NCBI RefSeq assembly: GCF_963678975.1
Contig: NC_089272.1
Coordinates: 8,161,858 to 8,225,857, forward strand
From: Dysidea avara
Taxonomy: Eukaryota > Porifera > Demospongiae > Dictyoceratida > Dysideidae
DNA: 64,000 nucleotides
Direction of reading: 5' to 3'
Positions 1 through 64,000 of this stretch are shown here, piece by piece; the first letter of the stretch is position 1, and every line of letters starts with the position of its first letter. The notes under the pieces are model-generated. The model searched no databases. It saw only the letters and a list, made by a program, of their open reading frames with translations, and was not told where the DNA came from. A program made the translations under genes and the position numbers.

Positions 1-272
1 TTGAGAAGCCCAAAGGTTATTATGCACCTATGAAAGTTTCTACAAAACCTCCTTTGATGGATAATCAGATAATTATGTAGCTCAGACAGGAGCCCATAAA
101 CATCTAAGGCTCAAAGGAGTGTGAAATTACTCATTCTAACCATTGTTTAACTGCTATGGTGCAGCCATAGTGCAACATTGCCTTATTTGGAATGCCACAA
201 ATCCCCCATAAGCCCTCACCTTGGAGTACTGAATATGAGGTACTGTATAGTGCATGTGCATGTGGTCTGCTA
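1..272. other. Non-coding, nothing recognised
   Basis: AT-rich sequence with no reading frame, RNA gene or repeat structure that I can support. Confidence 0.5.
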
Positions 273-274
273 TG

Positions 275-840
275 ATATACCGTATGACAACAAATAATGG
301 CTAACCTAATATTTGGCGATTTGCTATAAAATTGCAGTTGATGAAATTTTAATTTGGCGAAGTGCTCTCACTGAAAAATTGGCGAATGGCGTAAGTACGA
401 TGCTGTACTGACTCGCTTTAAAGAATATTCGAGTCCTGCTTCCATAGACGCCTACTGTACTCAAATATCTATGCTCCAATTTCTTTCATGACCACACCTA
501 CTTTCAGGATTATTTGCTGTCTGTAGGCATACTCGCCCATTTATCAATGGTTGCGCACGAATTCATGTCTGCTGCTGCTGACTGCAAGCTTACGTGGAGC
601 CACATCTACTAATTGAGTACAAGTTCTAGTCTAGTCAGTAAGCCACACCCATTTGCATGCGTGGAACCACTTTAGAGTTTCAGCAGTATCCACGAAGGTT
701 TGTCGAAAACCTACTTCAACAACTGCTTGACATAATGTTTGAAAATAATATTGACGAAATTTAAAATTTGGCAGTTTAGTGACGAATCACCAATTCGCCA
801 AATTTAGTTCACCGCCAAATTTAATTGATATACGGTATAG
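275..840. repeat. Possible MITE with ATACCGTAT ends
   Basis: Short inverted ends (ATACCGTAT near 277 and its reverse complement near 829) enclose AT-rich sequence in which the phrase AATTTGGCG and its reverse complement recur near both ends. The inverted ends are only about 9-11 bp and no clear target duplication is visible, so this may be a decayed TIR element or chance. Confidence 0.35.
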
Positions 841-843
841 TAT

Positions 844-1078
844 AGTAATACTAGAATGTAGTCAAATAGTTAATACAATACAGATAACAAAGATTAAACA
901 ATTGATAATTTGTAGTATAGGCATGTCTCCTCCACATTCCAGTGGACTCCACAAAAAGTAATCAAGTCTCTTTATGTCATTTGTGGTGATACGTATTTAG
1001 TCAAGTGATTCAGAGTTTAAACAGTGAAACACATGAAACTACTTACTTGCCTCAATAAGATTATGGTCTAGTTAAACA
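844..1078. other. Non-coding, nothing recognised
   Basis: AT-rich interval between two repeats; no gene or site seen. Confidence 0.4.
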
Positions 1079-1080
1079 TA

Positions 1081-1891
1081 TCCACCCCAAAAACACCTTC
1101 GCTGTAAAAAAGGCGCGCCCAAGAAACTACAAGTATCTGGAACCCAATGTAAAAAACAAAAAGAAAAATCAGCTTAGCTGAAGTGAAAAGTAACTGGTAA
1201 CTTAAAGAGCTGATATCTGAAGCGGCCAGGAATACAATTACTAAAGTTTAATCCATGCAAGAACACCTTGGCTATAAAACAGGTGTATACATGAAAGTAA
1301 CTGGCTACTGAAATGGCTGATATCTGAAGCGGCCAAGAATGAATGGTCATATACAACTAATTCAAAAATTTAACACTGAACCTTTATAATTCAGCTGTGT
1401 TCTATATTCACTCTTGCTGCATCGTAAAGTAATTTCTTTTAACTCTAATTGGCTGGTAATTTGGCCGCCTTTTTTAATAGTCAGTATAATAGAGCAAAAA
1501 AAGGCGGCCAAATTACCAGCCAATTAGAGTTAAAAGAAGTTACTTTATGATGCAGCAAGAGTGAATATAGAACACAGCTGAATTATAAAGGTTCAGTGTT
1601 AAATTTTTGAATTAGTTGTATATGACCATTCATTCTTGGCCGCTTCAGATATCAGCCATTTCAGTTGCCAGTTACTTTCATGTATACACCTGTTTTATAG
1701 CCAAGGTGTTCTTGCATGGATTAAACTTTAGTAATTGTATTCCTGGCCGCTTCAGATATCAGCTCTTTAAGTTACCAGTTACTTTTCACTTCAGCTAAGC
1801 TGATTTTTCTTTTTGTTTTTTACATTGGGTTCCAGGTACTTGTAGTTTCTTGGGCGCGCCTTTTTTACAGCGAAGGTGTTTTTGGGGTGGA
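1081..1891. mobile_element. 811-bp foldback (MITE-like) element, TA target
   Basis: Two nearly identical arms of about 400 bp (1081 to about 1484, and about 1496 to 1891) are inverted around a roughly 12-bp centre. The ends read TCCACCCC...GGGGTGGA and are flanked by TA on both sides (1079-1080, 1892-1893), as expected for a TA-targeting (Tc1/mariner-type) nonautonomous element. Each arm carries GGCGCGCC near its outer end and GGCGGCC near the centre. The same 60-residue open frame occurs on opposite strands in the two arms, which is a by-product of the inverted repeat and not a gene. High arm identity suggests recent formation or gene conversion. Confidence 0.85.
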
Positions 1892-1893
1892 TA

Positions 1894-2257
1894 TCACTCA
1901 TTTTTGTCAGTGATAGACTCTACATTTGGTTTAAAAGGTAATTTTTTTGGAAATGAGCAATTAACATTAATGCAGAATATTATCTTGGAGAGTCAGTAAA
2001 ATCCATACATAATAATGATTGTGTCATAACACCGTAAATTCGGAAGTATGAATTTACGGTGTAGTATGACTGTTCTATTAGAGTAAATTTATCTTTACTG
2101 CCTGCACGTGATGAATATATCTCATATCTGTGCATGTTAAATGCTTCAGACACCTAATTAAACTTGCAAGTGCCTAATTAGCTCACAGTTGCTACACAGC
2201 TATAAATACATTTGTAATTGTTATCATCATAATCATTTAACCATTTTTTAATATTTT
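1894..2257. other. Non-coding, one perfect hairpin
   Basis: No gene seen. It contains a perfect 13-bp-arm hairpin at 2029-2062 (listed separately). Confidence 0.4.
2029..2062. repeat. 13-bp perfect inverted repeat, 8-bp loop
   Basis: ACACCGTAAATTC (2029-2041) and its exact reverse complement (2050-2062) are separated by 8 bases. A diverged half-copy (GTAAATTCGGAAATATGAAT) appears near 18172, so this is probably a dispersed short palindrome and not a unique site. Confidence 0.6.
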
Positions 2258-2620
2258 GGTCACAACTTCAGGATTAGAGCAGCAGAGAAAGGAATAGAGG
2301 ACTCAACCATCAAGACTTGTATATGGGAGATGGAACAGTATTGTGATGGACAATGCCGGTACTAACCCCTCAAGGGTGTTGCAGTACAGTATAGATGCAA
2401 GACCAGAGCCTCGATCGTCACCTTTTGACTGTGGTCACAACTTCAGGATTGGAGCAGCAGAGAAAGGGATGAAGGACTCAATCATCAAGACTCGGGGAGA
2501 TGGAATAGTATTGCCATGGACAATGCCAGCACTAACCCCTCAAGGATGTCACAGTGCAGTATCGATACAACCACTCCAACCAGTGCATAAGACCAGAGCT
2601 CGATCATCACCTTTTGACTG
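2258..2620. repeat. Two-copy tandem duplication, about 175 bp
   Basis: Copies start at 2258 and 2433 with GGTCACAACTTCAGGATT and end with TCACCTTTTGACT (2430 and 2620). The second copy is slightly longer because of small insertions. A 92-residue open frame runs through both copies but has no recognisable domain and simply repeats itself. Confidence 0.8.
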
Positions 2621-2621
2621 A

Positions 2622-3590
2622 AATTTTTATACTTGATGAAGCAATTAAAACAAAAAAGTTGTAGTACTTATACTTTCCTGAGGGAACATGTCCCCAGAGT
2701 CCCAGACTCCCTTGCCTGTTCAGCAGAATAATAGGATTGAGCCTTACTACCACTTTCACCTTTATTCTTGGCCTGAATGTACATATCAGCAACATAATAC
2801 AGTAGCTGTAGATAATGCTAGTTAATGCCTCTAGGCAGAGCTATAGGGGTGGGAATTTTTCCCTACTATCATACTATCATAGTAGTTCTTCTCGCAGTTC
2901 TTTGCCTGGCCATCATCAACTGCTGTCCATCAACTGCTGTCAAAACATTAGTCTCGTCCCCCAGACTCTTCCTCAAGCATGCTTATCACACAAAAATAAC
3001 TTAGTTTAGCAGTGTACAAACAATTATTCATAGACAGCTTATACTACACTTACCGCATTGTTGAACCATGTATACCACCAGAATCCACCAGATTGACAAC
3101 TAACACGTGATCTATTTAGGGGAAATCTCGTGGAAAGTCCCTAATACCTTAAGCAGACACTCATGATACGTGGTTTTAAATTGAATGGTTTAAGAATGTA
3201 ACTGGATGGTGAGGCGTACTTTAATCGGCTCGACTTTACTGAGAAACTTGAGCCCCTCGTGAGAAACTACATCGCTTGAGCAACGCTTGAAAAAGCAAGA
3301 GTCAAGAATACTGAGGGACTCTATGATATATGCCGGTCTTGAATGCTAACGAAACAAGGAGTGAAGTTTGTGCAACGTGTCACATCGCCACACACTGATT
3401 CACCGTGTTTGTGCGATAGGATTTTTGGACTTGTCCACCAGATGTTGAAAGGAAATTCATTCCAACTTGTGAAGTTGTTGGTATACTCATTGTTGGGGTC
3501 CACGGGGACATCGATGATCATTTACCAGTCAGCTGTAAGTAATGTCACAACAGAAGGAAAGGAACCATTTCCATACCCCTATGGCATACT
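2622..3590. other. Non-coding or unrecognised, one open frame
   Basis: A 122-codon open frame (3343-3711, plus strand) and a 66-codon frame on the other strand overlap each other. Neither resembles a family I know, and both are within what AT-rich DNA gives by chance. No other structure seen. Confidence 0.3.
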
Positions 3591-3595
3591 GATTT

Positions 3596-5230
3596 TCCAG
3601 GTCAGTTTATGTACACCCAACCACAGAAATGTAGAACTTTGGTTGCAGGTGGAAAATAAACACCTTTTTACTCAGTTACAAGAGATTCACCCAGCTGGGA
3701 TAAAATGTTGAAGTGAATGTCATTAGTACCTACTTGCGGTTCATCAGGTATTGGACAATTCCAAGTGTCCAGATTATGCGGTTGTCCTCATGTTCAAGTT
3801 TACACATTTAGGCAAGTTCCACAACATCCTATAATCTATTACTATATCAGTGTGGAATAATGCTTATATAATATTTTTCATATTCCAGGCTTTAGGTATG
3901 TGTATTGTATTTAACACCTGCTTGTTGGTTTTTGCAGGCCATCTGGTCATACTGGTTTATCCACTAGCAGTTGAATGTGATCATGGTACATAATTATGTA
4001 AGTTGAGACCATGCAGGAACAAAGATGAGACCATGCAGGAACAAAGATACAGGTGTCATGAATTTCAGGTCAGTTGACATTCAGAGGAATTGTATTATTG
4101 CAATTGTTCTTTTTGTAGTTATCAATTATCAGTGACCAGTTTGTGATAGCGTACTTTTGTTTGACTAATGACCAAATGTTCTGGTTTACATGCTTATCCA
4201 ACAGTTATGTTACTCACTTAACCTGCATATGGGATATATATTTTTAGTTCATTTTGATTATTCATCCTTTATTGGTACAGCCTGCATATTGATTTTTTGC
4301 ACATTCTCTTTTTAATTCAGTGCCTGTTGGATTGCTTCGTCAGATATCGAAACAGATGTCTTTGGTGTTGCGACCGATGTTCCAGGTCAGTTTGCATGTG
4401 TGTTTAATTTAAGGTTGACTTCAGTGCCTGCTTATTCTTTTACAGGTCTCGGTAATGAGTGTCATGAATTTCAGGTCAGTTGACGTGCAGAAGAATTGTA
4501 TTATTGCAATTGTTGTTTTTGCAGTTATCAATTATCACTGTATACTAGTGATGTGAATTTGCAGGTCAGTCTACTCAGATGTATCAGGCATAGTGTTGAT
4601 GGGTTCGAACAAGTATCCAGTGTAGACTGTAGTGGCATCAAGGGTGTTAATTTCCAGGTCAGTTTACATGTTGTGATGTTAGTGATTTTTTCCTAGTACC
4701 AAGATATTAAGTGTATTGTATTTAATGCCCACCTGTTATGTTTTTAAATTATGGTATATCAGTGTAGACAGTGCAACAGTAAGCCTTCTGTGTTGTAGTA
4801 ACTATTTGTTTCATAATATTATGCTGTTGTCCCAGAATGGCACAATTTTTGGGCAACCAGTGTGAAGTCCAGTGGTACAAACATTGTATTATGACCAAGT
4901 TGTGATAGTGTACTTTTGTTTGACTAATGTCCTAATGTTCTGGTTTGACTAATGTCCTAATGTTCTGGTTTAACATGCTTACCCAACAGTTACGTTATTC
5001 ATTCACTTAGCCTGGGATATAATTTTTGTTCATTTTGATTATTCATGCTATTATTGACACAGCCCGGCATATTGATTTTTTGTACATTCTCTTTTAATTC
5101 AGTGCCTGCTAGATTGTGTCATCAGATATCGAAACAAGTGTTTTTGGTGTTGCGACCGATGTTCCAGGTCAGTTGTATGAGTGTTTAATTTAAGGTTAAC
5201 TTCAGTGCCTGCTTATTCTTTTACAGGTCT
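3596..5230 (+). other. Cluster of CAG|GTCAGT splice-like sites
   Basis: The nonamer CAGGTCAGT, a 3' splice acceptor fused to a good 5' donor, occurs at 3598, 4066, 4383, 4472, 4562, 4655 and 5165, mostly after a pyrimidine-rich stretch. Several acceptor-to-donor spans look like very small exons; one runs about 4321-4385 after TTTTTAATTCAG. Its duplicate near 5103-5167 keeps one frame open in both copies (ending LVLRPMFQ). I cannot name a product. It could be a series of micro-exons, recursive splice sites, or the fall-out of local tandem duplication. Confidence 0.35.
4135..5230. repeat. Segmental tandem duplication of a ~320-bp unit
   Basis: Unit A (4135-4449) and unit B (4892-5230) share long stretches, including the lead TTGTGATAG.GTACTTTTG and the tail TTGCGACCGATGTTCCAG. 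Unit B carries an additional tandem doubling of a ~25-bp phrase (TTTGACTAATGTCCTAATG) near 4918-4970. A second duplicated phrase (GAATTGTATTATTGCAATTG) lies at about 4085 and 4492. Confidence 0.75.
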
Positions 5231-5239
5231 CAGTATCGT

Positions 5240-6195
5240 CATGCTGACATACAAGAAATCATCACTATTGTTGGAACTATTTTTAGTCAAGTCTTGATGT
5301 GATGTTAATTAACGTTGTTACACATTGTTGTATGTTTACCATATGGCAAGAAATTATCATGGCCATCATGAAATTTGAATATTGTGTAAGTTGTGTGGAC
5401 CAACCCCAACTCATACATGGTCACTGGCAAACCACGAACCACATTCGAGCCACAACACCACCAACCACATTTGAGCAATCTATTACAAAATTTTGTTGCA
5501 CCATTTGTGTGTGCATAATACTTAATGAAAGCCACAACACAAGCTACATGGTACACACTACATAGAGGTGGTAACCCCTAAAGGCTTGTTACCTTTTGTA
5601 TTCACCTTACCGGCCTTTGTGGTTAATCTATTAAAAATTACATGTAAATAGAGAATTGAAGAGTATGCTTAAAGCACCTTCGCTAGTGATTTTGTTCTTC
5701 AAACCATATAAGACAACTGGCGATTTATAAACGCTCGCACGGGGTGTGGTACTAAATGGAATTTAAAAGATTTCTGCTTAAAACGCCATCCCTAGGGAAC
5801 TTACGGTTCAGCACGCTGTCACAACTTGTTTATCAGGCATTAGAGTTTGTGTCCACGTCGTGCCTTTAAAAGTTATTGTAGGGATTAGAGGTTGATTGAA
5901 GAAAATACGCGTATAGGCAAACCAGGATTGGATAATGTCAGTGCTAGATGGACTATACAAACACGACTATGTTGACTGGTATAACGTGACAGCAGTTGTA
6001 ACATAAGGTAGAGAAATAAAGTGAAATACGCCTATTTTTTATTTTGCGATAGTTACTTTTTTATTTTAGCGAGGTCGCAAGAAAACTATAACGACTCCTA
6101 AAGATTTTTTATCGCCTACCGCAATACAAATCTATTGAGAGATGTTGCATAATGTAGGACTAATATTGCGAAACCGACCCTACACGTAAATAACT
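5240..6195. other. Non-coding, nothing recognised
   Basis: Two antisense open frames (5299-5565 plus, 5305-5556 minus) mirror each other and show no domain. The rest is AT-rich with no structure I can support. Confidence 0.35.
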
Positions 6196-6275
6196 CACAG
6201 TAGTGGCCGCGCGTCTTTTAATTGGGCGTGCGCTTTGTAGTTTCTTGGCCGCGCGACTCACTACCGTGAGTCTTG
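6196..6275 (+). repeat. Hairpin-ended dispersed repeat terminus
   Basis: Contains TTGGCCGCGC followed by the stem-loop GACTCAC-TACC-GTGAGTC (6255-6272) and TTGA. The same terminus with a covarying stem is found at 49482-49499 and, inverted, at 41420-41437, so this marks the end of a repeat family (family B below). Confidence 0.55.
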
Positions 6276-8327
6276 ATGTATGGGTCATTCCATGCCAATT
6301 CAACAAAAAAAATCCCAACCCCTTTGGATTTTCATGAAATTTGGCATAGACATGGACTCTACTAAGAAACTTTCTCACACCTAAATTTGGCCCATTCTAT
6401 TGATCTCCATTTAAGATATGAACAGAAAGGTTTTGTGATAATCATTGACAAAGTTATGGCCATTTTATTAAACCAGTGTAGTATTTTGTAACAAACTTGG
6501 GTTCTGTTTAGATATTTGGAATGCTTATTAAATTCTCTTTCAAGTGATATATAATTCATTATAATTACACAAAGGAAAAAGTCAAACCACAAAAATGTGC
6601 CTTTTATCTTACTTTTTTCAAAAAAGGATACTTCAATTACTTAAATTTTTTGTTCAAATACCCTTTTAATACCCTTTTAATACCCTTCTTTCATGACAGT
6701 AAGTGGGAAGTTGGGATGGCAAGTAGATCATGAGTTGTGGCTACATACGTAATTTTACATGCTACCGGGGGTATAAGTATGAACACTACTATAACAATAC
6801 AAACTTTTAAATTAAATTATAGTATGGAATCTCATCAGAACGTGGCCAAGTTGCACTACACATACAGTTGGAGGCATAGTATATGATTAAACAGAAGTAT
6901 CATACCCTCCATTTTTGAAGCCACATCAATATCCCCTATTGTTATGCATATCGATGCAGTTATGATAACAACATTATTTTGGTGCAAACACCATCAGGAG
7001 TCCATAATAGAGATTTTATGAACTCCTGATGCCATATAGTTGGAGGGTTTAGTAGCAAATTATCTTATGAAAGGTTTGACAAAATTGTGGAAACTTCACA
7101 TTAACATTATGAAGATGGAGGGTAAATCATTCCTTATTCACCAAATTCGCCAATTCTTCAGCTAAACATTTCTGTTATTCTGTAGGACATCTGTACATGT
7201 CAGCAGATACTACATAATAGCAAACGTTTGGTGGAGGAAATAATTGTGGGAGAATTTGGTGAATAAGGTATGATTTACATTGGAACCTATCAAAGCCGGA
7301 CAAAACTTTGGGTCGGTCACCTTCAGGCAAGTGGCTGCTTTTGACAGGTGGATTAGTGTATAGGTATCTCACTTGGGGAATGTATAGTTGGCCCTTATAC
7401 GGTGGCGTTTCTATACAGTCACTGTACCAAATCAAAACCCTCCAATTTTATAATTTTAATAGAGTCCTATTGTGAAGTTTCCACAATTCTGTCAAACCTT
7501 TCTCTTACAAAACTTACAGTATCATAAGATAATTTGCTACTAAACCCTCCAACTATATGGCATCAGGAGTTCATAAAATCTCTATTATGGACTCCTGGTG
7601 GTGTTTGCACCAAAATCATGTTGTTATCATAACTGCATCGATATACATGGCAATAGGAGATATTGGTGTGGCTTCAGAAATGGAGGGTATTGATACTTCT
7701 GTTTAATCACCTTATGATACTTCTATACTATGCCTCCAAATGTATGTGTATTGCAACTTGGCCATGTTCTGATGAAATTCCATACTATAATTTAATTTTA
7801 AAAATTTGTATTGTTATAGTAGTGTTCATACTTATACCCCCAGTATCATGTAAAATTATGTATGTAGCCACAACTCATGATCTACTTGCCATCCCAACTT
7901 CCCACTTACTGTCATGAAAGAAGGGTATTAGAAGAATATTTAAACAAAAAATCTAATTAAGTAATTAAAATATCCTTTTTGAAAAAAGTAAGATCAAAGG
8001 AAAAAGGCACATTTTTGGGGTTTGACCTTTTCCTTTGTGTAATTATAATGAATTATATATCACTTGGAAGAGAATTTAATAAGCATTCCAAAAATCTCAA
8101 CAGAAAGGTTTTGTGACAATCACTGACAAAGGTATGACCATTTCATTAAACCAGACTGTGTAGTATTTTGTAATAAACTTGGGGTGGTCATATCTTAAAA
8201 GGAGACCAATAGAATGGACCAAATTTAGGTGCGAGAAAGTTTCTTAGTAGAGTCCATATCTATGCCAAATTTCATGAAAATCCAAAGGGGTTGGGATTTT
8301 TTTGTTGGTATGGAATGACCCATACAT
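6276..8327. mobile_element. ~2.05-kb foldback element
   Basis: The outer end ATGTATGGGTCATTCC at 6276 is matched by its reverse complement ending at 8327. Long stretches pair inward, for example the CCCAACCCCTTTGGATTTTC block near 6320 with its complement near 8280, and the CATCAGGAGTC block near 6990 with its complement near 7590. Arms are about 0.85-0.9 kb with a central portion near 7150-7270; the right arm has roughly 170 extra bases at about 7275-7440. No transposase is seen. The open frames inside are arm artefacts. Confidence 0.8.
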
Positions 8328-9711
8328 ATACACATATGTTGCATACCTAATGAGACGATTACATCCAAAACAACTATACAGCATTAAGTACGGCATACAT
8401 CACAACAACTACCTGCTTTCTGCATCTTATCAACATAGGGGTTATTGGGTAAGCCATCGGTGACAATAAATACCTATAACATATATATTTGTGGTTAAGA
8501 ATTTAAGACACAGCAAGCATCACAGCATTACATGTCTCATAACAGGACACTTCAGAGAGCAATAGCAAGATATGCCTTCAAACAACATTCTTTCTTGTGA
8601 ACTTTTCAGTTTGGCCATCCAGGTGAAGAACAAATCAACTGGTGGAATCAACATAGTTGAAATTCCACTCTAATTATATCTATCCATGCAAAAACAGCCA
8701 AGCTGTATAAAAAGGGTGTGGCCTTCAATGAAAAAAGTTGTGAAATCAACAGTGGCAACCATGAAATGGCTGCAATGATCGATGTTGATGATAATATATT
8801 ACTAGTTACAGCTCTCAAAGTAACGAGTAATATTTAAAATTATTACTTTTATTCTGTGAGTAATATTATGTAACTGTAGCGCAATATATAGCATAGAAGT
8901 AGCCAGTAATATGTAACGAGTTACATTTTTAGAGTAATAACCCAAACTTTGGATCTAATGATACCAAACGATGGATCGACAGACTCTACAAAACCTGCCA
9001 CAAGATATCAAAATGTTATCGTGTAGTGGGAAATTTTCAAGGAATAAAATTTTTGCAAAACTTGTTTTTAATTCACGAAAATCTAGAAAACGGTTTTGGT
9101 AAGGTAATAGCTATGTGTGTAAACCTAAAATATTTCATGATTATATTTTCACGAAGCTATCGCTACTAGTGAAATTCGTGCAAGTTTCATCCCTTGAAAA
9201 TATCCAGATATACAGTATGTTACTCCAATAATCAAGTTCCATATCTAATAGACATTATGCATATGCTAATAATTGGTAGCACTTTAATGTAATACACAAC
9301 TGCTCCGAGGGTTTTGCACAATAGTGCTTCATTATTAAGTTATGTGTTAAGGTTGGGTGGTAACCACAAGTCCTGCCTAACAGTAAACTGACATTTCAGG
9401 TTACAGTGTAGTGCCAGCCTACTTGTATATCAACTGTATAGCAGCTAGTAAAACACATTATAACCTGTTAGCCATGAGTAACTTTTACCTGTGGTATAAT
9501 TATATCCAACTTTGGATAGTAACTACAGATTAACAGTTGACTCTTTTTCACTATTAAATATGCATTTGTCAGTTGATTAGAATACCGTGAAATACCAGAT
9601 AGAGGGGTATTTTCTCAATAACAGATATGGGGAGTAAAATGCAATACCACCCTATAGACATTTAATCCCTATTTCAACAAGGAAGGTCACTTAAACCTGT
9701 AGATACGTATG
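8328..9711. other. Non-coding; decayed half of a family A foldback
   Basis: AT-rich with no gene. The segment 8679-8790 (AAACAGCCAAGCTGT, then GTGTGGCCTTCA, then AAATGGCTGCAATG) is a diverged left half of foldback family A; a matching right half lies at about 10118-10222, so an old copy may span 8675-10222. Confidence 0.4.
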
Positions 9712-9986
9712 TACCGTATTGCCTCGAATTATGGCCGGTCTCGTATAAACGCCTGGTCTCGTTTAGTCGCCGGGGTTGATAACAACGTGACCACCATGAA
9801 TGCCAGTTTGTAGTATTCATAGCTTTAAAAGACATCATTTAATATCAACTGAAACCTTTGTTGTGTCAACAAAAACCTTTTATAGCAATAAACCTCAGAT
9901 GTAGAGCTACTTTTGGACGAGCAATAGGTAGCAATAGGTAGTTTAAAGAAATAAATGCCCGGGCCATAATTCGAGGCAATTCGGTA
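9712..9986. mobile_element. 275-bp MITE with GCCTCGAATTATGGCC ends
   Basis: The left terminus TACCGTATTGCCTCGAATTA (9712 on) pairs with its reverse complement ending at 9986, with one mismatch in about 25 bp. A 10-bp direct doubling (GCAATAGGTA) lies at 9921-9940. No coding capacity. Confidence 0.75.
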
Positions 9987-12328
9987 TACGTATACTATAG
10001 TGGACCTACTTCATTCTATAGCCATGGTATCGACTAGTACATCTGTAGGTTTAGGTGACCTCCCTTGTTTCACTACTTTTATATTTTTGTGATGGGTGAA
10101 CTCTATTGTCAACATAATTGCAGCTATTTCTTGGCTGCCAACTTAGATTTCATAATTTTTTTTTGGGGGGGTGGAGGCAGTACAGTTTTTCACAGCTTGG
10201 CTGTTTTGGTATAGATTGCACTGACAATATCCACTCTGAACCTGTTTTTGTTCTTGTACGTTCATTCTGAACTGAGTAGTGAAGCTATACACAGTGGAAG
10301 TGAGAAGACACCAAAGTTAATTTATGGCCCAATTATTTCTAAATTGGTCAAATTTCATTTGGAAACCCTACCAAATATACTCTAAGAGAATGTTTACCAT
10401 AAACAGGGAAAGTGTTGTGGTTATGGCTTTCTAAGACAGTTCGTGGTAAAACGTTCACGGTATAGCTTAAAATTGTAAATAACACATAGTAAAATTATTC
10501 ACTTTAGCGGGGAAACTTTCACAGTTTACTTCCAGCTGCAAAAACATGTGAAACTTTTGCCCATCAAAACTTTCCCTAGTTCTGACTGCTTGACTTGAAC
10601 TGCATAATATATATGGTATCAGAAGCTATTGGTTGCTGACCACAGCATACCATAATACACTGCCTATAGTCAGAGAGATCTAAGCTATAAACACCTTGTG
10701 TGTTTTTGGTTTAATTGATAACATACCCCATGCACAGCATATCAGACTACATTGCAAGTAGCTATGTACACAATATAATGTCTGTTGATGTATACATCAA
10801 ACTATAGGCTTTGAGTACACACATAAAAAACTGATGATCAGTATATGACACTTATTGTATGCTGCTGTGCTGTACATGTACTGAGGAGCTGCTGTACATG
10901 TACTGAGGAGCTGCCTTACTGAAGTCATTGAGTTCGCGTGAGGATGAAGATCTCCTCAATGGAGAATTCTGACGGCATGACACAGTCATGTGAATTATTG
11001 ATGTAGGTGGCTGCTGGAATATTGTTTGTATTTAAATAGTGAGGGTTACTCAGTTTACAGGATAAAACTGCTGGATCCTTTCTATAGTCTAGACTGGACA
11101 AGAGTTTTAAGGGGGGCTATTATACCATATGGCCAAGGGTGAAAATTTTTTAGGTTGAGCAATGTTACCTAATTTTAAGAACTGATTGCAAAATGTATTA
11201 GACTATATGGAAGTCTAACTACTTCAAGGATAAAATTTTCACTGTAACCCCCCAAAACTTCAAAATTTTCTCCCTCGAAATATTTAGGCTATACAGTAGT
11301 ATGCACAAGTTGAGTCTCGCCTTGCTGAGAAAACAGCTAAAAAGTGTATTTTTTCTTAAGTGAAATAAGGAAAACACAATGTAGCAGTCTATGAACCTTT
11401 ATGGCTTCCTAATAGGAAATGTATGGTGAAAATTTTGATTAGTCATAAATATTGTGCGAGACATTTGAATGATAAGAAAACACAGCAGGTTATGCAGTAC
11501 TACAAATTTCAAAAAAATAAAAATAAAATTCAAGATCTATTAGCTCAACAAGTAGTTACATATGCATACCACAGAGTGCAATGACTAATTATCCAGCTGA
11601 ACTAACACATATCATACAGCACAGTAGTACTGTATATTAGGGATCATGAGAGGCACTTATCATACTGTTCTTTGTTTGTAACACTGTGTCATACATAGCT
11701 AAAAATAAAGCGTAGGATTAAATGTCCACTAGTATATCAGCAGGTGTAGGTACCTTGTTTCACTACTTTTTATGGTAGTCAAACTCATTCTCCTTGTACT
11801 TGCTATACATTTAACCTCAGAAGCTTGTATTCTCTTGATCACGAAGTTTAAGTAAACGCTTTTGCTTATATACATATACGCAACTATCATGCAATCGATG
11901 TATTCTAATAGAGCAGTCCGCAATAGTGCAATTGACTGTCACACCTTCCAGCTAAACCACTTTTGCAAACTAGTTGAATTTCTTGCACGGGTAAGTCAGT
12001 AAACTATCAAGGTACAAACCTTCAGAAAGGAAAGTTTACAATTAATCAACCTTGATGGATTAAAATTGACAAATGTAGATCTAAAAATTGACTCAGTTTT
12101 GATATGCTTATTGATGTTTGATGAATTAAAATTTTGACAAATGTAACCAATGAAATCACTTGATTTACCAACTTTTTCTTTCATAAAAATTTCCTGTCGT
12201 ACGGTAATGGAAACCCACTTAATTATCAATGAGCTATAGACATGCATGTACGAAAGTTGTGTAACAAGTGCATTTCGTGATATGTGTATATGCATAACAT
12301 ATAATAGAGCATGGAGCATTGAATACAC
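9987..12328. other. Non-coding; repeat fragments only
   Basis: Holds the decayed family A half at 10118-10222, a two-copy 22-bp tandem (CTGTACATGTACTGAGGAG) at about 10870-10912, and at 11105-11296 a diverged relative of the 175-bp MITE at 23834 (shared TTAGACTATATG and CTCGAAATATTTAGGCTATA). Open frames here have no recognisable content. Confidence 0.45.
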
Positions 12329-12419
12329 TCAGTCAGTCAGTCAGTCAGTCAGTCAGTCAGTCAGTCAGTCAGTCAGTCAGTCAGTCAGTCAGTCAGTCAG
12401 TCAGTCAGTCAGTCAGTCA
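12329..12419. repeat. (TCAG)n microsatellite
   Basis: About 22 perfect tetranucleotide units. The SVSQ-repeat peptide it encodes in one frame is a by-product. Confidence 0.95.
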
Positions 12420-13250
12420 AATTCCACAGAATAATGTTTAAAAAATTTTTAACCTATCTTGGGTTGTACTGAAGGCACTTTTGGGCTTGGTTATACCTAA
12501 CCAATACTGCCAAGGCACTGTGAAGGTATTGTAAGGCTGGTTTTAAAGATAGAGCTACTCTAGTATACATAAAGCATGCAGTCAAGCAATATAAACTGCT
12601 CTAACATAACCCCTTTTCAAAATTCCTGCATACGCCCCTGATACATGCTGTTCTTTCTTTTGACAGTGTGAATTTGTCTAGTGCTGTTTGTGTGACCTTG
12701 TAACCTTGTAGACAATTCACACACTGTACAACACTCGTACATATCATTACTCATGTCCTTGCTGTAAATGTATGCATACACCGCACACACCCCTATATAA
12801 TTAATTGTAATTACACCTACTTTTAGTTTTAAACTTTTTAGGCTACTAGCTATGCTAGTAGACCTTCAGTGTATTCCTAACTAATTTCCGTCTTTGTAAT
12901 CATATCCCTATTTGTATCGTACACTGTAAAGCATTATAATTATATAACCAAGTACTAAGAATAATACGAAACGCGGTTAAAATTACGTAATAAATAAATA
13001 AATAAATAATTAAATAAATAAATAATTAAATAATTAATAATTAATGTTTGAGAAAACTACGAGGCCTAGAGACATGAACTAACCGGGGATAGATTCGCCT
13101 GTGAATGAAGGCACAAACGTATAATCGTCGCTCCTGTTTGTGCTGATGACTTGACCATACGTGTAATTCTATATAACGCCCAGTACCACACCCTTGCTTA
13201 ATTACTTACATATTGCGCGAAGAAGATTAGTGATGCCCGTGCAGGAGAGC
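12420..13250. other. Non-coding with (AAAT)n tract at 12990-13045
   Basis: No gene seen. An imperfect AAAT/AATT microsatellite occupies 12990-13045. Confidence 0.5.
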
Positions 13251-13340
13251 CAGAAGCCACTTGTGTAAACAAGAAGATTACAGAAGCCACTTGTGTAAAC
13301 AAGAAGATTACAGAAGCCACTTGTGTAAACAAGAAGATTA
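13251..13340. repeat. Three exact 30-bp tandem copies
   Basis: The unit CAGAAGCCACTTGTGTAAAC plus AAGAAGATTA is repeated at 13251, 13281 and 13311. Thirty is a multiple of three, so a frame through it would stay open, but no gene is recognised around it. Confidence 0.9.
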
Positions 13341-14620
13341 CAAGTAAGTTTTTATGTTTGTAACATCTCAAGTCTCCATGCCAGCTGCCAGTGGATTCAT
13401 TCATGTAAATAAACAATACAAGAAAACATTAAACTGACATATGCCACGCTCTTTACAATAAGCTTACAGTTACATATAAAATACAAGTAAACAATTTTGT
13501 CTTGTGCAGCTGGCATGGCGAACTTTCTTTGTGTTGGTGTCAGGCAATTCAATACGTGCTTAATCTTTTTTGCCTTCACCTGGCGTAGCTACTAGGCTCT
13601 AGTGGCTTGGCTGTCTTCCTTTATCTGGTTCATCTGGCTTGCATACGCCTACAGCATTGTGTAGCTATCTCCTGAAAGTTGAGTATGCATAACTATGGTG
13701 TGTCACCCATCACTGTGCCATTGCTACATCACTGATGAACCTTACTTAGCTCTAGTTGATGTTGATATGCATTGCTGTATATTGGCTAATAATTTTTATC
13801 TGCATGGTGATGTTGCCTATAATGTATTGCTGCATACAATACTGCAATAATGTATAGTTCTCTCCTGTATGTTTTGTATACATATACTTTGTACACATCA
13901 CTGTGCCATTTATACCACACCAATGATGTACTGGCACTTAGCTACTGGTGGCCTTTAGTTACGATGCCACTATAGTGTTATATCTGTCACTACTGTGACA
14001 TATTGAGTTGATTTGGGGATAATGCATTCACCACCTAATAGCCTCACCGGGGGGCTGTCACGTTGGTGTATGTACTTGGTTATATGTGACGCGGTCCTAG
14101 TAATAATAATAATAATAATAATAACACTCAAAATGTATGTGCAATCGACTGCACACTAATCTCATGCTTAGCTGATATACCCAGCTGACAGGTCAGTCAC
14201 TCATCACGTCCATCAGCTGCATGGCATCATCACAAGAGTCTACTTGTGCATCACAAATCACTGCATGATACATGTAGCTAGCCAGTGAAAACAGTGGTTA
14301 CCACACCAATTTTAAAACTAAATGCCTATTTGGCAAAGTGTTTATGGTATAATATTATGGTAGCTAGGGTAAATCAACAAATTTCTCCTCCAACTCTGAT
14401 CAAGTCTACATCAAAACCATAGGCTAATAATAATAATAATAATGGTGGTTTCCCTTGCTGTTTCTATAGTGTGCATTTTTTCAGGTTTTTGAATAAAAAT
14501 GGGCAACAATATTAGATATAGCTACTGTTCACTAGGTATATAAAATCCAATAAGGTGTCTGAGAGTTAGTAAACTAACCTTGGACTTGTTAAGTGAGTTC
14601 AATAACCCACGGTTTAAAAC
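13341..14620. other. Non-coding with (AAT)n tracts
   Basis: No gene recognised. (TAA)n tracts lie at 14101-14123 and about 14426-14442. Low-complexity similarity between about 13690-13740 and 13890-13935 (CATCACTGTGCCATT) suggests an old local duplication. Confidence 0.4.
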
Positions 14621-14823
14621 TCAAGGGGGTGGCACTCACTGTGGGTGGATCTGTGACTGCAGTCAAACTCTAAGTCACAGGTAAAGGCCATCACATCAAC
14701 AGTCAAGGGTAAAAATGTCCAACCCACAATTTGGAAGTAGTGAAATATTGTCACTGTGAAATTTCAGTGGATCAAGACTTTGACCACGGTCACAGATTTA
14801 CCTACAGTGTGACACCCCCTTGA
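14621..14823. mobile_element. 203-bp MITE with TCAAGGGGGTG ends
   Basis: TCAAGGGGGTGGCACTCACT at 14621 matches the reverse complement of the end at 14823 over about 35 bp with a few mismatches (both continue to ATCTGTGAC). Small, non-coding, with long TIRs. Confidence 0.75.
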
Positions 14824-14844
14824 AACCATTCATATCAAAAAAGG

Positions 14845-15408
14845 CTAATGGAAATTGTAACATTTGGAAACTTTTACAAACAGCCTAAAACTACTTTTTG
14901 TAGCTTTAGCTTGGTCCCACTGATCAGCATAAAATTTTTTAAACAGCCATGCCCAATAGGCAAAAGTGCACCCGTTAGAATCCGTAATTTGCCTGACAAA
15001 CCATACATAAAAACAAAGCCTTTGAATTTCTCTATACAATGGCATCCGAACATTTGTTGTAACACTTTCATAGTGGCAGTTGTTAACAGTTGACTCCACC
15101 ACAATGTGCGCTCCATACAATTTTCTATAGGAGAAATTTGTTACCTCAGTACGCAAACCTCAAAAGTACTGTGGGTTACCCTTATCCAAATTCGCTAAAC
15201 TTGGTCTCATTCGATGAGTTGAATCGTACAGATTACTAATCCACCAGAACAAATGGCTTAACTGGCCATTCTGCAAATATACATCACAAAACATACGAAA
15301 AAACAAGGTTTTGTCATAGTACAATTTTGTACCTGGATGCACAAATTCACCATACAAGGCTCTCTCCTCTCTCTTACATTGGTTGCTATACAAAATCTTG
15401 CATATCAC
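14845..15408 (-). pseudogene. Possible decayed piggyBac-like transposase
   Basis: Two consecutive minus-strand frames, 15408-15160 then 15156-14845, read in order HRMRPSLANLDKG, IVVESTV, RMPLYREIQR and FYVWFVRQITDSNGCTF. Their order and spacing recall the central piggyBac DDE domain: KIRPLLD..LN, (S)IDESMV, MP.KP.K.G.KVW and DS..GY...F. Here the catalytic-region IDE is VVE, and the two pieces are joined by a stop. If correct this is a dead fragment with no termini seen. The match is by eye on short motifs; overlapping open frames on both strands reduce confidence. No promoter or intron evidence. Confidence 0.4.
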
Positions 15409-15613
15409 TTGATACGCAATTTGTCAATGATTCTGATAAATGCAACTCCATCTCTGTAAACTGAAGCATGCGGAAATTATGATGCGTTGTTTGAAAGACG
15501 GCGTTATTTTCCGTAATTTTTAATATGTGAGAATTAAATGTACAGTAAATGCAAGATATGTTATCCCCTGAACCACAAGTTACTGAATCTAGGGAGCTGG
15601 AGATTTTATTGCC

Positions 15614-16167
15614 TTAATTGTTCATTGCTACCAAACATTCACTATGGCTCATCTTGTCTTTTACAGCCTGAAACCATGTCAGCATTAACACAGGCAGTCT
15701 AGTACCATGATATTTTGTAGTTGTTTTAATACTGAAGTAGATGTTCTTAACATAATCAGTGACAATCACAGACTCCATTAGTCGGTTTCTGACATGTGTG
15801 TTGTTCATTTCAGTGCTGTTTACTTGATGAGGATTTCGAGTCGGTTTCTCAGTGGTCGAGGTGGACAACTCAACAGTGTTGGATGTGAGACTCGAGGTGA
15901 GGCTGGCTGACTTCGTTACCGGTTTGGATGTTACCGGTTTTGTCGAGCTCGTAGGCAAGGGACTAGTCACTTTGTCTCGACTAACCTGAAGGTCATTCTC
16001 TTGTTTCACATCATTACTCGATAAAGTAGCATATTGAATAACATAATTGGGCAAGGGGGTTCCACTTGCCATGAAGAGGTTATCTGACTGTCTCGTGCGG
16101 CTTTGAGTATCAAGAAGCTGAGTACCAGCACTACTAGTCCTACGATGTACAGCAAAATCTTCCGCAT
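15614..16167 (-). CDS. Fringe-like glycosyltransferase, first exon, frameshifted
   Basis: The start at 16167 gives MRKILLYIVGLVVLVLSFLI, a short basic tail then about 20 hydrophobic residues: the type II signal anchor of a Golgi glycosyltransferase. A Ser/Thr/Lys-rich stem of about 90 residues follows (repeats of KPVT and LTSS, with N-glycosylation sites such as NST and NNT). It then reads YFSIKTTTKYHGTRLPVLML, closely resembling the opening of the Fringe/beta-1,3-glycosyltransferase domain (F.AVKTT...H..RL..LL.TW). Fringe proteins add GlcNAc to O-fucose on Notch EGF repeats. The catalytic DDD lies in later exons not seen here; a donor may lie near 15630 (TTTG|GTAGC). The anchor and stem are in different frames: one extra base in the five-C run (16055-16059 on the plus strand) would join them. 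This is a real frameshift or a base-call error. Confidence 0.55.
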
Positions 16168-17155
16168 TTTACCATAGATTAGGAGGCATGTACGCGTCTC
16201 ACAGCTATGATTTTTAATAACACGAACCGGGCTATAAAGTCTAACACCGTTTCGAAGGGGCGGGCCCGGCGGCGCCAGACTAGACACAAACTATGCCGAA
16301 CACTATGCACATGCACACGAAAAAATAATATTAATTATAACCTGAACTAGACGCTACCACCTACTGTGTTTCTCAGCACACTAGCTAGCTATATTATAAG
16401 AAAGTTTCTCCATGAGCTATTCAGGTTGGAATGCGTTAGTTACAGTTAGCTACCCATTGAAGCCAAGATTGGAAGCCTTCATCACCCTTCTCGACTAGCA
16501 ATAGCTATCACTGTCTACAATGAGTCTGTAGTAAAAGCAGTAGTATAGCTTTAACATAAATAGAACATTAAGAATTTTGTTTGTTTGATCACGATTAATA
16601 TTCCGGCACAGCAAAGAGCTAGTTAGCTCACTACTAGAACACATTTAGCTATGTTGGTCCACTGACTCCAGCTGCAGGGTTTATATATACTGTAGCTAAC
16701 TATTTACTTATTTATTTAGGAAAACACCGAAGGTTTGTTGGTAGCAACCAATAGCCATAACATAAAGTACAATTATTACTCACTATAGCTACTTAAGTAA
16801 TTACATTCTTAAAATTATCGTGGTTAAATTCTGAATTAGTAGTTGGAGGTTTTGTTTGGTGACATCTAGCTATACATAAGTAATCTAGCGTGCAGTTATT
16901 ATTATCATCAAATTTTCTTCGGAAATGATCCTACAGATGTGATTTCAGTTTAGACTGATTTCAACAAACTGCATGACAAGGAAGGAGACTCAGAATTATC
17001 AAACGGTCTTTGTAACAACCAGTGTAATCATTCAAGATGTGTTTGGTGATACGATGTTGATTTCTTTCAAAGTTTACAATGTCTTTCATTAGGGGAGGAC
17101 ACCAAACTTGTGTACAGTAGAGTAACTGTGATCTTACCAATGATGCAGTACATCA
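16168..17155. other. Non-coding upstream of the Fringe-like exon
   Basis: The part next to 16167 would hold the promoter and 5' leader of the minus-strand gene; a GC-rich patch (GGGGCGGGCCCGGCGGCG) lies at about 16257-16275. No defined promoter motif can be supported. The rest is AT-rich without structure. Confidence 0.35.
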
Positions 17156-18078
17156 GCTTACTTCACCATGATTCGTCCTGCAATGGAGTATGCCGCGGTT
17201 GTATGGGACCCATACTATCAAACTGATATCCAACAGTTAGAGAAAGTGCAGCGTAGAGCTGCAAGATGGGTTTTAAATGATTTTAGTAGATACAGTTCAA
17301 TCACAAATATGTTACAACAGCTTTCTTGGCCAGGTCTCCAAGTACGTCGTAAGATATGTAGGTTACAAACACTTATCTATTTAAAATCATCCACAATGAG
17401 TATCCTTTATCTATCCCATCCTACTATTTAGAGATGGAAAGAGCCACTAGACAATATCATCCTCAGGGGCGGATCCAGAGTTTCGAAAGAGGGGGGGCAC
17501 CTTTCTGAAAAACAGTTGAAGACCAAAAAAACTTGCTGAAAACCAGTTGAAGACCAAAAAAAAAAAAAAAAAGGTCACAACAATAATAGCTAGTTATCCT
17601 TACCAACTATATCACATCTATTATGTAAAATAAAATCCTATTTGTAGCTTCATAGGTAAGCTACACTGCCTCATGAACATTGTGACTGCTTTATTAGAGT
17701 AATTGACTGCTCTATTAGAGTATCTCGATCTTGTATGCAATTTCTTGAAGGGGGGGGGGGGGGGGGGGGTGCATTTGCCCCAAATGCCCCATCCTGGATC
17801 CGCCACTGATCCTAGACGTTACATTCTTCCTACTTCATCCACCAACATATTCCAGCGTAGTTTTTATTTCAGATCAATTCGTGATTGGAACGCTTTACCA
17901 CCCAGATGAATTGATCATGATAACATTGACCAATTTACTAATTAAATCCAGCAAATTTATAAGTCCTAACTTCTGTACGCATGTAATCATTGTAACTATG
18001 TTTGTAATTGCTAAATTTTTCCTGAGCTAATCAGCACTGAGTACTGCCTGCTCAGTAATAATAATAAATAAATAAACA
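17156..18078 (+). pseudogene. Non-LTR retrotransposon 3' end (RT C-terminus), interrupted
   Basis: The frame from 17168 reads IRPAMEYAAVVWDPY, then QLEKVQRRAARWVLNDFSRY, then SSITNMLQQLSWPGL: the post-RT region of CR1/L2/Jockey-type LINE ORF2 proteins. The C-terminal part resumes after 17813 with FYFRSIRDWNALP and stops near 17910. A DNA element (17464-17808) split it; the target duplication ATCCT shows where. Upstream RT motifs are missing, so the copy is 5'-truncated. The 3' UTR ends with CAGCACTGAGTACTGCC followed by (AATAA)-type repeats at 18056-18078, a tail related to that of the LINE at 49586-50935. Confidence 0.8.
17464..17808. mobile_element. 345-bp nonautonomous element, 5-bp target duplication
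   Basis: Ends CAGGGGCGGATCCAG (17464) and CTGGATCCGCCACTG (to 17808) form a 15-bp TIR with one mismatch. ATCCT is duplicated at 17459-17463 and 17809-17813, and removing element plus one copy restores the LINE frame. Inside are a poly-A run (about 17557-17573), a G run of about 20 (near 17750-17769) and the dispersed CTCTATTAGAGTA motif (17690-17728). It resembles hAT-like MITEs, but the target duplication is 5, not 8. Confidence 0.85.
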
Positions 18079-18349
18079 TACTATATGTATGGTGCATGAG
18101 TGTTGTATGGTGATCTTGTATATATATAACAGATTTATCAGAATTTAGGTTAATAGCCATGCCTGTTCACTGTAAATTCGGAAATATGAATATCATACAA
18201 AATTGCCACAGGCACCATTTAGTCAAGATCATGCTAAAGGCATCTATAGTCATGTATCTCTCGAGATTTGATAACTATAGATTCTACTCGAGCAATGATT
18301 CATATTAGTATATTTGTGAATGGGAAGTGATATACCCTGTGCTGAATGC
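18079..18349. other. Non-coding
   Basis: AT-rich. It contains a partial copy of the hairpin seen at 2029 (18172-18191). No gene. Confidence 0.4.
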
Positions 18350-18480
18350 TTGTGTAAACTTCCTGTTGTTTTCATATAGTGTAGACAACCCAGTCAGACA
18401 GTAGTAAGGTGGCTGCTGTAGGAAACATATCCTGGAAGAACAGAAGTTGGCTCCTGACCCATTCCACCTACCTTTCTGTC
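18350..18480 (-). pseudogene. GPCR 5'-end remnant
   Basis: The segment matches the complement of the start of the GPCR found at 24699 and 57219: GTGTAAACTTCCTG, then TAGTGTAGACAACCCAGTCA, then GACAGTAGTAAGGTGGCTG, then GGAAACATATCCTGGAAGAA. It corresponds to the N-terminus through the loop after TM1, with an internal deletion near 18420. It lies just outside the left arm and on the opposite strand to the left-arm GPCR. It is too short to function, so it is an older third copy or a rearrangement scar. Confidence 0.7.
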
Positions 18481-19554
18481 CAATGTGTTTCCTAAAAATG
18501 CTGACCCTAGCTAGCTAACTGAAATGTTTCAGTATTAGAGTTGTATAGCACTTGAAACACTTCCTTGTGCTGGAAAACTATAGATTGTCTGGAGGTGATA
18601 AAGGCCATCAGCTGTTTCTTCGATCTTGTTATGCAATTACCTCTTAATAGCTGAAAGTGAATCGAAATTGATATAATTATTCCTTAGCTACACTGCATAA
18701 TTATGTGAAAGTTGCTATTACACTAAAACTATCATGTATGTTAACATTATCATATTGGATAAACACAATAGAATGTAATTATAACTGCCATAATACGGGT
18801 AAAATCAGTTTCCTAAGTACACTGGCTAGTTTTCAGTTGATAATCTGCATGGTCACCCACTCCATAATCCATAGTGAAAATTTTACACCTCATCAGAAAA
18901 AACTCACAATCAGTCTAGACTAAGATATCACCAACACATTCAGTTATTTTAACGAAGCCACAGTTACATGAAACAGAATATGATACTACAACTTGTAGTA
19001 TCTAGTAACATTCTTTTACTATAAACAAACTTAATCTTATGCATATTATCTACTACATTATACTTATGTGTTTTCATGTGACTTGAATGTCCTTTTTGTA
19101 ATGAATTACGACAAATTCTGCAAAATATTTTAACAGGTGCATAAGTACTTTAATGGTGACACTTAAAAGTGTGGGTTCTATGTATTTTGTGTGCAACATT
19201 AATAGTGATTTTCCAAAATCCGGTCACATTTGAACATCTCCATTAATCGTGCTCCATCCTCAGTTCAATTACAGTAAGTTTCTGGCCTTGACCAGCAGCT
19301 TACTAGCGCAACATTATGACCGGTACTGTACATATAAAACAACTGAGCTTCACCTTTGTGAATATCACCAGAGCTCTCTTGTACTTATTGCCTTAAACCA
19401 GCATGTGTAGCTAATACAGTAGCTCCTCTGAGTTTGAGAGTCTAACCTCTGACTTATAAACTGCCTCCACTGCCTTAGTCTTAGCACTTTGAGCTGTTTA
19501 TGAATCTCTGTACACCCACCAGTAACTTGTCACACTGAATGAAATGTCCAGAAT
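18481..19554. other. Non-coding
   Basis: No gene recognised. A fragment ending CCAAAATCCGGTCACAT at about 19213-19229 resembles the end of the TGTGACC MITE family. Confidence 0.4.
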
Positions 19555-19564
19555 ACAATATTTG

Positions 19565-19647
19565 AGACATCAAAGATTCAGATGCTGGAACATACACTTT
19601 AGAGGTGCAAGGCAGAAAAGGCTACAGTAAACCTGTCAGGCTTTGCG
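19565..19647 (+). pseudogene. Ig-like exon remnant of peroxidase (3' part)
   Basis: Encodes DAGTYTLEVQGRKGYSKPVR, the end of an Ig-like domain (D.G.Y pattern), then a GT donor at 19648 (GTAAGAG). The exon's beginning, with signal peptide and first Ig strands, is missing here but present in the right arm at 63588-63903. The reading frame joins correctly to the linker exon at 19819 (LCV-LPSDTEVDPRT). The gene on this arm therefore lacks its start; the left boundary of the duplication cuts it. Confidence 0.65.
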
Positions 19648-19818
19648 GTAAGAGCTTCATGTTCCATGTATACCTAAGTATATATACATTATAATGTTAT
19701 ACACATTCTTTCTACAAGTTAATCACTGTACAGAACAATGATACATATAGGCCATATAAGTATAAGTGACTATATGCCTAATCATTTAATTAATGTGCTT
19801 ACTTACTTTTATTTTCAG

Positions 19819-19854
19819 TTCTTCCTTCAGACACTGAAGTTGATCCTAGAACAG
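19819..19854 (+). pseudogene. 36-nt linker exon of peroxidase copy
   Basis: A TATTTTCAG acceptor, 36 nt encoding LPSDTEVDPRT, then donor GTACGG. The identical exon structure occurs at 23441-23476, 58427-58462 and 62606-62641, always about 200-950 bp after an Ig-like exon, which supports a real splice unit. Confidence 0.65.
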
Positions 19855-19995
19855 GTACGGCACACTCCATGTGCAACTGTAAAAATATGCTCCTGTATGT
19901 GTGAGTATACTGACAAACAGATAATAATACAGTTGTAGAGGCCGTCTGCCTGTGTGCATGTACAGGTATATGTATGCCATTGCCTGCATGTGTAT

Positions 19996-20044
19996 TTGTA
20001 TAGTGTGTGTGTGTAGTGTGTATGTGTGTGCGTGTGTGTGTGTA
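19996..20044. repeat. Imperfect (TG)n microsatellite
   Basis: Interrupted GT/TG repeat. The matching site in the right arm (62139-62188) is an expanded, nearly pure (CA)n tract of about 50 bp. Confidence 0.8.
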
Positions 20045-20333
20045 GCAGGGACTGAACAGTATTAATGGGGAGCTGGTGTTAAACTAGGGTAGCAGCTTAC
20101 CAGCTGTTTGTATTAATTAGTAGTTAACACAAAAAAGTTTTCTCAAATCGTGAGTAGATTTTGGTCTGGTGTCACCTTACTTTGTATGTTGGAGTGTAAA
20201 GAACACTGTGAGAGACCTCAAAGTTAGCAGTAATAATAAAAATATTAATGTACTGTAGCTGTGTGTGGTAAATTCTATGCACACTGTAAGATTTAATAAT
20301 GAGATTTAGAGCCTTAATTATATTCATCTATAG

Positions 20334-22296
20334 ATCGTGTACATATGGCATATCAAGAAATTTTTCTATGGATAGCAAATGAAGAAGACTCAATCACCTT
20401 CCAGACCTTCTTTGAGTACTGCTACCTCTTCATTTACTATAAGAAGAAGGCTACACCCACTAGGAAGAATGGCAGGATTACACAGCACAGCCAGAACAAC
20501 ATTTGAACTTGACGTTTTTGGCACAGCAGATGTCCATGAAATACCAGAATAAGGAGATCTGTTAGACTTCGCTCAATGTGTGAACACTCCAGCAGTACCC
20601 AATTGTTCAGTAACAGACAAATTCTACTCAATTGATGGAATATGCAATGACATTGAATATCCACATAGAGCAGCTGCCAATACTGCCTTCAAACATCTTC
20701 AACCAGTTGAGTATGAAGATGGCATCTCTCTTCCTGTGGGATATGACCAGCAAGTGAATGGTGACCCTTTTGCAGGTCCATGGCCTAGTGCAAGAAGTGT
20801 TAGTGTTGCAGTTATTAGAGACTTACCTATGCAAAGCACAGCGCTTAGCCATCTTGTCATGACGTGGGGCCAATTTATTGATCAAGATTTGGACTTGTTT
20901 GCTGAATCTGAGTCTGAAGTGTGTGAGGAGACCTGTGATATAGAAGAATATAATCAGATATGTTATCCCATTAAAGTTCACCACAAGATTCGGTATTTGG
21001 TAGAAGGGGTCCAAACAGAGGAGAGTGCCTGCCTCTAACTAGGTCAGTTGGAACACGTGACAGTAAACATTTTGACAGATCAATCAGATAACACACTTTT
21101 TAGATAGTTCCATGGTGTATGGATCCACTCAGGAGGTAGCTGGCAGACTTCGACTATTTTCTGGTGGTCTATTAAAACAGGGTGGAGTAACTGGTACACT
21201 GAAACGTAACCTTCCATTTGAATCTCAAGCAGATAGTGAAGCTTCTGATAGTGGTGTACCACATTTTGATGCTGGTGATGTTAGGGTTAATGAGAATGTT
21301 CCTTTAACAATTATGCACACTATATGGCTAAGTCAACACAATCTCATTGTAACAGAATTAGCTAAACTCAATCCTTGCTGGGATGATGACAGGCTTTATC
21401 AAGAAGGTCATAAAGTTGTTGGAGCCATGATACAAATCATTACCTACAAGGAATTCCTTCCACTAATTTTTGGAGAGGATGGCTACAATACATTTATTGG
21501 ATCCTATCCTGGCTATTCTCCTAATACTGATGTCACTATACCAAACTCTTTTGCTATTGCAGCATTTAGGTTTGGGCATTCTTTGATCAGACCAGAGTTC
21601 ACTCATCTTGACAAGGACAATAAACCTTTAGACATTGGACCACTCTCATTACATGATTCCTTCTTTAACCCTTTGCAATATTTTATTAGTGGTGGGACTG
21701 ATCCTATATTACGTGGTCTCATGCAAGATAGGTCAAAAGAAGTTGACGAATTTCTCACCATGGTACTAACCGAGCAACTGTTTGCACCCACCAGTACAGG
21801 TCTTGGACGAGATCTAGCATCTCGCAATACACAACGTGGTCGTGAGCATGGACTACCATCCTATAGGAGCTTTCAGGAATACTGTTATAACATTTATGAA
21901 ATTCCATCAACATTTCACAGCCAAGGTGTTGAAGGGAGATTAAGAAGACTCTATGGTATCACTGGATTTACAAATGGTATAGATTCATTTGCTGGAGGAT
22001 TGGCTGAAGAAAGAATGAGTGGGTCTAATTGAGGTCCTACATTTGCATGCATCATTGGAAAGACATTTGCTGATATTCGTAGTGGAGACCGATTCTATTG
22101 GGAGAACCCAGATGACAATGTATTCACTGAAAGCCAGCGAAATACACTGAGTAACATTAGACTGTCTAAAGTGATCTGTGATAATGCTGATGACATTACT
22201 ACCATCATCCCTAAAGCATTTGAGACCGGACAAGAAGAACAAAGCTGTGATAGTCTACCAAGCTTAGAGTTAGGTCATTGGAGAGATACGTGCTAA
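20334..22296 (+). pseudogene. Animal haem peroxidase-like, left copy
   Basis: Peroxidasin/thyroid-peroxidase-type catalytic domain, an extracellular haem enzyme that uses H2O2. Landmarks in order: NTAFKHLQPVEYEDG, PSARSVS, MTWGQFIDQDLDL (about 20862), SMVYGSTQEVAGRLR (21109 on), a long open stretch 21112-22032 with AFRFGHSLI (proximal His codon 21577) and TQRGREHGLPSYRSFQEYC (21828 on), and C-terminal LPSLELGHWRDTC ending at 22296. Disablements: stop TAA near 20550 after HEIPE, a one-base loss near 20973 that shifts frame through the CxPIKV region, a ~12-bp loss near 21088, and stop TGA at 22030. The distal His of the WGQF.DHD motif is Gln (codon 20883). The 5' part (20334-20520) has competing frames. 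The upstream Ig and linker exons lie at 19565 and 19819. Confidence 0.85.
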
Positions 22297-22862
22297 TTAG
22301 ATTAACTCATTGTGACATTTTAGAGTGTGATTATACTGTTTAGACACATTAATAGAGTTGTAAAGTATTTGCATGATGACAATAATTAAGTTGCGTATAT
22401 ATGTAAAACTGCATTCTAGTTCCTCTGAGTATAACACAGAGTAATACAGGCACAGCACCCAAAGTAGGCGATTATACAGTGCATATTGTTTATGACTTGC
22501 TTTGGTAGAATCCATAGTATATAGCTAAAGGAGCAAGGGGTAGGTAGTAAATGTATAGCTATATACGTAGGTGCCTCCTGTACAGGCTAAATAAAACCAA
22601 GCCTATGGATCTGATTCAGAACCTTTCTCTGCATTCAGCCACAGCCTAAACTTAAACACGTTAATTTTAATTCTTGCCATCTTATATGGAATTATCCTTC
22701 TATGCTATAATTAGATGTGTGCTGATTACATCACATCCTGTACCATATATAGTATGGCCTATAATACCTGGACTTGTCAAAGAGAAAGTTCACTGACTGC
22801 TGTGGTTCTAGAGTGCCAATTTGAGGTGTGCAGCAAACTGAACATAAAAAGTTACTGAAAAT
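22297..22862. other. Non-coding between peroxidase and second Ig exon
   Basis: No gene seen. It ends with the 5' leader of the following exon (CTGCTGTGGTTCTAGAGTGC near 22797), which is shared with the leaders before 59025 and 63903. Confidence 0.4.
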
Positions 22863-23182
22863 GTGAAGCTACTCTACCGGTATGTACTAGGGATAATTGG
22901 CAGTGGTGTAATTGCAACTAGTGACTGTACTGGTGAGGAGGATTCAGCTGTTGTTACCAGAGGACATCCTTTCTTTCTGAACTTTGACTATGATGGTCCT
23001 AGAACAGCAGTCAACTACTCATTCAACAAGGATAGTGTGGCCATTGATGGAGACAATGTCCAAGTTTTCTTAGATATGGACACAATCGTTTCCCTAGAGA
23101 TCAAAGATTCAGATGCTGGAACATACACTTTAAAAGCACATGCAAGGCAGTAGCCTCTACAGAAAATCTGTCAGGCTTTGTG
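22863..23182 (+). pseudogene. Second Ig-like first exon (left arm)
   Basis: Begins MKLLYRYVLGIIGSGVIATS, a signal peptide, then an Ig-like segment RGHPFFLNFDYDGPRTAVNY ... DSDAGTYTLKAHARQ. The two Ig cysteines are absent (LNF and TYTL replace the usual C positions). A TAG at 23151 follows ARQ, before the GT donor at 23183 (GTAAGG). The right-arm copy (59025-58721) has the same TAG, so the lesion precedes the duplication or this unit ends here as a secreted Ig-only peptide. The linker exon at 23441-23476 follows, but no peroxidase body does: the next gene is the GPCR. Confidence 0.6.
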
Positions 23183-23440
23183 GTAAGGGCTACATGTACA
23201 TCTGTAGCAAGTCCATGTTACATGCCTATGTATATATATTTTATATAATGTTATACATTCTTTCCACAAGTTAATGACTATATGTATATGTACTAAGTTT
23301 GTATATGTATATGCCTAATATCAAGAGTAAACTCTTGTTAATATTCATAGCTACGTACCATGATGAGAGTAGCTCACAGAGTCACTTTATGTTAATGTTT
23401 ATTTTATTGTGACAGACTACTTGCTTTTATTTATTTGCAG

Positions 23441-23476
23441 TTCTCCCTTCAGTCACTGAAGTTGATCCAAGGACAG
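23441..23476 (+). pseudogene. 36-nt linker exon, second unit (left arm)
   Basis: TTATTTGCAG acceptor, 36 nt encoding LPSVTEVDPRT, donor GTACAC. Orphaned: no peroxidase exon follows before the GPCR at 24699. Confidence 0.55.
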
Positions 23477-23833
23477 GTACACAATCCCCTGTGAAACTGC
23501 AAAATATGCACCTTGAATGTATTTATGTGCATGAGTACGAACAGATAATTATGAATGTATATAGAGGCTATGGTGCATGCATCAATAATCATCTGTATGT
23601 ATTGTAATTATGTTAAACTTGTTTCCTGGGAATATACCAGCTGTGCTGACTGCCTAGTATAATAAATAAATATAGATGTGGTTGTGCAGTAGCAGAGGAA
23701 ATATATAGTTGATGTGAGAGGGGGTTACAAAGTGGTCAGTGGTTTGATTCTCACCGTAGCATTTTTTTGTCTTTTACTGTGGGAACACATTTCTGTGAAG
23801 CACTTTGATGCCTATTAGAGTACTTTGTTCTAC

Positions 23834-24008
23834 TAAATATTTCGAGGGGTACAATTTTCGAGGTTGAGCAATATTGCTAAAAGTAAAATTTGCGGATTTG
23901 CAAACACTCCCAAAATGTATTAGACTATATGAAGGTCTAAATATTGCAAGGCTATGATTTCCACTAGTAACCCCCAATTAGCAAAAATCTTCCTCCTCGA
24001 AATATTTA
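23834..24008. mobile_element. 175-bp MITE with AATATTTCGAGG ends
   Basis: TAAATATTTCGAGG (23834) and CCTCGAAATATTTA (to 24008) are perfect inverted ends that include a likely TA target. An orthologous copy of the same length sits at 57903-58077, so it inserted before the arm duplication. A diverged relative lies near 11105-11296. Confidence 0.85.
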
Positions 24009-24698
24009 GGCTATACACAGTAGAATATATTGATCCAGGCTTTTATCACATTATGAAGATTGGTAGCAACATGTCACAAATAAGATAACATCACTGTACT
24101 GCTGGATGAGACATGTCGCAGCACAAATGACATGCTGCCAAAATTTTTTGGAGGGGCCTCCTTAAAACTTTAATTTGCATGGTATAATAAATATGAAATT
24201 TCACTCCAACAATATTATTTGAGATAGCATTTCTGGTCAAGTTTCAAACTAAAAGCATTTCTCTGATTTCTCTCAGTTTAGATCATCAAATTTGGAAACA
24301 TTAATGTGGCTGTGTGTGATAGACCCCTTATTGGAGGAAATGTAGATCCCAGGCTGTGTGGCTCCTTTCTGCACTTGCCTAAAATGAAGAATGTAAGCTT
24401 CCTAGAAATCAAGCCACCATTGGTTTGGATTGTTTGTGTTTCATATAGAATTTTGGTTCCCAGGTTCTGTGCAGTCTTTGATCAAACATTCCAACTGCAT
24501 GTACATACACACTACGTACTTGATTGGTATGAGCTGTGTTAACTATCACATTCTATGTGTTACAATAATAAAGGCTTCTCATTGTAAATAAATAACAGTA
24601 CTTACTGATAATGCGTCAGTTTAGTGTGAGTTTTAGTAGTATGTATGTGTATAGTGTGAAAGGTATCTGCAGTATACAACAGTCAACAGAAGAGAGAG
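24009..24698. other. Non-coding, GPCR upstream region
   Basis: No gene recognised. A 78-codon frame at 24306 is not conserved as an open frame from the same start in the right arm. The stretch just before 24699 would hold the GPCR promoter and leader, but no motif can be defended. Confidence 0.4.
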
Positions 24699-25721
24699 AT
24701 GAGTGGAATGGATTACTCTGGGTCAGGAACCAACCAGGAGATAGATGATCAAGGCTCTATTCTTCCAGGATATGTTCCCTACCTATCCTTGGTGTTCAAG
24801 ATGATCGCTACAACAGTCATCTCACTACTGTCTGGCTGGGTGGTCTACACTATCAAAACCACAAGAAGTTTACACAAGCCTCATAATATATTTGTTGCCA
24901 ACCTACTGGTATCTGGTATGATAACTTCACTATCAGACTGTTTGATTTCCAGTACAATGATAATCAGCTTTGCACTTGGTGTGGAGTCTTTTATTGGATG
25001 CTTTGTATTGAAGTTTCGACTGCTCCCTTTTTATGTCAACAATATGTCATTCGTGATAATAGCAGCTGATAAGGTGGTAGCAATAAGATTTCCTTTCAAG
25101 CACAAAAGAATGATGACATCTCGTGTTGTAGCTGTTGTTATCAGTGGAGCATGGCTGATAGCCATCATACCTACTGCTTACACGATCACCTTTGATGTGG
25201 ATGGTGTCACTGATGTACCACAATACGGTGCCTGCTTGTTTGAGGGAAATGCCTTTGTTGAAGCAGTGGTCATTTTCATAATTCCAATGGTAGTGGCATC
25301 TATCCTTACCATACTCCTCAATGTTCGGTTAGCTATAAAAGCTTTTCAGGTTCACAGGCTAATTGAAAGGGAAACCAGATTAGCAGGAGTCAACAGCCAG
25401 TCTACAAATCTTTCTGTTTTGAGGAAGAAACTATGCACCATCAAGCGAAACAGGAAACCAATCATAACGCTATTTGTGGTCATCTTTGGTAGTGTATCCA
25501 TCCCTCTGCTGTTTACACCATTTCTCATTTTGGGAAGATTTCTGGTTGGCTCACAGGTGTATCTAGAGTTTACAGAGTATGTCATGGTTCCAAACATTGG
25601 GTTTGTAATAAGATTTTTCCAACCACTCGTATACGGGTTGTATTTCAAACAGGTTCGTGAGCAGATGATGAGGTGTTTGAAGAGACTGAACAAAGTCAAC
25701 TCAGTTGCCCCACAACCATGA
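24699..25721 (+). CDS. Rhodopsin-like (class A) GPCR, 340 aa
   Basis: A single-exon seven-helix receptor in the plasma membrane; ligand unknown. Helices read in order: TM1 about residues 27-52 (LSLVFKMIATTVISLLSGWV), TM2 about 62-84 with an NLL core, TM3 about 100-128 beginning at Cys100, then DKVVAIRFPF in place of the E/DRY motif, TM4 about 143-163 (VVAVVISGAWLIAIIP), a second-loop Cys in YGACLF that can pair with the TM3 Cys, TM5 about 187-213 (FIIPMV), a basic third loop (KKLCTIKRNRK), TM6 about 257-280, and TM7 about 292-314 with QPLVYGLYF replacing NPxxY. The length is typical for the class. The start chosen is the first in-frame Met (MSGMDYSG). The mirror copy at 56197-57219 has the same length but two stops, so this is the only intact copy here. 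Confidence 0.85.
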   Translation: MSGMDYSGSGTNQEIDDQGSILPGYVPYLSLVFKMIATTVISLLSGWVVYTIKTTRSLHKPHNIFVANLLVSGMITSLSDCLISSTMIISFALGVESFIGCFVLKFRLLPFYVNNMSFVIIAADKVVAIRFPFKHKRMMTSRVVAVVISGAWLIAIIPTAYTITFDVDGVTDVPQYGACLFEGNAFVEAVVIFIIPMVVASILTILLNVRLAIKAFQVHRLIERETRLAGVNSQSTNLSVLRKKLCTIKRNRKPIITLFVVIFGSVSIPLLFTPFLILGRFLVGSQVYLEFTEYVMVPNIGFVIRFFQPLVYGLYFKQVREQMMRCLKRLNKVNSVAPQP

Positions 25722-27279
25722 AGGGCTGGATGACACAACATATTATATCCTATTATGAACTTGTGCTGTGTGTTTTAACTATTGCTTCATAATTACAATG
25801 TACATTAATTTTATTATCTGAAGTGTATCGCTGTTAGGTTCTTAAATGTAAAAAAAGCATGTATAAAGAAACCTGAGTAGTGAAAGTTGGTATATAGTTG
25901 AAAGTTGGTAAATCCTGTTGAGTTCCAAAATGATGGGAAGCATGCAGGTACTCCTGAACCTTCAGAATTGCTGTAGCTAAGCTAAGACAACTGTAGTAAT
26001 ATTTGTATGCTTATATGTTTACCACACAGGTGTAAACAGTGTGCATGGTTCTAGTATTACTTGTCCTATTAGGGTTAATAATGTGGTAAGAAGAAAAGCA
26101 GAAAAGACAATGCTGAAACAGCTACCGAGTGAGAGAATAAAGGTGCGACATGAAAGATAGTGAGAAAAACTAGCATGAAAAAAACACATACAGTTATCAA
26201 GTTGTTGAAAGATAATAAAGTTGCAACCAAAAGTTTTGGCAAAAGGTAAAAAACCAAAAAAATCCACAATACAGCTGGGATTTGATCTTGCACTCTATAT
26301 ACCAGTTTCAACCTTCACACTCTACCACATCGACTACATTAACTTGTGGTTACAGTGTCTCTAAAAATTGTTTGCATGCTTATAATAAATTGAATGGAAT
26401 ATGTATTTATTTGTGGTTTTCGTAGGACAATTCGAGCAAGTTTTGCTCTACACCGGACCCTTGCATTTAACACACTGCAAATGACAAACAGTAGTAGTTA
26501 GGAGCTTCATTTAAAAGTGAGACGATTCTTAGAGAATGAGCGCTTTGTTTAGCACAAAACATGCTTCAATATGTGCATCATCAGCTGGCAAGAAAATTGT
26601 TGAATGCCAAAGGAATGCAGACAGACAGACAGACGGATAGCTTTTCAGCTTTGTAGATATAGATTGCATGTAACTTGAAAGCAGTGTAAGCTATGGACCT
26701 ACTGACAGCAACAATGGAATAAAAGCATTGATCTGGAACCTTAAGTCTGTGGATTTTGAATTGTGTAAGTGATACAGAGAAAATATAGATACACACTACA
26801 TGGACCAAATACTGTAATAGTTGAAGAGATTATTTGTTATGACAAGAACAAATTTAGCCAATATTTTGGTGTAGTTTTGCATTTATAGTTTTACAGAACC
26901 TATTGTAACAACACAAACATCATAAATTTTGACCTGGTTATTACCACTGTGGTGATGGTAACAAACACCTACACCCAGCAGCTTCCATTTTATCCATAGA
27001 ATGTTACTGGGAACTATTGCACTGTACCATGCATGCACACAGAACATCCAACAAAATTGAATATGGCTTCACCTGAAATATGATACAAAAAGGTATAGTT
27101 TTGAATTACTGTACGTTACATGTACAGGTATACATGCAGAAACACATTTAGCACAAGTTGATACACAATGTATCATCTCTGGCACCATGACACATTCGGA
27201 TAGAGTAGACAATGATAACTCATGAACCTGTACATTGATATACTCCACAAATTCACTGGAATTGTGAACACAACAATAC
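25722..27279. other. Non-coding; tRNA-like relic and (ACAG)n
   Basis: Holds the 73-nt tRNA-like element (26268-26340) and a short (ACAG)n tract at about 26619-26634. Hydrophobic minus-strand open frames at 26019-26311 are low-complexity T-rich reads and are not supported. Confidence 0.45.
26268..26340 (-). ncRNA. tRNA-like relic (pseudo-tRNA or SINE head)
   Basis: Read on the minus strand, the ends AATGTAG and CTGTATT can form a 7-bp acceptor stem with two G-U pairs, spaced exactly 73 nt. An A-box-like TGGTAGAGTG and a B-box-like GATCAAATC lie at suitable positions, and a T7 run follows. Anticodon and T stems do not fold well, so it is not a working tRNA. The same 73 nt are at 55569-55641. 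Confidence 0.35.
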
Positions 27280-27365
27280 CTTGTTGGGTCATCTTCGAAC
27301 AGTGGTGTAAGAGGAATATTGTGGCCATATTTTGGTCCCTGTGAAGCTGTGTAGCTAATGGTGAT
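27280..27365 (-). pseudogene. Unrecognised two-exon gene piece, exon b (left)
   Basis: A CCTTTTCAG acceptor precedes 86 nt encoding ITISYTASQGPKYGHNIPLT and PLFEDDPTR, then donor GTATTG. The phase fits the exon at 27420-27520 (ends on a full codon). The FEDD.PT ending and alternating hydrophobics loosely recall a fibronectin type III strand, but I cannot assign a family. The right-arm counterpart is 54544-54629. Confidence 0.45.
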
Positions 27366-27419
27366 CTGAAAAGGAACCAGCAAAGTATTAATATTGTTCA
27401 GGATAGTTACACACTGACG

Positions 27420-27520
27420 TATTTTAATAATTTCTGTTAAGTGGTGGCCTTGGCTTTGTAGTTATCATATTGGTTAAACAAGAGATCACAATTGGTAACG
27501 TCGTAGCCCAGTAAAATACC
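27420..27520 (-). pseudogene. Unrecognised gene piece, exon a (left, has stop)
   Basis: GCTACTGCAG acceptor then 101 nt encoding LLGYDVTNCDLLFNQYDNYK and AKATT, followed by TAA where the right arm has AAA; the presumed donor is GTCAGTG. The intron to the next exon would be 54 nt, very short. One substitution thus separates a stopped left copy from an open right copy. Confidence 0.45.
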
Positions 27521-27791
27521 TGCAGTAGCATATTACAAAGAAAAGTAAGTATGAGTATACCAATATACAGTATGCATACAAGTATTAGGAATTTTGAGTA
27601 GGGATCATAGAAACAAGTGTAGGAATTCTACAAATTATAGTAGTGTATGAATCATTTAAAGTGCTTAAACAAGGAAGAACATCACATAAAGTACAAATTC
27701 TCAATCTCTTTACATGAGCCCCTACTGTACAATCTAGCGTAGCGATAATAGATGATCAGGTGATTAAAAGTCTTAATTATAGTCTGTTTGC

Positions 27792-28082
27792 GTTCACCTG
27801 AGCCCTCATTTCTTGTTAATAATTCTTGTTACAAGGGCCAGCTGCTCAAACATTTAGTAGCACTGTGAAGCACTTCAAACGCTGGAACTGTTTATCAAAA
27901 AAGCTCTTTGATACGGACAAGAACAAGTGAGTTATGAGGCTTTAAAAATATCCCATACATTTAGTATGGATGATTCAGATGTTTACAATATGAAAACATG
28001 CTTGTTCCAGTACAAATCCATTGGGAGTGAACACATGTTCACCTCTTTCATATTACTATGTTTGGCGGGGGCTCAGGTGAAC
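27792..28082. mobile_element. ~291-bp MITE with GTTCACCTGAGCCC ends
   Basis: GTTCACCTGAGCCC (27792) and GGGCTCAGGTGAAC (to 28082) are perfect 14-bp TIRs. Several internal copies of GTTCACCT recur. The orthologous copy is at 53780-54116. It is AT-rich and non-coding. Confidence 0.75.
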
Positions 28083-28413
28083 ACGTACTAACTATAGTAG
28101 AGCAGCTAAGCGAAAAATTGTTCACTTTTTGATAAAAGCTCCAAACTTGGTAAATATTTGCTTAATTTGTACAGTGCCATAAAATTACCAATCACATCAC
28201 AAACAAAGGAGACAACCAATAAACCAACACAAAATGCGTGTGGAAGCCATAAAAGCACTAACAGTAAATAACTAAAAGGACTTGGAATTAGTGTCCTTTG
28301 TACTGTTTAATGCAAGATAGATTAGTGGCTGTGCAAAGACAGTCGTTAAGAATCAGTTACAGTGTATGCAGACAAAGAAGATGGAAAAACCTGTTGTGGT
28401 AGGTGGAAGTGAT

Positions 28414-28676
28414 GATGTGAAATCCAAGGTGGCGGCCAAGAAATGGCTGTGATGGTAGGCTAATGGTGAAAATTTTAATAAAGACAATTCAGGTGAATTT
28501 TGTGCCAAGACCAAGCGGCACCAAAATTCACCTGAATTGTCGTTATTAAAATTTTTACTATTAACCTACCATCACAGCCATATCTTGGCCGCCACCTTGG
28601 ATTTCACATCTTTTTTCACCATAGCATTTTTGAGGGCTGCACTCTTTTTTTACAGCTTGGCTGTTTTGGATTAGAT
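28414..28676. mobile_element. Family A foldback, left half truncated (left arm)
   Basis: Family A copy: inverted arms around about 28500 carry GGTGGCGGCCAAGAAATGGC and TTCACCTGAATTGTC, and the right end is CAGCTTGGCTGTTTTGGATT. The left outer end is lost here but present in the right-arm copy (53186-53448). Other copies: 44287-44606 (complete), 35030-35173, and pieces at 29275-29345 and 52514-52592. Confidence 0.75.
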
Positions 28677-29478
28677 TATGTCAACCCCTACTTCCTTCTG
28701 AAATTTTTAATTTTTAAATAGCTAGTTTCAGTAGCATCCAGCCAAATGAAGTGGTGTACAGCATCAATTACTGACAGTTGACGTCATTTATCATCCACTC
28801 TTTAACTTTTGTACATCAAATATTGTCTCCAGTTTGAGGTATTTTGGCATTCCCTCACAATTCAAACTAAATATTGCCAATAGTACAAAATAGTCTACCA
28901 GTACTAATTGTAATTTCACCAAAATTTCAAGGAAGTCTTATGCAAGATTTTCGAAGTATTTAATACTTTTTTAAACAGCACTACCATTTCTTTAAGTATG
29001 TTACAAAAGTCAGCACAGCTACTTTGCTTCCTGTCGTACAGCGATGCAACCAAAGACGTACATGCTCTTCATTAATAGCCTACAACTTCTATCCACTGTG
29101 TATGTGGTTCGCTCCTGAGCTGTGTAACATATCTTCAACACTTCACAGCATGTGACAAACCTCTACACCTCTAAAAACCATAGTCAATGGTGAAATAAAA
29201 ACACTCTTCCAGTTTACCCTTGACTTAGTATTCAGAGTTATTTCCTCCTAGGTACTGTATCTCTACATTGTTCTTTTTTCACCATAGCCTTTTTGAGGGC
29301 CGCACTCTTTTTTTACAGCTTGGCTGTTTTGGATTAGATTTCACTTCTTTTTGCATTTGTATACCCCTATGGCCAGCTTTGGGTCTTTTTTAACCTATCT
29401 TTTTTTACCACAGGAAGAAGAAAAGATGAAGCAGATGTTAAATACTTTAAATATTTCTGATTTTATCAGTAAATGTAC

Positions 29479-29479
<1 letters not shown>
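28677..29479. other. Non-coding; family A tail repeated at 29275
   Basis: No gene. 29275-29345 repeats the family A right end, and the following stretch to (AT)n at 29480-29512 (GAAGAAGAAAAGATGAAG, TTTATCAGTAAATGTACAAA) recurs at 44660-44740 and 52389-52460, so it is part of a longer dispersed element. Confidence 0.5.
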
Positions 29480-29512
<33 letters not shown>

Positions 29513-29516
<4 letters not shown>

Positions 29517-29749
29517 ACCCGGTCTGCGAAAAGGGCTCTTATAGCCTTTCCAATTGCATATATATGGTAACCCATAACTTGACTGGTGAATATGGTACAA
29601 GCCTACAATTTGGTCACTCAACAACCCTAACCTGGCAGTAGCTGTGGTTGTAATTACATGGTGATAGCTTTAGTAGATTAGGAGTTATGATTAGCCAAAC
29701 ATGGATAATTGGAAAGGCTATAAGAGCCCTTTTCGCAGACCGGGTCACA
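29513..29749. mobile_element. 237-bp MITE, TGTGACC family, copy 1
   Basis: TGTGACCCGGTCTGCGAAAA and its reverse complement form perfect TIRs of about 40 bp or more, inserted into an (AT)n tract with a TA target. The element at 61577-61813 has exactly the same length and related ends; a third is at 62335-62574. Confidence 0.9.
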
Positions 29750-30538
29750 TATATATATATATATATACCACTTTAGCGTGGATGTTCAAAGGCGCTGCTC
29801 GGTGTTTAACTTGCATATTGCCTGGGCAATATCAACATGGGAAAGCGGTTTGCCAATGACTTTGATACCCAGCCAGTTCAAAGAATCTATGCGCTTTGAC
29901 TCATTATATTGAGCGACATAGAGCTTTGTATTGTGGGACTCGTTTTTGTAGTAGGGCCATCACAAATTAATTTTATGTTTCTCGGATGTGGCGGGTCACC
30001 AATTTTGCTTTTCTGAAAAAAACTGATAAAAATCGCGTGATCGACTCACGTGAAGTGTATTTTCTGTCGGTTGAATGTAATGAATTAGACAGAAAATAAG
30101 CTCCCGCATGAATACTATTGGTGGTCACGTGAGCCTCTCTCACGTGACGTAAAGGTTTATAAGGCTAAGTTAGGTGTGATTATTCATTCTACACCACGTG
30201 TTAAGGCTAGTGGGGTACGCCCACCCACCCTCCCTAGTGTGATGGTGTTTAAAATGAAAAGATTTTTTATATATTTTCTTTGACTATCTTTAGATAGATT
30301 TGCCGATGATAATAGACAAGAGACGTGCTGGAATTTTAAACTGATTTGTTGGTGCATACAAATACATGAGAGTGGAGCAAATTTAGGGTTCAGTTTTCCT
30401 GGTAGACAAAAAAAAATGCCTGCCAGGTTTTTTCCTGAGGCTGTTTTGGGCTGGGCAGTCTCAAATTTATTACTCTCTTATCATTAGTTGTTGCTAAGCC
30501 CCCACTCTCCAGTTGTACATGCATAGGTAGTTGTTGTA

Positions 30539-30687
30539 TGCAGTTGTAAGTGTGCAGTTGTAAGTGTGCAGATGTAAGTGTGCAGTTAACAGTTTGAAAA
30601 ACAGTAGCCCACGTTTGGTGGCGCACAACCACTAGAGTTGGTTAACAGATTGAAAAACAGTAGCCCACGTTTGGTGGCGCACAACCC
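30539..30687. repeat. Tandem repeats in transposon 5' leader
   Basis: About four units of a 14-bp phrase (GCAGTTGTAAGTGT) at 30539-30588, followed by two copies of a 56-bp unit starting at 30586 and 30642 (TTAACAG.TTGAAAAACAG, AGCCCACGTTTGGTGGCGC). Subterminal repeats can serve as transposase binding sites, but that is inference. Confidence 0.75.
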
Positions 30688-30722
30688 AGTGTTAGTGTGT
30701 TGTGGGTGGTAAGGGTAATAGT

Positions 30723-33700
30723 ATGGTGAGGGAGCTCAGCATGGCAGGTGAGACTGACACCACGCTTCACGAATGGTTGAGTGTTGTTTTGAAACGAGGG
30801 TATATTTGTGCTATTTAATCACTGACACTGATGGTGCAGGTCTCTTTGAAACATTGAATGTTGGGTGGATTACTGACAGCCAGGATATTGGAAGATCTTG
30901 CTTACATAAACTTGCTCAGTGTCTATGGTACCTTGATTCACACCACCAGAAATTTGTAGATAGAGGAATGAAGCTGCCAGTGAGATTTAGCTCTTTTCAA
31001 GGATACAATGATTATAAAAGAAAGAAGGAAAGGGAACCCAGATTATCAGCTAGAGAATTGAACCATCATGTTGAATTATTGTCAGAAATGCTAATGCAGC
31101 CTTGGTTTTTCCACGCTTGTTTTAAAAGTATTAGGAATGATGTATCAGAGCTTACAGATGTAATGCATCAATATGCAACCTATCTTCTTGAGAAAAAGGA
31201 AAAGGTCCAAGATAACCATTCTGTGAATTCTACAAAAGATGCTGAAAGTAGTGCCACAATCGCAACTTTACCTGCCAAACATGGACTGATTTTAGAAAGG
31301 TACAAGTCAGTTTACCAACATCTTGATGTGCTTGATCTGTATCAGCCACTCTTTCTAAATGAGATTGCTCCAGAAGAACGATTTGTGCGCAGGAAGTGGC
31401 TATCAGAATTGCAGCTTCCATTCCCAGTAATGTTGTATAAATATGCGTATGGAAATAACCTTGGCACATCAGTTTTTGCTTGGAAAATTCCATGTGATAT
31501 TCCAGTGGACCAAACAGAAGTCAGCCGTATATTTTCAAAGCTTACTGAGAAGCAGTCTTTTTACTCTTCCAGAGCAATGCGTCATGATTTTTTTGAAAAG
31601 TATTGTCGATTTGCCAAGGTTCCCAAAATGGTTTTGCATAATATTTATCGTAGTTTACTGGAGGATCAGTCCAGTGTATCATGCACTGCAGAAGGTCAAG
31701 TAGATGAATGCCTGGCGCAAGCTATTATCAATATGAATGACGCAGACATAGTCTTAGATTTACAAAGCACTAATGGATCAGCTAAATCAACCAAGTTTGA
31801 CAAGTTTTGGGAAGAGTTGCAGTTATACTTTGATGAAACCATCTTGGCTGTTGATGAGAGGAGGCACAGTGAAATGTTACATATGCCATTTGCTATATCT
31901 CTCCGTCACCTAAGGGAAATGATCATCACTCATTTACTGGAGAAATTTCCGAATAATACTCCTCCTGTTCCATCATTAGAATGGATTCGCCTTCAATTTT
32001 GGCCTGCAAACCCATATACTGAAACAGCAATGCGATATACTGGGCAGTTCAAGGTGAAGTTTGGAGTACAGATTCATCAGCTTCGTAAAAGCCATCCTGA
32101 TTCTCATTATGTAAGTGCTTTCCTTCAATATGCTCGTCATTTTGTTGTTCACTTTCGTGATTATGTTACATATGTGTCTGTTGATGATAAAGCTATTGTG
32201 CCTGTTGGAGAGCCAGACTGTCCTATATCGACTGGAGTTAGAGGCCACAATCGATCATTAGTGCCTGTAGATGGACCTACCCTGTTAGCTTTAGACCATG
32301 ATTTTCATGTTCATGGCATTGTGCCATCTGTGGCATTCTTTGTTGACATTCCAGAAAATCCTAAAGATAGTTTCTTCAATGGACAGGCATTTGTCACTAA
32401 CAAAGACAAAGTTACTGAGCCTTCCAGTCCTTTAAGACATGCTACGGAGACATGTCATTTGATACAAACTCATTTCAGTGATTGTGGTGTCATATCCAAA
32501 AACCCTATCCTGGTCATTGTTAGTGATGGAGGGCCTGATCATCGTGTGACATATGGTACTGTAAAGGTATCTGCTGTTGCTCTTTTTCGTGCCCTGGATT
32601 AGGACATGTTGATTTGTCTACGAACATGTCCTTATCAATCATGGCAAAATATTGCAGGACGGATTATGTCTACTCTAAATTTAGCTTTACAAAATGTGTC
32701 ATTGGCTAGGAATTCAATGGATTCAGAGTTTGAAAAATTGGTTCATAACAAAAACTCACTTTCAGAAGTACGGGAAGCTATAGAGAAAAGCCCAAATCTT
32801 GGTGTTGCTTTGAAAGACTCAATGTCAGCTCCACTTATTAGTGTTGGGCAAAGATTCCAAGCAATGGAAGTAAAAGGGAAAAAGGTAATAGTTGGGAAAC
32901 CAGCTACGACAGAAGAGCAGAATGCTTTATTTGAAAGAGTAGTACAGCTTGATTCTTCCATCTGCAAAGACAAACTGGGTCAGAAAGACTTAGCAAAAGC
33001 AAAAGATTTACAGGAGTTCTTAGTAACTCATGCCCACTCATCCCAATACATGTTTCAAGTGAAAAAATGTAGCAATCCTGACTGTAAATACTGCCAAGAA
33101 CATCCTGTCAGGATCCCTGAAAGAGTTTTTTCTAACCTTTCTTTTCTACCTATGCCACGTTTAGACTCCACTAAGGAACACTATAAGAAATTTGATGCTG
33201 TATATGGACAGACTCTCTCTGAAGAAGATCGTCCTTCATTGTCACAAAATTTTTTGAGTGAAGGCTCAAAGATTGACAAAGGAAGAAAAGATATATTAAT
33301 AAGTGCGAAGGTTAGAGGGACAATAGTTTGTTCAGAGTGTTATAAGCCTCGGTGTATTTATTCCAAAGCTAGACTTTCAAAATCTGAATCTGTGATATTG
33401 TTGCAAGTACAAGATTCAAGGTTGTACACTTGTGGCTCTTCGCTGTTTGCCTTTGGATCTAGTTTGGCTGATTCTGTCATTGTTAAAGAGGCACTGACTT
33501 GCAACGCTCCAATGGAAAGTCAGTATTACAGCTCAGTATTAGTGAAGTTTGAGCCGGTTTGTTATTACTGTGGTCTAGGGGGTGATGGAAGTTTGGTAGA
33601 AGATGAAGAAATTATAATTAAGGGGTGATGGAAGTTTGGTAGAAGATGAAGAAATTATAACTAGGGGGTGATGGAAGTTTGGTAGAAGATGAAGAAATTA

Positions 33701-33819
33701 TAACAATGAAGAAAAGTTATGCCTTTATAGCACCTATTTGTTTTTTATGCAGAAGTGATGGTAAAACGCCTTTTTGCAAGATGCCGTGCAATGTGGCTAA
33801 GAAACGAAGAATAAAATGA
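30723..33819 (+). pseudogene. DDE-like transposase of unassigned family, disabled
   Basis: The main frame from 30773 runs 950 codons to 33628 with one internal TAG (codon 610, at 32600). Candidate catalytic acidic sites: VSVDDKAIVPVGEPDCPIST (Asp471/472) and VIVSDGGPDHR (Asp585, Asp589), followed by CRTCPYQSWQN..RIMSTLN. A zinc-binding tail has CSNPDCKYC (about 33070), CSECYKPRC (about 33330) and CYYCG (about 33565). The 43-bp triplication at 33581-33704 shifts the frame; past it the sequence reads CFLCRSDGKTPFC and a basic KKRRIK end with stop at 33817. A better N-terminus is probably 30723 or 30741 (HEWLSVVLKRGYICAI), joined by a frameshift near 30820. The DDE interpretation rests on spacing and the flanking TIRs. 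Three lesions make this copy non-functional. Confidence 0.6.
33581..33704. repeat. Three tandem 43-bp copies at transposase C-terminus
   Basis: GGTGATGGAAGTTTGGTAGA starts at 33581, 33624 and 33667. The added 86 bp are not a multiple of three, so the expansion creates the stop at 33628 and hides the true C-terminus. Confidence 0.9.
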
Positions 33820-35029
33820 CATTTTTGCAATCATCATTGGTTTACTTTGACTGAACTTTTGATTTCAGGTTTTTAAAATAAAGGTTTTGTAGTATAAAAG
33901 CTGTTTTAATCACGTCATTTATGTCTTACATTTGTCTTTTATACATGTTTTCAATCTCTTTACAAAAATTTTTATCTAAATAAAATTTTTTTTCGGTAAT
34001 GGCAATATAGCTTACAGCGGCTACTTGACTTTACTAATTCAACATGCTAAACATACATGTTAATGGAGTTTAAACATATAAATTGATATCAAATGGTGAG
34101 AAGGGATATATCAATGGTATGTATAAAGTCTGTCTGTTCAGCTTTGTAGTCAGGGCAGGTTTTGCTGATAGTGTGGCAGCTACTTGCTCCATATGTACAT
34201 ATTCTGGTTGAGCCTACAGCACAGACATGGCATATACACATGCAAAATGTAAAAAACTCATGTATTTCATACTGATCATATAATTTATTGCAGCTGTACA
34301 TGTTCTGCTGGGAGTCAATACACAGTATTGTTATAAATCTATGTATTTTAATATGCATGTGCCATTCTTTTTTTTTTTTCTTGCGACAGGCCGGGTCACC
34401 CTTGAAGGCAAAATAATCCGAGAAACATAAGATTTATTTGGTATGGCCTAGTTGCTAAGCGTAGCACATTTGTTAAGATAGGGTAGTTGGTTGTTACTAA
34501 AGGTTAATGAAGGCATAAACTAATCGCTTGGGTGATTGTGGATGTGTATTTCTACCCACCGCGTATCAGCCTTTGAACAGACCACGGAACAGCAAAGCTA
34601 CTACTGCTACATTGAAATAGGTTAGTTACTTACAGTCCTAAGTACTTAACTTAATATAATAACTTACTTACTGTCCCAATAGCGAAGTTAGTTGGCTTAA
34701 CTTATAATTAGTACAAAAATGATAACAATATAAACTCCATCTCACAATCGCAAGTTTTCTAACATTGCGTGTTGAAGCATAGTAACGTATTAATGACGTT
34801 TTTAACGTATGGAGATGGCTATTAGCCCACTCTATTAAAACCACGATCGATCTTCAGATGCTACTGTATAAAACAAATGGGATGAGTTCTGGTTAGTTCT
34901 TTCACCTTTTAGGTGAGTGCGCCCCAAGTGATATATATCACTTGTACCATGGCTGCTTGGGATTTTGCTGACATATACACCCGCAGCCATGGTATAACTA
35001 TTACATATATATACACACACATATATACA
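33820..35029. other. Non-coding; transposon 3' flank
   Basis: Transposon 3' leader and right TIR (to 34449), a T-run at about 34368-34379, then AT-rich flank with a local inverted repeat ACCATGGCTGC / GCAGCCATGGT (about 34948-34993). No gene. Confidence 0.45.
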
Positions 35030-35173
35030 TCTAAACCAAAACAGCCAAGTTGTAAAAATTTTTTTGCCATTAACCTACCATCACAGCCATTTCTTGGCCG
35101 CCACCTTGGATTTCACATCTTTTTTCACCTTGGGGGCCGCACTCTTTTTACAGCTTGGCTGTTTTGGTTTAGA
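35030..35173. mobile_element. Family A foldback, internally deleted
   Basis: Ends TCTAAACCAAAACAGCCAAG and CTTGGCTGTTTTGGTTTAGA are complete, but one arm is nearly absent: the left end jumps directly to GCCATTAACCTACCATCACA. 144 bp. Confidence 0.8.
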
Positions 35174-35391
35174 TATCACTTCTTTTTGTATTGTAAGTCA
35201 CAAAGCTGGCCATATGGCTTTGATGCTACTTCCTTTTAACTTGTAAGAAATTGTGGAAGAAAGGAAGTAATTGTGTGTATAGCTTTTGTCTGATGAAATA
35301 TTTGTATATTTAACATTGAATGATGATTATCACATACTGTAGTTAATAAGGTGACTTCTTACATAACTAAACTGTAACTGAAACTCTCATT
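35174..35391. other. Non-coding spacer
   Basis: AT-rich, no feature seen. Confidence 0.3.
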
Positions 35392-35727
35392 CACTGTGAA
35401 AAAGGTAGGATATAAGACGGTATTTCCAGTGGCTTATTGAATACAAATAAGCCTTAATATAAACCCTGTATTATACTCATGTTATACTTTAGTATAATGT
35501 ATACTATACTATTACATGTATGGTTTCAGTTTAATTACCACAATACTTGGAATAGCTTATATCTGATATAATGCCCACACTATACTATCACATATAAGGT
35601 TTCAGTATGTTTAACACATTTACTAAAGCCTTATAGGGATTGTTAGTATAATACAGGTTATACCAAGCTTTTTTGTATTCAATAAGCCACTGGAAATACC
35701 ATCTTATATCCCTCTTTTTTCACAGTG
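35392..35727. mobile_element. 336-bp foldback MITE
   Basis: CACTGTGAAAAA.GG and TATTTCCAGTGGCTTATTGA pair with the complement at about 35665-35727; arms are about 60 bp with a few mismatches. Its right end abuts the satellite array directly. Confidence 0.8.
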
Positions 35728-37960
35728 ATTGTTTCTAGCTGAACTCTTTTCAGGGTGATTTGTTTCTAGCTGAACTCTCTACAGGATGGTTTGTTTCTAG
35801 CTGAACTCTCTACAGGGTGATTTGTTTGCAGCTGAACTCTCTACATGGGGATTTCTTTGTAGCTGAACTCTCTGCAAGGTGACTTGTTCAAGCTGAACTC
35901 TCTACAGGGTGGCTGAATTCTCTACAGGGTGATTTGTTTGCAACTGAACTCTCTGCAAGATGATTTGTTTCTAGCTGATCTCTCTATAGTGTAACTTGAT
36001 TGTAGCTGAACTCTCTACAGGATTGTTTCTTTGTAGCTGATCTCTCTACAGGGTGACTTGTTTCTAGCTGATCTCTCTACACGGTGACTTGTTTCTAGCT
36101 GAATGCTCTATAGGGTTTTCTGTTTGCAATTGAACTCTCTACAGGATAGTTTCTTTCTAGCTGATCTCTCTACAGGGTGACTTGTTTCTAGCTGATCTCT
36201 GGATGACTTGTTTCTAGCTGATCTCTCTACATGGTGACTTGTTTCTAGCTGAATTCTCAATAGGGCTATCTGTTTGTAATTGAACTCTCTACAGGATGGT
36301 TTCTTTGTAGCTACTCTCTCTACGGGATGACTTGTTTCTAGCTGATCTCTCTACACAGTGACTTGTTTCTAGCTGAACTCTCTATAGGGTTTTTTATTTG
36401 CAATTGAACTCTCTACAGGATAGTTTCTTTGTAGCTGATCTCTCTACAGGGTTACTTGTTTCTAGCTGATCTCTCTACAAGGTGACTTGTTTCTAGCTGA
36501 TCTCTGGATGACTTGTTTCTAGCTGATCTCTCTACACGGTGACTTGTTTCTATTTGAACTCTCTATAGGGTTATCTGTTTGTAATTGAACTCTCTACAGG
36601 ATGGTTTCTTTGTAGCTGCTCTCTCTACGGGGTGACTTGTTTCTAGCTGATCTCTCTACACGGTGACTTGTTTCTATTTGAACTCTCTATAGGGTTATCT
36701 GTTTGTAATTGAACTCTCTACAGGATGGTTTCTTTGTAGCTGCTCTCTCTACGGGGTGACTTGTTTCTAGCTGATCTCTCTACACGGTGACTTGTTTCTA
36801 TTTGAACTCTCTATAGGGTTATCTGTTTGTAATTGAACTCTCTACAGGATGGTTTCTTTGTAGCTGCTCTCTCTACGGGTTGACTTGTTTCTAGTTGATC
36901 TCTCTACAGGGTGAACTTGTTTCTGGCTGAACTCTCTACAGATGATTTGTTTGCAGCTGAACTCTCTACATGGTAGTTTCTTTGTAGCTGAACTCTCTAC
37001 AAGGTGATTTCTTCTAGCTGATCTCTCTACAGGTTGATCTGTTCGTAGCTGAACTTTCTACAGGGTGATTTGTTTGTAGCTGAACTCTTTATATGATGGT
37101 TTCTTTGTAGCTGAGTTCTGTACAAGGTAACTTCTTCTAGCTGATCTCTCTATAGGGTGACTTGTTTGTAGCTGAACTATCTGCAGGGTGATTTGTTTGT
37201 AGTTGAACTCTCTACAAGGTGATCCTTCTAGCTGATCTCTCTACAGGGTGACTTTTTCTAGCTGAACTCTCTACAGGGTGATCTGTTCATAGCTGCACTC
37301 TCTACAGGGTGATATGTTTGCAGCTGAACTCTCTACATGGTGGTTTCTTTGTAATTAAACTCTCTATAAGGTGATGTCTTGTAGCTAATCTCTCTACTAG
37401 ATGACTAATTGTTTCTAGCTGATCTCTCTATAGAGTTATAACTTTCTCTATAGAGTTATAACATGTTTGTATAGCCGAACTCTTTACAGGGTGGTTTTTT
37501 GATTGGTTGCTGAACTCTCCAGCTACACAGTGACTTGTTTGTACTACAGAGTGACTTGTTTGTAGCTGAACTCTCTACAGAGTGACTTACTTGTATATAG
37601 CTGAACATTGCATAAAGTAATTTTTTGTAGCTGATCTAGATGAACTCTCTACTGGGTAGCTTTTTTGTAGCTGAACCCTTTACGCAGTGACTTGTTTGTA
37701 GCTGAATTCTCTACAGAGTGACTTGTTGTCTCTACAAGGTGACTTGTTTATAGCTGAATTCTCTTCACTGTGACTTATAATGTTCTGAATCTCTACAGCA
37801 ATATATTTGTAGCTGAACTCTCTACAGGGTGACTTGCTTGTAGCTGAATTGTCTATAAGATAAACCATTTGTAGCTGAACTCCTTACAGAATAACTTGCA
37901 ATGTAATATAATTCTATAATGGAGTAAGTTATAAACGTAGCTGAATGCTCTATTAGGATG
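35728..37960. repeat. 31-bp satellite array 1
   Basis: Some 70 diverged copies of a ~31-bp unit, consensus GTAGCTGAACTCTCTACAGG plus GTGATTTGTTT. At 36541-36912 a four-monomer higher-order unit of 124 bp is repeated three times (starts 36541, 36665, 36789). Short inverted patches are not evident, and the array has no coding frame. The last ~350 bp match the end of array 2 in detail, and both are followed by the same flank. Confidence 0.95.
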
Positions 37961-38745
37961 ACTGTTCTATTAGAGTTCTCGATCTCACATATGCTACACG
38001 TAGTTGGCTTTGGAATCAGAACTCAGTGGTTTGTAATCCGATTCTTATGTACTACTGTAAGGACTTTCTATGATAATTATTCCAGCTACACACCGATTTT
38101 CAGCTCACTGCTCTAAGCGGTTTGCCTGGTAGGCATGAAAACACATAGTTTTTTTATTCATAAAAATCGATCACGTAATTGTGATACAGGTTGGGTTTTG
38201 TGTCATATCTCGATGGTGGATTCCTTTCAAACCACAAAAAGGCACTCCTACGATAGTTACTCCATCTACATAGCAATTTTCAGCTCATTCTTCAAGTGGT
38301 TTACCCTGTGGGCGTGACAGACCTTCGACTTTATTTTACCAAATAATCGGTCATAACTCCGTGAATGTTCATCGGATTCCTACCAAACTTGGTACTGAGA
38401 TTCGCCTTAATGAGTTCTTTAAGTGTGCCAAATTTCAGCCCGATTGAAGCACGTGTTCGTGTTTCATGGCGGATTTTGCAAAGTGTGCGAAAAGAAGTAG
38501 AAGAAAAAAACGAAGAAAAAAACCCAAACTTTGGCTGCTCGTATCTTGGAAATGGCTGGAGCGATTTTCTTCAAATTTGGAATGTGGACTTCCCTATACC
38601 TAGCCGGCACTTCTGCAACAACTTTGGTTTCAATCGGATAAGGAATCACGGAGCTACAAAGGTGTGAAAATCGCGTTTACTTTCTTCTTGTAAATATACT
38701 CACGGTGTGTCGCGCCGGCTTCATGGTGCCTTGATATTATTACTG
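37961..38745. repeat. Dispersed repeat family B, copy 1
   Basis: Follows the satellite. Contains GTTGGCTTTGGAATCA, TTTTCAGCTCACTGCTCTAA, AACTCCGTGAATGTTCATCG and GGAATCACGGAGCTACAAAG. Copy 2 (48206-49505) is in the same orientation and copy 3 (41418-42190) is inverted. This copy lacks the hairpin terminus, cut near 38745. Open frames on both strands (for example 38365-38667) mirror each other and are not supported. Confidence 0.75.
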
Positions 38746-38836
38746 TGCCGGGGGCGGATCTAGGGGGTGGGCTTTGGAGGCTGAAGCCCCCCCTTCACTT
38801 TTAGGCTTTACTTGATCAATATGCTGAGGATTATAA
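38746..38836. other. Element edge with CGGGGGCGGATCTAG
   Basis: G-rich start (CCGGGGGCGGATCTAG, then GAAGCCCCCCCTTCAC) resembles the end of a hAT-like element. Its other end is not clearly found; a similar phrase, GAATGCCCCCAGACCCCCTA, is near 40650. Confidence 0.4.
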
Positions 38837-40048
38837 GGGTAAGTAGAATTCTAGGAAAACGGGAACGGAACGGAAACGGAAAGCGGGAACGGAAACGACC
38901 AACGGAAAATGCCTGATGAAGGTTATCATCTCAATATACGGGTTAGATTTTACAGCATGATGCTTCTTTGTAACATTGTTGGACCCTCCGTACTGTTCCG
39001 CTAAAATGATCGAAACTCTCTAATAGAGCAGTCACCGTCCATTAAAATACTCTAATAGAGCAGTCACAGAATGTTTTGCAAACCATGTATCTCACCAGGG
39101 GCCTTTTAGTATTGAAAGTTTGTGAATCATTGTACTATAGCTGGCAACCCTCAGCCTCTTCATTGGAGTCACCTCAGCCTGACACATACTGTATCTACCA
39201 CCTACCTAACTTTTATCTTGACAAGGAATATCTTTATGTAAACACTGTCAATTGATTAGAATACTTTGTAAATCACTTAGTCTTAATTGTTGAATCTTTG
39301 CATAGTTTCAAGGAGTATAGTTATTTCAGTTTTTTTTTCTCTTTTCTGCAACTTTTCAAACACACCTTAAGTAGCTAATGTCTTAGTATCTAATGTCTTT
39401 GAGCAGGCTGTAGGACCAGGTGTCTTACAGATCTTCAGCACTTGTGCTGTAAAGCTTTAATGAAAAAAAATTAAATAGAGTGTTGATGATATAGCTAGTG
39501 TGTGTCATATGAGACCAGCCATGCACGTCTTGGAGCTGACAAGCAAGCTAACAGCATACCTTATCATACATAACTCTTATCAGGAAGTTGCATGTAAGTG
39601 CATAGCCTATATAGACACTGTCTTCTGTCTATATAATTAGAATACTTCACAAACTTCTTCAAGCATGTTTCAGTGTTGAATCTTTTTAAATGTTTATAGT
39701 TTTAAAGGAACAGTTAACAGTCAGTGTTGATGACTTAGCTAGTCTACATACCTAATCTTTGCCAGCCATATCATTCACAGGTTTAAAGCAGGTCCGCATA
39801 GTTTACAAAAACATTCTTGACTGTTCTAGTAGAGTATTTTAATGCACGGTGACTGCTCTATTAGAGAGTTTCGATCGCTTTAGCGGAACAGTACGAAAGG
39901 GTCCAACAATGTTACAAAGAAGCATCATGCTGTAAAATCTAACCCGTATATTGACATGATAACCTTCATCAGGCATTTTCCGTTGGTTGTTTCCGTTCCC
40001 GCTTTCCGTTTCCGTTCCGTTCCCGTTTTCCTAGAATTCTACTTACCC
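38837..40048. mobile_element. MULE-like element, ~235-bp TIRs, 9-bp target duplication
   Basis: GGGTAAGTAGAATTCTAGG (38837) matches the reverse complement of the end at 40048, and pairing continues for about 235 bp through a GGAACGGAA-rich stretch to the CTCTAATAGAGCAGTCAC motif. The 9 bp GGATTATAA flank both sides (38828-38836 and 40049-40057). Long TIRs with a 9-bp target duplication are typical of Mutator-like elements. The ~740-bp interior has no open frame of note. Confidence 0.8.
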
Positions 40049-40057
40049 GGATTATAA

Positions 40058-40743
40058 TGAAATTTTGTCTTAGCATAATTATATGATCACTTATAATAGA
40101 AATACTCATAAACCCACCTTATAAACATCTTTCCAAGGCACTATTAGTGAATTTATGCTAAAGGTTATGCAACAAGGACCCAGATCAGCATTGGATGTGT
40201 ACAAGGTCGAGATACTCTAATAGAACATTCAGTGTAAGCAAAAAAAGTTGGTTCTGTTATGGAATATTTCCAAATCTGCCTGCGCCTATACATACAATGA
40301 TGTGCATTGGTCTGTTTAAAAGGTTTGTTCATCTACTTGTTTAGTTATTACCGGTACTGGTATACTTAATTCAGGTACACAATCTCCATTGAAAGTGCTC
40401 TCAGATTCAATCTTGTATCATTCATTCTCCAGTTTCAACATTATCATACATGCAATTTTGAGAGGGTGCATCATGTGCTTGGTTGTCTGAACCTACCCAA
40501 ATCTTTCCATTAGCAAATGCTGCAGAGAGCCATATATATATCTAAAGGCAGTATATAAATATCTACAGGCAGAAATATGCATTTTATGTGGAAATGTCTC
40601 CCAATTGCAGTATTTTAGCATCTATTTTTCAAAAATTTCCTGGGGGGAATGCCCCCAGACCCCCTAGTTCCAGCATGCTGGGAGATGTGCAAAGCATACC
40701 TCCACCCAAGAGATTAGTACATAATAGTTAGACACCAAGACCA
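40058..40743. other. Non-coding
   Basis: No gene. One dispersed CTCTAATAGAACATTCAG motif at about 40213; a C-rich element edge near 40640-40670. Confidence 0.4.
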
Positions 40744-40744
40744 A

Positions 40745-40849
40745 GGGAACTAAGCGATTTAGTAACCCTGATGGCCCGAGGCTGTAGCGTCCCGAGCGCA
40801 GCGAGGGCGCTACTAAGGGCCAGAGGGGTTACTAAATCGCTTAGTTCCC
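40745..40849. repeat. Perfect 24-bp-arm hairpin beside gap
   Basis: GGGAACTAAGCGATTTAGTA plus ACCC (40745-40768) is exactly complementary to 40826-40849. The interior is GC-rich and itself partly paired (GGCCC/GGGCC, GTAGCG/CGCTAC). It is followed at once by the run of Ns. Confidence 0.9.
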
Positions 40850-40850
40850 G

Positions 40851-41050
40851 NNNNNNNNNNNNNNNNNNNNNNNNNNNNNNNNNNNNNNNNNNNNNNNNNN
40901 NNNNNNNNNNNNNNNNNNNNNNNNNNNNNNNNNNNNNNNNNNNNNNNNNNNNNNNNNNNNNNNNNNNNNNNNNNNNNNNNNNNNNNNNNNNNNNNNNNNN
41001 NNNNNNNNNNNNNNNNNNNNNNNNNNNNNNNNNNNNNNNNNNNNNNNNNN
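40851..41050. other. Assembly gap, 200 N
   Basis: Exactly 200 unknown bases, the size of a conventional scaffold gap, so the true distance is unknown. It lies between the two arms of the large inverted duplication. Confidence 0.98.
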
Positions 41051-41096
41051 CGCGCACTTTTTTTACAGCTATAAGCTGTTTTTGGATGGGATATAA

Positions 41097-41415
41097 TATA
41101 CAGTGAATATACATGCTACAAAAAGTACGGGAACAAGTTTTAAAAATGTTACAGCTGAAATGAAAAATGATCCAGCAGTAAAAAGCAAGGGGAAAAGATT
41201 AGACGACTACTTGCTAAAATGAGACACACTTTGGCTAATTTGATGGTCTCATTTCAAGAGGCCTGCCAAAAGTAGGCATTAACGTGTGTCTCGTTTTAGC
41301 AAGTGGTCGTCTAATCTTTTTTCATTGCATTTACTGCTAGATCATTTCTCATTTCAGCTGTAACATTTTAAAAACATGTTTCCGTACTTTTTGTAGTGTG
41401 TATATTCACTGTATA
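41097..41415. mobile_element. 319-bp foldback MITE
   Basis: TATACAGTGAATATAC (41097) and GTATATTCACTGTATA (to 41415) are inverted ends; internal blocks (TACAAAAAGTACGG, AAATGTTACAGCTGAAATGA, AAAAGATTAGACGACTACTT) pair around about 41250. Confidence 0.85.
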
Positions 41416-41417
41416 TC

Positions 41418-42190
41418 AAGACACACGGTAGTGTGCCATGCGGCCCAAGAAGCCGGCGCGCAACACCCGTGAGTATATTGACAGGAAGAAAGAAAACGCA
41501 ATTTTTGCACCTCCGTAGCTCTGTGCTTCCTTGATGAAACAAGATGATGTTTGCAGTGGACACGCCCGCCAACTTCAGTACTCCACATTCCAAATTTGAG
41601 TGAAATTGCTTCAAGTGTTCCCGAGATATGCGACTTCAAAAATTGGCTTGGTTTCTTGGTTGTTTTTTTCTTCTTCATCTTATTTTTCTTCCTCTTTTCA
41701 CACACTTGCAAAAACTGCTATAAAACGCGAACGCCATATCTGATTGCCTTGAAATTTGGCACACAGAAAGGGGGTATACAGGTGCATCTTGGTACCAACT
41801 TTGGCTGAAATACGATAAATAGGCAAAGAGTTATTAGCGATTATTCACGAATAATAACACCAATATGTTGTCACGCCTACAGGGTAAACCGCTTATGGGA
41901 AGAAGTTGAAAATCGTTGGGTGAATAGGTTAACTATTGAATCTCAAACATTTTGTGGTTTGAGCTAAAAACCAGGAAGATATAACGAAAAAACTAACAGT
42001 GTGTAACAATTATGCAATCGAGATTAGCTAATAAAAAAATGACTACTTGCCATGCCTACCAGAAAAAACGCTTGGGGGTAATGCTTTGAAAATCGCTGTA
42101 CAGATGGAGTAATCATTTTAGAAAGGCTCTTCAATGGTGTAGAAGATTCAGACTTAAAGCCACGGAGTTATAACACAAAATCCAACTTGG
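41418..42190 (-). repeat. Dispersed repeat family B, copy 3 (inverted)
   Basis: Begins with the inverted hairpin terminus (41420-41437), then CCCAAGAAGCCGGCGCGC and the complement of the copy 1/2 body (GGTAAACCGCTTATGGGAAG, CAAACATTTTGTGGTTTGAG). It lacks the satellite. The foldback MITE at 41097 abuts its end. Confidence 0.65.
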
Positions 42191-42207
42191 TGTAGGTGAG
42201 TATTTAT

Positions 42208-42485
42208 ACTAGTATATTAACAATTATGAATTTTAAAAGAAAGTAGGGTTTCAAGCTATAAAAAGTAGTGAAACAAGAGATGAACAATGGTAGCTATTAC
42301 AGCATAGCTCAGTGTCTAATCCCTACTTTGGCATTGAACACAAAATAATTGTTATACCATGCCAAAGTAGGGATTTGACACTGAGCTATGCTGTAATAGC
42401 TACCATTGTTCATCTCTTGTTTCACTACTTTTTATAGCTTGAAACCCTACTTCCTTTTTAAATTCATAATTTTTAATATACTAGT
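42208..42485. mobile_element. 278-bp foldback MITE
   Basis: ACTAGTATATTAA (42208) pairs with TTAATATACTAGT (to 42485), and pairing continues inward through GTAGGGTTTCAAGC, CTTGTTTCACTACTTTTTAT and CAGCATAGCTCAGTGTC. Partial copies of CTTGTTTCACTACTTTT recur near 10064 and 11754. Confidence 0.85.
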
Positions 42486-42561
42486 TTGTTTAGTTTTTTT
42501 GTTAAAGCATATACAGCTAGCTATAAACATGTGACTGTTTTATTAGGGTGACTGCTGTATT

Positions 42562-43560
42562 AGAGTATCTCTAGTCACGGTCAACAAAGTGACCTGACTG
42601 GAGTATCATCTGGTGTTCCTCAGGGGACATTCCTCGCTCCCCTATTGTTCCTTTGCTTCATTAATGACCTTCCTAACAGAATTACATCCAAGCTAATACT
42701 TTATGCTGATGACGTGTTATTGTATACTACGATTTATTCCCAAGATGACTGTCACAGATTACAACAGGATCTTAACACTTTAGAACAATGGGCAGCTGAC
42801 TGGAAAGAGTCATTCAACTTACAAAAATGTGAATTTCTTAGAATCACTAACAAGAAGCATCCAATATTAGCTCAATATACACTGCAAAGTAAAACTATAA
42901 AGGAGGTAACACATGCTAAGTATCTAGGTGTAACTATCGACAAAAACTTATCCTGGTCAGAACACATTAAACAAATTACTAAAAAGGCCAATAACACCAA
43001 ATGCTTTTTGCAACGTAACTTGAGCAAGTGTCCTCTCCAAGTCAAAAGTAACTGCTACAAAGCCCTGATTAAACCTATCTTAGAATATGCAGCCACAGTC
43101 TGGTCACCCCACACACGAAGAGACATTGATGCCATAGAAAATGTCCAAATACGAGCAGCACGGTTTGCATTTAACGACTATTCTAGATATTCCAGTGTCA
43201 CTGAAATGCTATCTAACCTTAATTGGCCCACCTTAGCCAGATGCAGAAATGAACAGAAGGCTACAATGTTATTTAAAAATTATATTTCACCAAATCGATA
43301 TTAATGCTAATGATTTCCTTTTTCCTAATCCTAACCTACATCACACCAGAGGCCATGATAAGAGATTTTTAACCCCAATGACTAGAATTGACTGTTCCTT
43401 TTTCCCCTCTGCAATCAATATTTGGAATTCCTTACCCCAACACGTGATTGATTTAACAGAGATTGACCAATTCAAGCACAGCCTAGCTGGACTAGTAACT
43501 GTTTAATAATTTATCAATGTGTATAATAATTATATGGTCTTGTGTATAGTAAATATTGTA
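42562..43560 (+). pseudogene. Non-LTR reverse transcriptase, 5'-truncated
   Basis: Starts inside the RT domain: SSGVPQGTFLAPLLF, then LILYADDVLLY (catalytic YADD), ATHAKYLGVTIDKNLSWSEHI, KPILEYAATVWSPHTRRDID and NVQIRAARFAFNDYSRY. A frameshift near 43290 separates this from SFFPSAINIWNSLPQ...DLTEIDQF, stop at 43506. It belongs to the CR1/L2/Jockey-like group of LINEs. The endonuclease and the N-terminal RT motifs are missing. The junction at about 42562 sits next to a CTGTATTAGAGTATCTC motif. Confidence 0.85.
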
Positions 43561-44286
43561 TAATTATATAAGTTTGTTTTTCTTTTGTAATTGACAGTAG
43601 CAATTGTACCCTTTTTTGTATACCATACTCTTTTGAGGTCTGCACAACAATCAATAATAATAGTCAGCTTGCGAAGTTGTGCTTGCCCCCAAAAGGGGTG
43701 TGGTCATTGTGGTTTCGCTCGATTATCAGACTAGAGTATCTATAATCAGCCAACTTGAGGGTGTGTGGTCACAAATACAGCTAGCGTAAAAGGGGCATGG
43801 TCATCGTGGTCTCAATCGATAGATCGATAATACGTAGAATAAAGAATAGGCGTGACCTTGTTACCTATCGTGGAGTACTGGTACCTCCGTACAGTAGCGT
43901 AGTCTAAGCACCTTAAATAATTTCGTGGCGTCTATTATGCTGCTTAAAGAAAGTGTTGATATGGAAAATTAATGCCTCGGTATGGTTTCGTTGGATGAAG
44001 TAGAAGACAAACAGCCTGATTGAAGATAAAAGAAAAGACAAAGCGCACAGGGCGCACACTCGTCGGAACCCCAAAAGGCACATCCCACTGGTGAGTTTGT
44101 TGTTGTGGCGTAAAATGGTGACCGTGCGCTGCTTCATTTGGGCTCTAGGCTTGCGACTGTGGTCAGTGAGTGAGTGAGTGAGACGAAATTTCGAGTTTTG
44201 ACGACTTTTTAAAAATTCTATATCCGACCGCCAGTAAGTGTTTTCTTGTTTTTAACGCTACATTTGATGTTAGATGGACTAATATT
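43561..44286. other. Non-coding
   Basis: No gene supported. Two related phrases (GTGTGGTCATTGTGG near 43689, GCATGGTCATCGTGG near 43795) suggest an old duplication; (GTGA)n at 44164-44180. Confidence 0.4.
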
Positions 44287-44606
44287 ATCTAATCCAAAAC
44301 AGCCAAGCTGTAAAAAAAGAGTGCGGCCCTCAAAAACGCTATGGTGAAAAAAGATGTGAAATCCAAGGTGGCGGCCAAGAAATGGCTGTGATGGTAGGTT
44401 AATGTAAAAATTTTAATAACGACAATTCAGGTGAATTTTTGTGCCACTTCACAAAATTTACTTGAATTGTCATTATTAAAATTTTTACCATTAACCTACC
44501 ATCACAGCCATTTCTTGGCCGCCACCTTGGATTTCACATCTTTTTTCACCATAGCCTTTTTGAGAGCCGCACTCTTTTTTTACAGCTTGGCTGTTTTGGA
44601 TTAGAT
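44287..44606. mobile_element. Family A foldback, complete copy (320 bp)
   Basis: The reference copy: ATCTAATCCAAAACAGCC to GGCTGTTTTGGATTAGAT, arms of about 145 bp pairing through GTGCGGCCCTCAAAA, GTGAAATCCAAGGTGGCGGC and GACAATTCAGGTGAATT. No coding. Confidence 0.9.
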
Positions 44607-44761
44607 TTCACTTCTTTTTGTATTTGTATCTTTGGGACTTTTTTAACCTATCTTTTTGTCTTTACCATAGGAAGAAGAAAAGATGAAGAAGATGTACTTT
44701 AAATATTTCTGATTTTATCAGTAAATGTACAAATTATATATATAATACATATATTTATTAC

Positions 44762-47700
44762 AGAACTCTCCATGGTGGTTTCTTTGTAACTGAACACTCT
44801 ACAAGGTGACATCTTCTAGCTGCTCTCTCTACAGGGTGAATTGTTTGTAGCTGAACTCTCTACAAGGTAATTTCTTCTAGCTGATCTCTCTACTGGGTGA
44901 TTTGTTTGTAGCTGAATTCTGTACAGGTGATTTGTTTGCAGCTGAGATCTTTACAGAATGGTTTCTTTGTAGCTGAACTCTCTACAAGGTAACTTCTTCT
45001 AGCTGAACTCTCTACATGGTGGTTTGTTTGTAGCTGAACTCTCTACAAGGTGACTTCTTCTAGCTGATCTTTCTACATGGTGATTTGTTTGTAGCTGAAC
45101 TATCTACAAGGTAACATCTTCTAGCTGATCTCTCTACAGGGTGATTTATTTGTAGCTGACCTCTCTACAAGGTAATTTCTTCTAGCTGATCTCTCTACAG
45201 GGTGATTTGTTTGTAGCTGAATTCTGTACAGGTGATTTGTTTGCAGCTGAGCTCTTTACAGAATGGTTTCTTTGTAGTTGAACTCTCTACAAGGTAACTT
45301 CTTCTAGCTGAACTCTCTACATGGTGGTTTGTTTGTAGCTGAATTCTCTACAAGGTGACTTCTTCTAGCTGATCTTTCTACAGGGTGATTTGTTTGTAGC
45401 TGAACTATCTACAAGGTAACATCTTCTAGCTGATCTCTCTACAGGGTGATTTGTTTGTAGCTGAACTATCTACAAGATTACTTCTTCTAGCTGATCTCTC
45501 TACAGGGAGATTTGTTTGTAGCTGAATTCTGTACAGGTGATTTGTTTGCAGCTGAACTCTTTACAGAATAGTTTCTTTGTAGCTGAACTCTCTACAAGGT
45601 AATTTCTTCTAGCTGATCTCTCTACAGGGTGATTTATTTGTAGCTAAATTCTGTACAGGTGATTTGTTTGCAGCTGAGCTCTTTACAGAATGGTTTCTTT
45701 GTAACTGAACTCTCTACAAGGTAACTTCTTCTAGCTGAACTCTCTACATGGTGGTTTGTTTGTAGCTGAACTCTCTACAAGGTGACTTCTTCTAGCTGAT
45801 CTTTCTACAGGGTGATTTGTTTGTAGCTGAACTCTTTACAGAATAGTTTCTTTGTAGCTGAACTCTCTACAAGGTAACTTCTTCTAACTGATCTTTCTAT
45901 AGGGCAATTTGTTTGTGGCTGAATTTTCTACAGGGTGATTTCTTTGCAGCTGAACTCTCTACATGGTGGTTTCTTTGTAGCTGAACTCTCTACAAGGTAA
46001 TTTCCTCTAGCTCATCTCTCTACAGGGTGATTTGTTTGTAGCTGAATTCTCTACATGGTGTTTTCTTTGTAACTGAACTCTCTACAAGGTAACTTCTTCT
46101 AGCTGATCTTTCTACAGGGTTATTTGTTTGTACCTGAATTTTGTACAGGTGATGTGTTTGCAGCTGAGTTCTTTACAGAATGGTTTCTTTGTAGCTGAAC
46201 TCTCTACAAGGTAATTTCTTCTAGCTGATGTCTCTACAAGGTATAGTTTATAGCTGAACTCTCTACATGGTGGTTTAGTTGTAACTAAACTCTCTACAAG
46301 GTGATTTCTTCTAGCTGATCTTTCTACAGGGTGATTTGTTTGTAGCTGAACTCTCTACAAGATAACTTCTTCTAGCTGATCTCTCTACAGGGAGATTTGT
46401 TTGTAGCTGAACTCTCTACAGGTGAATTGTTTGCAGCTGAACTCTCTACATGATGGTTTCTTTGTAGCTGAACTCCCTAATACAAGGTAACTTCTTCTAG
46501 CTGAACTCTCTACATGGTGGTTTGTGTGTAGCTGAACTCTCCACAAGGTGACTTCTTCTAGCTGATCTTTCTACAGGGTGATTTGTTTGTAGATGAACTA
46601 TCTACAAGGTAACATCTTCTAGCTAATCTCTCTACAGGGAGATTTATTTGTAGCTGAACTATCTACAAGATAACTTCTTCTAGCTGATCTCTCTACAGGG
46701 TGATTTGTTTGTAGCTGAATTCTGTATATAGGTGATTTGTTTGCAGCTGAGCTCTTTAAAGAATGGTTTCTTGGTAGCTGAACTCTCTACAAGGTAACTT
46801 CGTCTGGCTGAACTCTGTACGTGGTAGTTTGTTTGTAGCTGAATTCTCTACATGGTGGTTTCTTTGTAACGGAACTCTCTATAAGGTAACTCCTTCTAGC
46901 TGATCTTTCTACAGGGTGATTTGATTGTAGCTGAATTCTGTACAGGTGATTTGTTTGCGGCTGAGCTCTTTACAGAATGATTTCTTTGTAGCTGAACTCT
47001 CTACAAGGTAACTTCTTCTAGCTGAACTCTCTACGTGGTGGTTTGTTTGTAACTTAACTCTCTACAAGGTGACTTCTTCTAGCTGATCTTTCTACAGGGT
47101 GGTTTGTTGTTTGTAGCTGAACTATCTACAAGGTAACATCTTCTAGGAGCTCTCTCTCTACAGGGTGAATTGTTTGTAGCTGAACTCTCTATAGGGTTAT
47201 CTGTTTGTAATAGAACTCTCTACAGGATGGTGTCTTTGTAGCTGTTCTCTCTATGGGGTGACTTGTTTCTAGCTGATATCTCTACAGGGTGATCTGTTCG
47301 CAGCTGAACTTTCTACAGGATGATTTGTTTGCAGCTGAACTCTTTATATGATGGCTTCTTTGTAGCTGAGCTCTGTACAAGGTAACTTCTTCTAGCTGAT
47401 CTCTCTATATACGGTGACTTGTTTGTAGCTGAACTATCTGCAGAGTGATTTGTTTGTAGTTGAACTCTCTACAAGGTGATCCTTCTAGCTGATTTCTCTA
47501 CAGGATGACTTTTTCTAGCTGAACTCTCTACAGGGTGATCTGTTCATAGCTGCACTCTCTACAGGATGATATGTTTGCAGCTGAACTCTCTACATGGTGG
47601 TTCCTTTGTAACTAAACTCTCTATAAGGTGATGACTTGTAGCTGATCTCTCTACTGGATGACTAATTGTTTCTAGCTGATCTCTCTATAGAGTTATAACT

Positions 47701-48205
47701 TTCTCTATAGAGTTATAACATGTTTGTATAGCTGAACTCTCCACAGAGTGGTTTTTTTGATTGGTTGCTGAACTCTCCAGCTACACGGTGACTTGTTTGT
47801 ACTACAGAGTGACTTGTTTGTAGCTGAAGTCTCTACAGAGTGACTTACTTGTAACTGAACATTGCATAAAGTAACTTGTTTGTAGCTGATCTAGATGAAC
47901 TCTCTGCTGGGTAGCTATTTTGTAGCTGAACCCTTTACGCAGTGAATTGTTTGTAGCTGAATTCTCTACAGAGTGACTTGTTGTCTCTACAAGGTGACTT
48001 GTTTATAGCTGAATTCTCTTCAGTGTGACTTATAATGTTCTGAATCTCTACAGCAACATATTTGTAGCTGAACTCTCTACAGGGTGACTTGCTTGTAGCT
48101 GAATTGTCTATAAGATTAACTGTTTGTAGCTGAACTCCCTACAGAATAACTTGCAATGTCATATAATTCTGTAATGGAGTAAGTTATATACGTAGCTGAA
48201 TGTTC
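44762..48205. repeat. 31-bp satellite array 2
   Basis: Same ~31-bp unit as array 1, over about 3.4 kb. A longer higher-order unit of roughly 300 bp is visible in the left part through the repeated marker GAATTCTGTACAGGTGATTT (near 44913, 45219, 45523 and later). The right ~1 kb (from about 47170) matches array 1 closely, including odd landmarks such as the doubled CTCTATAGAGTTATAAC at about 47680-47720. Confidence 0.95.
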
Positions 48206-49505
48206 TATTAGAGTGACTGTTCTATTAGAGTATCTCGATCTCGCATATGCTACACGTAGTTGGCTTTGGAATCATAACTCAGTGGTTTATAATCCGATTC
48301 TTCTGTACTACTGCAAGGAATTTCTATGATAATTATTCCAGCTACACACCGATTTTCAGCTCACTGCTCTAAGTGGTTTGCCTGGTAGGCGTGAAAACTA
48401 ATAGTTTTTTTTTTCATAGAAGTCAATCGCGTACTTGTGACACAGGTTGGGTTTTGTGTCATTTATCGATGGCCTTTAACTGGACATCTTCTTGCTGCTA
48501 GAGCTAGAAAGGAAGATCGATATAGCTCCTTGCAATATGACCTCCAGCTTTCTGGGTTAACTGTCAATCTTGTTCCAATTGAAATTGGTTGTTTAGGCCA
48601 CTTTTTGCCAGAAACAATTGCTCAAATGGCTACTGCTTGTGAAGTGCCAAAGAAAACCATAAGATCCTTGTTTGAGCAGGCAGCTCGCATTGCTGTGTCC
48701 TAGGCCTGTTCTTACAGAATTTTTAATTCTAGAGCCTCCCCGGGCTGGGATCTTTTAGACCACCTTAGGTAAACTTTAAGTATTACATATATGTAGATAT
48801 AGTTTTTTTTTTGTTTTTTTTTGTGTATTGTAATTTAATTTACCTTTAGTTAATGTAAGTCTTGCCAGGGCTCCTGTACTGATCCATCAGCACATGGTAC
48901 CCCTGTGTCTAGGCCCCTGTATGCTTGTAATGTATATTTTGTCTTAATCATTAAGACGTTTATTCTCCTTTCAAACAACAAAAAGGCACTCTTACGTTAG
49001 TTACTCCATCTACATAGCAATTTTCAGCTCATTCCTTCAAGCGGTTTACCCTGTGGGCGTGAGAGACCTTCGACCTTATTTTACGCAAATAATTGGTCAT
49101 AACTACGTGAATGTTCATCGGATTCCTACCAAACTTGGTACTGAGATTCGCTTTAATGAGCCCTTTAAGTGTACCAAATTTCAGCCCGATTGGAGCACGA
49201 ATTCGCGTTTTATGGCGGATTTTGCAAAGTGTGCAAAAAGAAGTAGAAGAAGAAAAAAACGAAGAAAAATAACCCAAACTTTGGCCGCTCGTATCTCGGA
49301 AATGGCTGGAGCGATTTTCTTCAGATTTGGAATGTGGACTCCCCGACCTAGCCGGCACTTCTATAGCAACTTTGGTTTCAATCGGATAAGGAATCACGGA
49401 GCTACAAAGGTGTGAAAATCGCTTTTACTTTCTTCCTGTAATTATACTCACGGTGTGGCACGCCGGCTACTTGGGCCGCACGACACACTACCGTGTGTCT
49501 TGATT
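48206..49505. repeat. Dispersed repeat family B, copy 2 (with hairpin end)
   Basis: Same body as copy 1 in the same orientation, interrupted by a LINE fragment at about 48472-48965 and ending in the stem-loop GACACAC-TACC-GTGTGTC (49482-49499) then TTGA. Confidence 0.75.
48472..48965 (+). pseudogene. LINE 3' fragment inserted in family B repeat
   Basis: Absent from family B copy 1, so an insertion of about 0.49 kb. It encodes LAARARKEDRYSSLQYDLQL, SGLTVNLVPIEIGCLGHF and a stop at 48701: this resembles the extreme C-terminus of R2/NeSL-like retroelement proteins (KY..L...L...GW......VEVG.RG). A T-rich 3' UTR follows. It is 5'-truncated and non-functional. Confidence 0.6.
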
Positions 49506-49585
49506 CCATAAAAGTGATTTTTGTCGCGTAAGAAGTTTCTAAGCTGGTTTTTAAGGGTGGTATTTTTGGCGGCACGCGTCAGATT

Positions 49586-50935
49586 TGATTATGATTATGA
49601 TTATGATTAGATACTGGAAAGACAGCACTCAGTGCTGGTTACATCCAGGAGGGGGGGGGACCCTCAAAACAAAAAGGGGGTTAATTACAACAAATCTAGT
49701 CCAAAAATACAATTATTAAACTGTTCTAGTGACTCTGTATCGATGATGTGATTAGGGAGGTTATTCCATTGCTTGATAGTTCCTGGAAAGTAACTCTGTT
49801 GGTAAGCAAGTGTTCTAGTTGGAGGAATTATATATCTGTATTGGTGATGCAATCTAGTTGGATATGAAGTAGGCTTGAAATACTCAGGGAGCTGGATAGA
49901 TGGCAAAGCGTGATGTAATACTCTATATAGTAAGTTCAAACGATCAATACATCTTCTGCTCTGTAGGCTCTTCCAATGCAGTTGATCCAACAGGTAAGTG
50001 ACACTACTCATTGGATTGTAATCCGATGCTACCCATCTTGCAGCACGACGTTGTACCTTCTCTAAAGTATTAATTAAGTATAGCTGGTGAGGGTCCCAGA
50101 CACAACTAGCATATTCCAGCAGAGGACGTATTGATGTTAAATAGGCTGTTATCTTAACTTCTTTGGAGCATTTACTTATATTACGTTTAAGAAAGTTGAG
50201 ACTTTTAGTTGCTTTGCCGCAAAGATGATCGATGTGGTGGGACCAAGACATTGATTGGTGGAATATGACCCCTAGATATGGATGCTGACTCTTCAGTTCC
50301 AGAGCTTTATTGTCAATGCTGTAGGTGGTGAGCATGGGAGTTTTGCTTCTTGAACAACGTAGAAAAACACACTTTTCAACATTTAGTTTCATTTGCCAAG
50401 TTTTAGCCCAGTGGAAGACTTTATTTAGATCTTGTTGTAGGATACTATTGTCTTCTTCTGAATCAATAATTCTGTAAATAATACAGTCATCGGCAAAGAG
50501 ACGAATCGAGGAGTTGATATTTGTAGATATGTCATTGATGTAAAGTAGGAACATTAATGGCCCAAGTACAGTGCCTTGTGGGACACCTGACTTTACTGGA
50601 ACAAACCTGGAAGTTACATTATTTAGCACTACTCTTTGTTTGCGTTGTGTTAGCCAAGCCTTAATCCATTGATGAAGGTCTCCTTGTATTCCATAGTGTG
50701 ATAGTTTCTGTAATAATCGTTTATGAGGAACTGAGTCAAAAGCTTTTGAGAAATCTAATAAAATTAGATCTATTTGTTTCTGTTGGTCCATTACCTTTAA
50801 GATTTCCTCTGTTAGCATTACTAGTTGGGATTGACATGAGTACTTAGGCCTAAAACCGTGTTGGCAATTATTGAGGATATTATTTTGGTCTACATGATTC
50901 ATAATTGAGTGAGAAACATGATGCAAACCCTACTT
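49586..50935 (-). pseudogene. Non-LTR retrotransposon RT domain, 413-codon ORF
   Basis: Open from 50926 to 49685: QHGFRPKYSCQSQL, then LILLDFSKAFDSVPHKRLLQ, then SGVPQGTVLGPLMF, FADDCIIY (catalytic box with F for Y), HPYLGVIFHQSMSWSHHI, RPLLEYASCVWDPHQ, KVQRRAARWV, and the C-terminal YFPGTIKQWNNLP. This is the RT plus C-terminal domain of a CR1/L2/Jockey-like LINE. The endonuclease and first RT motifs are cut away near 50935, so it is 5'-truncated although the frame is intact. On its strand the 3' UTR has CAGCACTGAGTGCTG and ends in (TAATCA)n (49586-49609), matching the tail type of the copy at 17156. Confidence 0.9.
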
Positions 50936-51051
50936 AAACAGTACTACCATACTGTTTGATACTCACCCAGGTAAGTATATATATACTCACCTGGGATGTC
51001 ACCTGATACATTACTGTGTCACGATTACGGGCTGATAGCCAGACGTTGGCG
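50936..51051. other. Short non-coding flank with inverted repeat
   Basis: Contains CTCACCCAGGTAAGTATATA / complementary CTCACCTGGG (about 50960-50998). No gene. Confidence 0.35.
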
Positions 51052-51059
51052 GGCGAACG

Positions 51060-51960
51060 CAGAGGCGTAGCTAAGGGGGGGCATTTGCCCCCCCATCACT
51101 AAATGATTTTTTTAAAACCTTCGTCACAAGTTTACCAGTATTAAACTGACACGCCAATGACTGTAAATTATGTATACTACTACGCGGTATCACCAGGGGT
51201 TGCTAGTGAATGCGCACACATAACATTCAACTCGCTCGTGAATCCATCGAACGAAAATATTAGAGACATACTTCTATATTTAGCCTAGATTACTCGCGTG
51301 ATAGAACATTTTTGAATCTAAAAAGAGTGACCCGCTTCTCCGCAGCAGGAGTCACAACTCACAAGTGACAAAGGAGACCAGATGATGCTACGAACCTGCT
51401 GCCTACGAGGTGATAAAGTGTTAGCTAAATAAATGTAACTACCAAGTTTATTTTATCGAATCGATCACACTGGACCTTTGTACGTACGGCAGTGCAGTCT
51501 GTTTTTACTGTGTTAGTCAGTCAGGTGGATCAGTCAAGCTTACAAGTTCTGCTAGCAAGACAGGTGGGATTTCGTGCAACACATGGCATTTGAATTTCGC
51601 CGAGTGAAGTGAGTGAATACGTCATCCTGTCAGCAGTGTGCTAGGACTGCAGCACAGGCTGTGGCTAACGTAAAGTAACTTGTACTTGCACTAAAGTATT
51701 AGCTCTACTGGACTGGATGAATTTGTTGGAGTACAGTTGTGACACGTGCGATGATGCTCGACGAATATAGCTACCTCGATTGGAAGCAGTCAGTACTGAA
51801 ATAGTTACGTAGCTAGTTATTTAAGCTGTAATAATACAACACCATATGTTGGCTAGCCCACCATTGGGTCATTAGCCTTTTCTTGCAATCATAAATGATT
51901 ATAAGTGTTTCGTGGGGGCATGCCTGCCCCTCCATCACCTTCTGGCTAGCTACGCCCCTG
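51060..51960. mobile_element. 901-bp hAT-like nonautonomous element
   Basis: Ends CAGAGGCGTAGCTAAG and GCTAGCTACGCCCCTG are imperfect TIRs, and the 8 bp GGCGAACG flank it exactly (51052-51059 and 51961-51968). The CAG.GGCG terminus with an 8-bp target duplication is characteristic of hAT elements. The interior has G and C runs next to the TIRs and no transposase. Confidence 0.9.
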
Positions 51961-51968
51961 GGCGAACG

Positions 51969-52389
51969 ATGCCCAAGCTAGCATGACTAATCACCCAGAT
52001 GACTCAGGCTAATAGCCTACGTCACGCTAGGCGATCAATCACCCCAGCCAGTAAGAGTCCAACCACTGGACTCATTTTATACCCATACCTAGCGACTTCG
52101 ATGATGGGCGGCAGCACGTAACGTTGCTCCTACGTTTGTTGATATGAACGGACAAGTCCTGGCGATATACGGAGATATGTTTACTAAGTCCCACAATCAA
52201 TTTGATTCTTCATTGTGAGAGCTGAATTGTGAGAGAAACATTTCCAGCGTGTCTACCATGCCAAACTATGGCAAATTAAGTGTAAGTATATACTTTAAGT
52301 TGGTTTGTATGCATATGGGTTGTTAGTAAGTAATAAGGTGTGGATTAATTTAGAAACATGGTATATATCATATGAATTAACCACGGCTC
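51969..52389. other. Non-coding
   Basis: No gene or repeat recognised. Confidence 0.4.
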
Positions 52390-52513
52390 ACTTTGTACAT
52401 TTAATGATAAAATTTAAAGTATTTAACATCTGCTTCATCTTTTCTTCTTCCTGTGGTAAAAAAAGATAGGTTAAAAAAGACCCAAAGCCGGCCATAGGGG
52501 TATACAAATACAA

Positions 52514-53185
52514 AAAGAAGTGAAATCTAATCCAAAGCAGCCAAGCTGTAAAAAAAGAGTGCGGCCCTCAAAAAGGCTATGGTGAAAAAAGAACAATGTA
52601 GAGATACAGTATCTAGGAGGAAATAACTCTGAATACTAAGTCAAGGGTAATCTGGAAGAGTGTTTATTTCACCATTGACTATGGTTTTTAGAGGTCTAGA
52701 GGTTGGTCACATGCTGTGAAGTGTTGAAGATATGTTACACTGCTCAGGAGCGAACCACATACACAGTGGATAGAAGTTGTTGGCTATTAATGAAGAGCAT
52801 GTACGTCTTTGGTTGCATCGCTGTACGACAGGAAGCAAAGTAGCTGTGCTGACCTTTGTAACGTACTTAAAGAAATGGTAGTGCTGTTTAAAAAAGTATT
52901 AAATACTTCGAAAATCTCGCATAAGACTTCCTTGAAATTTTGGTGAAATTACAATTAATACTGGTAGACTATTTTGTACTATTGGCAATATTTAGTTTGA
53001 ATTGTGAGGGAATGCCAAATACCTCAAACTGGAGACAATATTTGATGTACAAAAGTTAAAGAGTGGATGATAAATGACGTCAACTGTCGGTAATTGATGC
53101 TGTACACCACTGCATTTGGCTGGATGCTACTGAAACTAGCTATTTAAAAAATTAAAAATTTCAGTAGGAAGTAGGGGTTGATATA
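52514..53185. other. Non-coding; family A end and arm flank
   Basis: 52514-52592 is a family A terminus; the rest mirrors 28690-29270 of the left arm. No gene. Confidence 0.5.
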
Positions 53186-53448
53186 ATCTAATCCAAAACA
53201 GCCAAGCTGTAAAAAAAGAGTACAGCCCTCAAAAATGCTATGGTGAAAAAAGATGTGAAATCCAAGGTGGCGGCCAAGATATGGCTGTGATGGTAGGTTA
53301 ATAGTAAAAATTTTAATAACGACAATTCAAATGAATTTTGGTGCCGCTTGGTCTTGGCACAAAATTCACCTGAATTGTCGTTATTAAAAATTTCACCATT
53401 AACCTACCATCACAGCCATTTCTTGGCCGCCACCTTGGATTTCACATC
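53186..53448. mobile_element. Family A foldback (right arm)
   Basis: Ortholog of 28414-28676 in inverted orientation; the outer end ATCTAATCCAAAACAGCC is at 53186, and the opposite end is truncated at TGGATTTCACATC. Confidence 0.8.
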
Positions 53449-53779
53449 ATCACTTCCAACTACCACAACAGGTTTTTCCGTCTTCTTTGTCTGCCTACAC
53501 TGTAACTGATTCTTAACGACTGTCTTTGTACAGCCACTAATCTATCTTGCATTAAACAGTACAAAGGACACAAATTCCAAGTCCTTTTAGTTATTTACTG
53601 TTAGTGCTTTTATGGCTTCCACCTACATTTTGTGTTGGTTTATTGGTTGTATCCTTTGTTTGTGATGTGATTGGTAGTTTTATGGCACTGTACAAATTAA
53701 GCAAATATTTTACCAAATTTGGAGCTTTTACCAAAAGTGAACAATTTTCCACTTAGCTGCTCTACTGTAGTCAGTACGC

Positions 53780-54116
53780 ATTCACCTGAGCCCCCGCCAA
53801 ATATAGTAATATCAAAGAGGTGAACATGTGTTCACTCCCAATGGATTTGTACTGGAACAAGCATGTTACAGTGCAAACATGTTACAGTATATTACATGTT
53901 ACAGTATATTGTAAACATGTTTACGTGCCTGAATCATCCATACTAAATGTATGGGATATTTTTAAAGCCTCATAACTCACTTGCTCTTGTCCGTATCAAA
54001 GCGCTTTTTTGATAAATAGTTCCAGCGTTTGAAGGGCTTCACAGCACTACTAAATGTTTGAGCAGCTGGCCCTTGTAACAAGAATTATTAACAAGAAACG
54101 AGGGCTCAGGTGAACA
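53780..54116. mobile_element. MITE with TTCACCTGAGCCC ends (right arm)
   Basis: Ortholog of 27792-28082. It is longer by about 45 bp because a TGTTACAGTATAT phrase has been repeated near 53866-53915. Confidence 0.75.
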
Positions 54117-54389
54117 CAAACAGACTATAATTAGGACTTTTAATCACCTGATCATCTATTATCACTATGCTAGATTGTACAGTAGGGGCTCATGTAAAGA
54201 GATTGAGAATTTGTACTTTATGTGATGTTCTTCCTTGTTTAAGCACTTTAAATGATTCATACACTACTATTATTTGTAGAATTCCTACACTTGTTTCTAT
54301 GATCCCTACTTAAAATTCCTAATACACATGTATGCATACTGTATATTGGTATACTCATACTTACTTTTCTTTGTAATATGCTACTGCAG

Positions 54390-54490
54390 GTATTTTACTG
54401 GGCTACAACGTTACCAATAGTGATCTCTTGTTTAACCAATATGATAACTACAAAGCCAAGGCCACCACTAAACAGAAATTATTAAATTAC
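54390..54490 (+). CDS. Unrecognised gene, exon a (open, right arm)
   Basis: CTACTGCAG acceptor, 101 nt, donor GTCAGTG. Encodes LLGYNVTNSDLLFNQYDNYK and AKATTKQKLLNY, open throughout, where the left-arm copy has TAA. The following intron is 53 nt. The NVT and NQY pattern and beta-strand-like alternation suit an extracellular domain; a fibronectin III or class II cytokine-receptor-like fold is a guess I cannot support further. Upstream and downstream exons are not recognised. Confidence 0.45.
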
Positions 54491-54543
54491 GTCAGTGTGT
54501 AACTATCCTATACAATATTAATACTTTGCTGGTTCCTTTTCAG

Positions 54544-54629
54544 ATCACCATTAGCTACAAAGCTTCACAGGAACCAACATATGGCCACAGTATCCCTCTT
54601 ACACCACTGATCGAAGATGACCCAACAAG
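54544..54629 (+). CDS. Unrecognised gene, exon b (open, right arm)
   Basis: CCTTTTCAG acceptor, 86 nt encoding ITISYKASQEPTYGHSIPLT and PLIEDDPTR, donor GTATGT. Same length and phase as the left-arm exon at 27280-27365, and most differences keep the frame, which supports past coding. Confidence 0.5.
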
Positions 54630-56196
54630 GTATGTTCACAATTCCCTGAATTTGTGGGAGTATATCAGTGTACAGGTTCATGAGTTATCATTGTCTACTC
54701 TATCCGAATGTGTCATGGTTGCCAGAGATGATACATTGTATATCAACTTGTGCTAAATGTGTTTCTGTATGTATATATACGTACCTGTACACGTAAGATA
54801 CAGCAATTCAAAACTATACCTTTTTGTATCATATTTTCAAGTGAAGCCATATTCAATTTTGTTGGATGTTGTGTGTGCATGCATGGTACAATGCAATAGT
54901 TCCCAGTAACATTCTATGGATAAAATGGAAGCTGCTGGGTGTAGGTGTTTGTTACCATCACCACAGTAGTAATAACCAGGTCAAAATGTATGATGTTTGT
55001 GTTGTTACAATAGGTTCTGTAAAACTATAAATGCAAAACTACAGCAAATATTGGCTAAATTTGTTCTTGTCATAACAAATAATCTCTTCAACTATTACAG
55101 TATTTGGTCTATGTAGTGTGTATCTATATTTTCTCTGTATCACTTACACAATTCAAAATCCACAGACTTAAGGTTCCAGATCAATGCTTTTATTCTATTG
55201 TTGCTGTCAGTAGGTCCATAGCTTACACTGCTTTCAAGTTACAATCTATATCTATAAAGCTGAAAAGCTATCCGTCTGTCTGTCTGGCTGCATTCCTTTG
55301 GCATTCAACAATTTTCTTGCCAGCTGATGATGCACATATTGAAACATGGTTTGTGCCAAACAAAGCGCTCATTCTCTAAGAATCATCTTACTTTTAAATG
55401 AAGCTCCTAACTACTACTGTTTGTCATTTGCAGTGTGTTAAATGTAAGGGTCCGGTGTAGAACAAAACTTGCTCGAATTGTCCTATGAAAACCACAAATA
55501 AATACATATTCCATTCAACTTAAGCATGCAAACACTTTTTAGAGACACTGTAACCACAATTGCAAGTTAATGTAGTCGATGTGGTAGAGTGTGAAGGTTG
55601 AAACTGGTATATAGAGTGCAAGATCAAATCCCAGCTGTATTGCGGATTTTTTTGGTTTTTTACCTTTTGCCAAAACTTTTGGTTGCAAATTTATTATCCT
55701 TCAACAACTTGATAACTGTATGTGTTTTTTTCATGCTAGTTTTTCTCACTACCTTTCGTGTCGTACCTTTATTCTCTCACTCGGTAGCTGTTTCAGCATT
55801 GTCTTTTCTGCTTTTCTTCTTACCACATTATTAACCCTAATAGGACAAGTAATACTAGAACCATGCACACTGTTTACACCTGTGTGGTAAACGTATAAGC
55901 ATACAAATATTACTACAGTTGTCTTAGCTTAGCTACAGCAATTCTGAAGGTTCAGGAGTACCTGCATGCTTCCCATCATTTTGGAACTCAACAGGATGTA
56001 CCAACTTTCAACTATATACCAACTTTCACTACTCAGGTTTCTTTATACATGCTTTTTTTATATTAAAGAACCTAACAGCGATACACTTCAGATAATAAAA
56101 TTAATGTACATTGTAATTATGAAGCAATAGTTAAAACACACAGCACAAGTTCATAATAGGATATAATATGTTGTGTCAGTCACATCATCCAGCCCT
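54630..56196. other. Non-coding, mirror of 25722-27279
   Basis: Contains the tRNA-like relic (55569-55641). T-rich open frames (55598-55834) repeat those of the left arm and are not supported as genes. Confidence 0.45.
55569..55641 (+). ncRNA. tRNA-like relic (right arm)
   Basis: Exact-length counterpart of 26268-26340: possible 7-bp acceptor stem, A-box-like TGGTAGAGTG, B-box-like GATCAAATC, then a T7 run (55646-55652). Poorly folding, so a relic or SINE head. Confidence 0.35.
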
Positions 56197-57219
56197 TCAT
56201 GGTTGTGGGGCAACTGAGTTGACTTTGTTCAGTCTCTTCAAACACCTCATCATCTGCTCACGAACTTGTTTGAAATACAACCCGTATACGAGTGGTTGGA
56301 AAAATCTTATTACAAACCCAATGTTTGGAACCATGACATACTCTGTAAACTCTAGATACACCTGTGAGCCAACCAGAAATCTTCCCAAAATGAGAAATGG
56401 TGTAAACAGCAGAGGGATGGATACACTACCCAAGATGACCACAAATAGCGTTATGATTGGTTTCCTGTTTCGCTTGATGGTGCATAGTTTCTTCCTCAAA
56501 ACAGAAAGATTTGTAGACTGGCTGTTGACTCCTGCTAATCTGGTTTCCCTTTCGATTAGCCTGTGAACCTGAAAAGCTTTTATTGCTAACCGAACATTGA
56601 GGAGTATGGTAAGGATAGATGCCACTACCATTGGAATTATGAAAATGACCACTGCTTCAACAAAGGCATTTCCCTCAAACAAGCAGGCACCTTATTGTGG
56701 TACATCAGTGACACCATCCACATCAAAGATGATCGTGTAAGCAGTAGGTATGATGGCTATCAGCCATGCTCCACTGATAACAGCAGCTACAACACGAGAT
56801 GTCATCATTCTTTTGTGCTTGAAAGGAAATCTTATTGCTACCACCTTATCAGCTGCTATTATCACGAATGACATATTGTTGACATAAAAAGGGAGCAGTC
56901 GAAACTTCAATACAAAGCATCCAATAAAAGACTCCACACCAAGTGCAAAGCTGACGATCATTGTACTGGAAATCAAGCAGTCTGATAGTGAAGTTATCAT
57001 ACCAGATACCAGCAGGTTGGCAACAAATATATTATGAGGCTTGTGTAAACTTCTTGTGGTTTTGATAGTGTAGACCACCCAGCCAGACAGTAGTAAGATG
57101 ACTGTTGTAGCGATCGTCTTGAACACCAAGGATAGGTAAGGAACATATCCTGGAAGAACAGAACCTTGATCATCTATCTCCTGGTTGGTTCCTGACCCAG
57201 ACTAATCCATTCCACTCAT
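56197..57219 (-). pseudogene. GPCR, right copy, two nonsense codons
   Basis: The same 340-codon frame as 24699-25721 without net length change. Codon 6 is TAG (57204-57202) and a codon after TM4, in the second extracellular loop, is TAA (56694-56692); both replace the TAC tyrosine codons of the left copy (MDYSG and PQYGAC). Elsewhere only scattered substitutions are seen, for example ISLL to ILLL in TM1 and IFGS to ILGS in TM6. A truncated protein could in principle start at an internal Met (57129), but it would stop after TM4. Recent loss is inferred from the otherwise intact frame. Confidence 0.9.
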
Positions 57220-57902
57220 CTCTCTCTTCTGTTGACTGTTGTATACTGCAGATACCTTTCACACTATACACATACACACTACTAAAACTCACACTAAACT
57301 GACGCATTACCAGTAAGTACTGTTATTTATTTACAATGAGAAGCCTTTATTATTGTAACACATAGAATGTGATAGTTAACACAACTCATACCAATCAAGT
57401 ACGTAGTGTGTATGTACATGCAGTTGGAAAGACTGCACAGAACCTGGGAACCAAAATTCTATATGAAACACAAACAATCCAAACCAATGGTGGCTTGATT
57501 TCTAGGAAGCTTACATTCTTCATTTTATATAGGCAAGTGCAGAAAGGAGCCACACAGCCTGGGATCTACATTTCCTCCAATAAGGGGTCTATCACACACA
57601 GCCACATTAATGTTTCCAAATTTGATGATCTAAACTGAGAGAAATCAGAGAAATGCTTTTAGTTTGAAACTTGACCAGAAATGCTATCTCAAATAATATT
57701 GTTGGAGTGAAATTTCACATTTATTATACCATGCAAATTAAAGTTTTAAGGAGGCCCCTCCAAAAAATTTTAGCAGCATGTCATTTGTGCCGCGACATGT
57801 CTCATCCAGCAGTACAGTGATGTTATCGTATTTGTGACACGTTGCTACCAATCTTCATAATGTGATAAAAACCTGGATCAATATATTCCACTGTATATAG
57901 CC
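57220..57902. other. Non-coding, mirror of 24009-24698
   Basis: Upstream region of the dead GPCR copy; no feature beyond its similarity to the left arm. Confidence 0.45.
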
Positions 57903-58077
57903 TAAATATTTCGAGGAGGACGATTTTGCTAATTGGGGGTTACTAGTGGAAATCATAGCCTTGCAATATTTAGACCTTCGTGTAGTCTAATACATTTTGG
58001 GAGTGTTTGCAAATCCGCAAATTTTACTTTTAGCAATATTGCTCAACCTCGAAAATTTTACCCCTCGAAATATTTAG
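57903..58077. mobile_element. 175-bp MITE (right arm)
   Basis: Same ends and length as 23834-24008; it marks an insertion older than the arm duplication. Confidence 0.85.
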
Positions 58078-58426
58078 TAGAACAAAGTACTCTAATAGGC
58101 ATCAAAGTGCTTCACAGAAATGTGTTCCCACAGTAAAAGACAAAAAAAGTGCTACAGTGAGAATCAAACCACTGACCACTTTGAAACCTCCTCTCACTTC
58201 AACTATATACTTCCTCTGCTACTGCACAACCACACCTATATTTATTTATTATACTAGGCAGTCAGCACAGCTGGTATATTCCCAGGAAACAAGTTTAACA
58301 TATAATACATACAGATGATTATTGATGCATGCACCATAGCCTCTATATACATTCATAATTATCTGTTCGTACTCATGCACATAAATACAAGGTGCATATT
58401 TTGCAGTTTCACAGGGGATTGTGTAC

Positions 58427-58462
58427 CTGTCCTTGGATCAACTTCAGTGACTGAAGGTAGAA
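58427..58462 (-). pseudogene. 36-nt linker exon, second unit (right arm)
   Basis: TTTGCAG acceptor, 36 nt encoding LPSVTEVDPRT, donor GTACAC; mirror of 23441-23476. Confidence 0.55.
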
Positions 58463-58720
58463 CTGCAAATAAATAAAAGCAAGTAGTCTGTCACAATAAA
58501 ATAAACATTAACATAAAGTGACTCTGTGAGCTACTCTCATCATGGTACGTAGCTATGAATATTAACAAGAGTTTACTCTTGTTATTAGGCATATACATAT
58601 ACAAACTTAGTACATATACATATAGTCATTAACTTGTGGAAAGAATGTATAACATTATATAAAATATATATACATAGGCATGTAACATGGACTTGCTACA
58701 GATGTACATGTAGCCCTTAC

Positions 58721-59025
58721 CACAAAGTCTGACAGATTTTCTGTAGAGGCTACTGCCTTGCATGTGCTTTTAAAGTGTATGTTCCAGCATCTGAATCTTT
58801 GATCTCTAGGGAAAAGATTGTGTCCATATCTAAGAAAACTTGGACATTGTCTCCATCAATGGCCACACTATCCTTGTTGAATGAGTAGTTGACTGCTGTT
58901 CTAGGACAATCATAGTCAAAGTTCAGAAAGAAAGGATGTCCTCTGGTAACAACAGCTGAATCCTCCTCACCAGTACAGTCACTAGTTCCAATTATCCCTA
59001 GTACATACCGGTAGAGTAGCTTCAC
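58721..59025 (-). pseudogene. Second Ig-like first exon (right arm)
   Basis: Starts MKLLYRYVLGIIGTSDCTGE: relative to the left copy 15 bp (SGVIA) are deleted at the signal-peptide end. The Ig-like part is almost identical (DCPRT for DGPRT, IFSLE for IVSLE). It shares the TAG after ARQ with the left copy, then donor GTAAGG. Followed by the orphan linker exon at 58427. Confidence 0.6.
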
Positions 59026-59589
59026 ATTTTCAGTAACTTTTTATGTTCAGTTTGCTGCACACCTCAAATTGGCACTCTAGAACCACAGCAGTCAGTGAAC
59101 TTTCTCTTTGACAAGTCCAGGTATTATAGGCCATACTATATATGGTACAGGATGTGATGTAATCAGCACACATCTAATTGTAGCATAGAAGGATAATTCC
59201 ATATAAGATGGCAAGAATTAAAATTAACGTGTTTAAGTTTAGGCTGCGGCTGAATGCAGAGAAAGGTTCTGAATCAGATCCGTAGGCTTGGTTTTATTTA
59301 GTCTGTACAGGAGGCACCTACGTATATAGCTATACATTTTACTACCTACCCCTTGCTCCTTTAGCTATATATTATGGATTCTACCAAAGCAAGTCATAAA
59401 CAATATGCACTGTATAATCGCCTACTTTGGGTGCTGTGCCTGTATTACTCTGTGTTATACTCAGAGGAACTAGAATGCAGTTTTACATATATACGCAACT
59501 TAATTGTCATCATGCAAATACTTTACAACTCTATTAATGTGTCTAAACAGCATAATCACACTCTAAAATGTCACAATGAGTTAATCTAA
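59026..59589. other. Non-coding, mirror of 22297-22862
   Basis: No gene seen. Confidence 0.4.
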
Positions 59590-61833
59590 TTAGCACGTAT
59601 CTCTCCAATGACCTAACTCTAAGCTTGGTAGACTATCACAGCTTTGTTCTTCTTGTCCGGTCTCAAATGCTTTAGGGATGATGGTAGTAATGTCATCAGC
59701 ATTATCACAGATCACTTTAGACAGTGTAATGTTACTCAGTGTATTACACTGGCTTTTCAGTGAATACATTTTCATCTGGGTTTTCCCAATAGAATCAGTC
59801 TCCATTATGAATATTAGCAGATGTCTTTCCAATGATGCATGCAAATGTAGGAGCTAAATTAGACCCGATCATTCTTTCTTCAGCCAATCCTCCAGCAAAT
59901 AGATCAATGCCATTTCTAAATCTAGTGATACTATAAAGTCTTCTTAATCTCCCTTCAACACCTTGGCTGTGAAATCTCGATGGAATTTCATAAATGTTAT
60001 AACAGTATTCCTGAAAGCTCCTATAGGATGGTTGTCCATGCTCACGACCACGTTGTAAATTGCTAGATCTTGCCCAAGACATGTACTGGTGGGTGCAAAC
60101 AGTTGCTCGGTTAGTACCATGGTGAGAAATTCGTCAACTTCTTTTGACTTATCTTGCATGGGACCACATAATATAGGATCAGTCCCACCACTAATAAAAT
60201 ATTGCAAAGGGTTAAAGAAGGAATCACGTAATGAGAGTGCTCCAATGTCTAAAGGTTTATTATCCTTGTCAAGACGAGTGAACTCTGGTCTGATCTAAAT
60301 GCTGGTCTGGTCTGGTCTGATCTGAACTCTGGCCCAAACCTAAATGCTGCAGTAGCAAAAGAGTTTGGTATAGTGACATCAGTATTAGGAGAATAGCCAG
60401 GATAGGATCTAATAAATGTATTGTAGCCATCCTCTCCAAAAATTAGTGGAAGGAATTCCTTGTAGGTAATGATTTGTATCATGGCTCCAACAATTTTACG
60501 ACCTTCTTGATAAAGCCTCTCATCATCCCAGCAAGGATTGAGTTTAGCTATTTCTGTTACAATGACATTGTGTTGTCTTAGCCATATAGTGTGCATGACT
60601 GTTAGAGCAATGTTCTCATTAACCCTAACATCACCACCTACAAAATGTGGTACACCACTATCAGAAGTTTCACTATCAGCTTGAGATTACAATGGAAGGT
60701 TACCTTTCAAAGTACCAGTTACTCCACCCTGTTTAAACAGCAGACCAGGAAATAGTCGAAGTCTGTCAGCTACTTGCTGGGTGGATCCATAGACCATGGA
60801 ACCATCTAAAAAGTTTTTTATCTGATTGATCTGTTGTCTTGCCATGTCAAAATGTTTACTTTCACATGTTCCAACAGACCTAGTTAGAGGCAGGCACTCT
60901 CCTTTGTTTGGACCCCTTCTACCAAATACTGGATCTCGTGGTGAAACTTTAATGGGATAACATATCTGATTATATTATTCTATATCACAGATCTCCTCAC
61001 ACGTTTCAGTCTCAAATTCAGTAAACAAATCCAAATCGTGATCAATAAATTGGCCCCATGTCATGACAAGACAGCTAAGCACTGTGCTTTGCAAGGGTAA
61101 GTCTCTAATAACTGCAGCACTAACACTTCTTGCACTAGGCCATGGAGGGTCACCATTCACTTGCTGGTCATATCCCACAGGAAGAGAGATGCCATCTTCA
61201 TATTCAGCTGGTTGAAGACGTTTGAAGGCAGTATTGGCAGCTGCTCTATGTGGATATTCAACGTTATTGCATATTCCATCAATTGAGCGGAATTTGTCTG
61301 TTACTGAGCAATTGGGTGCCGCTGGAGTGTTCACACATTGGGCAAAGTCTAACAGTAAATCAACTCCTTCTTCTGGTATTTCATGGACATCTGCTGAGCC
61401 AAAAATGTCTGCCAAAATCAGTTCAAATGTTGTTCTGGCTGAGCTGTGTAATCTTGCCATTCTTCCTAGTTGGTGTAGCCTTCTTCTTATAATAAATGAA
61501 GAGGTAGCAGTACTCAAAGAAGGTCTGGAAAGTGTTTGAGTCTTCTTCATTTTGTCCATAGAAAAAATTCTTGATATGTGACCGAATTTGCGAAAAGGGG
61601 TCCTCCACATACCCGATTCTATGAACTCAGAAGTCCATAACTCAGTGCTCAAGAAGCACATTAACCTGAAACTTTCTCCATCCACTAAGCCATGTTGATG
61701 CTCACTTGTGACTACATTTTAGGTCAATAGCCTTTTCCAATCAGCAGTTATGAGTTGTCAAAGTTGATAAATTGGATGTGTGTGGAAGACCCTTTTTCGT
61801 AAATCCGGTCACATATTGCCATTCTTACACGAT
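59590..61833 (-). pseudogene. Animal haem peroxidase-like, right copy
   Basis: Same enzyme type as the left copy. It keeps MTWGQFIDHDLDL with the distal His (codon 61040-61038), the CYPIKV...DPVFG block, CLPLTRSVGTC, QQINQIKNFLDGSMVYGS and QRGREHGQPSYRSFQEYC. Lesions: a 237-bp MITE inserted at 61577, stop TAA just after CDIE near 60975, stop TAA near 60687, replacement of the proximal-His segment by a small tandem duplication of CTGGTCTGATCT-like units (60284-60340, reading FGPEF where the left copy has FGHSL), a deletion before QRGREHG near 60060, and a frameshift near 59820. The C-terminus LPSLELGHWRDTC ends at 59590. Upstream exons are at 62606-62641 and 63588-63903. Confidence 0.85.
61577..61813. 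mobile_element. 237-bp MITE, TGTGACC family, inside peroxidase exon
   Basis: TGTGACCGAATTTGCGAAAA and the complement of TTTTTCGTAAATCCGGTCACA flank it, with TA duplicated outside. The left arm at about 20350 has the uninterrupted site (GGCATATCAAG), so it inserted after the duplication. Confidence 0.9.
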
Positions 61834-62141
61834 CTATAGATGAGAATAATTAAGGCTCTAAATATCATTATTAAATCTTACAGTGTGCAGACACTTTACC
61901 GCACATACAGTACATTTATAATACTGCTACATTTATTAACTTCAAGATCTCTGTTCTTTACACTCCATGGCGTCCCCATTAACATGTAAAATAAGGTCAC
62001 ATCAGACCAAAATCTACTCACAATTTGAGATTTGAGAAACCCCTTTGTGTTAACTACCCATTAATACAAACTACTGGGGAGCTACTTCCCTATGTAGTTT
62101 AACACTAGCTCCCCATTAATACTGCTTAGTCCCTGCTGCAT

Positions 62142-62193
<52 letters not shown>

Positions 62194-62334
62194 GTACTGT
62201 ACAAACACACAAGCAGGCACTGACATACATATACCTGTACATGCACACAGGCAGACTATATCTACAGCCGTATTATTATCTGTTTGTCAGTATACTTACA
62301 CATACATATTATACGGAGCATATTTGTGACCGGG
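61834..62334. other. Intron-like region with (CA)n at 62139-62188
   Basis: Mirror of the left-arm intron. The CA tract is about 24 pure units, longer and purer than the left-arm tract at 19996-20044. Confidence 0.6.
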
Positions 62335-62574
62335 CCTGCAAAAATAGGGCATGTGGGCACATGCTTTTTGCCTACTTTTTCAAACTGTCATCACTCATAA
62401 CATTTTGTATCATTATGCTATGGCATTGCAATTTTGAGCATTTAGTAAGCATTTAATTGGCATCATGATGCAAGTTACAGAATGGAAATATACTTTTCCA
62501 GTGCTGAGATATGACCTGTAGAGTGATGGGGTGTAGTTTGTGCCCACATGCCCTGTTTCGCAGGCCCAGTCACA
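62335..62574. mobile_element. 240-bp MITE, TGTGACC family, right arm only
   Basis: TGTGACCGGGCCTGCAAAAA and the complement of TTTCGCAGGCCCAGTCACA are the ends. The left-arm counterpart (near 19886) has no element, so this is a private insertion next to the linker exon. Confidence 0.85.
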
Positions 62575-62605
62575 TTTTTACAGTTGCACAAGGAGTGTAC
62601 CATAC

Positions 62606-62641
62606 CTGTTCTAGGATCAACTTCAGTGTCTGAAGGAAGAA
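62606..62641 (-). pseudogene. 36-nt linker exon of peroxidase (right arm)
   Basis: ATTGCAG acceptor, LPSDTEVDPRT, donor GTATGG. Part of the right-arm peroxidase pseudogene. Confidence 0.6.
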
Positions 62642-62673
62642 CTGCAATACAAGTAGGCACATTAAATGATTAG

Positions 62674-63466
62674 CAGGGGCGTAGGGAGGGAGGGTTCCGG
62701 AACCCCCCTGTAAAATTTAGACTTCTGCAAACAGGATCCTAACACACCATTTAGTGTGGCAGGACAAAATGAGTGAGCAATATAGTGTAATGGCACAGCA
62801 CAACAATTGATAAAACTTAAATTCATCTCTCAGGGAAGGATTTACAGAGGTAACATGAGCCCTCTTCAAAACTTGTTAAAAAGATCGATATACTCTAATA
62901 GAGCAGTCAGGTATATACTCTAATAGAGCAGTCAGGTATACTCTAATAGAACATGCATTTAAATATCCATGTCCATATGAAGTTTTTCAGACATTCCAAC
63001 ATTAAATGCAAAATTTAGCATGACCTTATACTGCTATAGCTTTGGTGTGCAGTGTTTAAAGATATAGAGCTCCAGTAATTTATCACTTGTGTTATGCAAA
63101 ATGAATTCATGCTATGCATATTTGTATAGTTACATTGTTTTGATTGTCATTTGTATCAGTGGATTCATGGCTCCTATACCACAGTGAGATATAACCATCA
63201 CTTACAGATTACTATATGTGTCTCTATGTGTTATGCTGTCTGTTTCCACTAGGTGACTTTATCTAGTACTACCTTCATCCCAGGGGCACTTAATGCATCA
63301 TAATTAATGTACTTTTTGCATAAAATATAGCAATTTGCTGAGTTTTGATTTATTAAAATATTGAAAGTCTCTCAGCGGCTGGGGGCTGTGCCCCCAGACC
63401 CCTGCTTCCAGTAACTCAATGCTGGTGCTGGAACCCCCCTTCAAAAAAATCCTGGCTATGCCCCTG
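62674..63466. mobile_element. 793-bp nonautonomous element, 5-bp target duplication
   Basis: Ends CAGGGGCGTAG and CTATGCCCCTG; ATTAG flanks both sides (62669-62673 and 63467-63471), and the left arm shows the empty site with a single ATTAG. It carries three tandem copies of the CTCTAATAGAGCAGTCAGG motif (62890-62955) and GGGGGCTGTGCCCCCAGACC near the right end. It belongs with the element at 17464 by end and target length. Confidence 0.9.
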
Positions 63467-63587
63467 ATTAGACATATAGTCACCTATACATATCATTGTT
63501 CTGTACAGTGATTAACTTGTAGAAAGAATGTGTGTAACATTATAATGCATATACACTTAGGTATACATGGAACATGGAGCCCTCACC

Positions 63588-63903
63588 ACAAAACCTGACA
63601 GATTTTCTGTAGCCCTTTCTGCCTTGCACCCCTAAAAGTGTATGTTCCAGCATCTGAATGTTTGATGTTTAGGAAAAAGATCCTATCCATATCTAAGAAA
63701 ACTTGGACTTTGTCTCCATCAATGGCCACACCATCCTTGCTGAATGTGTAGCTGACTGCTGTTCTAGGACCATCATAGTCGAAGTTCAGAAAGAAAGGAT
63801 GTCCTTTAGTAGCAACAGATGAATCCTCCTCACCAGTATAGTCATTAGTTGCCATTGTACCACTGCCAAATATCCCTAGTATAAACCAGTGGAGTATCTT
63901 CAT
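63588..63903 (-). pseudogene. Ig-like first exon of right-arm peroxidase
   Basis: MKILHWFILGIFGSGTMATN is a signal peptide. The Ig-like segment follows: KGHPFFLNFDYDGPRTAVSY, FSKDGVAIDGDKVQVFLDMD, HSDAGTYTF. The frame then differs from the left remnant: an extra base in TTTTAGGGG (near 63632) shifts GTYTLEVQGRKG into GTYTFRGARQKG, so the join to the linker exon is out of frame. Donor GTGAGG follows at 63587. The start is the only signal-peptide-like Met; the 5' leader is shared with 22863 and 59025. The canonical Ig cysteines are absent. Confidence 0.65.
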
Positions 63904-64000
63904 TATACTTCATATGTATCTTTGGTAACTCTTTAAATTTGTTTGTTGCACACTTCAAGTTGGCACTTCTTTTTTACTAGAACCACAGCAGCCCTCTTTG

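Follow-up and report, generated by a model that had tools for sequence, protein, structure and literature searches.

Segmental duplications are stretches of at least 1 kb that share at least 90% identity. In expanded GPCR families, local low-copy duplications of this kind copy a gene together with its neighbours and repeats at high identity, and the frames of some of the resulting members decay while those of others stay open. The large palindromes of mammalian sex chromosomes, as described in PMC8981503, consist of two inverted arms around a spacer, with arm identities above 99% that are maintained by gene conversion. Duplication can also be an artefact: haplotypic duplication in assemblies arises in heterozygous genomes (PMC7203741, PMC9516828). 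Its expected signature is a short, gap-bounded contig adjoining a close relative. The locus analysed here lies in a window of 64,000 nucleotides from the sponge Dysidea avara (C1:8161858-8225857, in an assembly of 550.8 Mb and 108 scaffolds). The genes, an animal haem peroxidase and a rhodopsin-type GPCR, are those of an animal, and the repeats resemble those of sponges. In comparison with the duplications of GPCR families it shows nothing that is clearly different, and its peroxidase partner gene is broken in all three copies. It is a real, small, three-copy local duplication of an ordinary kind, the inversion of which is unproven.

Comparison of the window with itself aligned 20349-29481 with 52392-61578 in reverse complement. 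Identity is 94.5% over 9,273 columns, of which 284 are mismatches and 226 are gaps (96.9% when gap columns are left out), far above chance, and the inverted similarity of two blocks reported in the initial annotation was thereby borne out. The first block (arm A, + strand) corresponds to copy A, made up of a peroxidase pseudogene, an Ig-like exon, a GPCR gene and further non-coding sequence, and the second (arm B, - strand) to copy B. Beyond the arms the similarity continues in degraded form, with 19883-20350 matching 62325-61817 at 76.7% and, outermost, 19567-19765 matching 63668-63468 at 89.6%, so the outer limits proposed earlier, 19555 and 63670, are about right. The extension of arm A (19567-20350, +) is a remnant of the region that in B contains an upstream Ig-like exon; that of arm B (61817-63668, -) is longer, and its segment 62325-63468 had no counterpart in arm A among the listed matches of at least 150 columns. 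The inner limits of homology, 29481 and 52392, both fall within contigs, and the two junctions between arm and spacer are present in the assembly, as had been claimed. A TA repeat adjoins the limit on the A side, where a dispersed repeat may end. By eye, the final part of arm A before 29481 resembles the first bases after a run of 5,000 N further along the scaffold.

The animal haem peroxidase is a pseudogene with in-frame stops in both arms. In copy A (20349-22296, +) two open pieces match Pfam An_peroxidase (E 2.2e-23 and 3.2e-90), and the longest open piece had myeloperoxidase as its best PDB match (E 4e-57), while in copy B (59590-61718, -) one open piece matches the Pfam family (E 3.7e-43). 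The frame is also broken in a third copy of the block, C, whereas in two more diverged relatives, D and E, the catalytic part is open without interruption over 660 codons (from C1:8642990) and 659 codons (from C1:7600410), respectively. The matching exon lengths on which the initial annotation had remarked are therefore misleading for the peroxidase. Relative to D, copy A carries frameshifting deletions of -1 and -13, copy B changes of +29, -7 and +1, and copy C changes of -4 and -7; the -7 deletion and an in-frame deletion of -9 are common to B and C.

In arm A the peroxidase is followed on its 3′ side by an Ig-like exon (22797-23282, +) that has its counterpart in arm B (58621-59091, -). With Ig_2 at E 0.017 for the arm A exon, short of the curated cut-off, the Ig assignment is tentative. 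A second and more diverged Ig-like exon (63504-63991, -) was found 5′ of the arm B peroxidase, with 75.9% and 78.5% identity to the arm copies and a protein identity of 70.8%. In D and E the Ig-like exon is upstream of the peroxidase; in arms A and B it is downstream. The block also holds a single-exon gene for a rhodopsin-type GPCR. Its frame of 340 codons is open in copy A (24699-25721, +; 7tm_1 E 1.6e-12; no stops) and in copy C, and contains two in-frame stops in copy B (56197-57219, -; about C1:8219076-8218057). The best PDB match of the GPCR was a consensus olfactory receptor (E 5.9e-08). Values of dN and dS (NG86; dN/dS written as a pair) were 0.0110/0.0491 for A-C, 0.0091/0.0338 for A-B and 0.0072/0.0403 for B-C, which suggests that the receptor may be under constraint, on a count of only 15-20 substitutions per pair.

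Copy C emerged from searches of the genome. A query of 22000-24000 returned A itself, B (97%) and, as a third place, C (98%). With a query of 24300-27600, three places reached at least 96% identity; a further 43 rows, obtained with the best 40 of 722 candidates, were at 67-87% identity and nearly always covered the GPCR only. Copy C is situated at C1:8321940-8329094, in the orientation of B and 105.7 kb past it; it was out of sight for the initial annotation, which was made from one window. It matches A at 94.9% (20349-27542 against C1:8329094-8321940) and B at 95.9% over 8,022 columns, and it has more flank in common with B than with A. On B the homology to C covers 8216224-8224182, 8225322-8228548 and 8234087-8239931; it extends to 8239931/8339804 in pieces of 96-98% identity with 1.36-1.67% substitutions, and is interrupted by a 5.5-kb insertion in B that has terminal inverted repeats of 182 bp. 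Long sequence of high identity that is not just transposon is thus present in more than one copy (A-B, 9.3 kb at 94.5%; B-C, 8.0 kb at 95.9% plus the further pieces), and a segmental duplication is supported; its inversion around a 23-kb spacer comes down to one scaffold join across 200 N.

The relationship between the three copies differs along the block. In the peroxidase part (20349-22289) substitutions amount to 6.66% for A-B, 6.19% for A-C and 2.77% for B-C; in 22290-23488 the corresponding values are 0.93%, 0.42% and 1.19%, and in 23489-27600 they are 2.27%, 2.51% and 1.87%. The limits of these zones were set after viewing a 400-column profile and the percentages are descriptive. With the intact relative D as outgroup, shared derived sites in the peroxidase part numbered 45 for BC and 2 each for AB and AC, so B and C are sisters there, but not visibly so downstream. 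For the GPCR part the outgroup was a relative at 8344363, and AB had 4 such sites, AC 1 and BC 3; this lack of support for B and C as sisters is a counterpoint to a three-copy account. The overall pattern would be explicable by exchange between copies, or by an older or distinct origin of the peroxidase part of A.

Our preferred explanation, to which we give a probability of about 0.75, is that A, B and C are three copies of a block of approximately 9-10 kb produced by small local segmental duplications, and that the mirror-like appearance of A and B results from the placement of a contig across a gap. Local duplications in a neighbourhood of GPCR and Ig-peroxidase genes on one scaffold would have given rise to all three; in the peroxidase part A is the more distant copy. 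The peroxidase would have been broken separately, by one set of lesions in A and by others in the ancestor of B and C, and the GPCR is open in A and C and broken in B. The three copies, the gap, the lesions and the pattern of divergence are observed; the order of the duplications is an inference.

The part of this explanation that concerns the mirror depends on how the contigs were joined. The stretch between the arms (29482-52391; 22,910 bp) has a run of 200 N in its middle, at 40851-41050, and this scaffold gap separates contig I, which carries arm A, from contig II, the next contig, which carries arm B, the arms being opposite in the scaffold. Consequently, what had been taken for a sequenced spacer of 23 kb is not continuous and consists of two contig ends around 200 N, a run on which the initial annotation was silent. 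The 264 kb examined contain three N runs, two of 200 (8155122-8155321 and 8202708-8202907) and one of 5,000 (8285408-8290407), and the 200-N gaps bracket both ends of contig I, which is 47,386 bp long. Since contig I has a gap at each end, the orientation of arm A and its distance to B come from scaffolding and from nothing else, and a palindromic or mirror arrangement of A and B is not established. The 5,000-N run starts exactly 82,500 bases past the 200-N gap. Such round numbers suggest a withheld stretch rather than a true assembly gap, in which case B and C would be on one contig. According to the literature, gaps with a fixed length of 200 N occur in Hi-C-scaffolded assemblies (PMC12134992, PMC12675260), orientation by Hi-C is hardest for short contigs (PMC7672694), and the Hi-C scaffolder YaHS scores a contig pair in four orientations and keeps the best (PMC9848053). 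The mirror look and the 23-kb spacing would then follow from the placement of a 47-kb contig with A beside the contig with B across 200 N. From the fixed gap length, the orientation was presumably chosen by scaffolding, although the assembled orientation may well be right.

The ends of the contigs themselves were uninformative as to the join. Comparison of contig with contig gave no overlap for or against it beyond repeats. Of the last 750 bases of contig I, the first 620 belong to a dispersed repeat that occurs on many scaffolds (best 40 of 3222 candidates) and therefore do not place the contig. Contig I ends within a foldback (inverted-repeat) element (40727-40850), of which, judging by a complete relative (L021, 2374-2515), about 18 bases lie beyond the contig end. 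A search of the window that allowed up to 3 mismatches located these 18 bases only at the element's own other end (40727-40744). Because the contig is cut within the element and the far end of the element is absent from the window, the contig ends give the join no support.

There are two ways of completing the three-copy explanation, and our estimates for them overlap with the figure given above. One is that A, B and C all have the same orientation, forming a dispersed direct array, and that contig I is flipped in the assembly. This is a tentative reading that falls short of being probable: B and C share an orientation and flipping the short contig I would align A with them, but the contig ends support a flip no more than the join as it stands, and D and E are in the + orientation, like A as assembled. 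The orientation of D and E is a further counterpoint to the three-copy account, as mixed orientation exists in the neighbourhood. The other is a genuine inverted duplication as assembled, with A and B facing each other across a spacer of mobile DNA and able to invert or convert by recombination. This agrees with the assembled order and orientation, with 94.5% identity over 9.3 kb, and with an abrupt drop in divergence near 22290 (from 6.19% to 0.42% for A-C and from 6.66% to 0.93% for A-B), which suggests exchange; however, the 200-N gap between the arms, the presence of gaps on both sides of a 47-kb contig, the fact that the near-identical patch is strongest for A-C and not for A-B, and the differing lesions of arms that are not homogenised all make it rather unlikely.

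The content of the spacer also bears on a genuine inversion. It does hold satellites and mobile DNA, as described initially, in the form of two satellite arrays, two reverse-transcriptase ORFs and dispersed repeats. On contig I the spacer contains an array of a 31/62-bp satellite (35725-37898, +), and on contig II an array of the same family (44766-48153, +); the two are in direct orientation and not mirrored, which argues against an inverted structure. The reverse-transcriptase ORFs are at 42564-43304 (+; RVT_1 E 3.2e-17) and 49685-50929 (-; RVT_1 E 2.3e-31). A multi-copy element with two consecutive ORFs of 614 and 341 aa (30758-33628, +) has copies of 82% and 81% identity on C3, and neither ORF reached the cut-off of a Pfam family.

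A short contig between gaps and beside a relative is also what would be expected if arm A were an unpurged alternative haplotype of B or C that had been kept as a separate contig. In a haplotypic duplication the homology would run along most of the contig. The matches of contig I to the compared parts of contigs II and III were the block and shorter, repeat-like pieces only (matches between satellites being left out), and apart from repeats and satellites about 10 kb of its 47,386 bp were matched; against 43 kb of contig 0 there was no match of 250 columns or more. The window segment 15600-17000, on contig I, was matched in full by itself only, the other 39 rows of the best 40 of 166 candidates being 200-290 bases long and 74-83% identical. 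It is the cleanest single-copy query, though its last 300 or so bases are a dispersed repeat. Nor was a second full copy seen for 13400-16400 (best 40 of 2633 candidates) or 14200-16400 (best 40 of 1219), both crowded by dispersed repeats. Since the genome search gave no second full match to 15600-17000, arm A is probably a paralogue and not an unpurged allele. Taken with the differing disabling lesions of A and B, and with a homology that stops within both contigs on both sides, this makes a location of the arms on different haplotypes, the outcome that the initial annotation had named as refuting it, very unlikely. These comparisons favour different loci over alleles, and set the locus apart from haplotypic false duplications (PMC7203741, PMC9516828): only part of the contig shows homology, and one of its stretches, mostly single-copy, lacks a second full copy.

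As assembled, the locus resembles mammalian sex-chromosome palindromes in having two inverted arms around a spacer. However, against the arm identity above 99% that PMC8981503 attributes to gene conversion, A and B share 94.5% (96.9% without gap columns), and the locus is also unlike those palindromes in the different lesions of its arms, its third copy and the gap within its spacer. Homogenisation in the style of a palindrome, which would go with the gene conversion envisaged initially, is not seen, as divergence between A and B reaches 6.66% in the peroxidase part and their disabling lesions are not the same. Along the arm, A and B are nearly alike (0.93%) in 22290-23488 only, where the A-C value is lower still. 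Some exchange between copies downstream of 22290 may nevertheless have taken place. In a run test for gene conversion the longest A-C run was 7 shared polymorphic sites long. Its permutation p value of 0.011 is uncorrected for three pairs, and the values for A-B and B-C were 0.49 and 0.29, which is weak support for A-C exchange. Exchange between copies is thus possible, with its clearest trace between A and C. A more elaborate proposal is that the copies form a three-copy recombination system with A inverted relative to B and C, in which non-allelic exchange holds the Ig-like exon, the GPCR and what lies between them at 0.4-2.5% substitutions while the linked broken peroxidase diverges (up to 6.7%), and that A-B or A-C inversions are segregating in the population; we regard this as improbable.

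The locus is a caution that what reads as palindrome-like from sequence alone can come from a local duplication in three copies together with a scaffold join. Should the exchange between copies be real, it would provide a small example of receptor copies that are kept alike beside a decaying linked gene.

Copy B of the peroxidase-GPCR block contains a 5.5-kb insertion (scaffold coordinates C1:8228549-8234086, covered by stretch L014) that lies beyond the window and is absent from copy C. The insertion is bounded by 182-bp terminal inverted repeats, with an apparent 10-bp target duplication, and includes an open reading frame that, judged by eye, resembles a RecQ helicase. Further along the scaffold, a run of exactly 5,000 N (C1:8285408-8290407) has the appearance of withheld sequence; it starts exactly 82,500 bases past the gap before it.

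Contig I, which carries copy A, breaks within a foldback element (window 40727-40850) that has a counterpart at positions 2374-2515 of L021, the stretch with the complete relative; the inverted halves match closely. The same contig contains a Fringe-like fragment on the minus strand (window 15617-16168; Pfam Fringe, E 2.1e-08).

A 31/62-bp satellite together with a common flank of about 500 bp was found as a unit at three places, window 35725-38726, window 45935-49474 and C1:7603559-7605857, one of which adjoins the diverged peroxidase relative E. This unit is possibly a mobile element carrying tandem repeats.

The window also contains a repeat of about 1.2 kb (12937-14124), followed by a (TAA)n run. 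When the genome was searched with part of this repeat (13400-14124), and 40 of 2633 candidates were scored, 99-100% identity was found at 39 further places on many scaffolds. This near-identity marks a very young element, whose mobility is perhaps ongoing.
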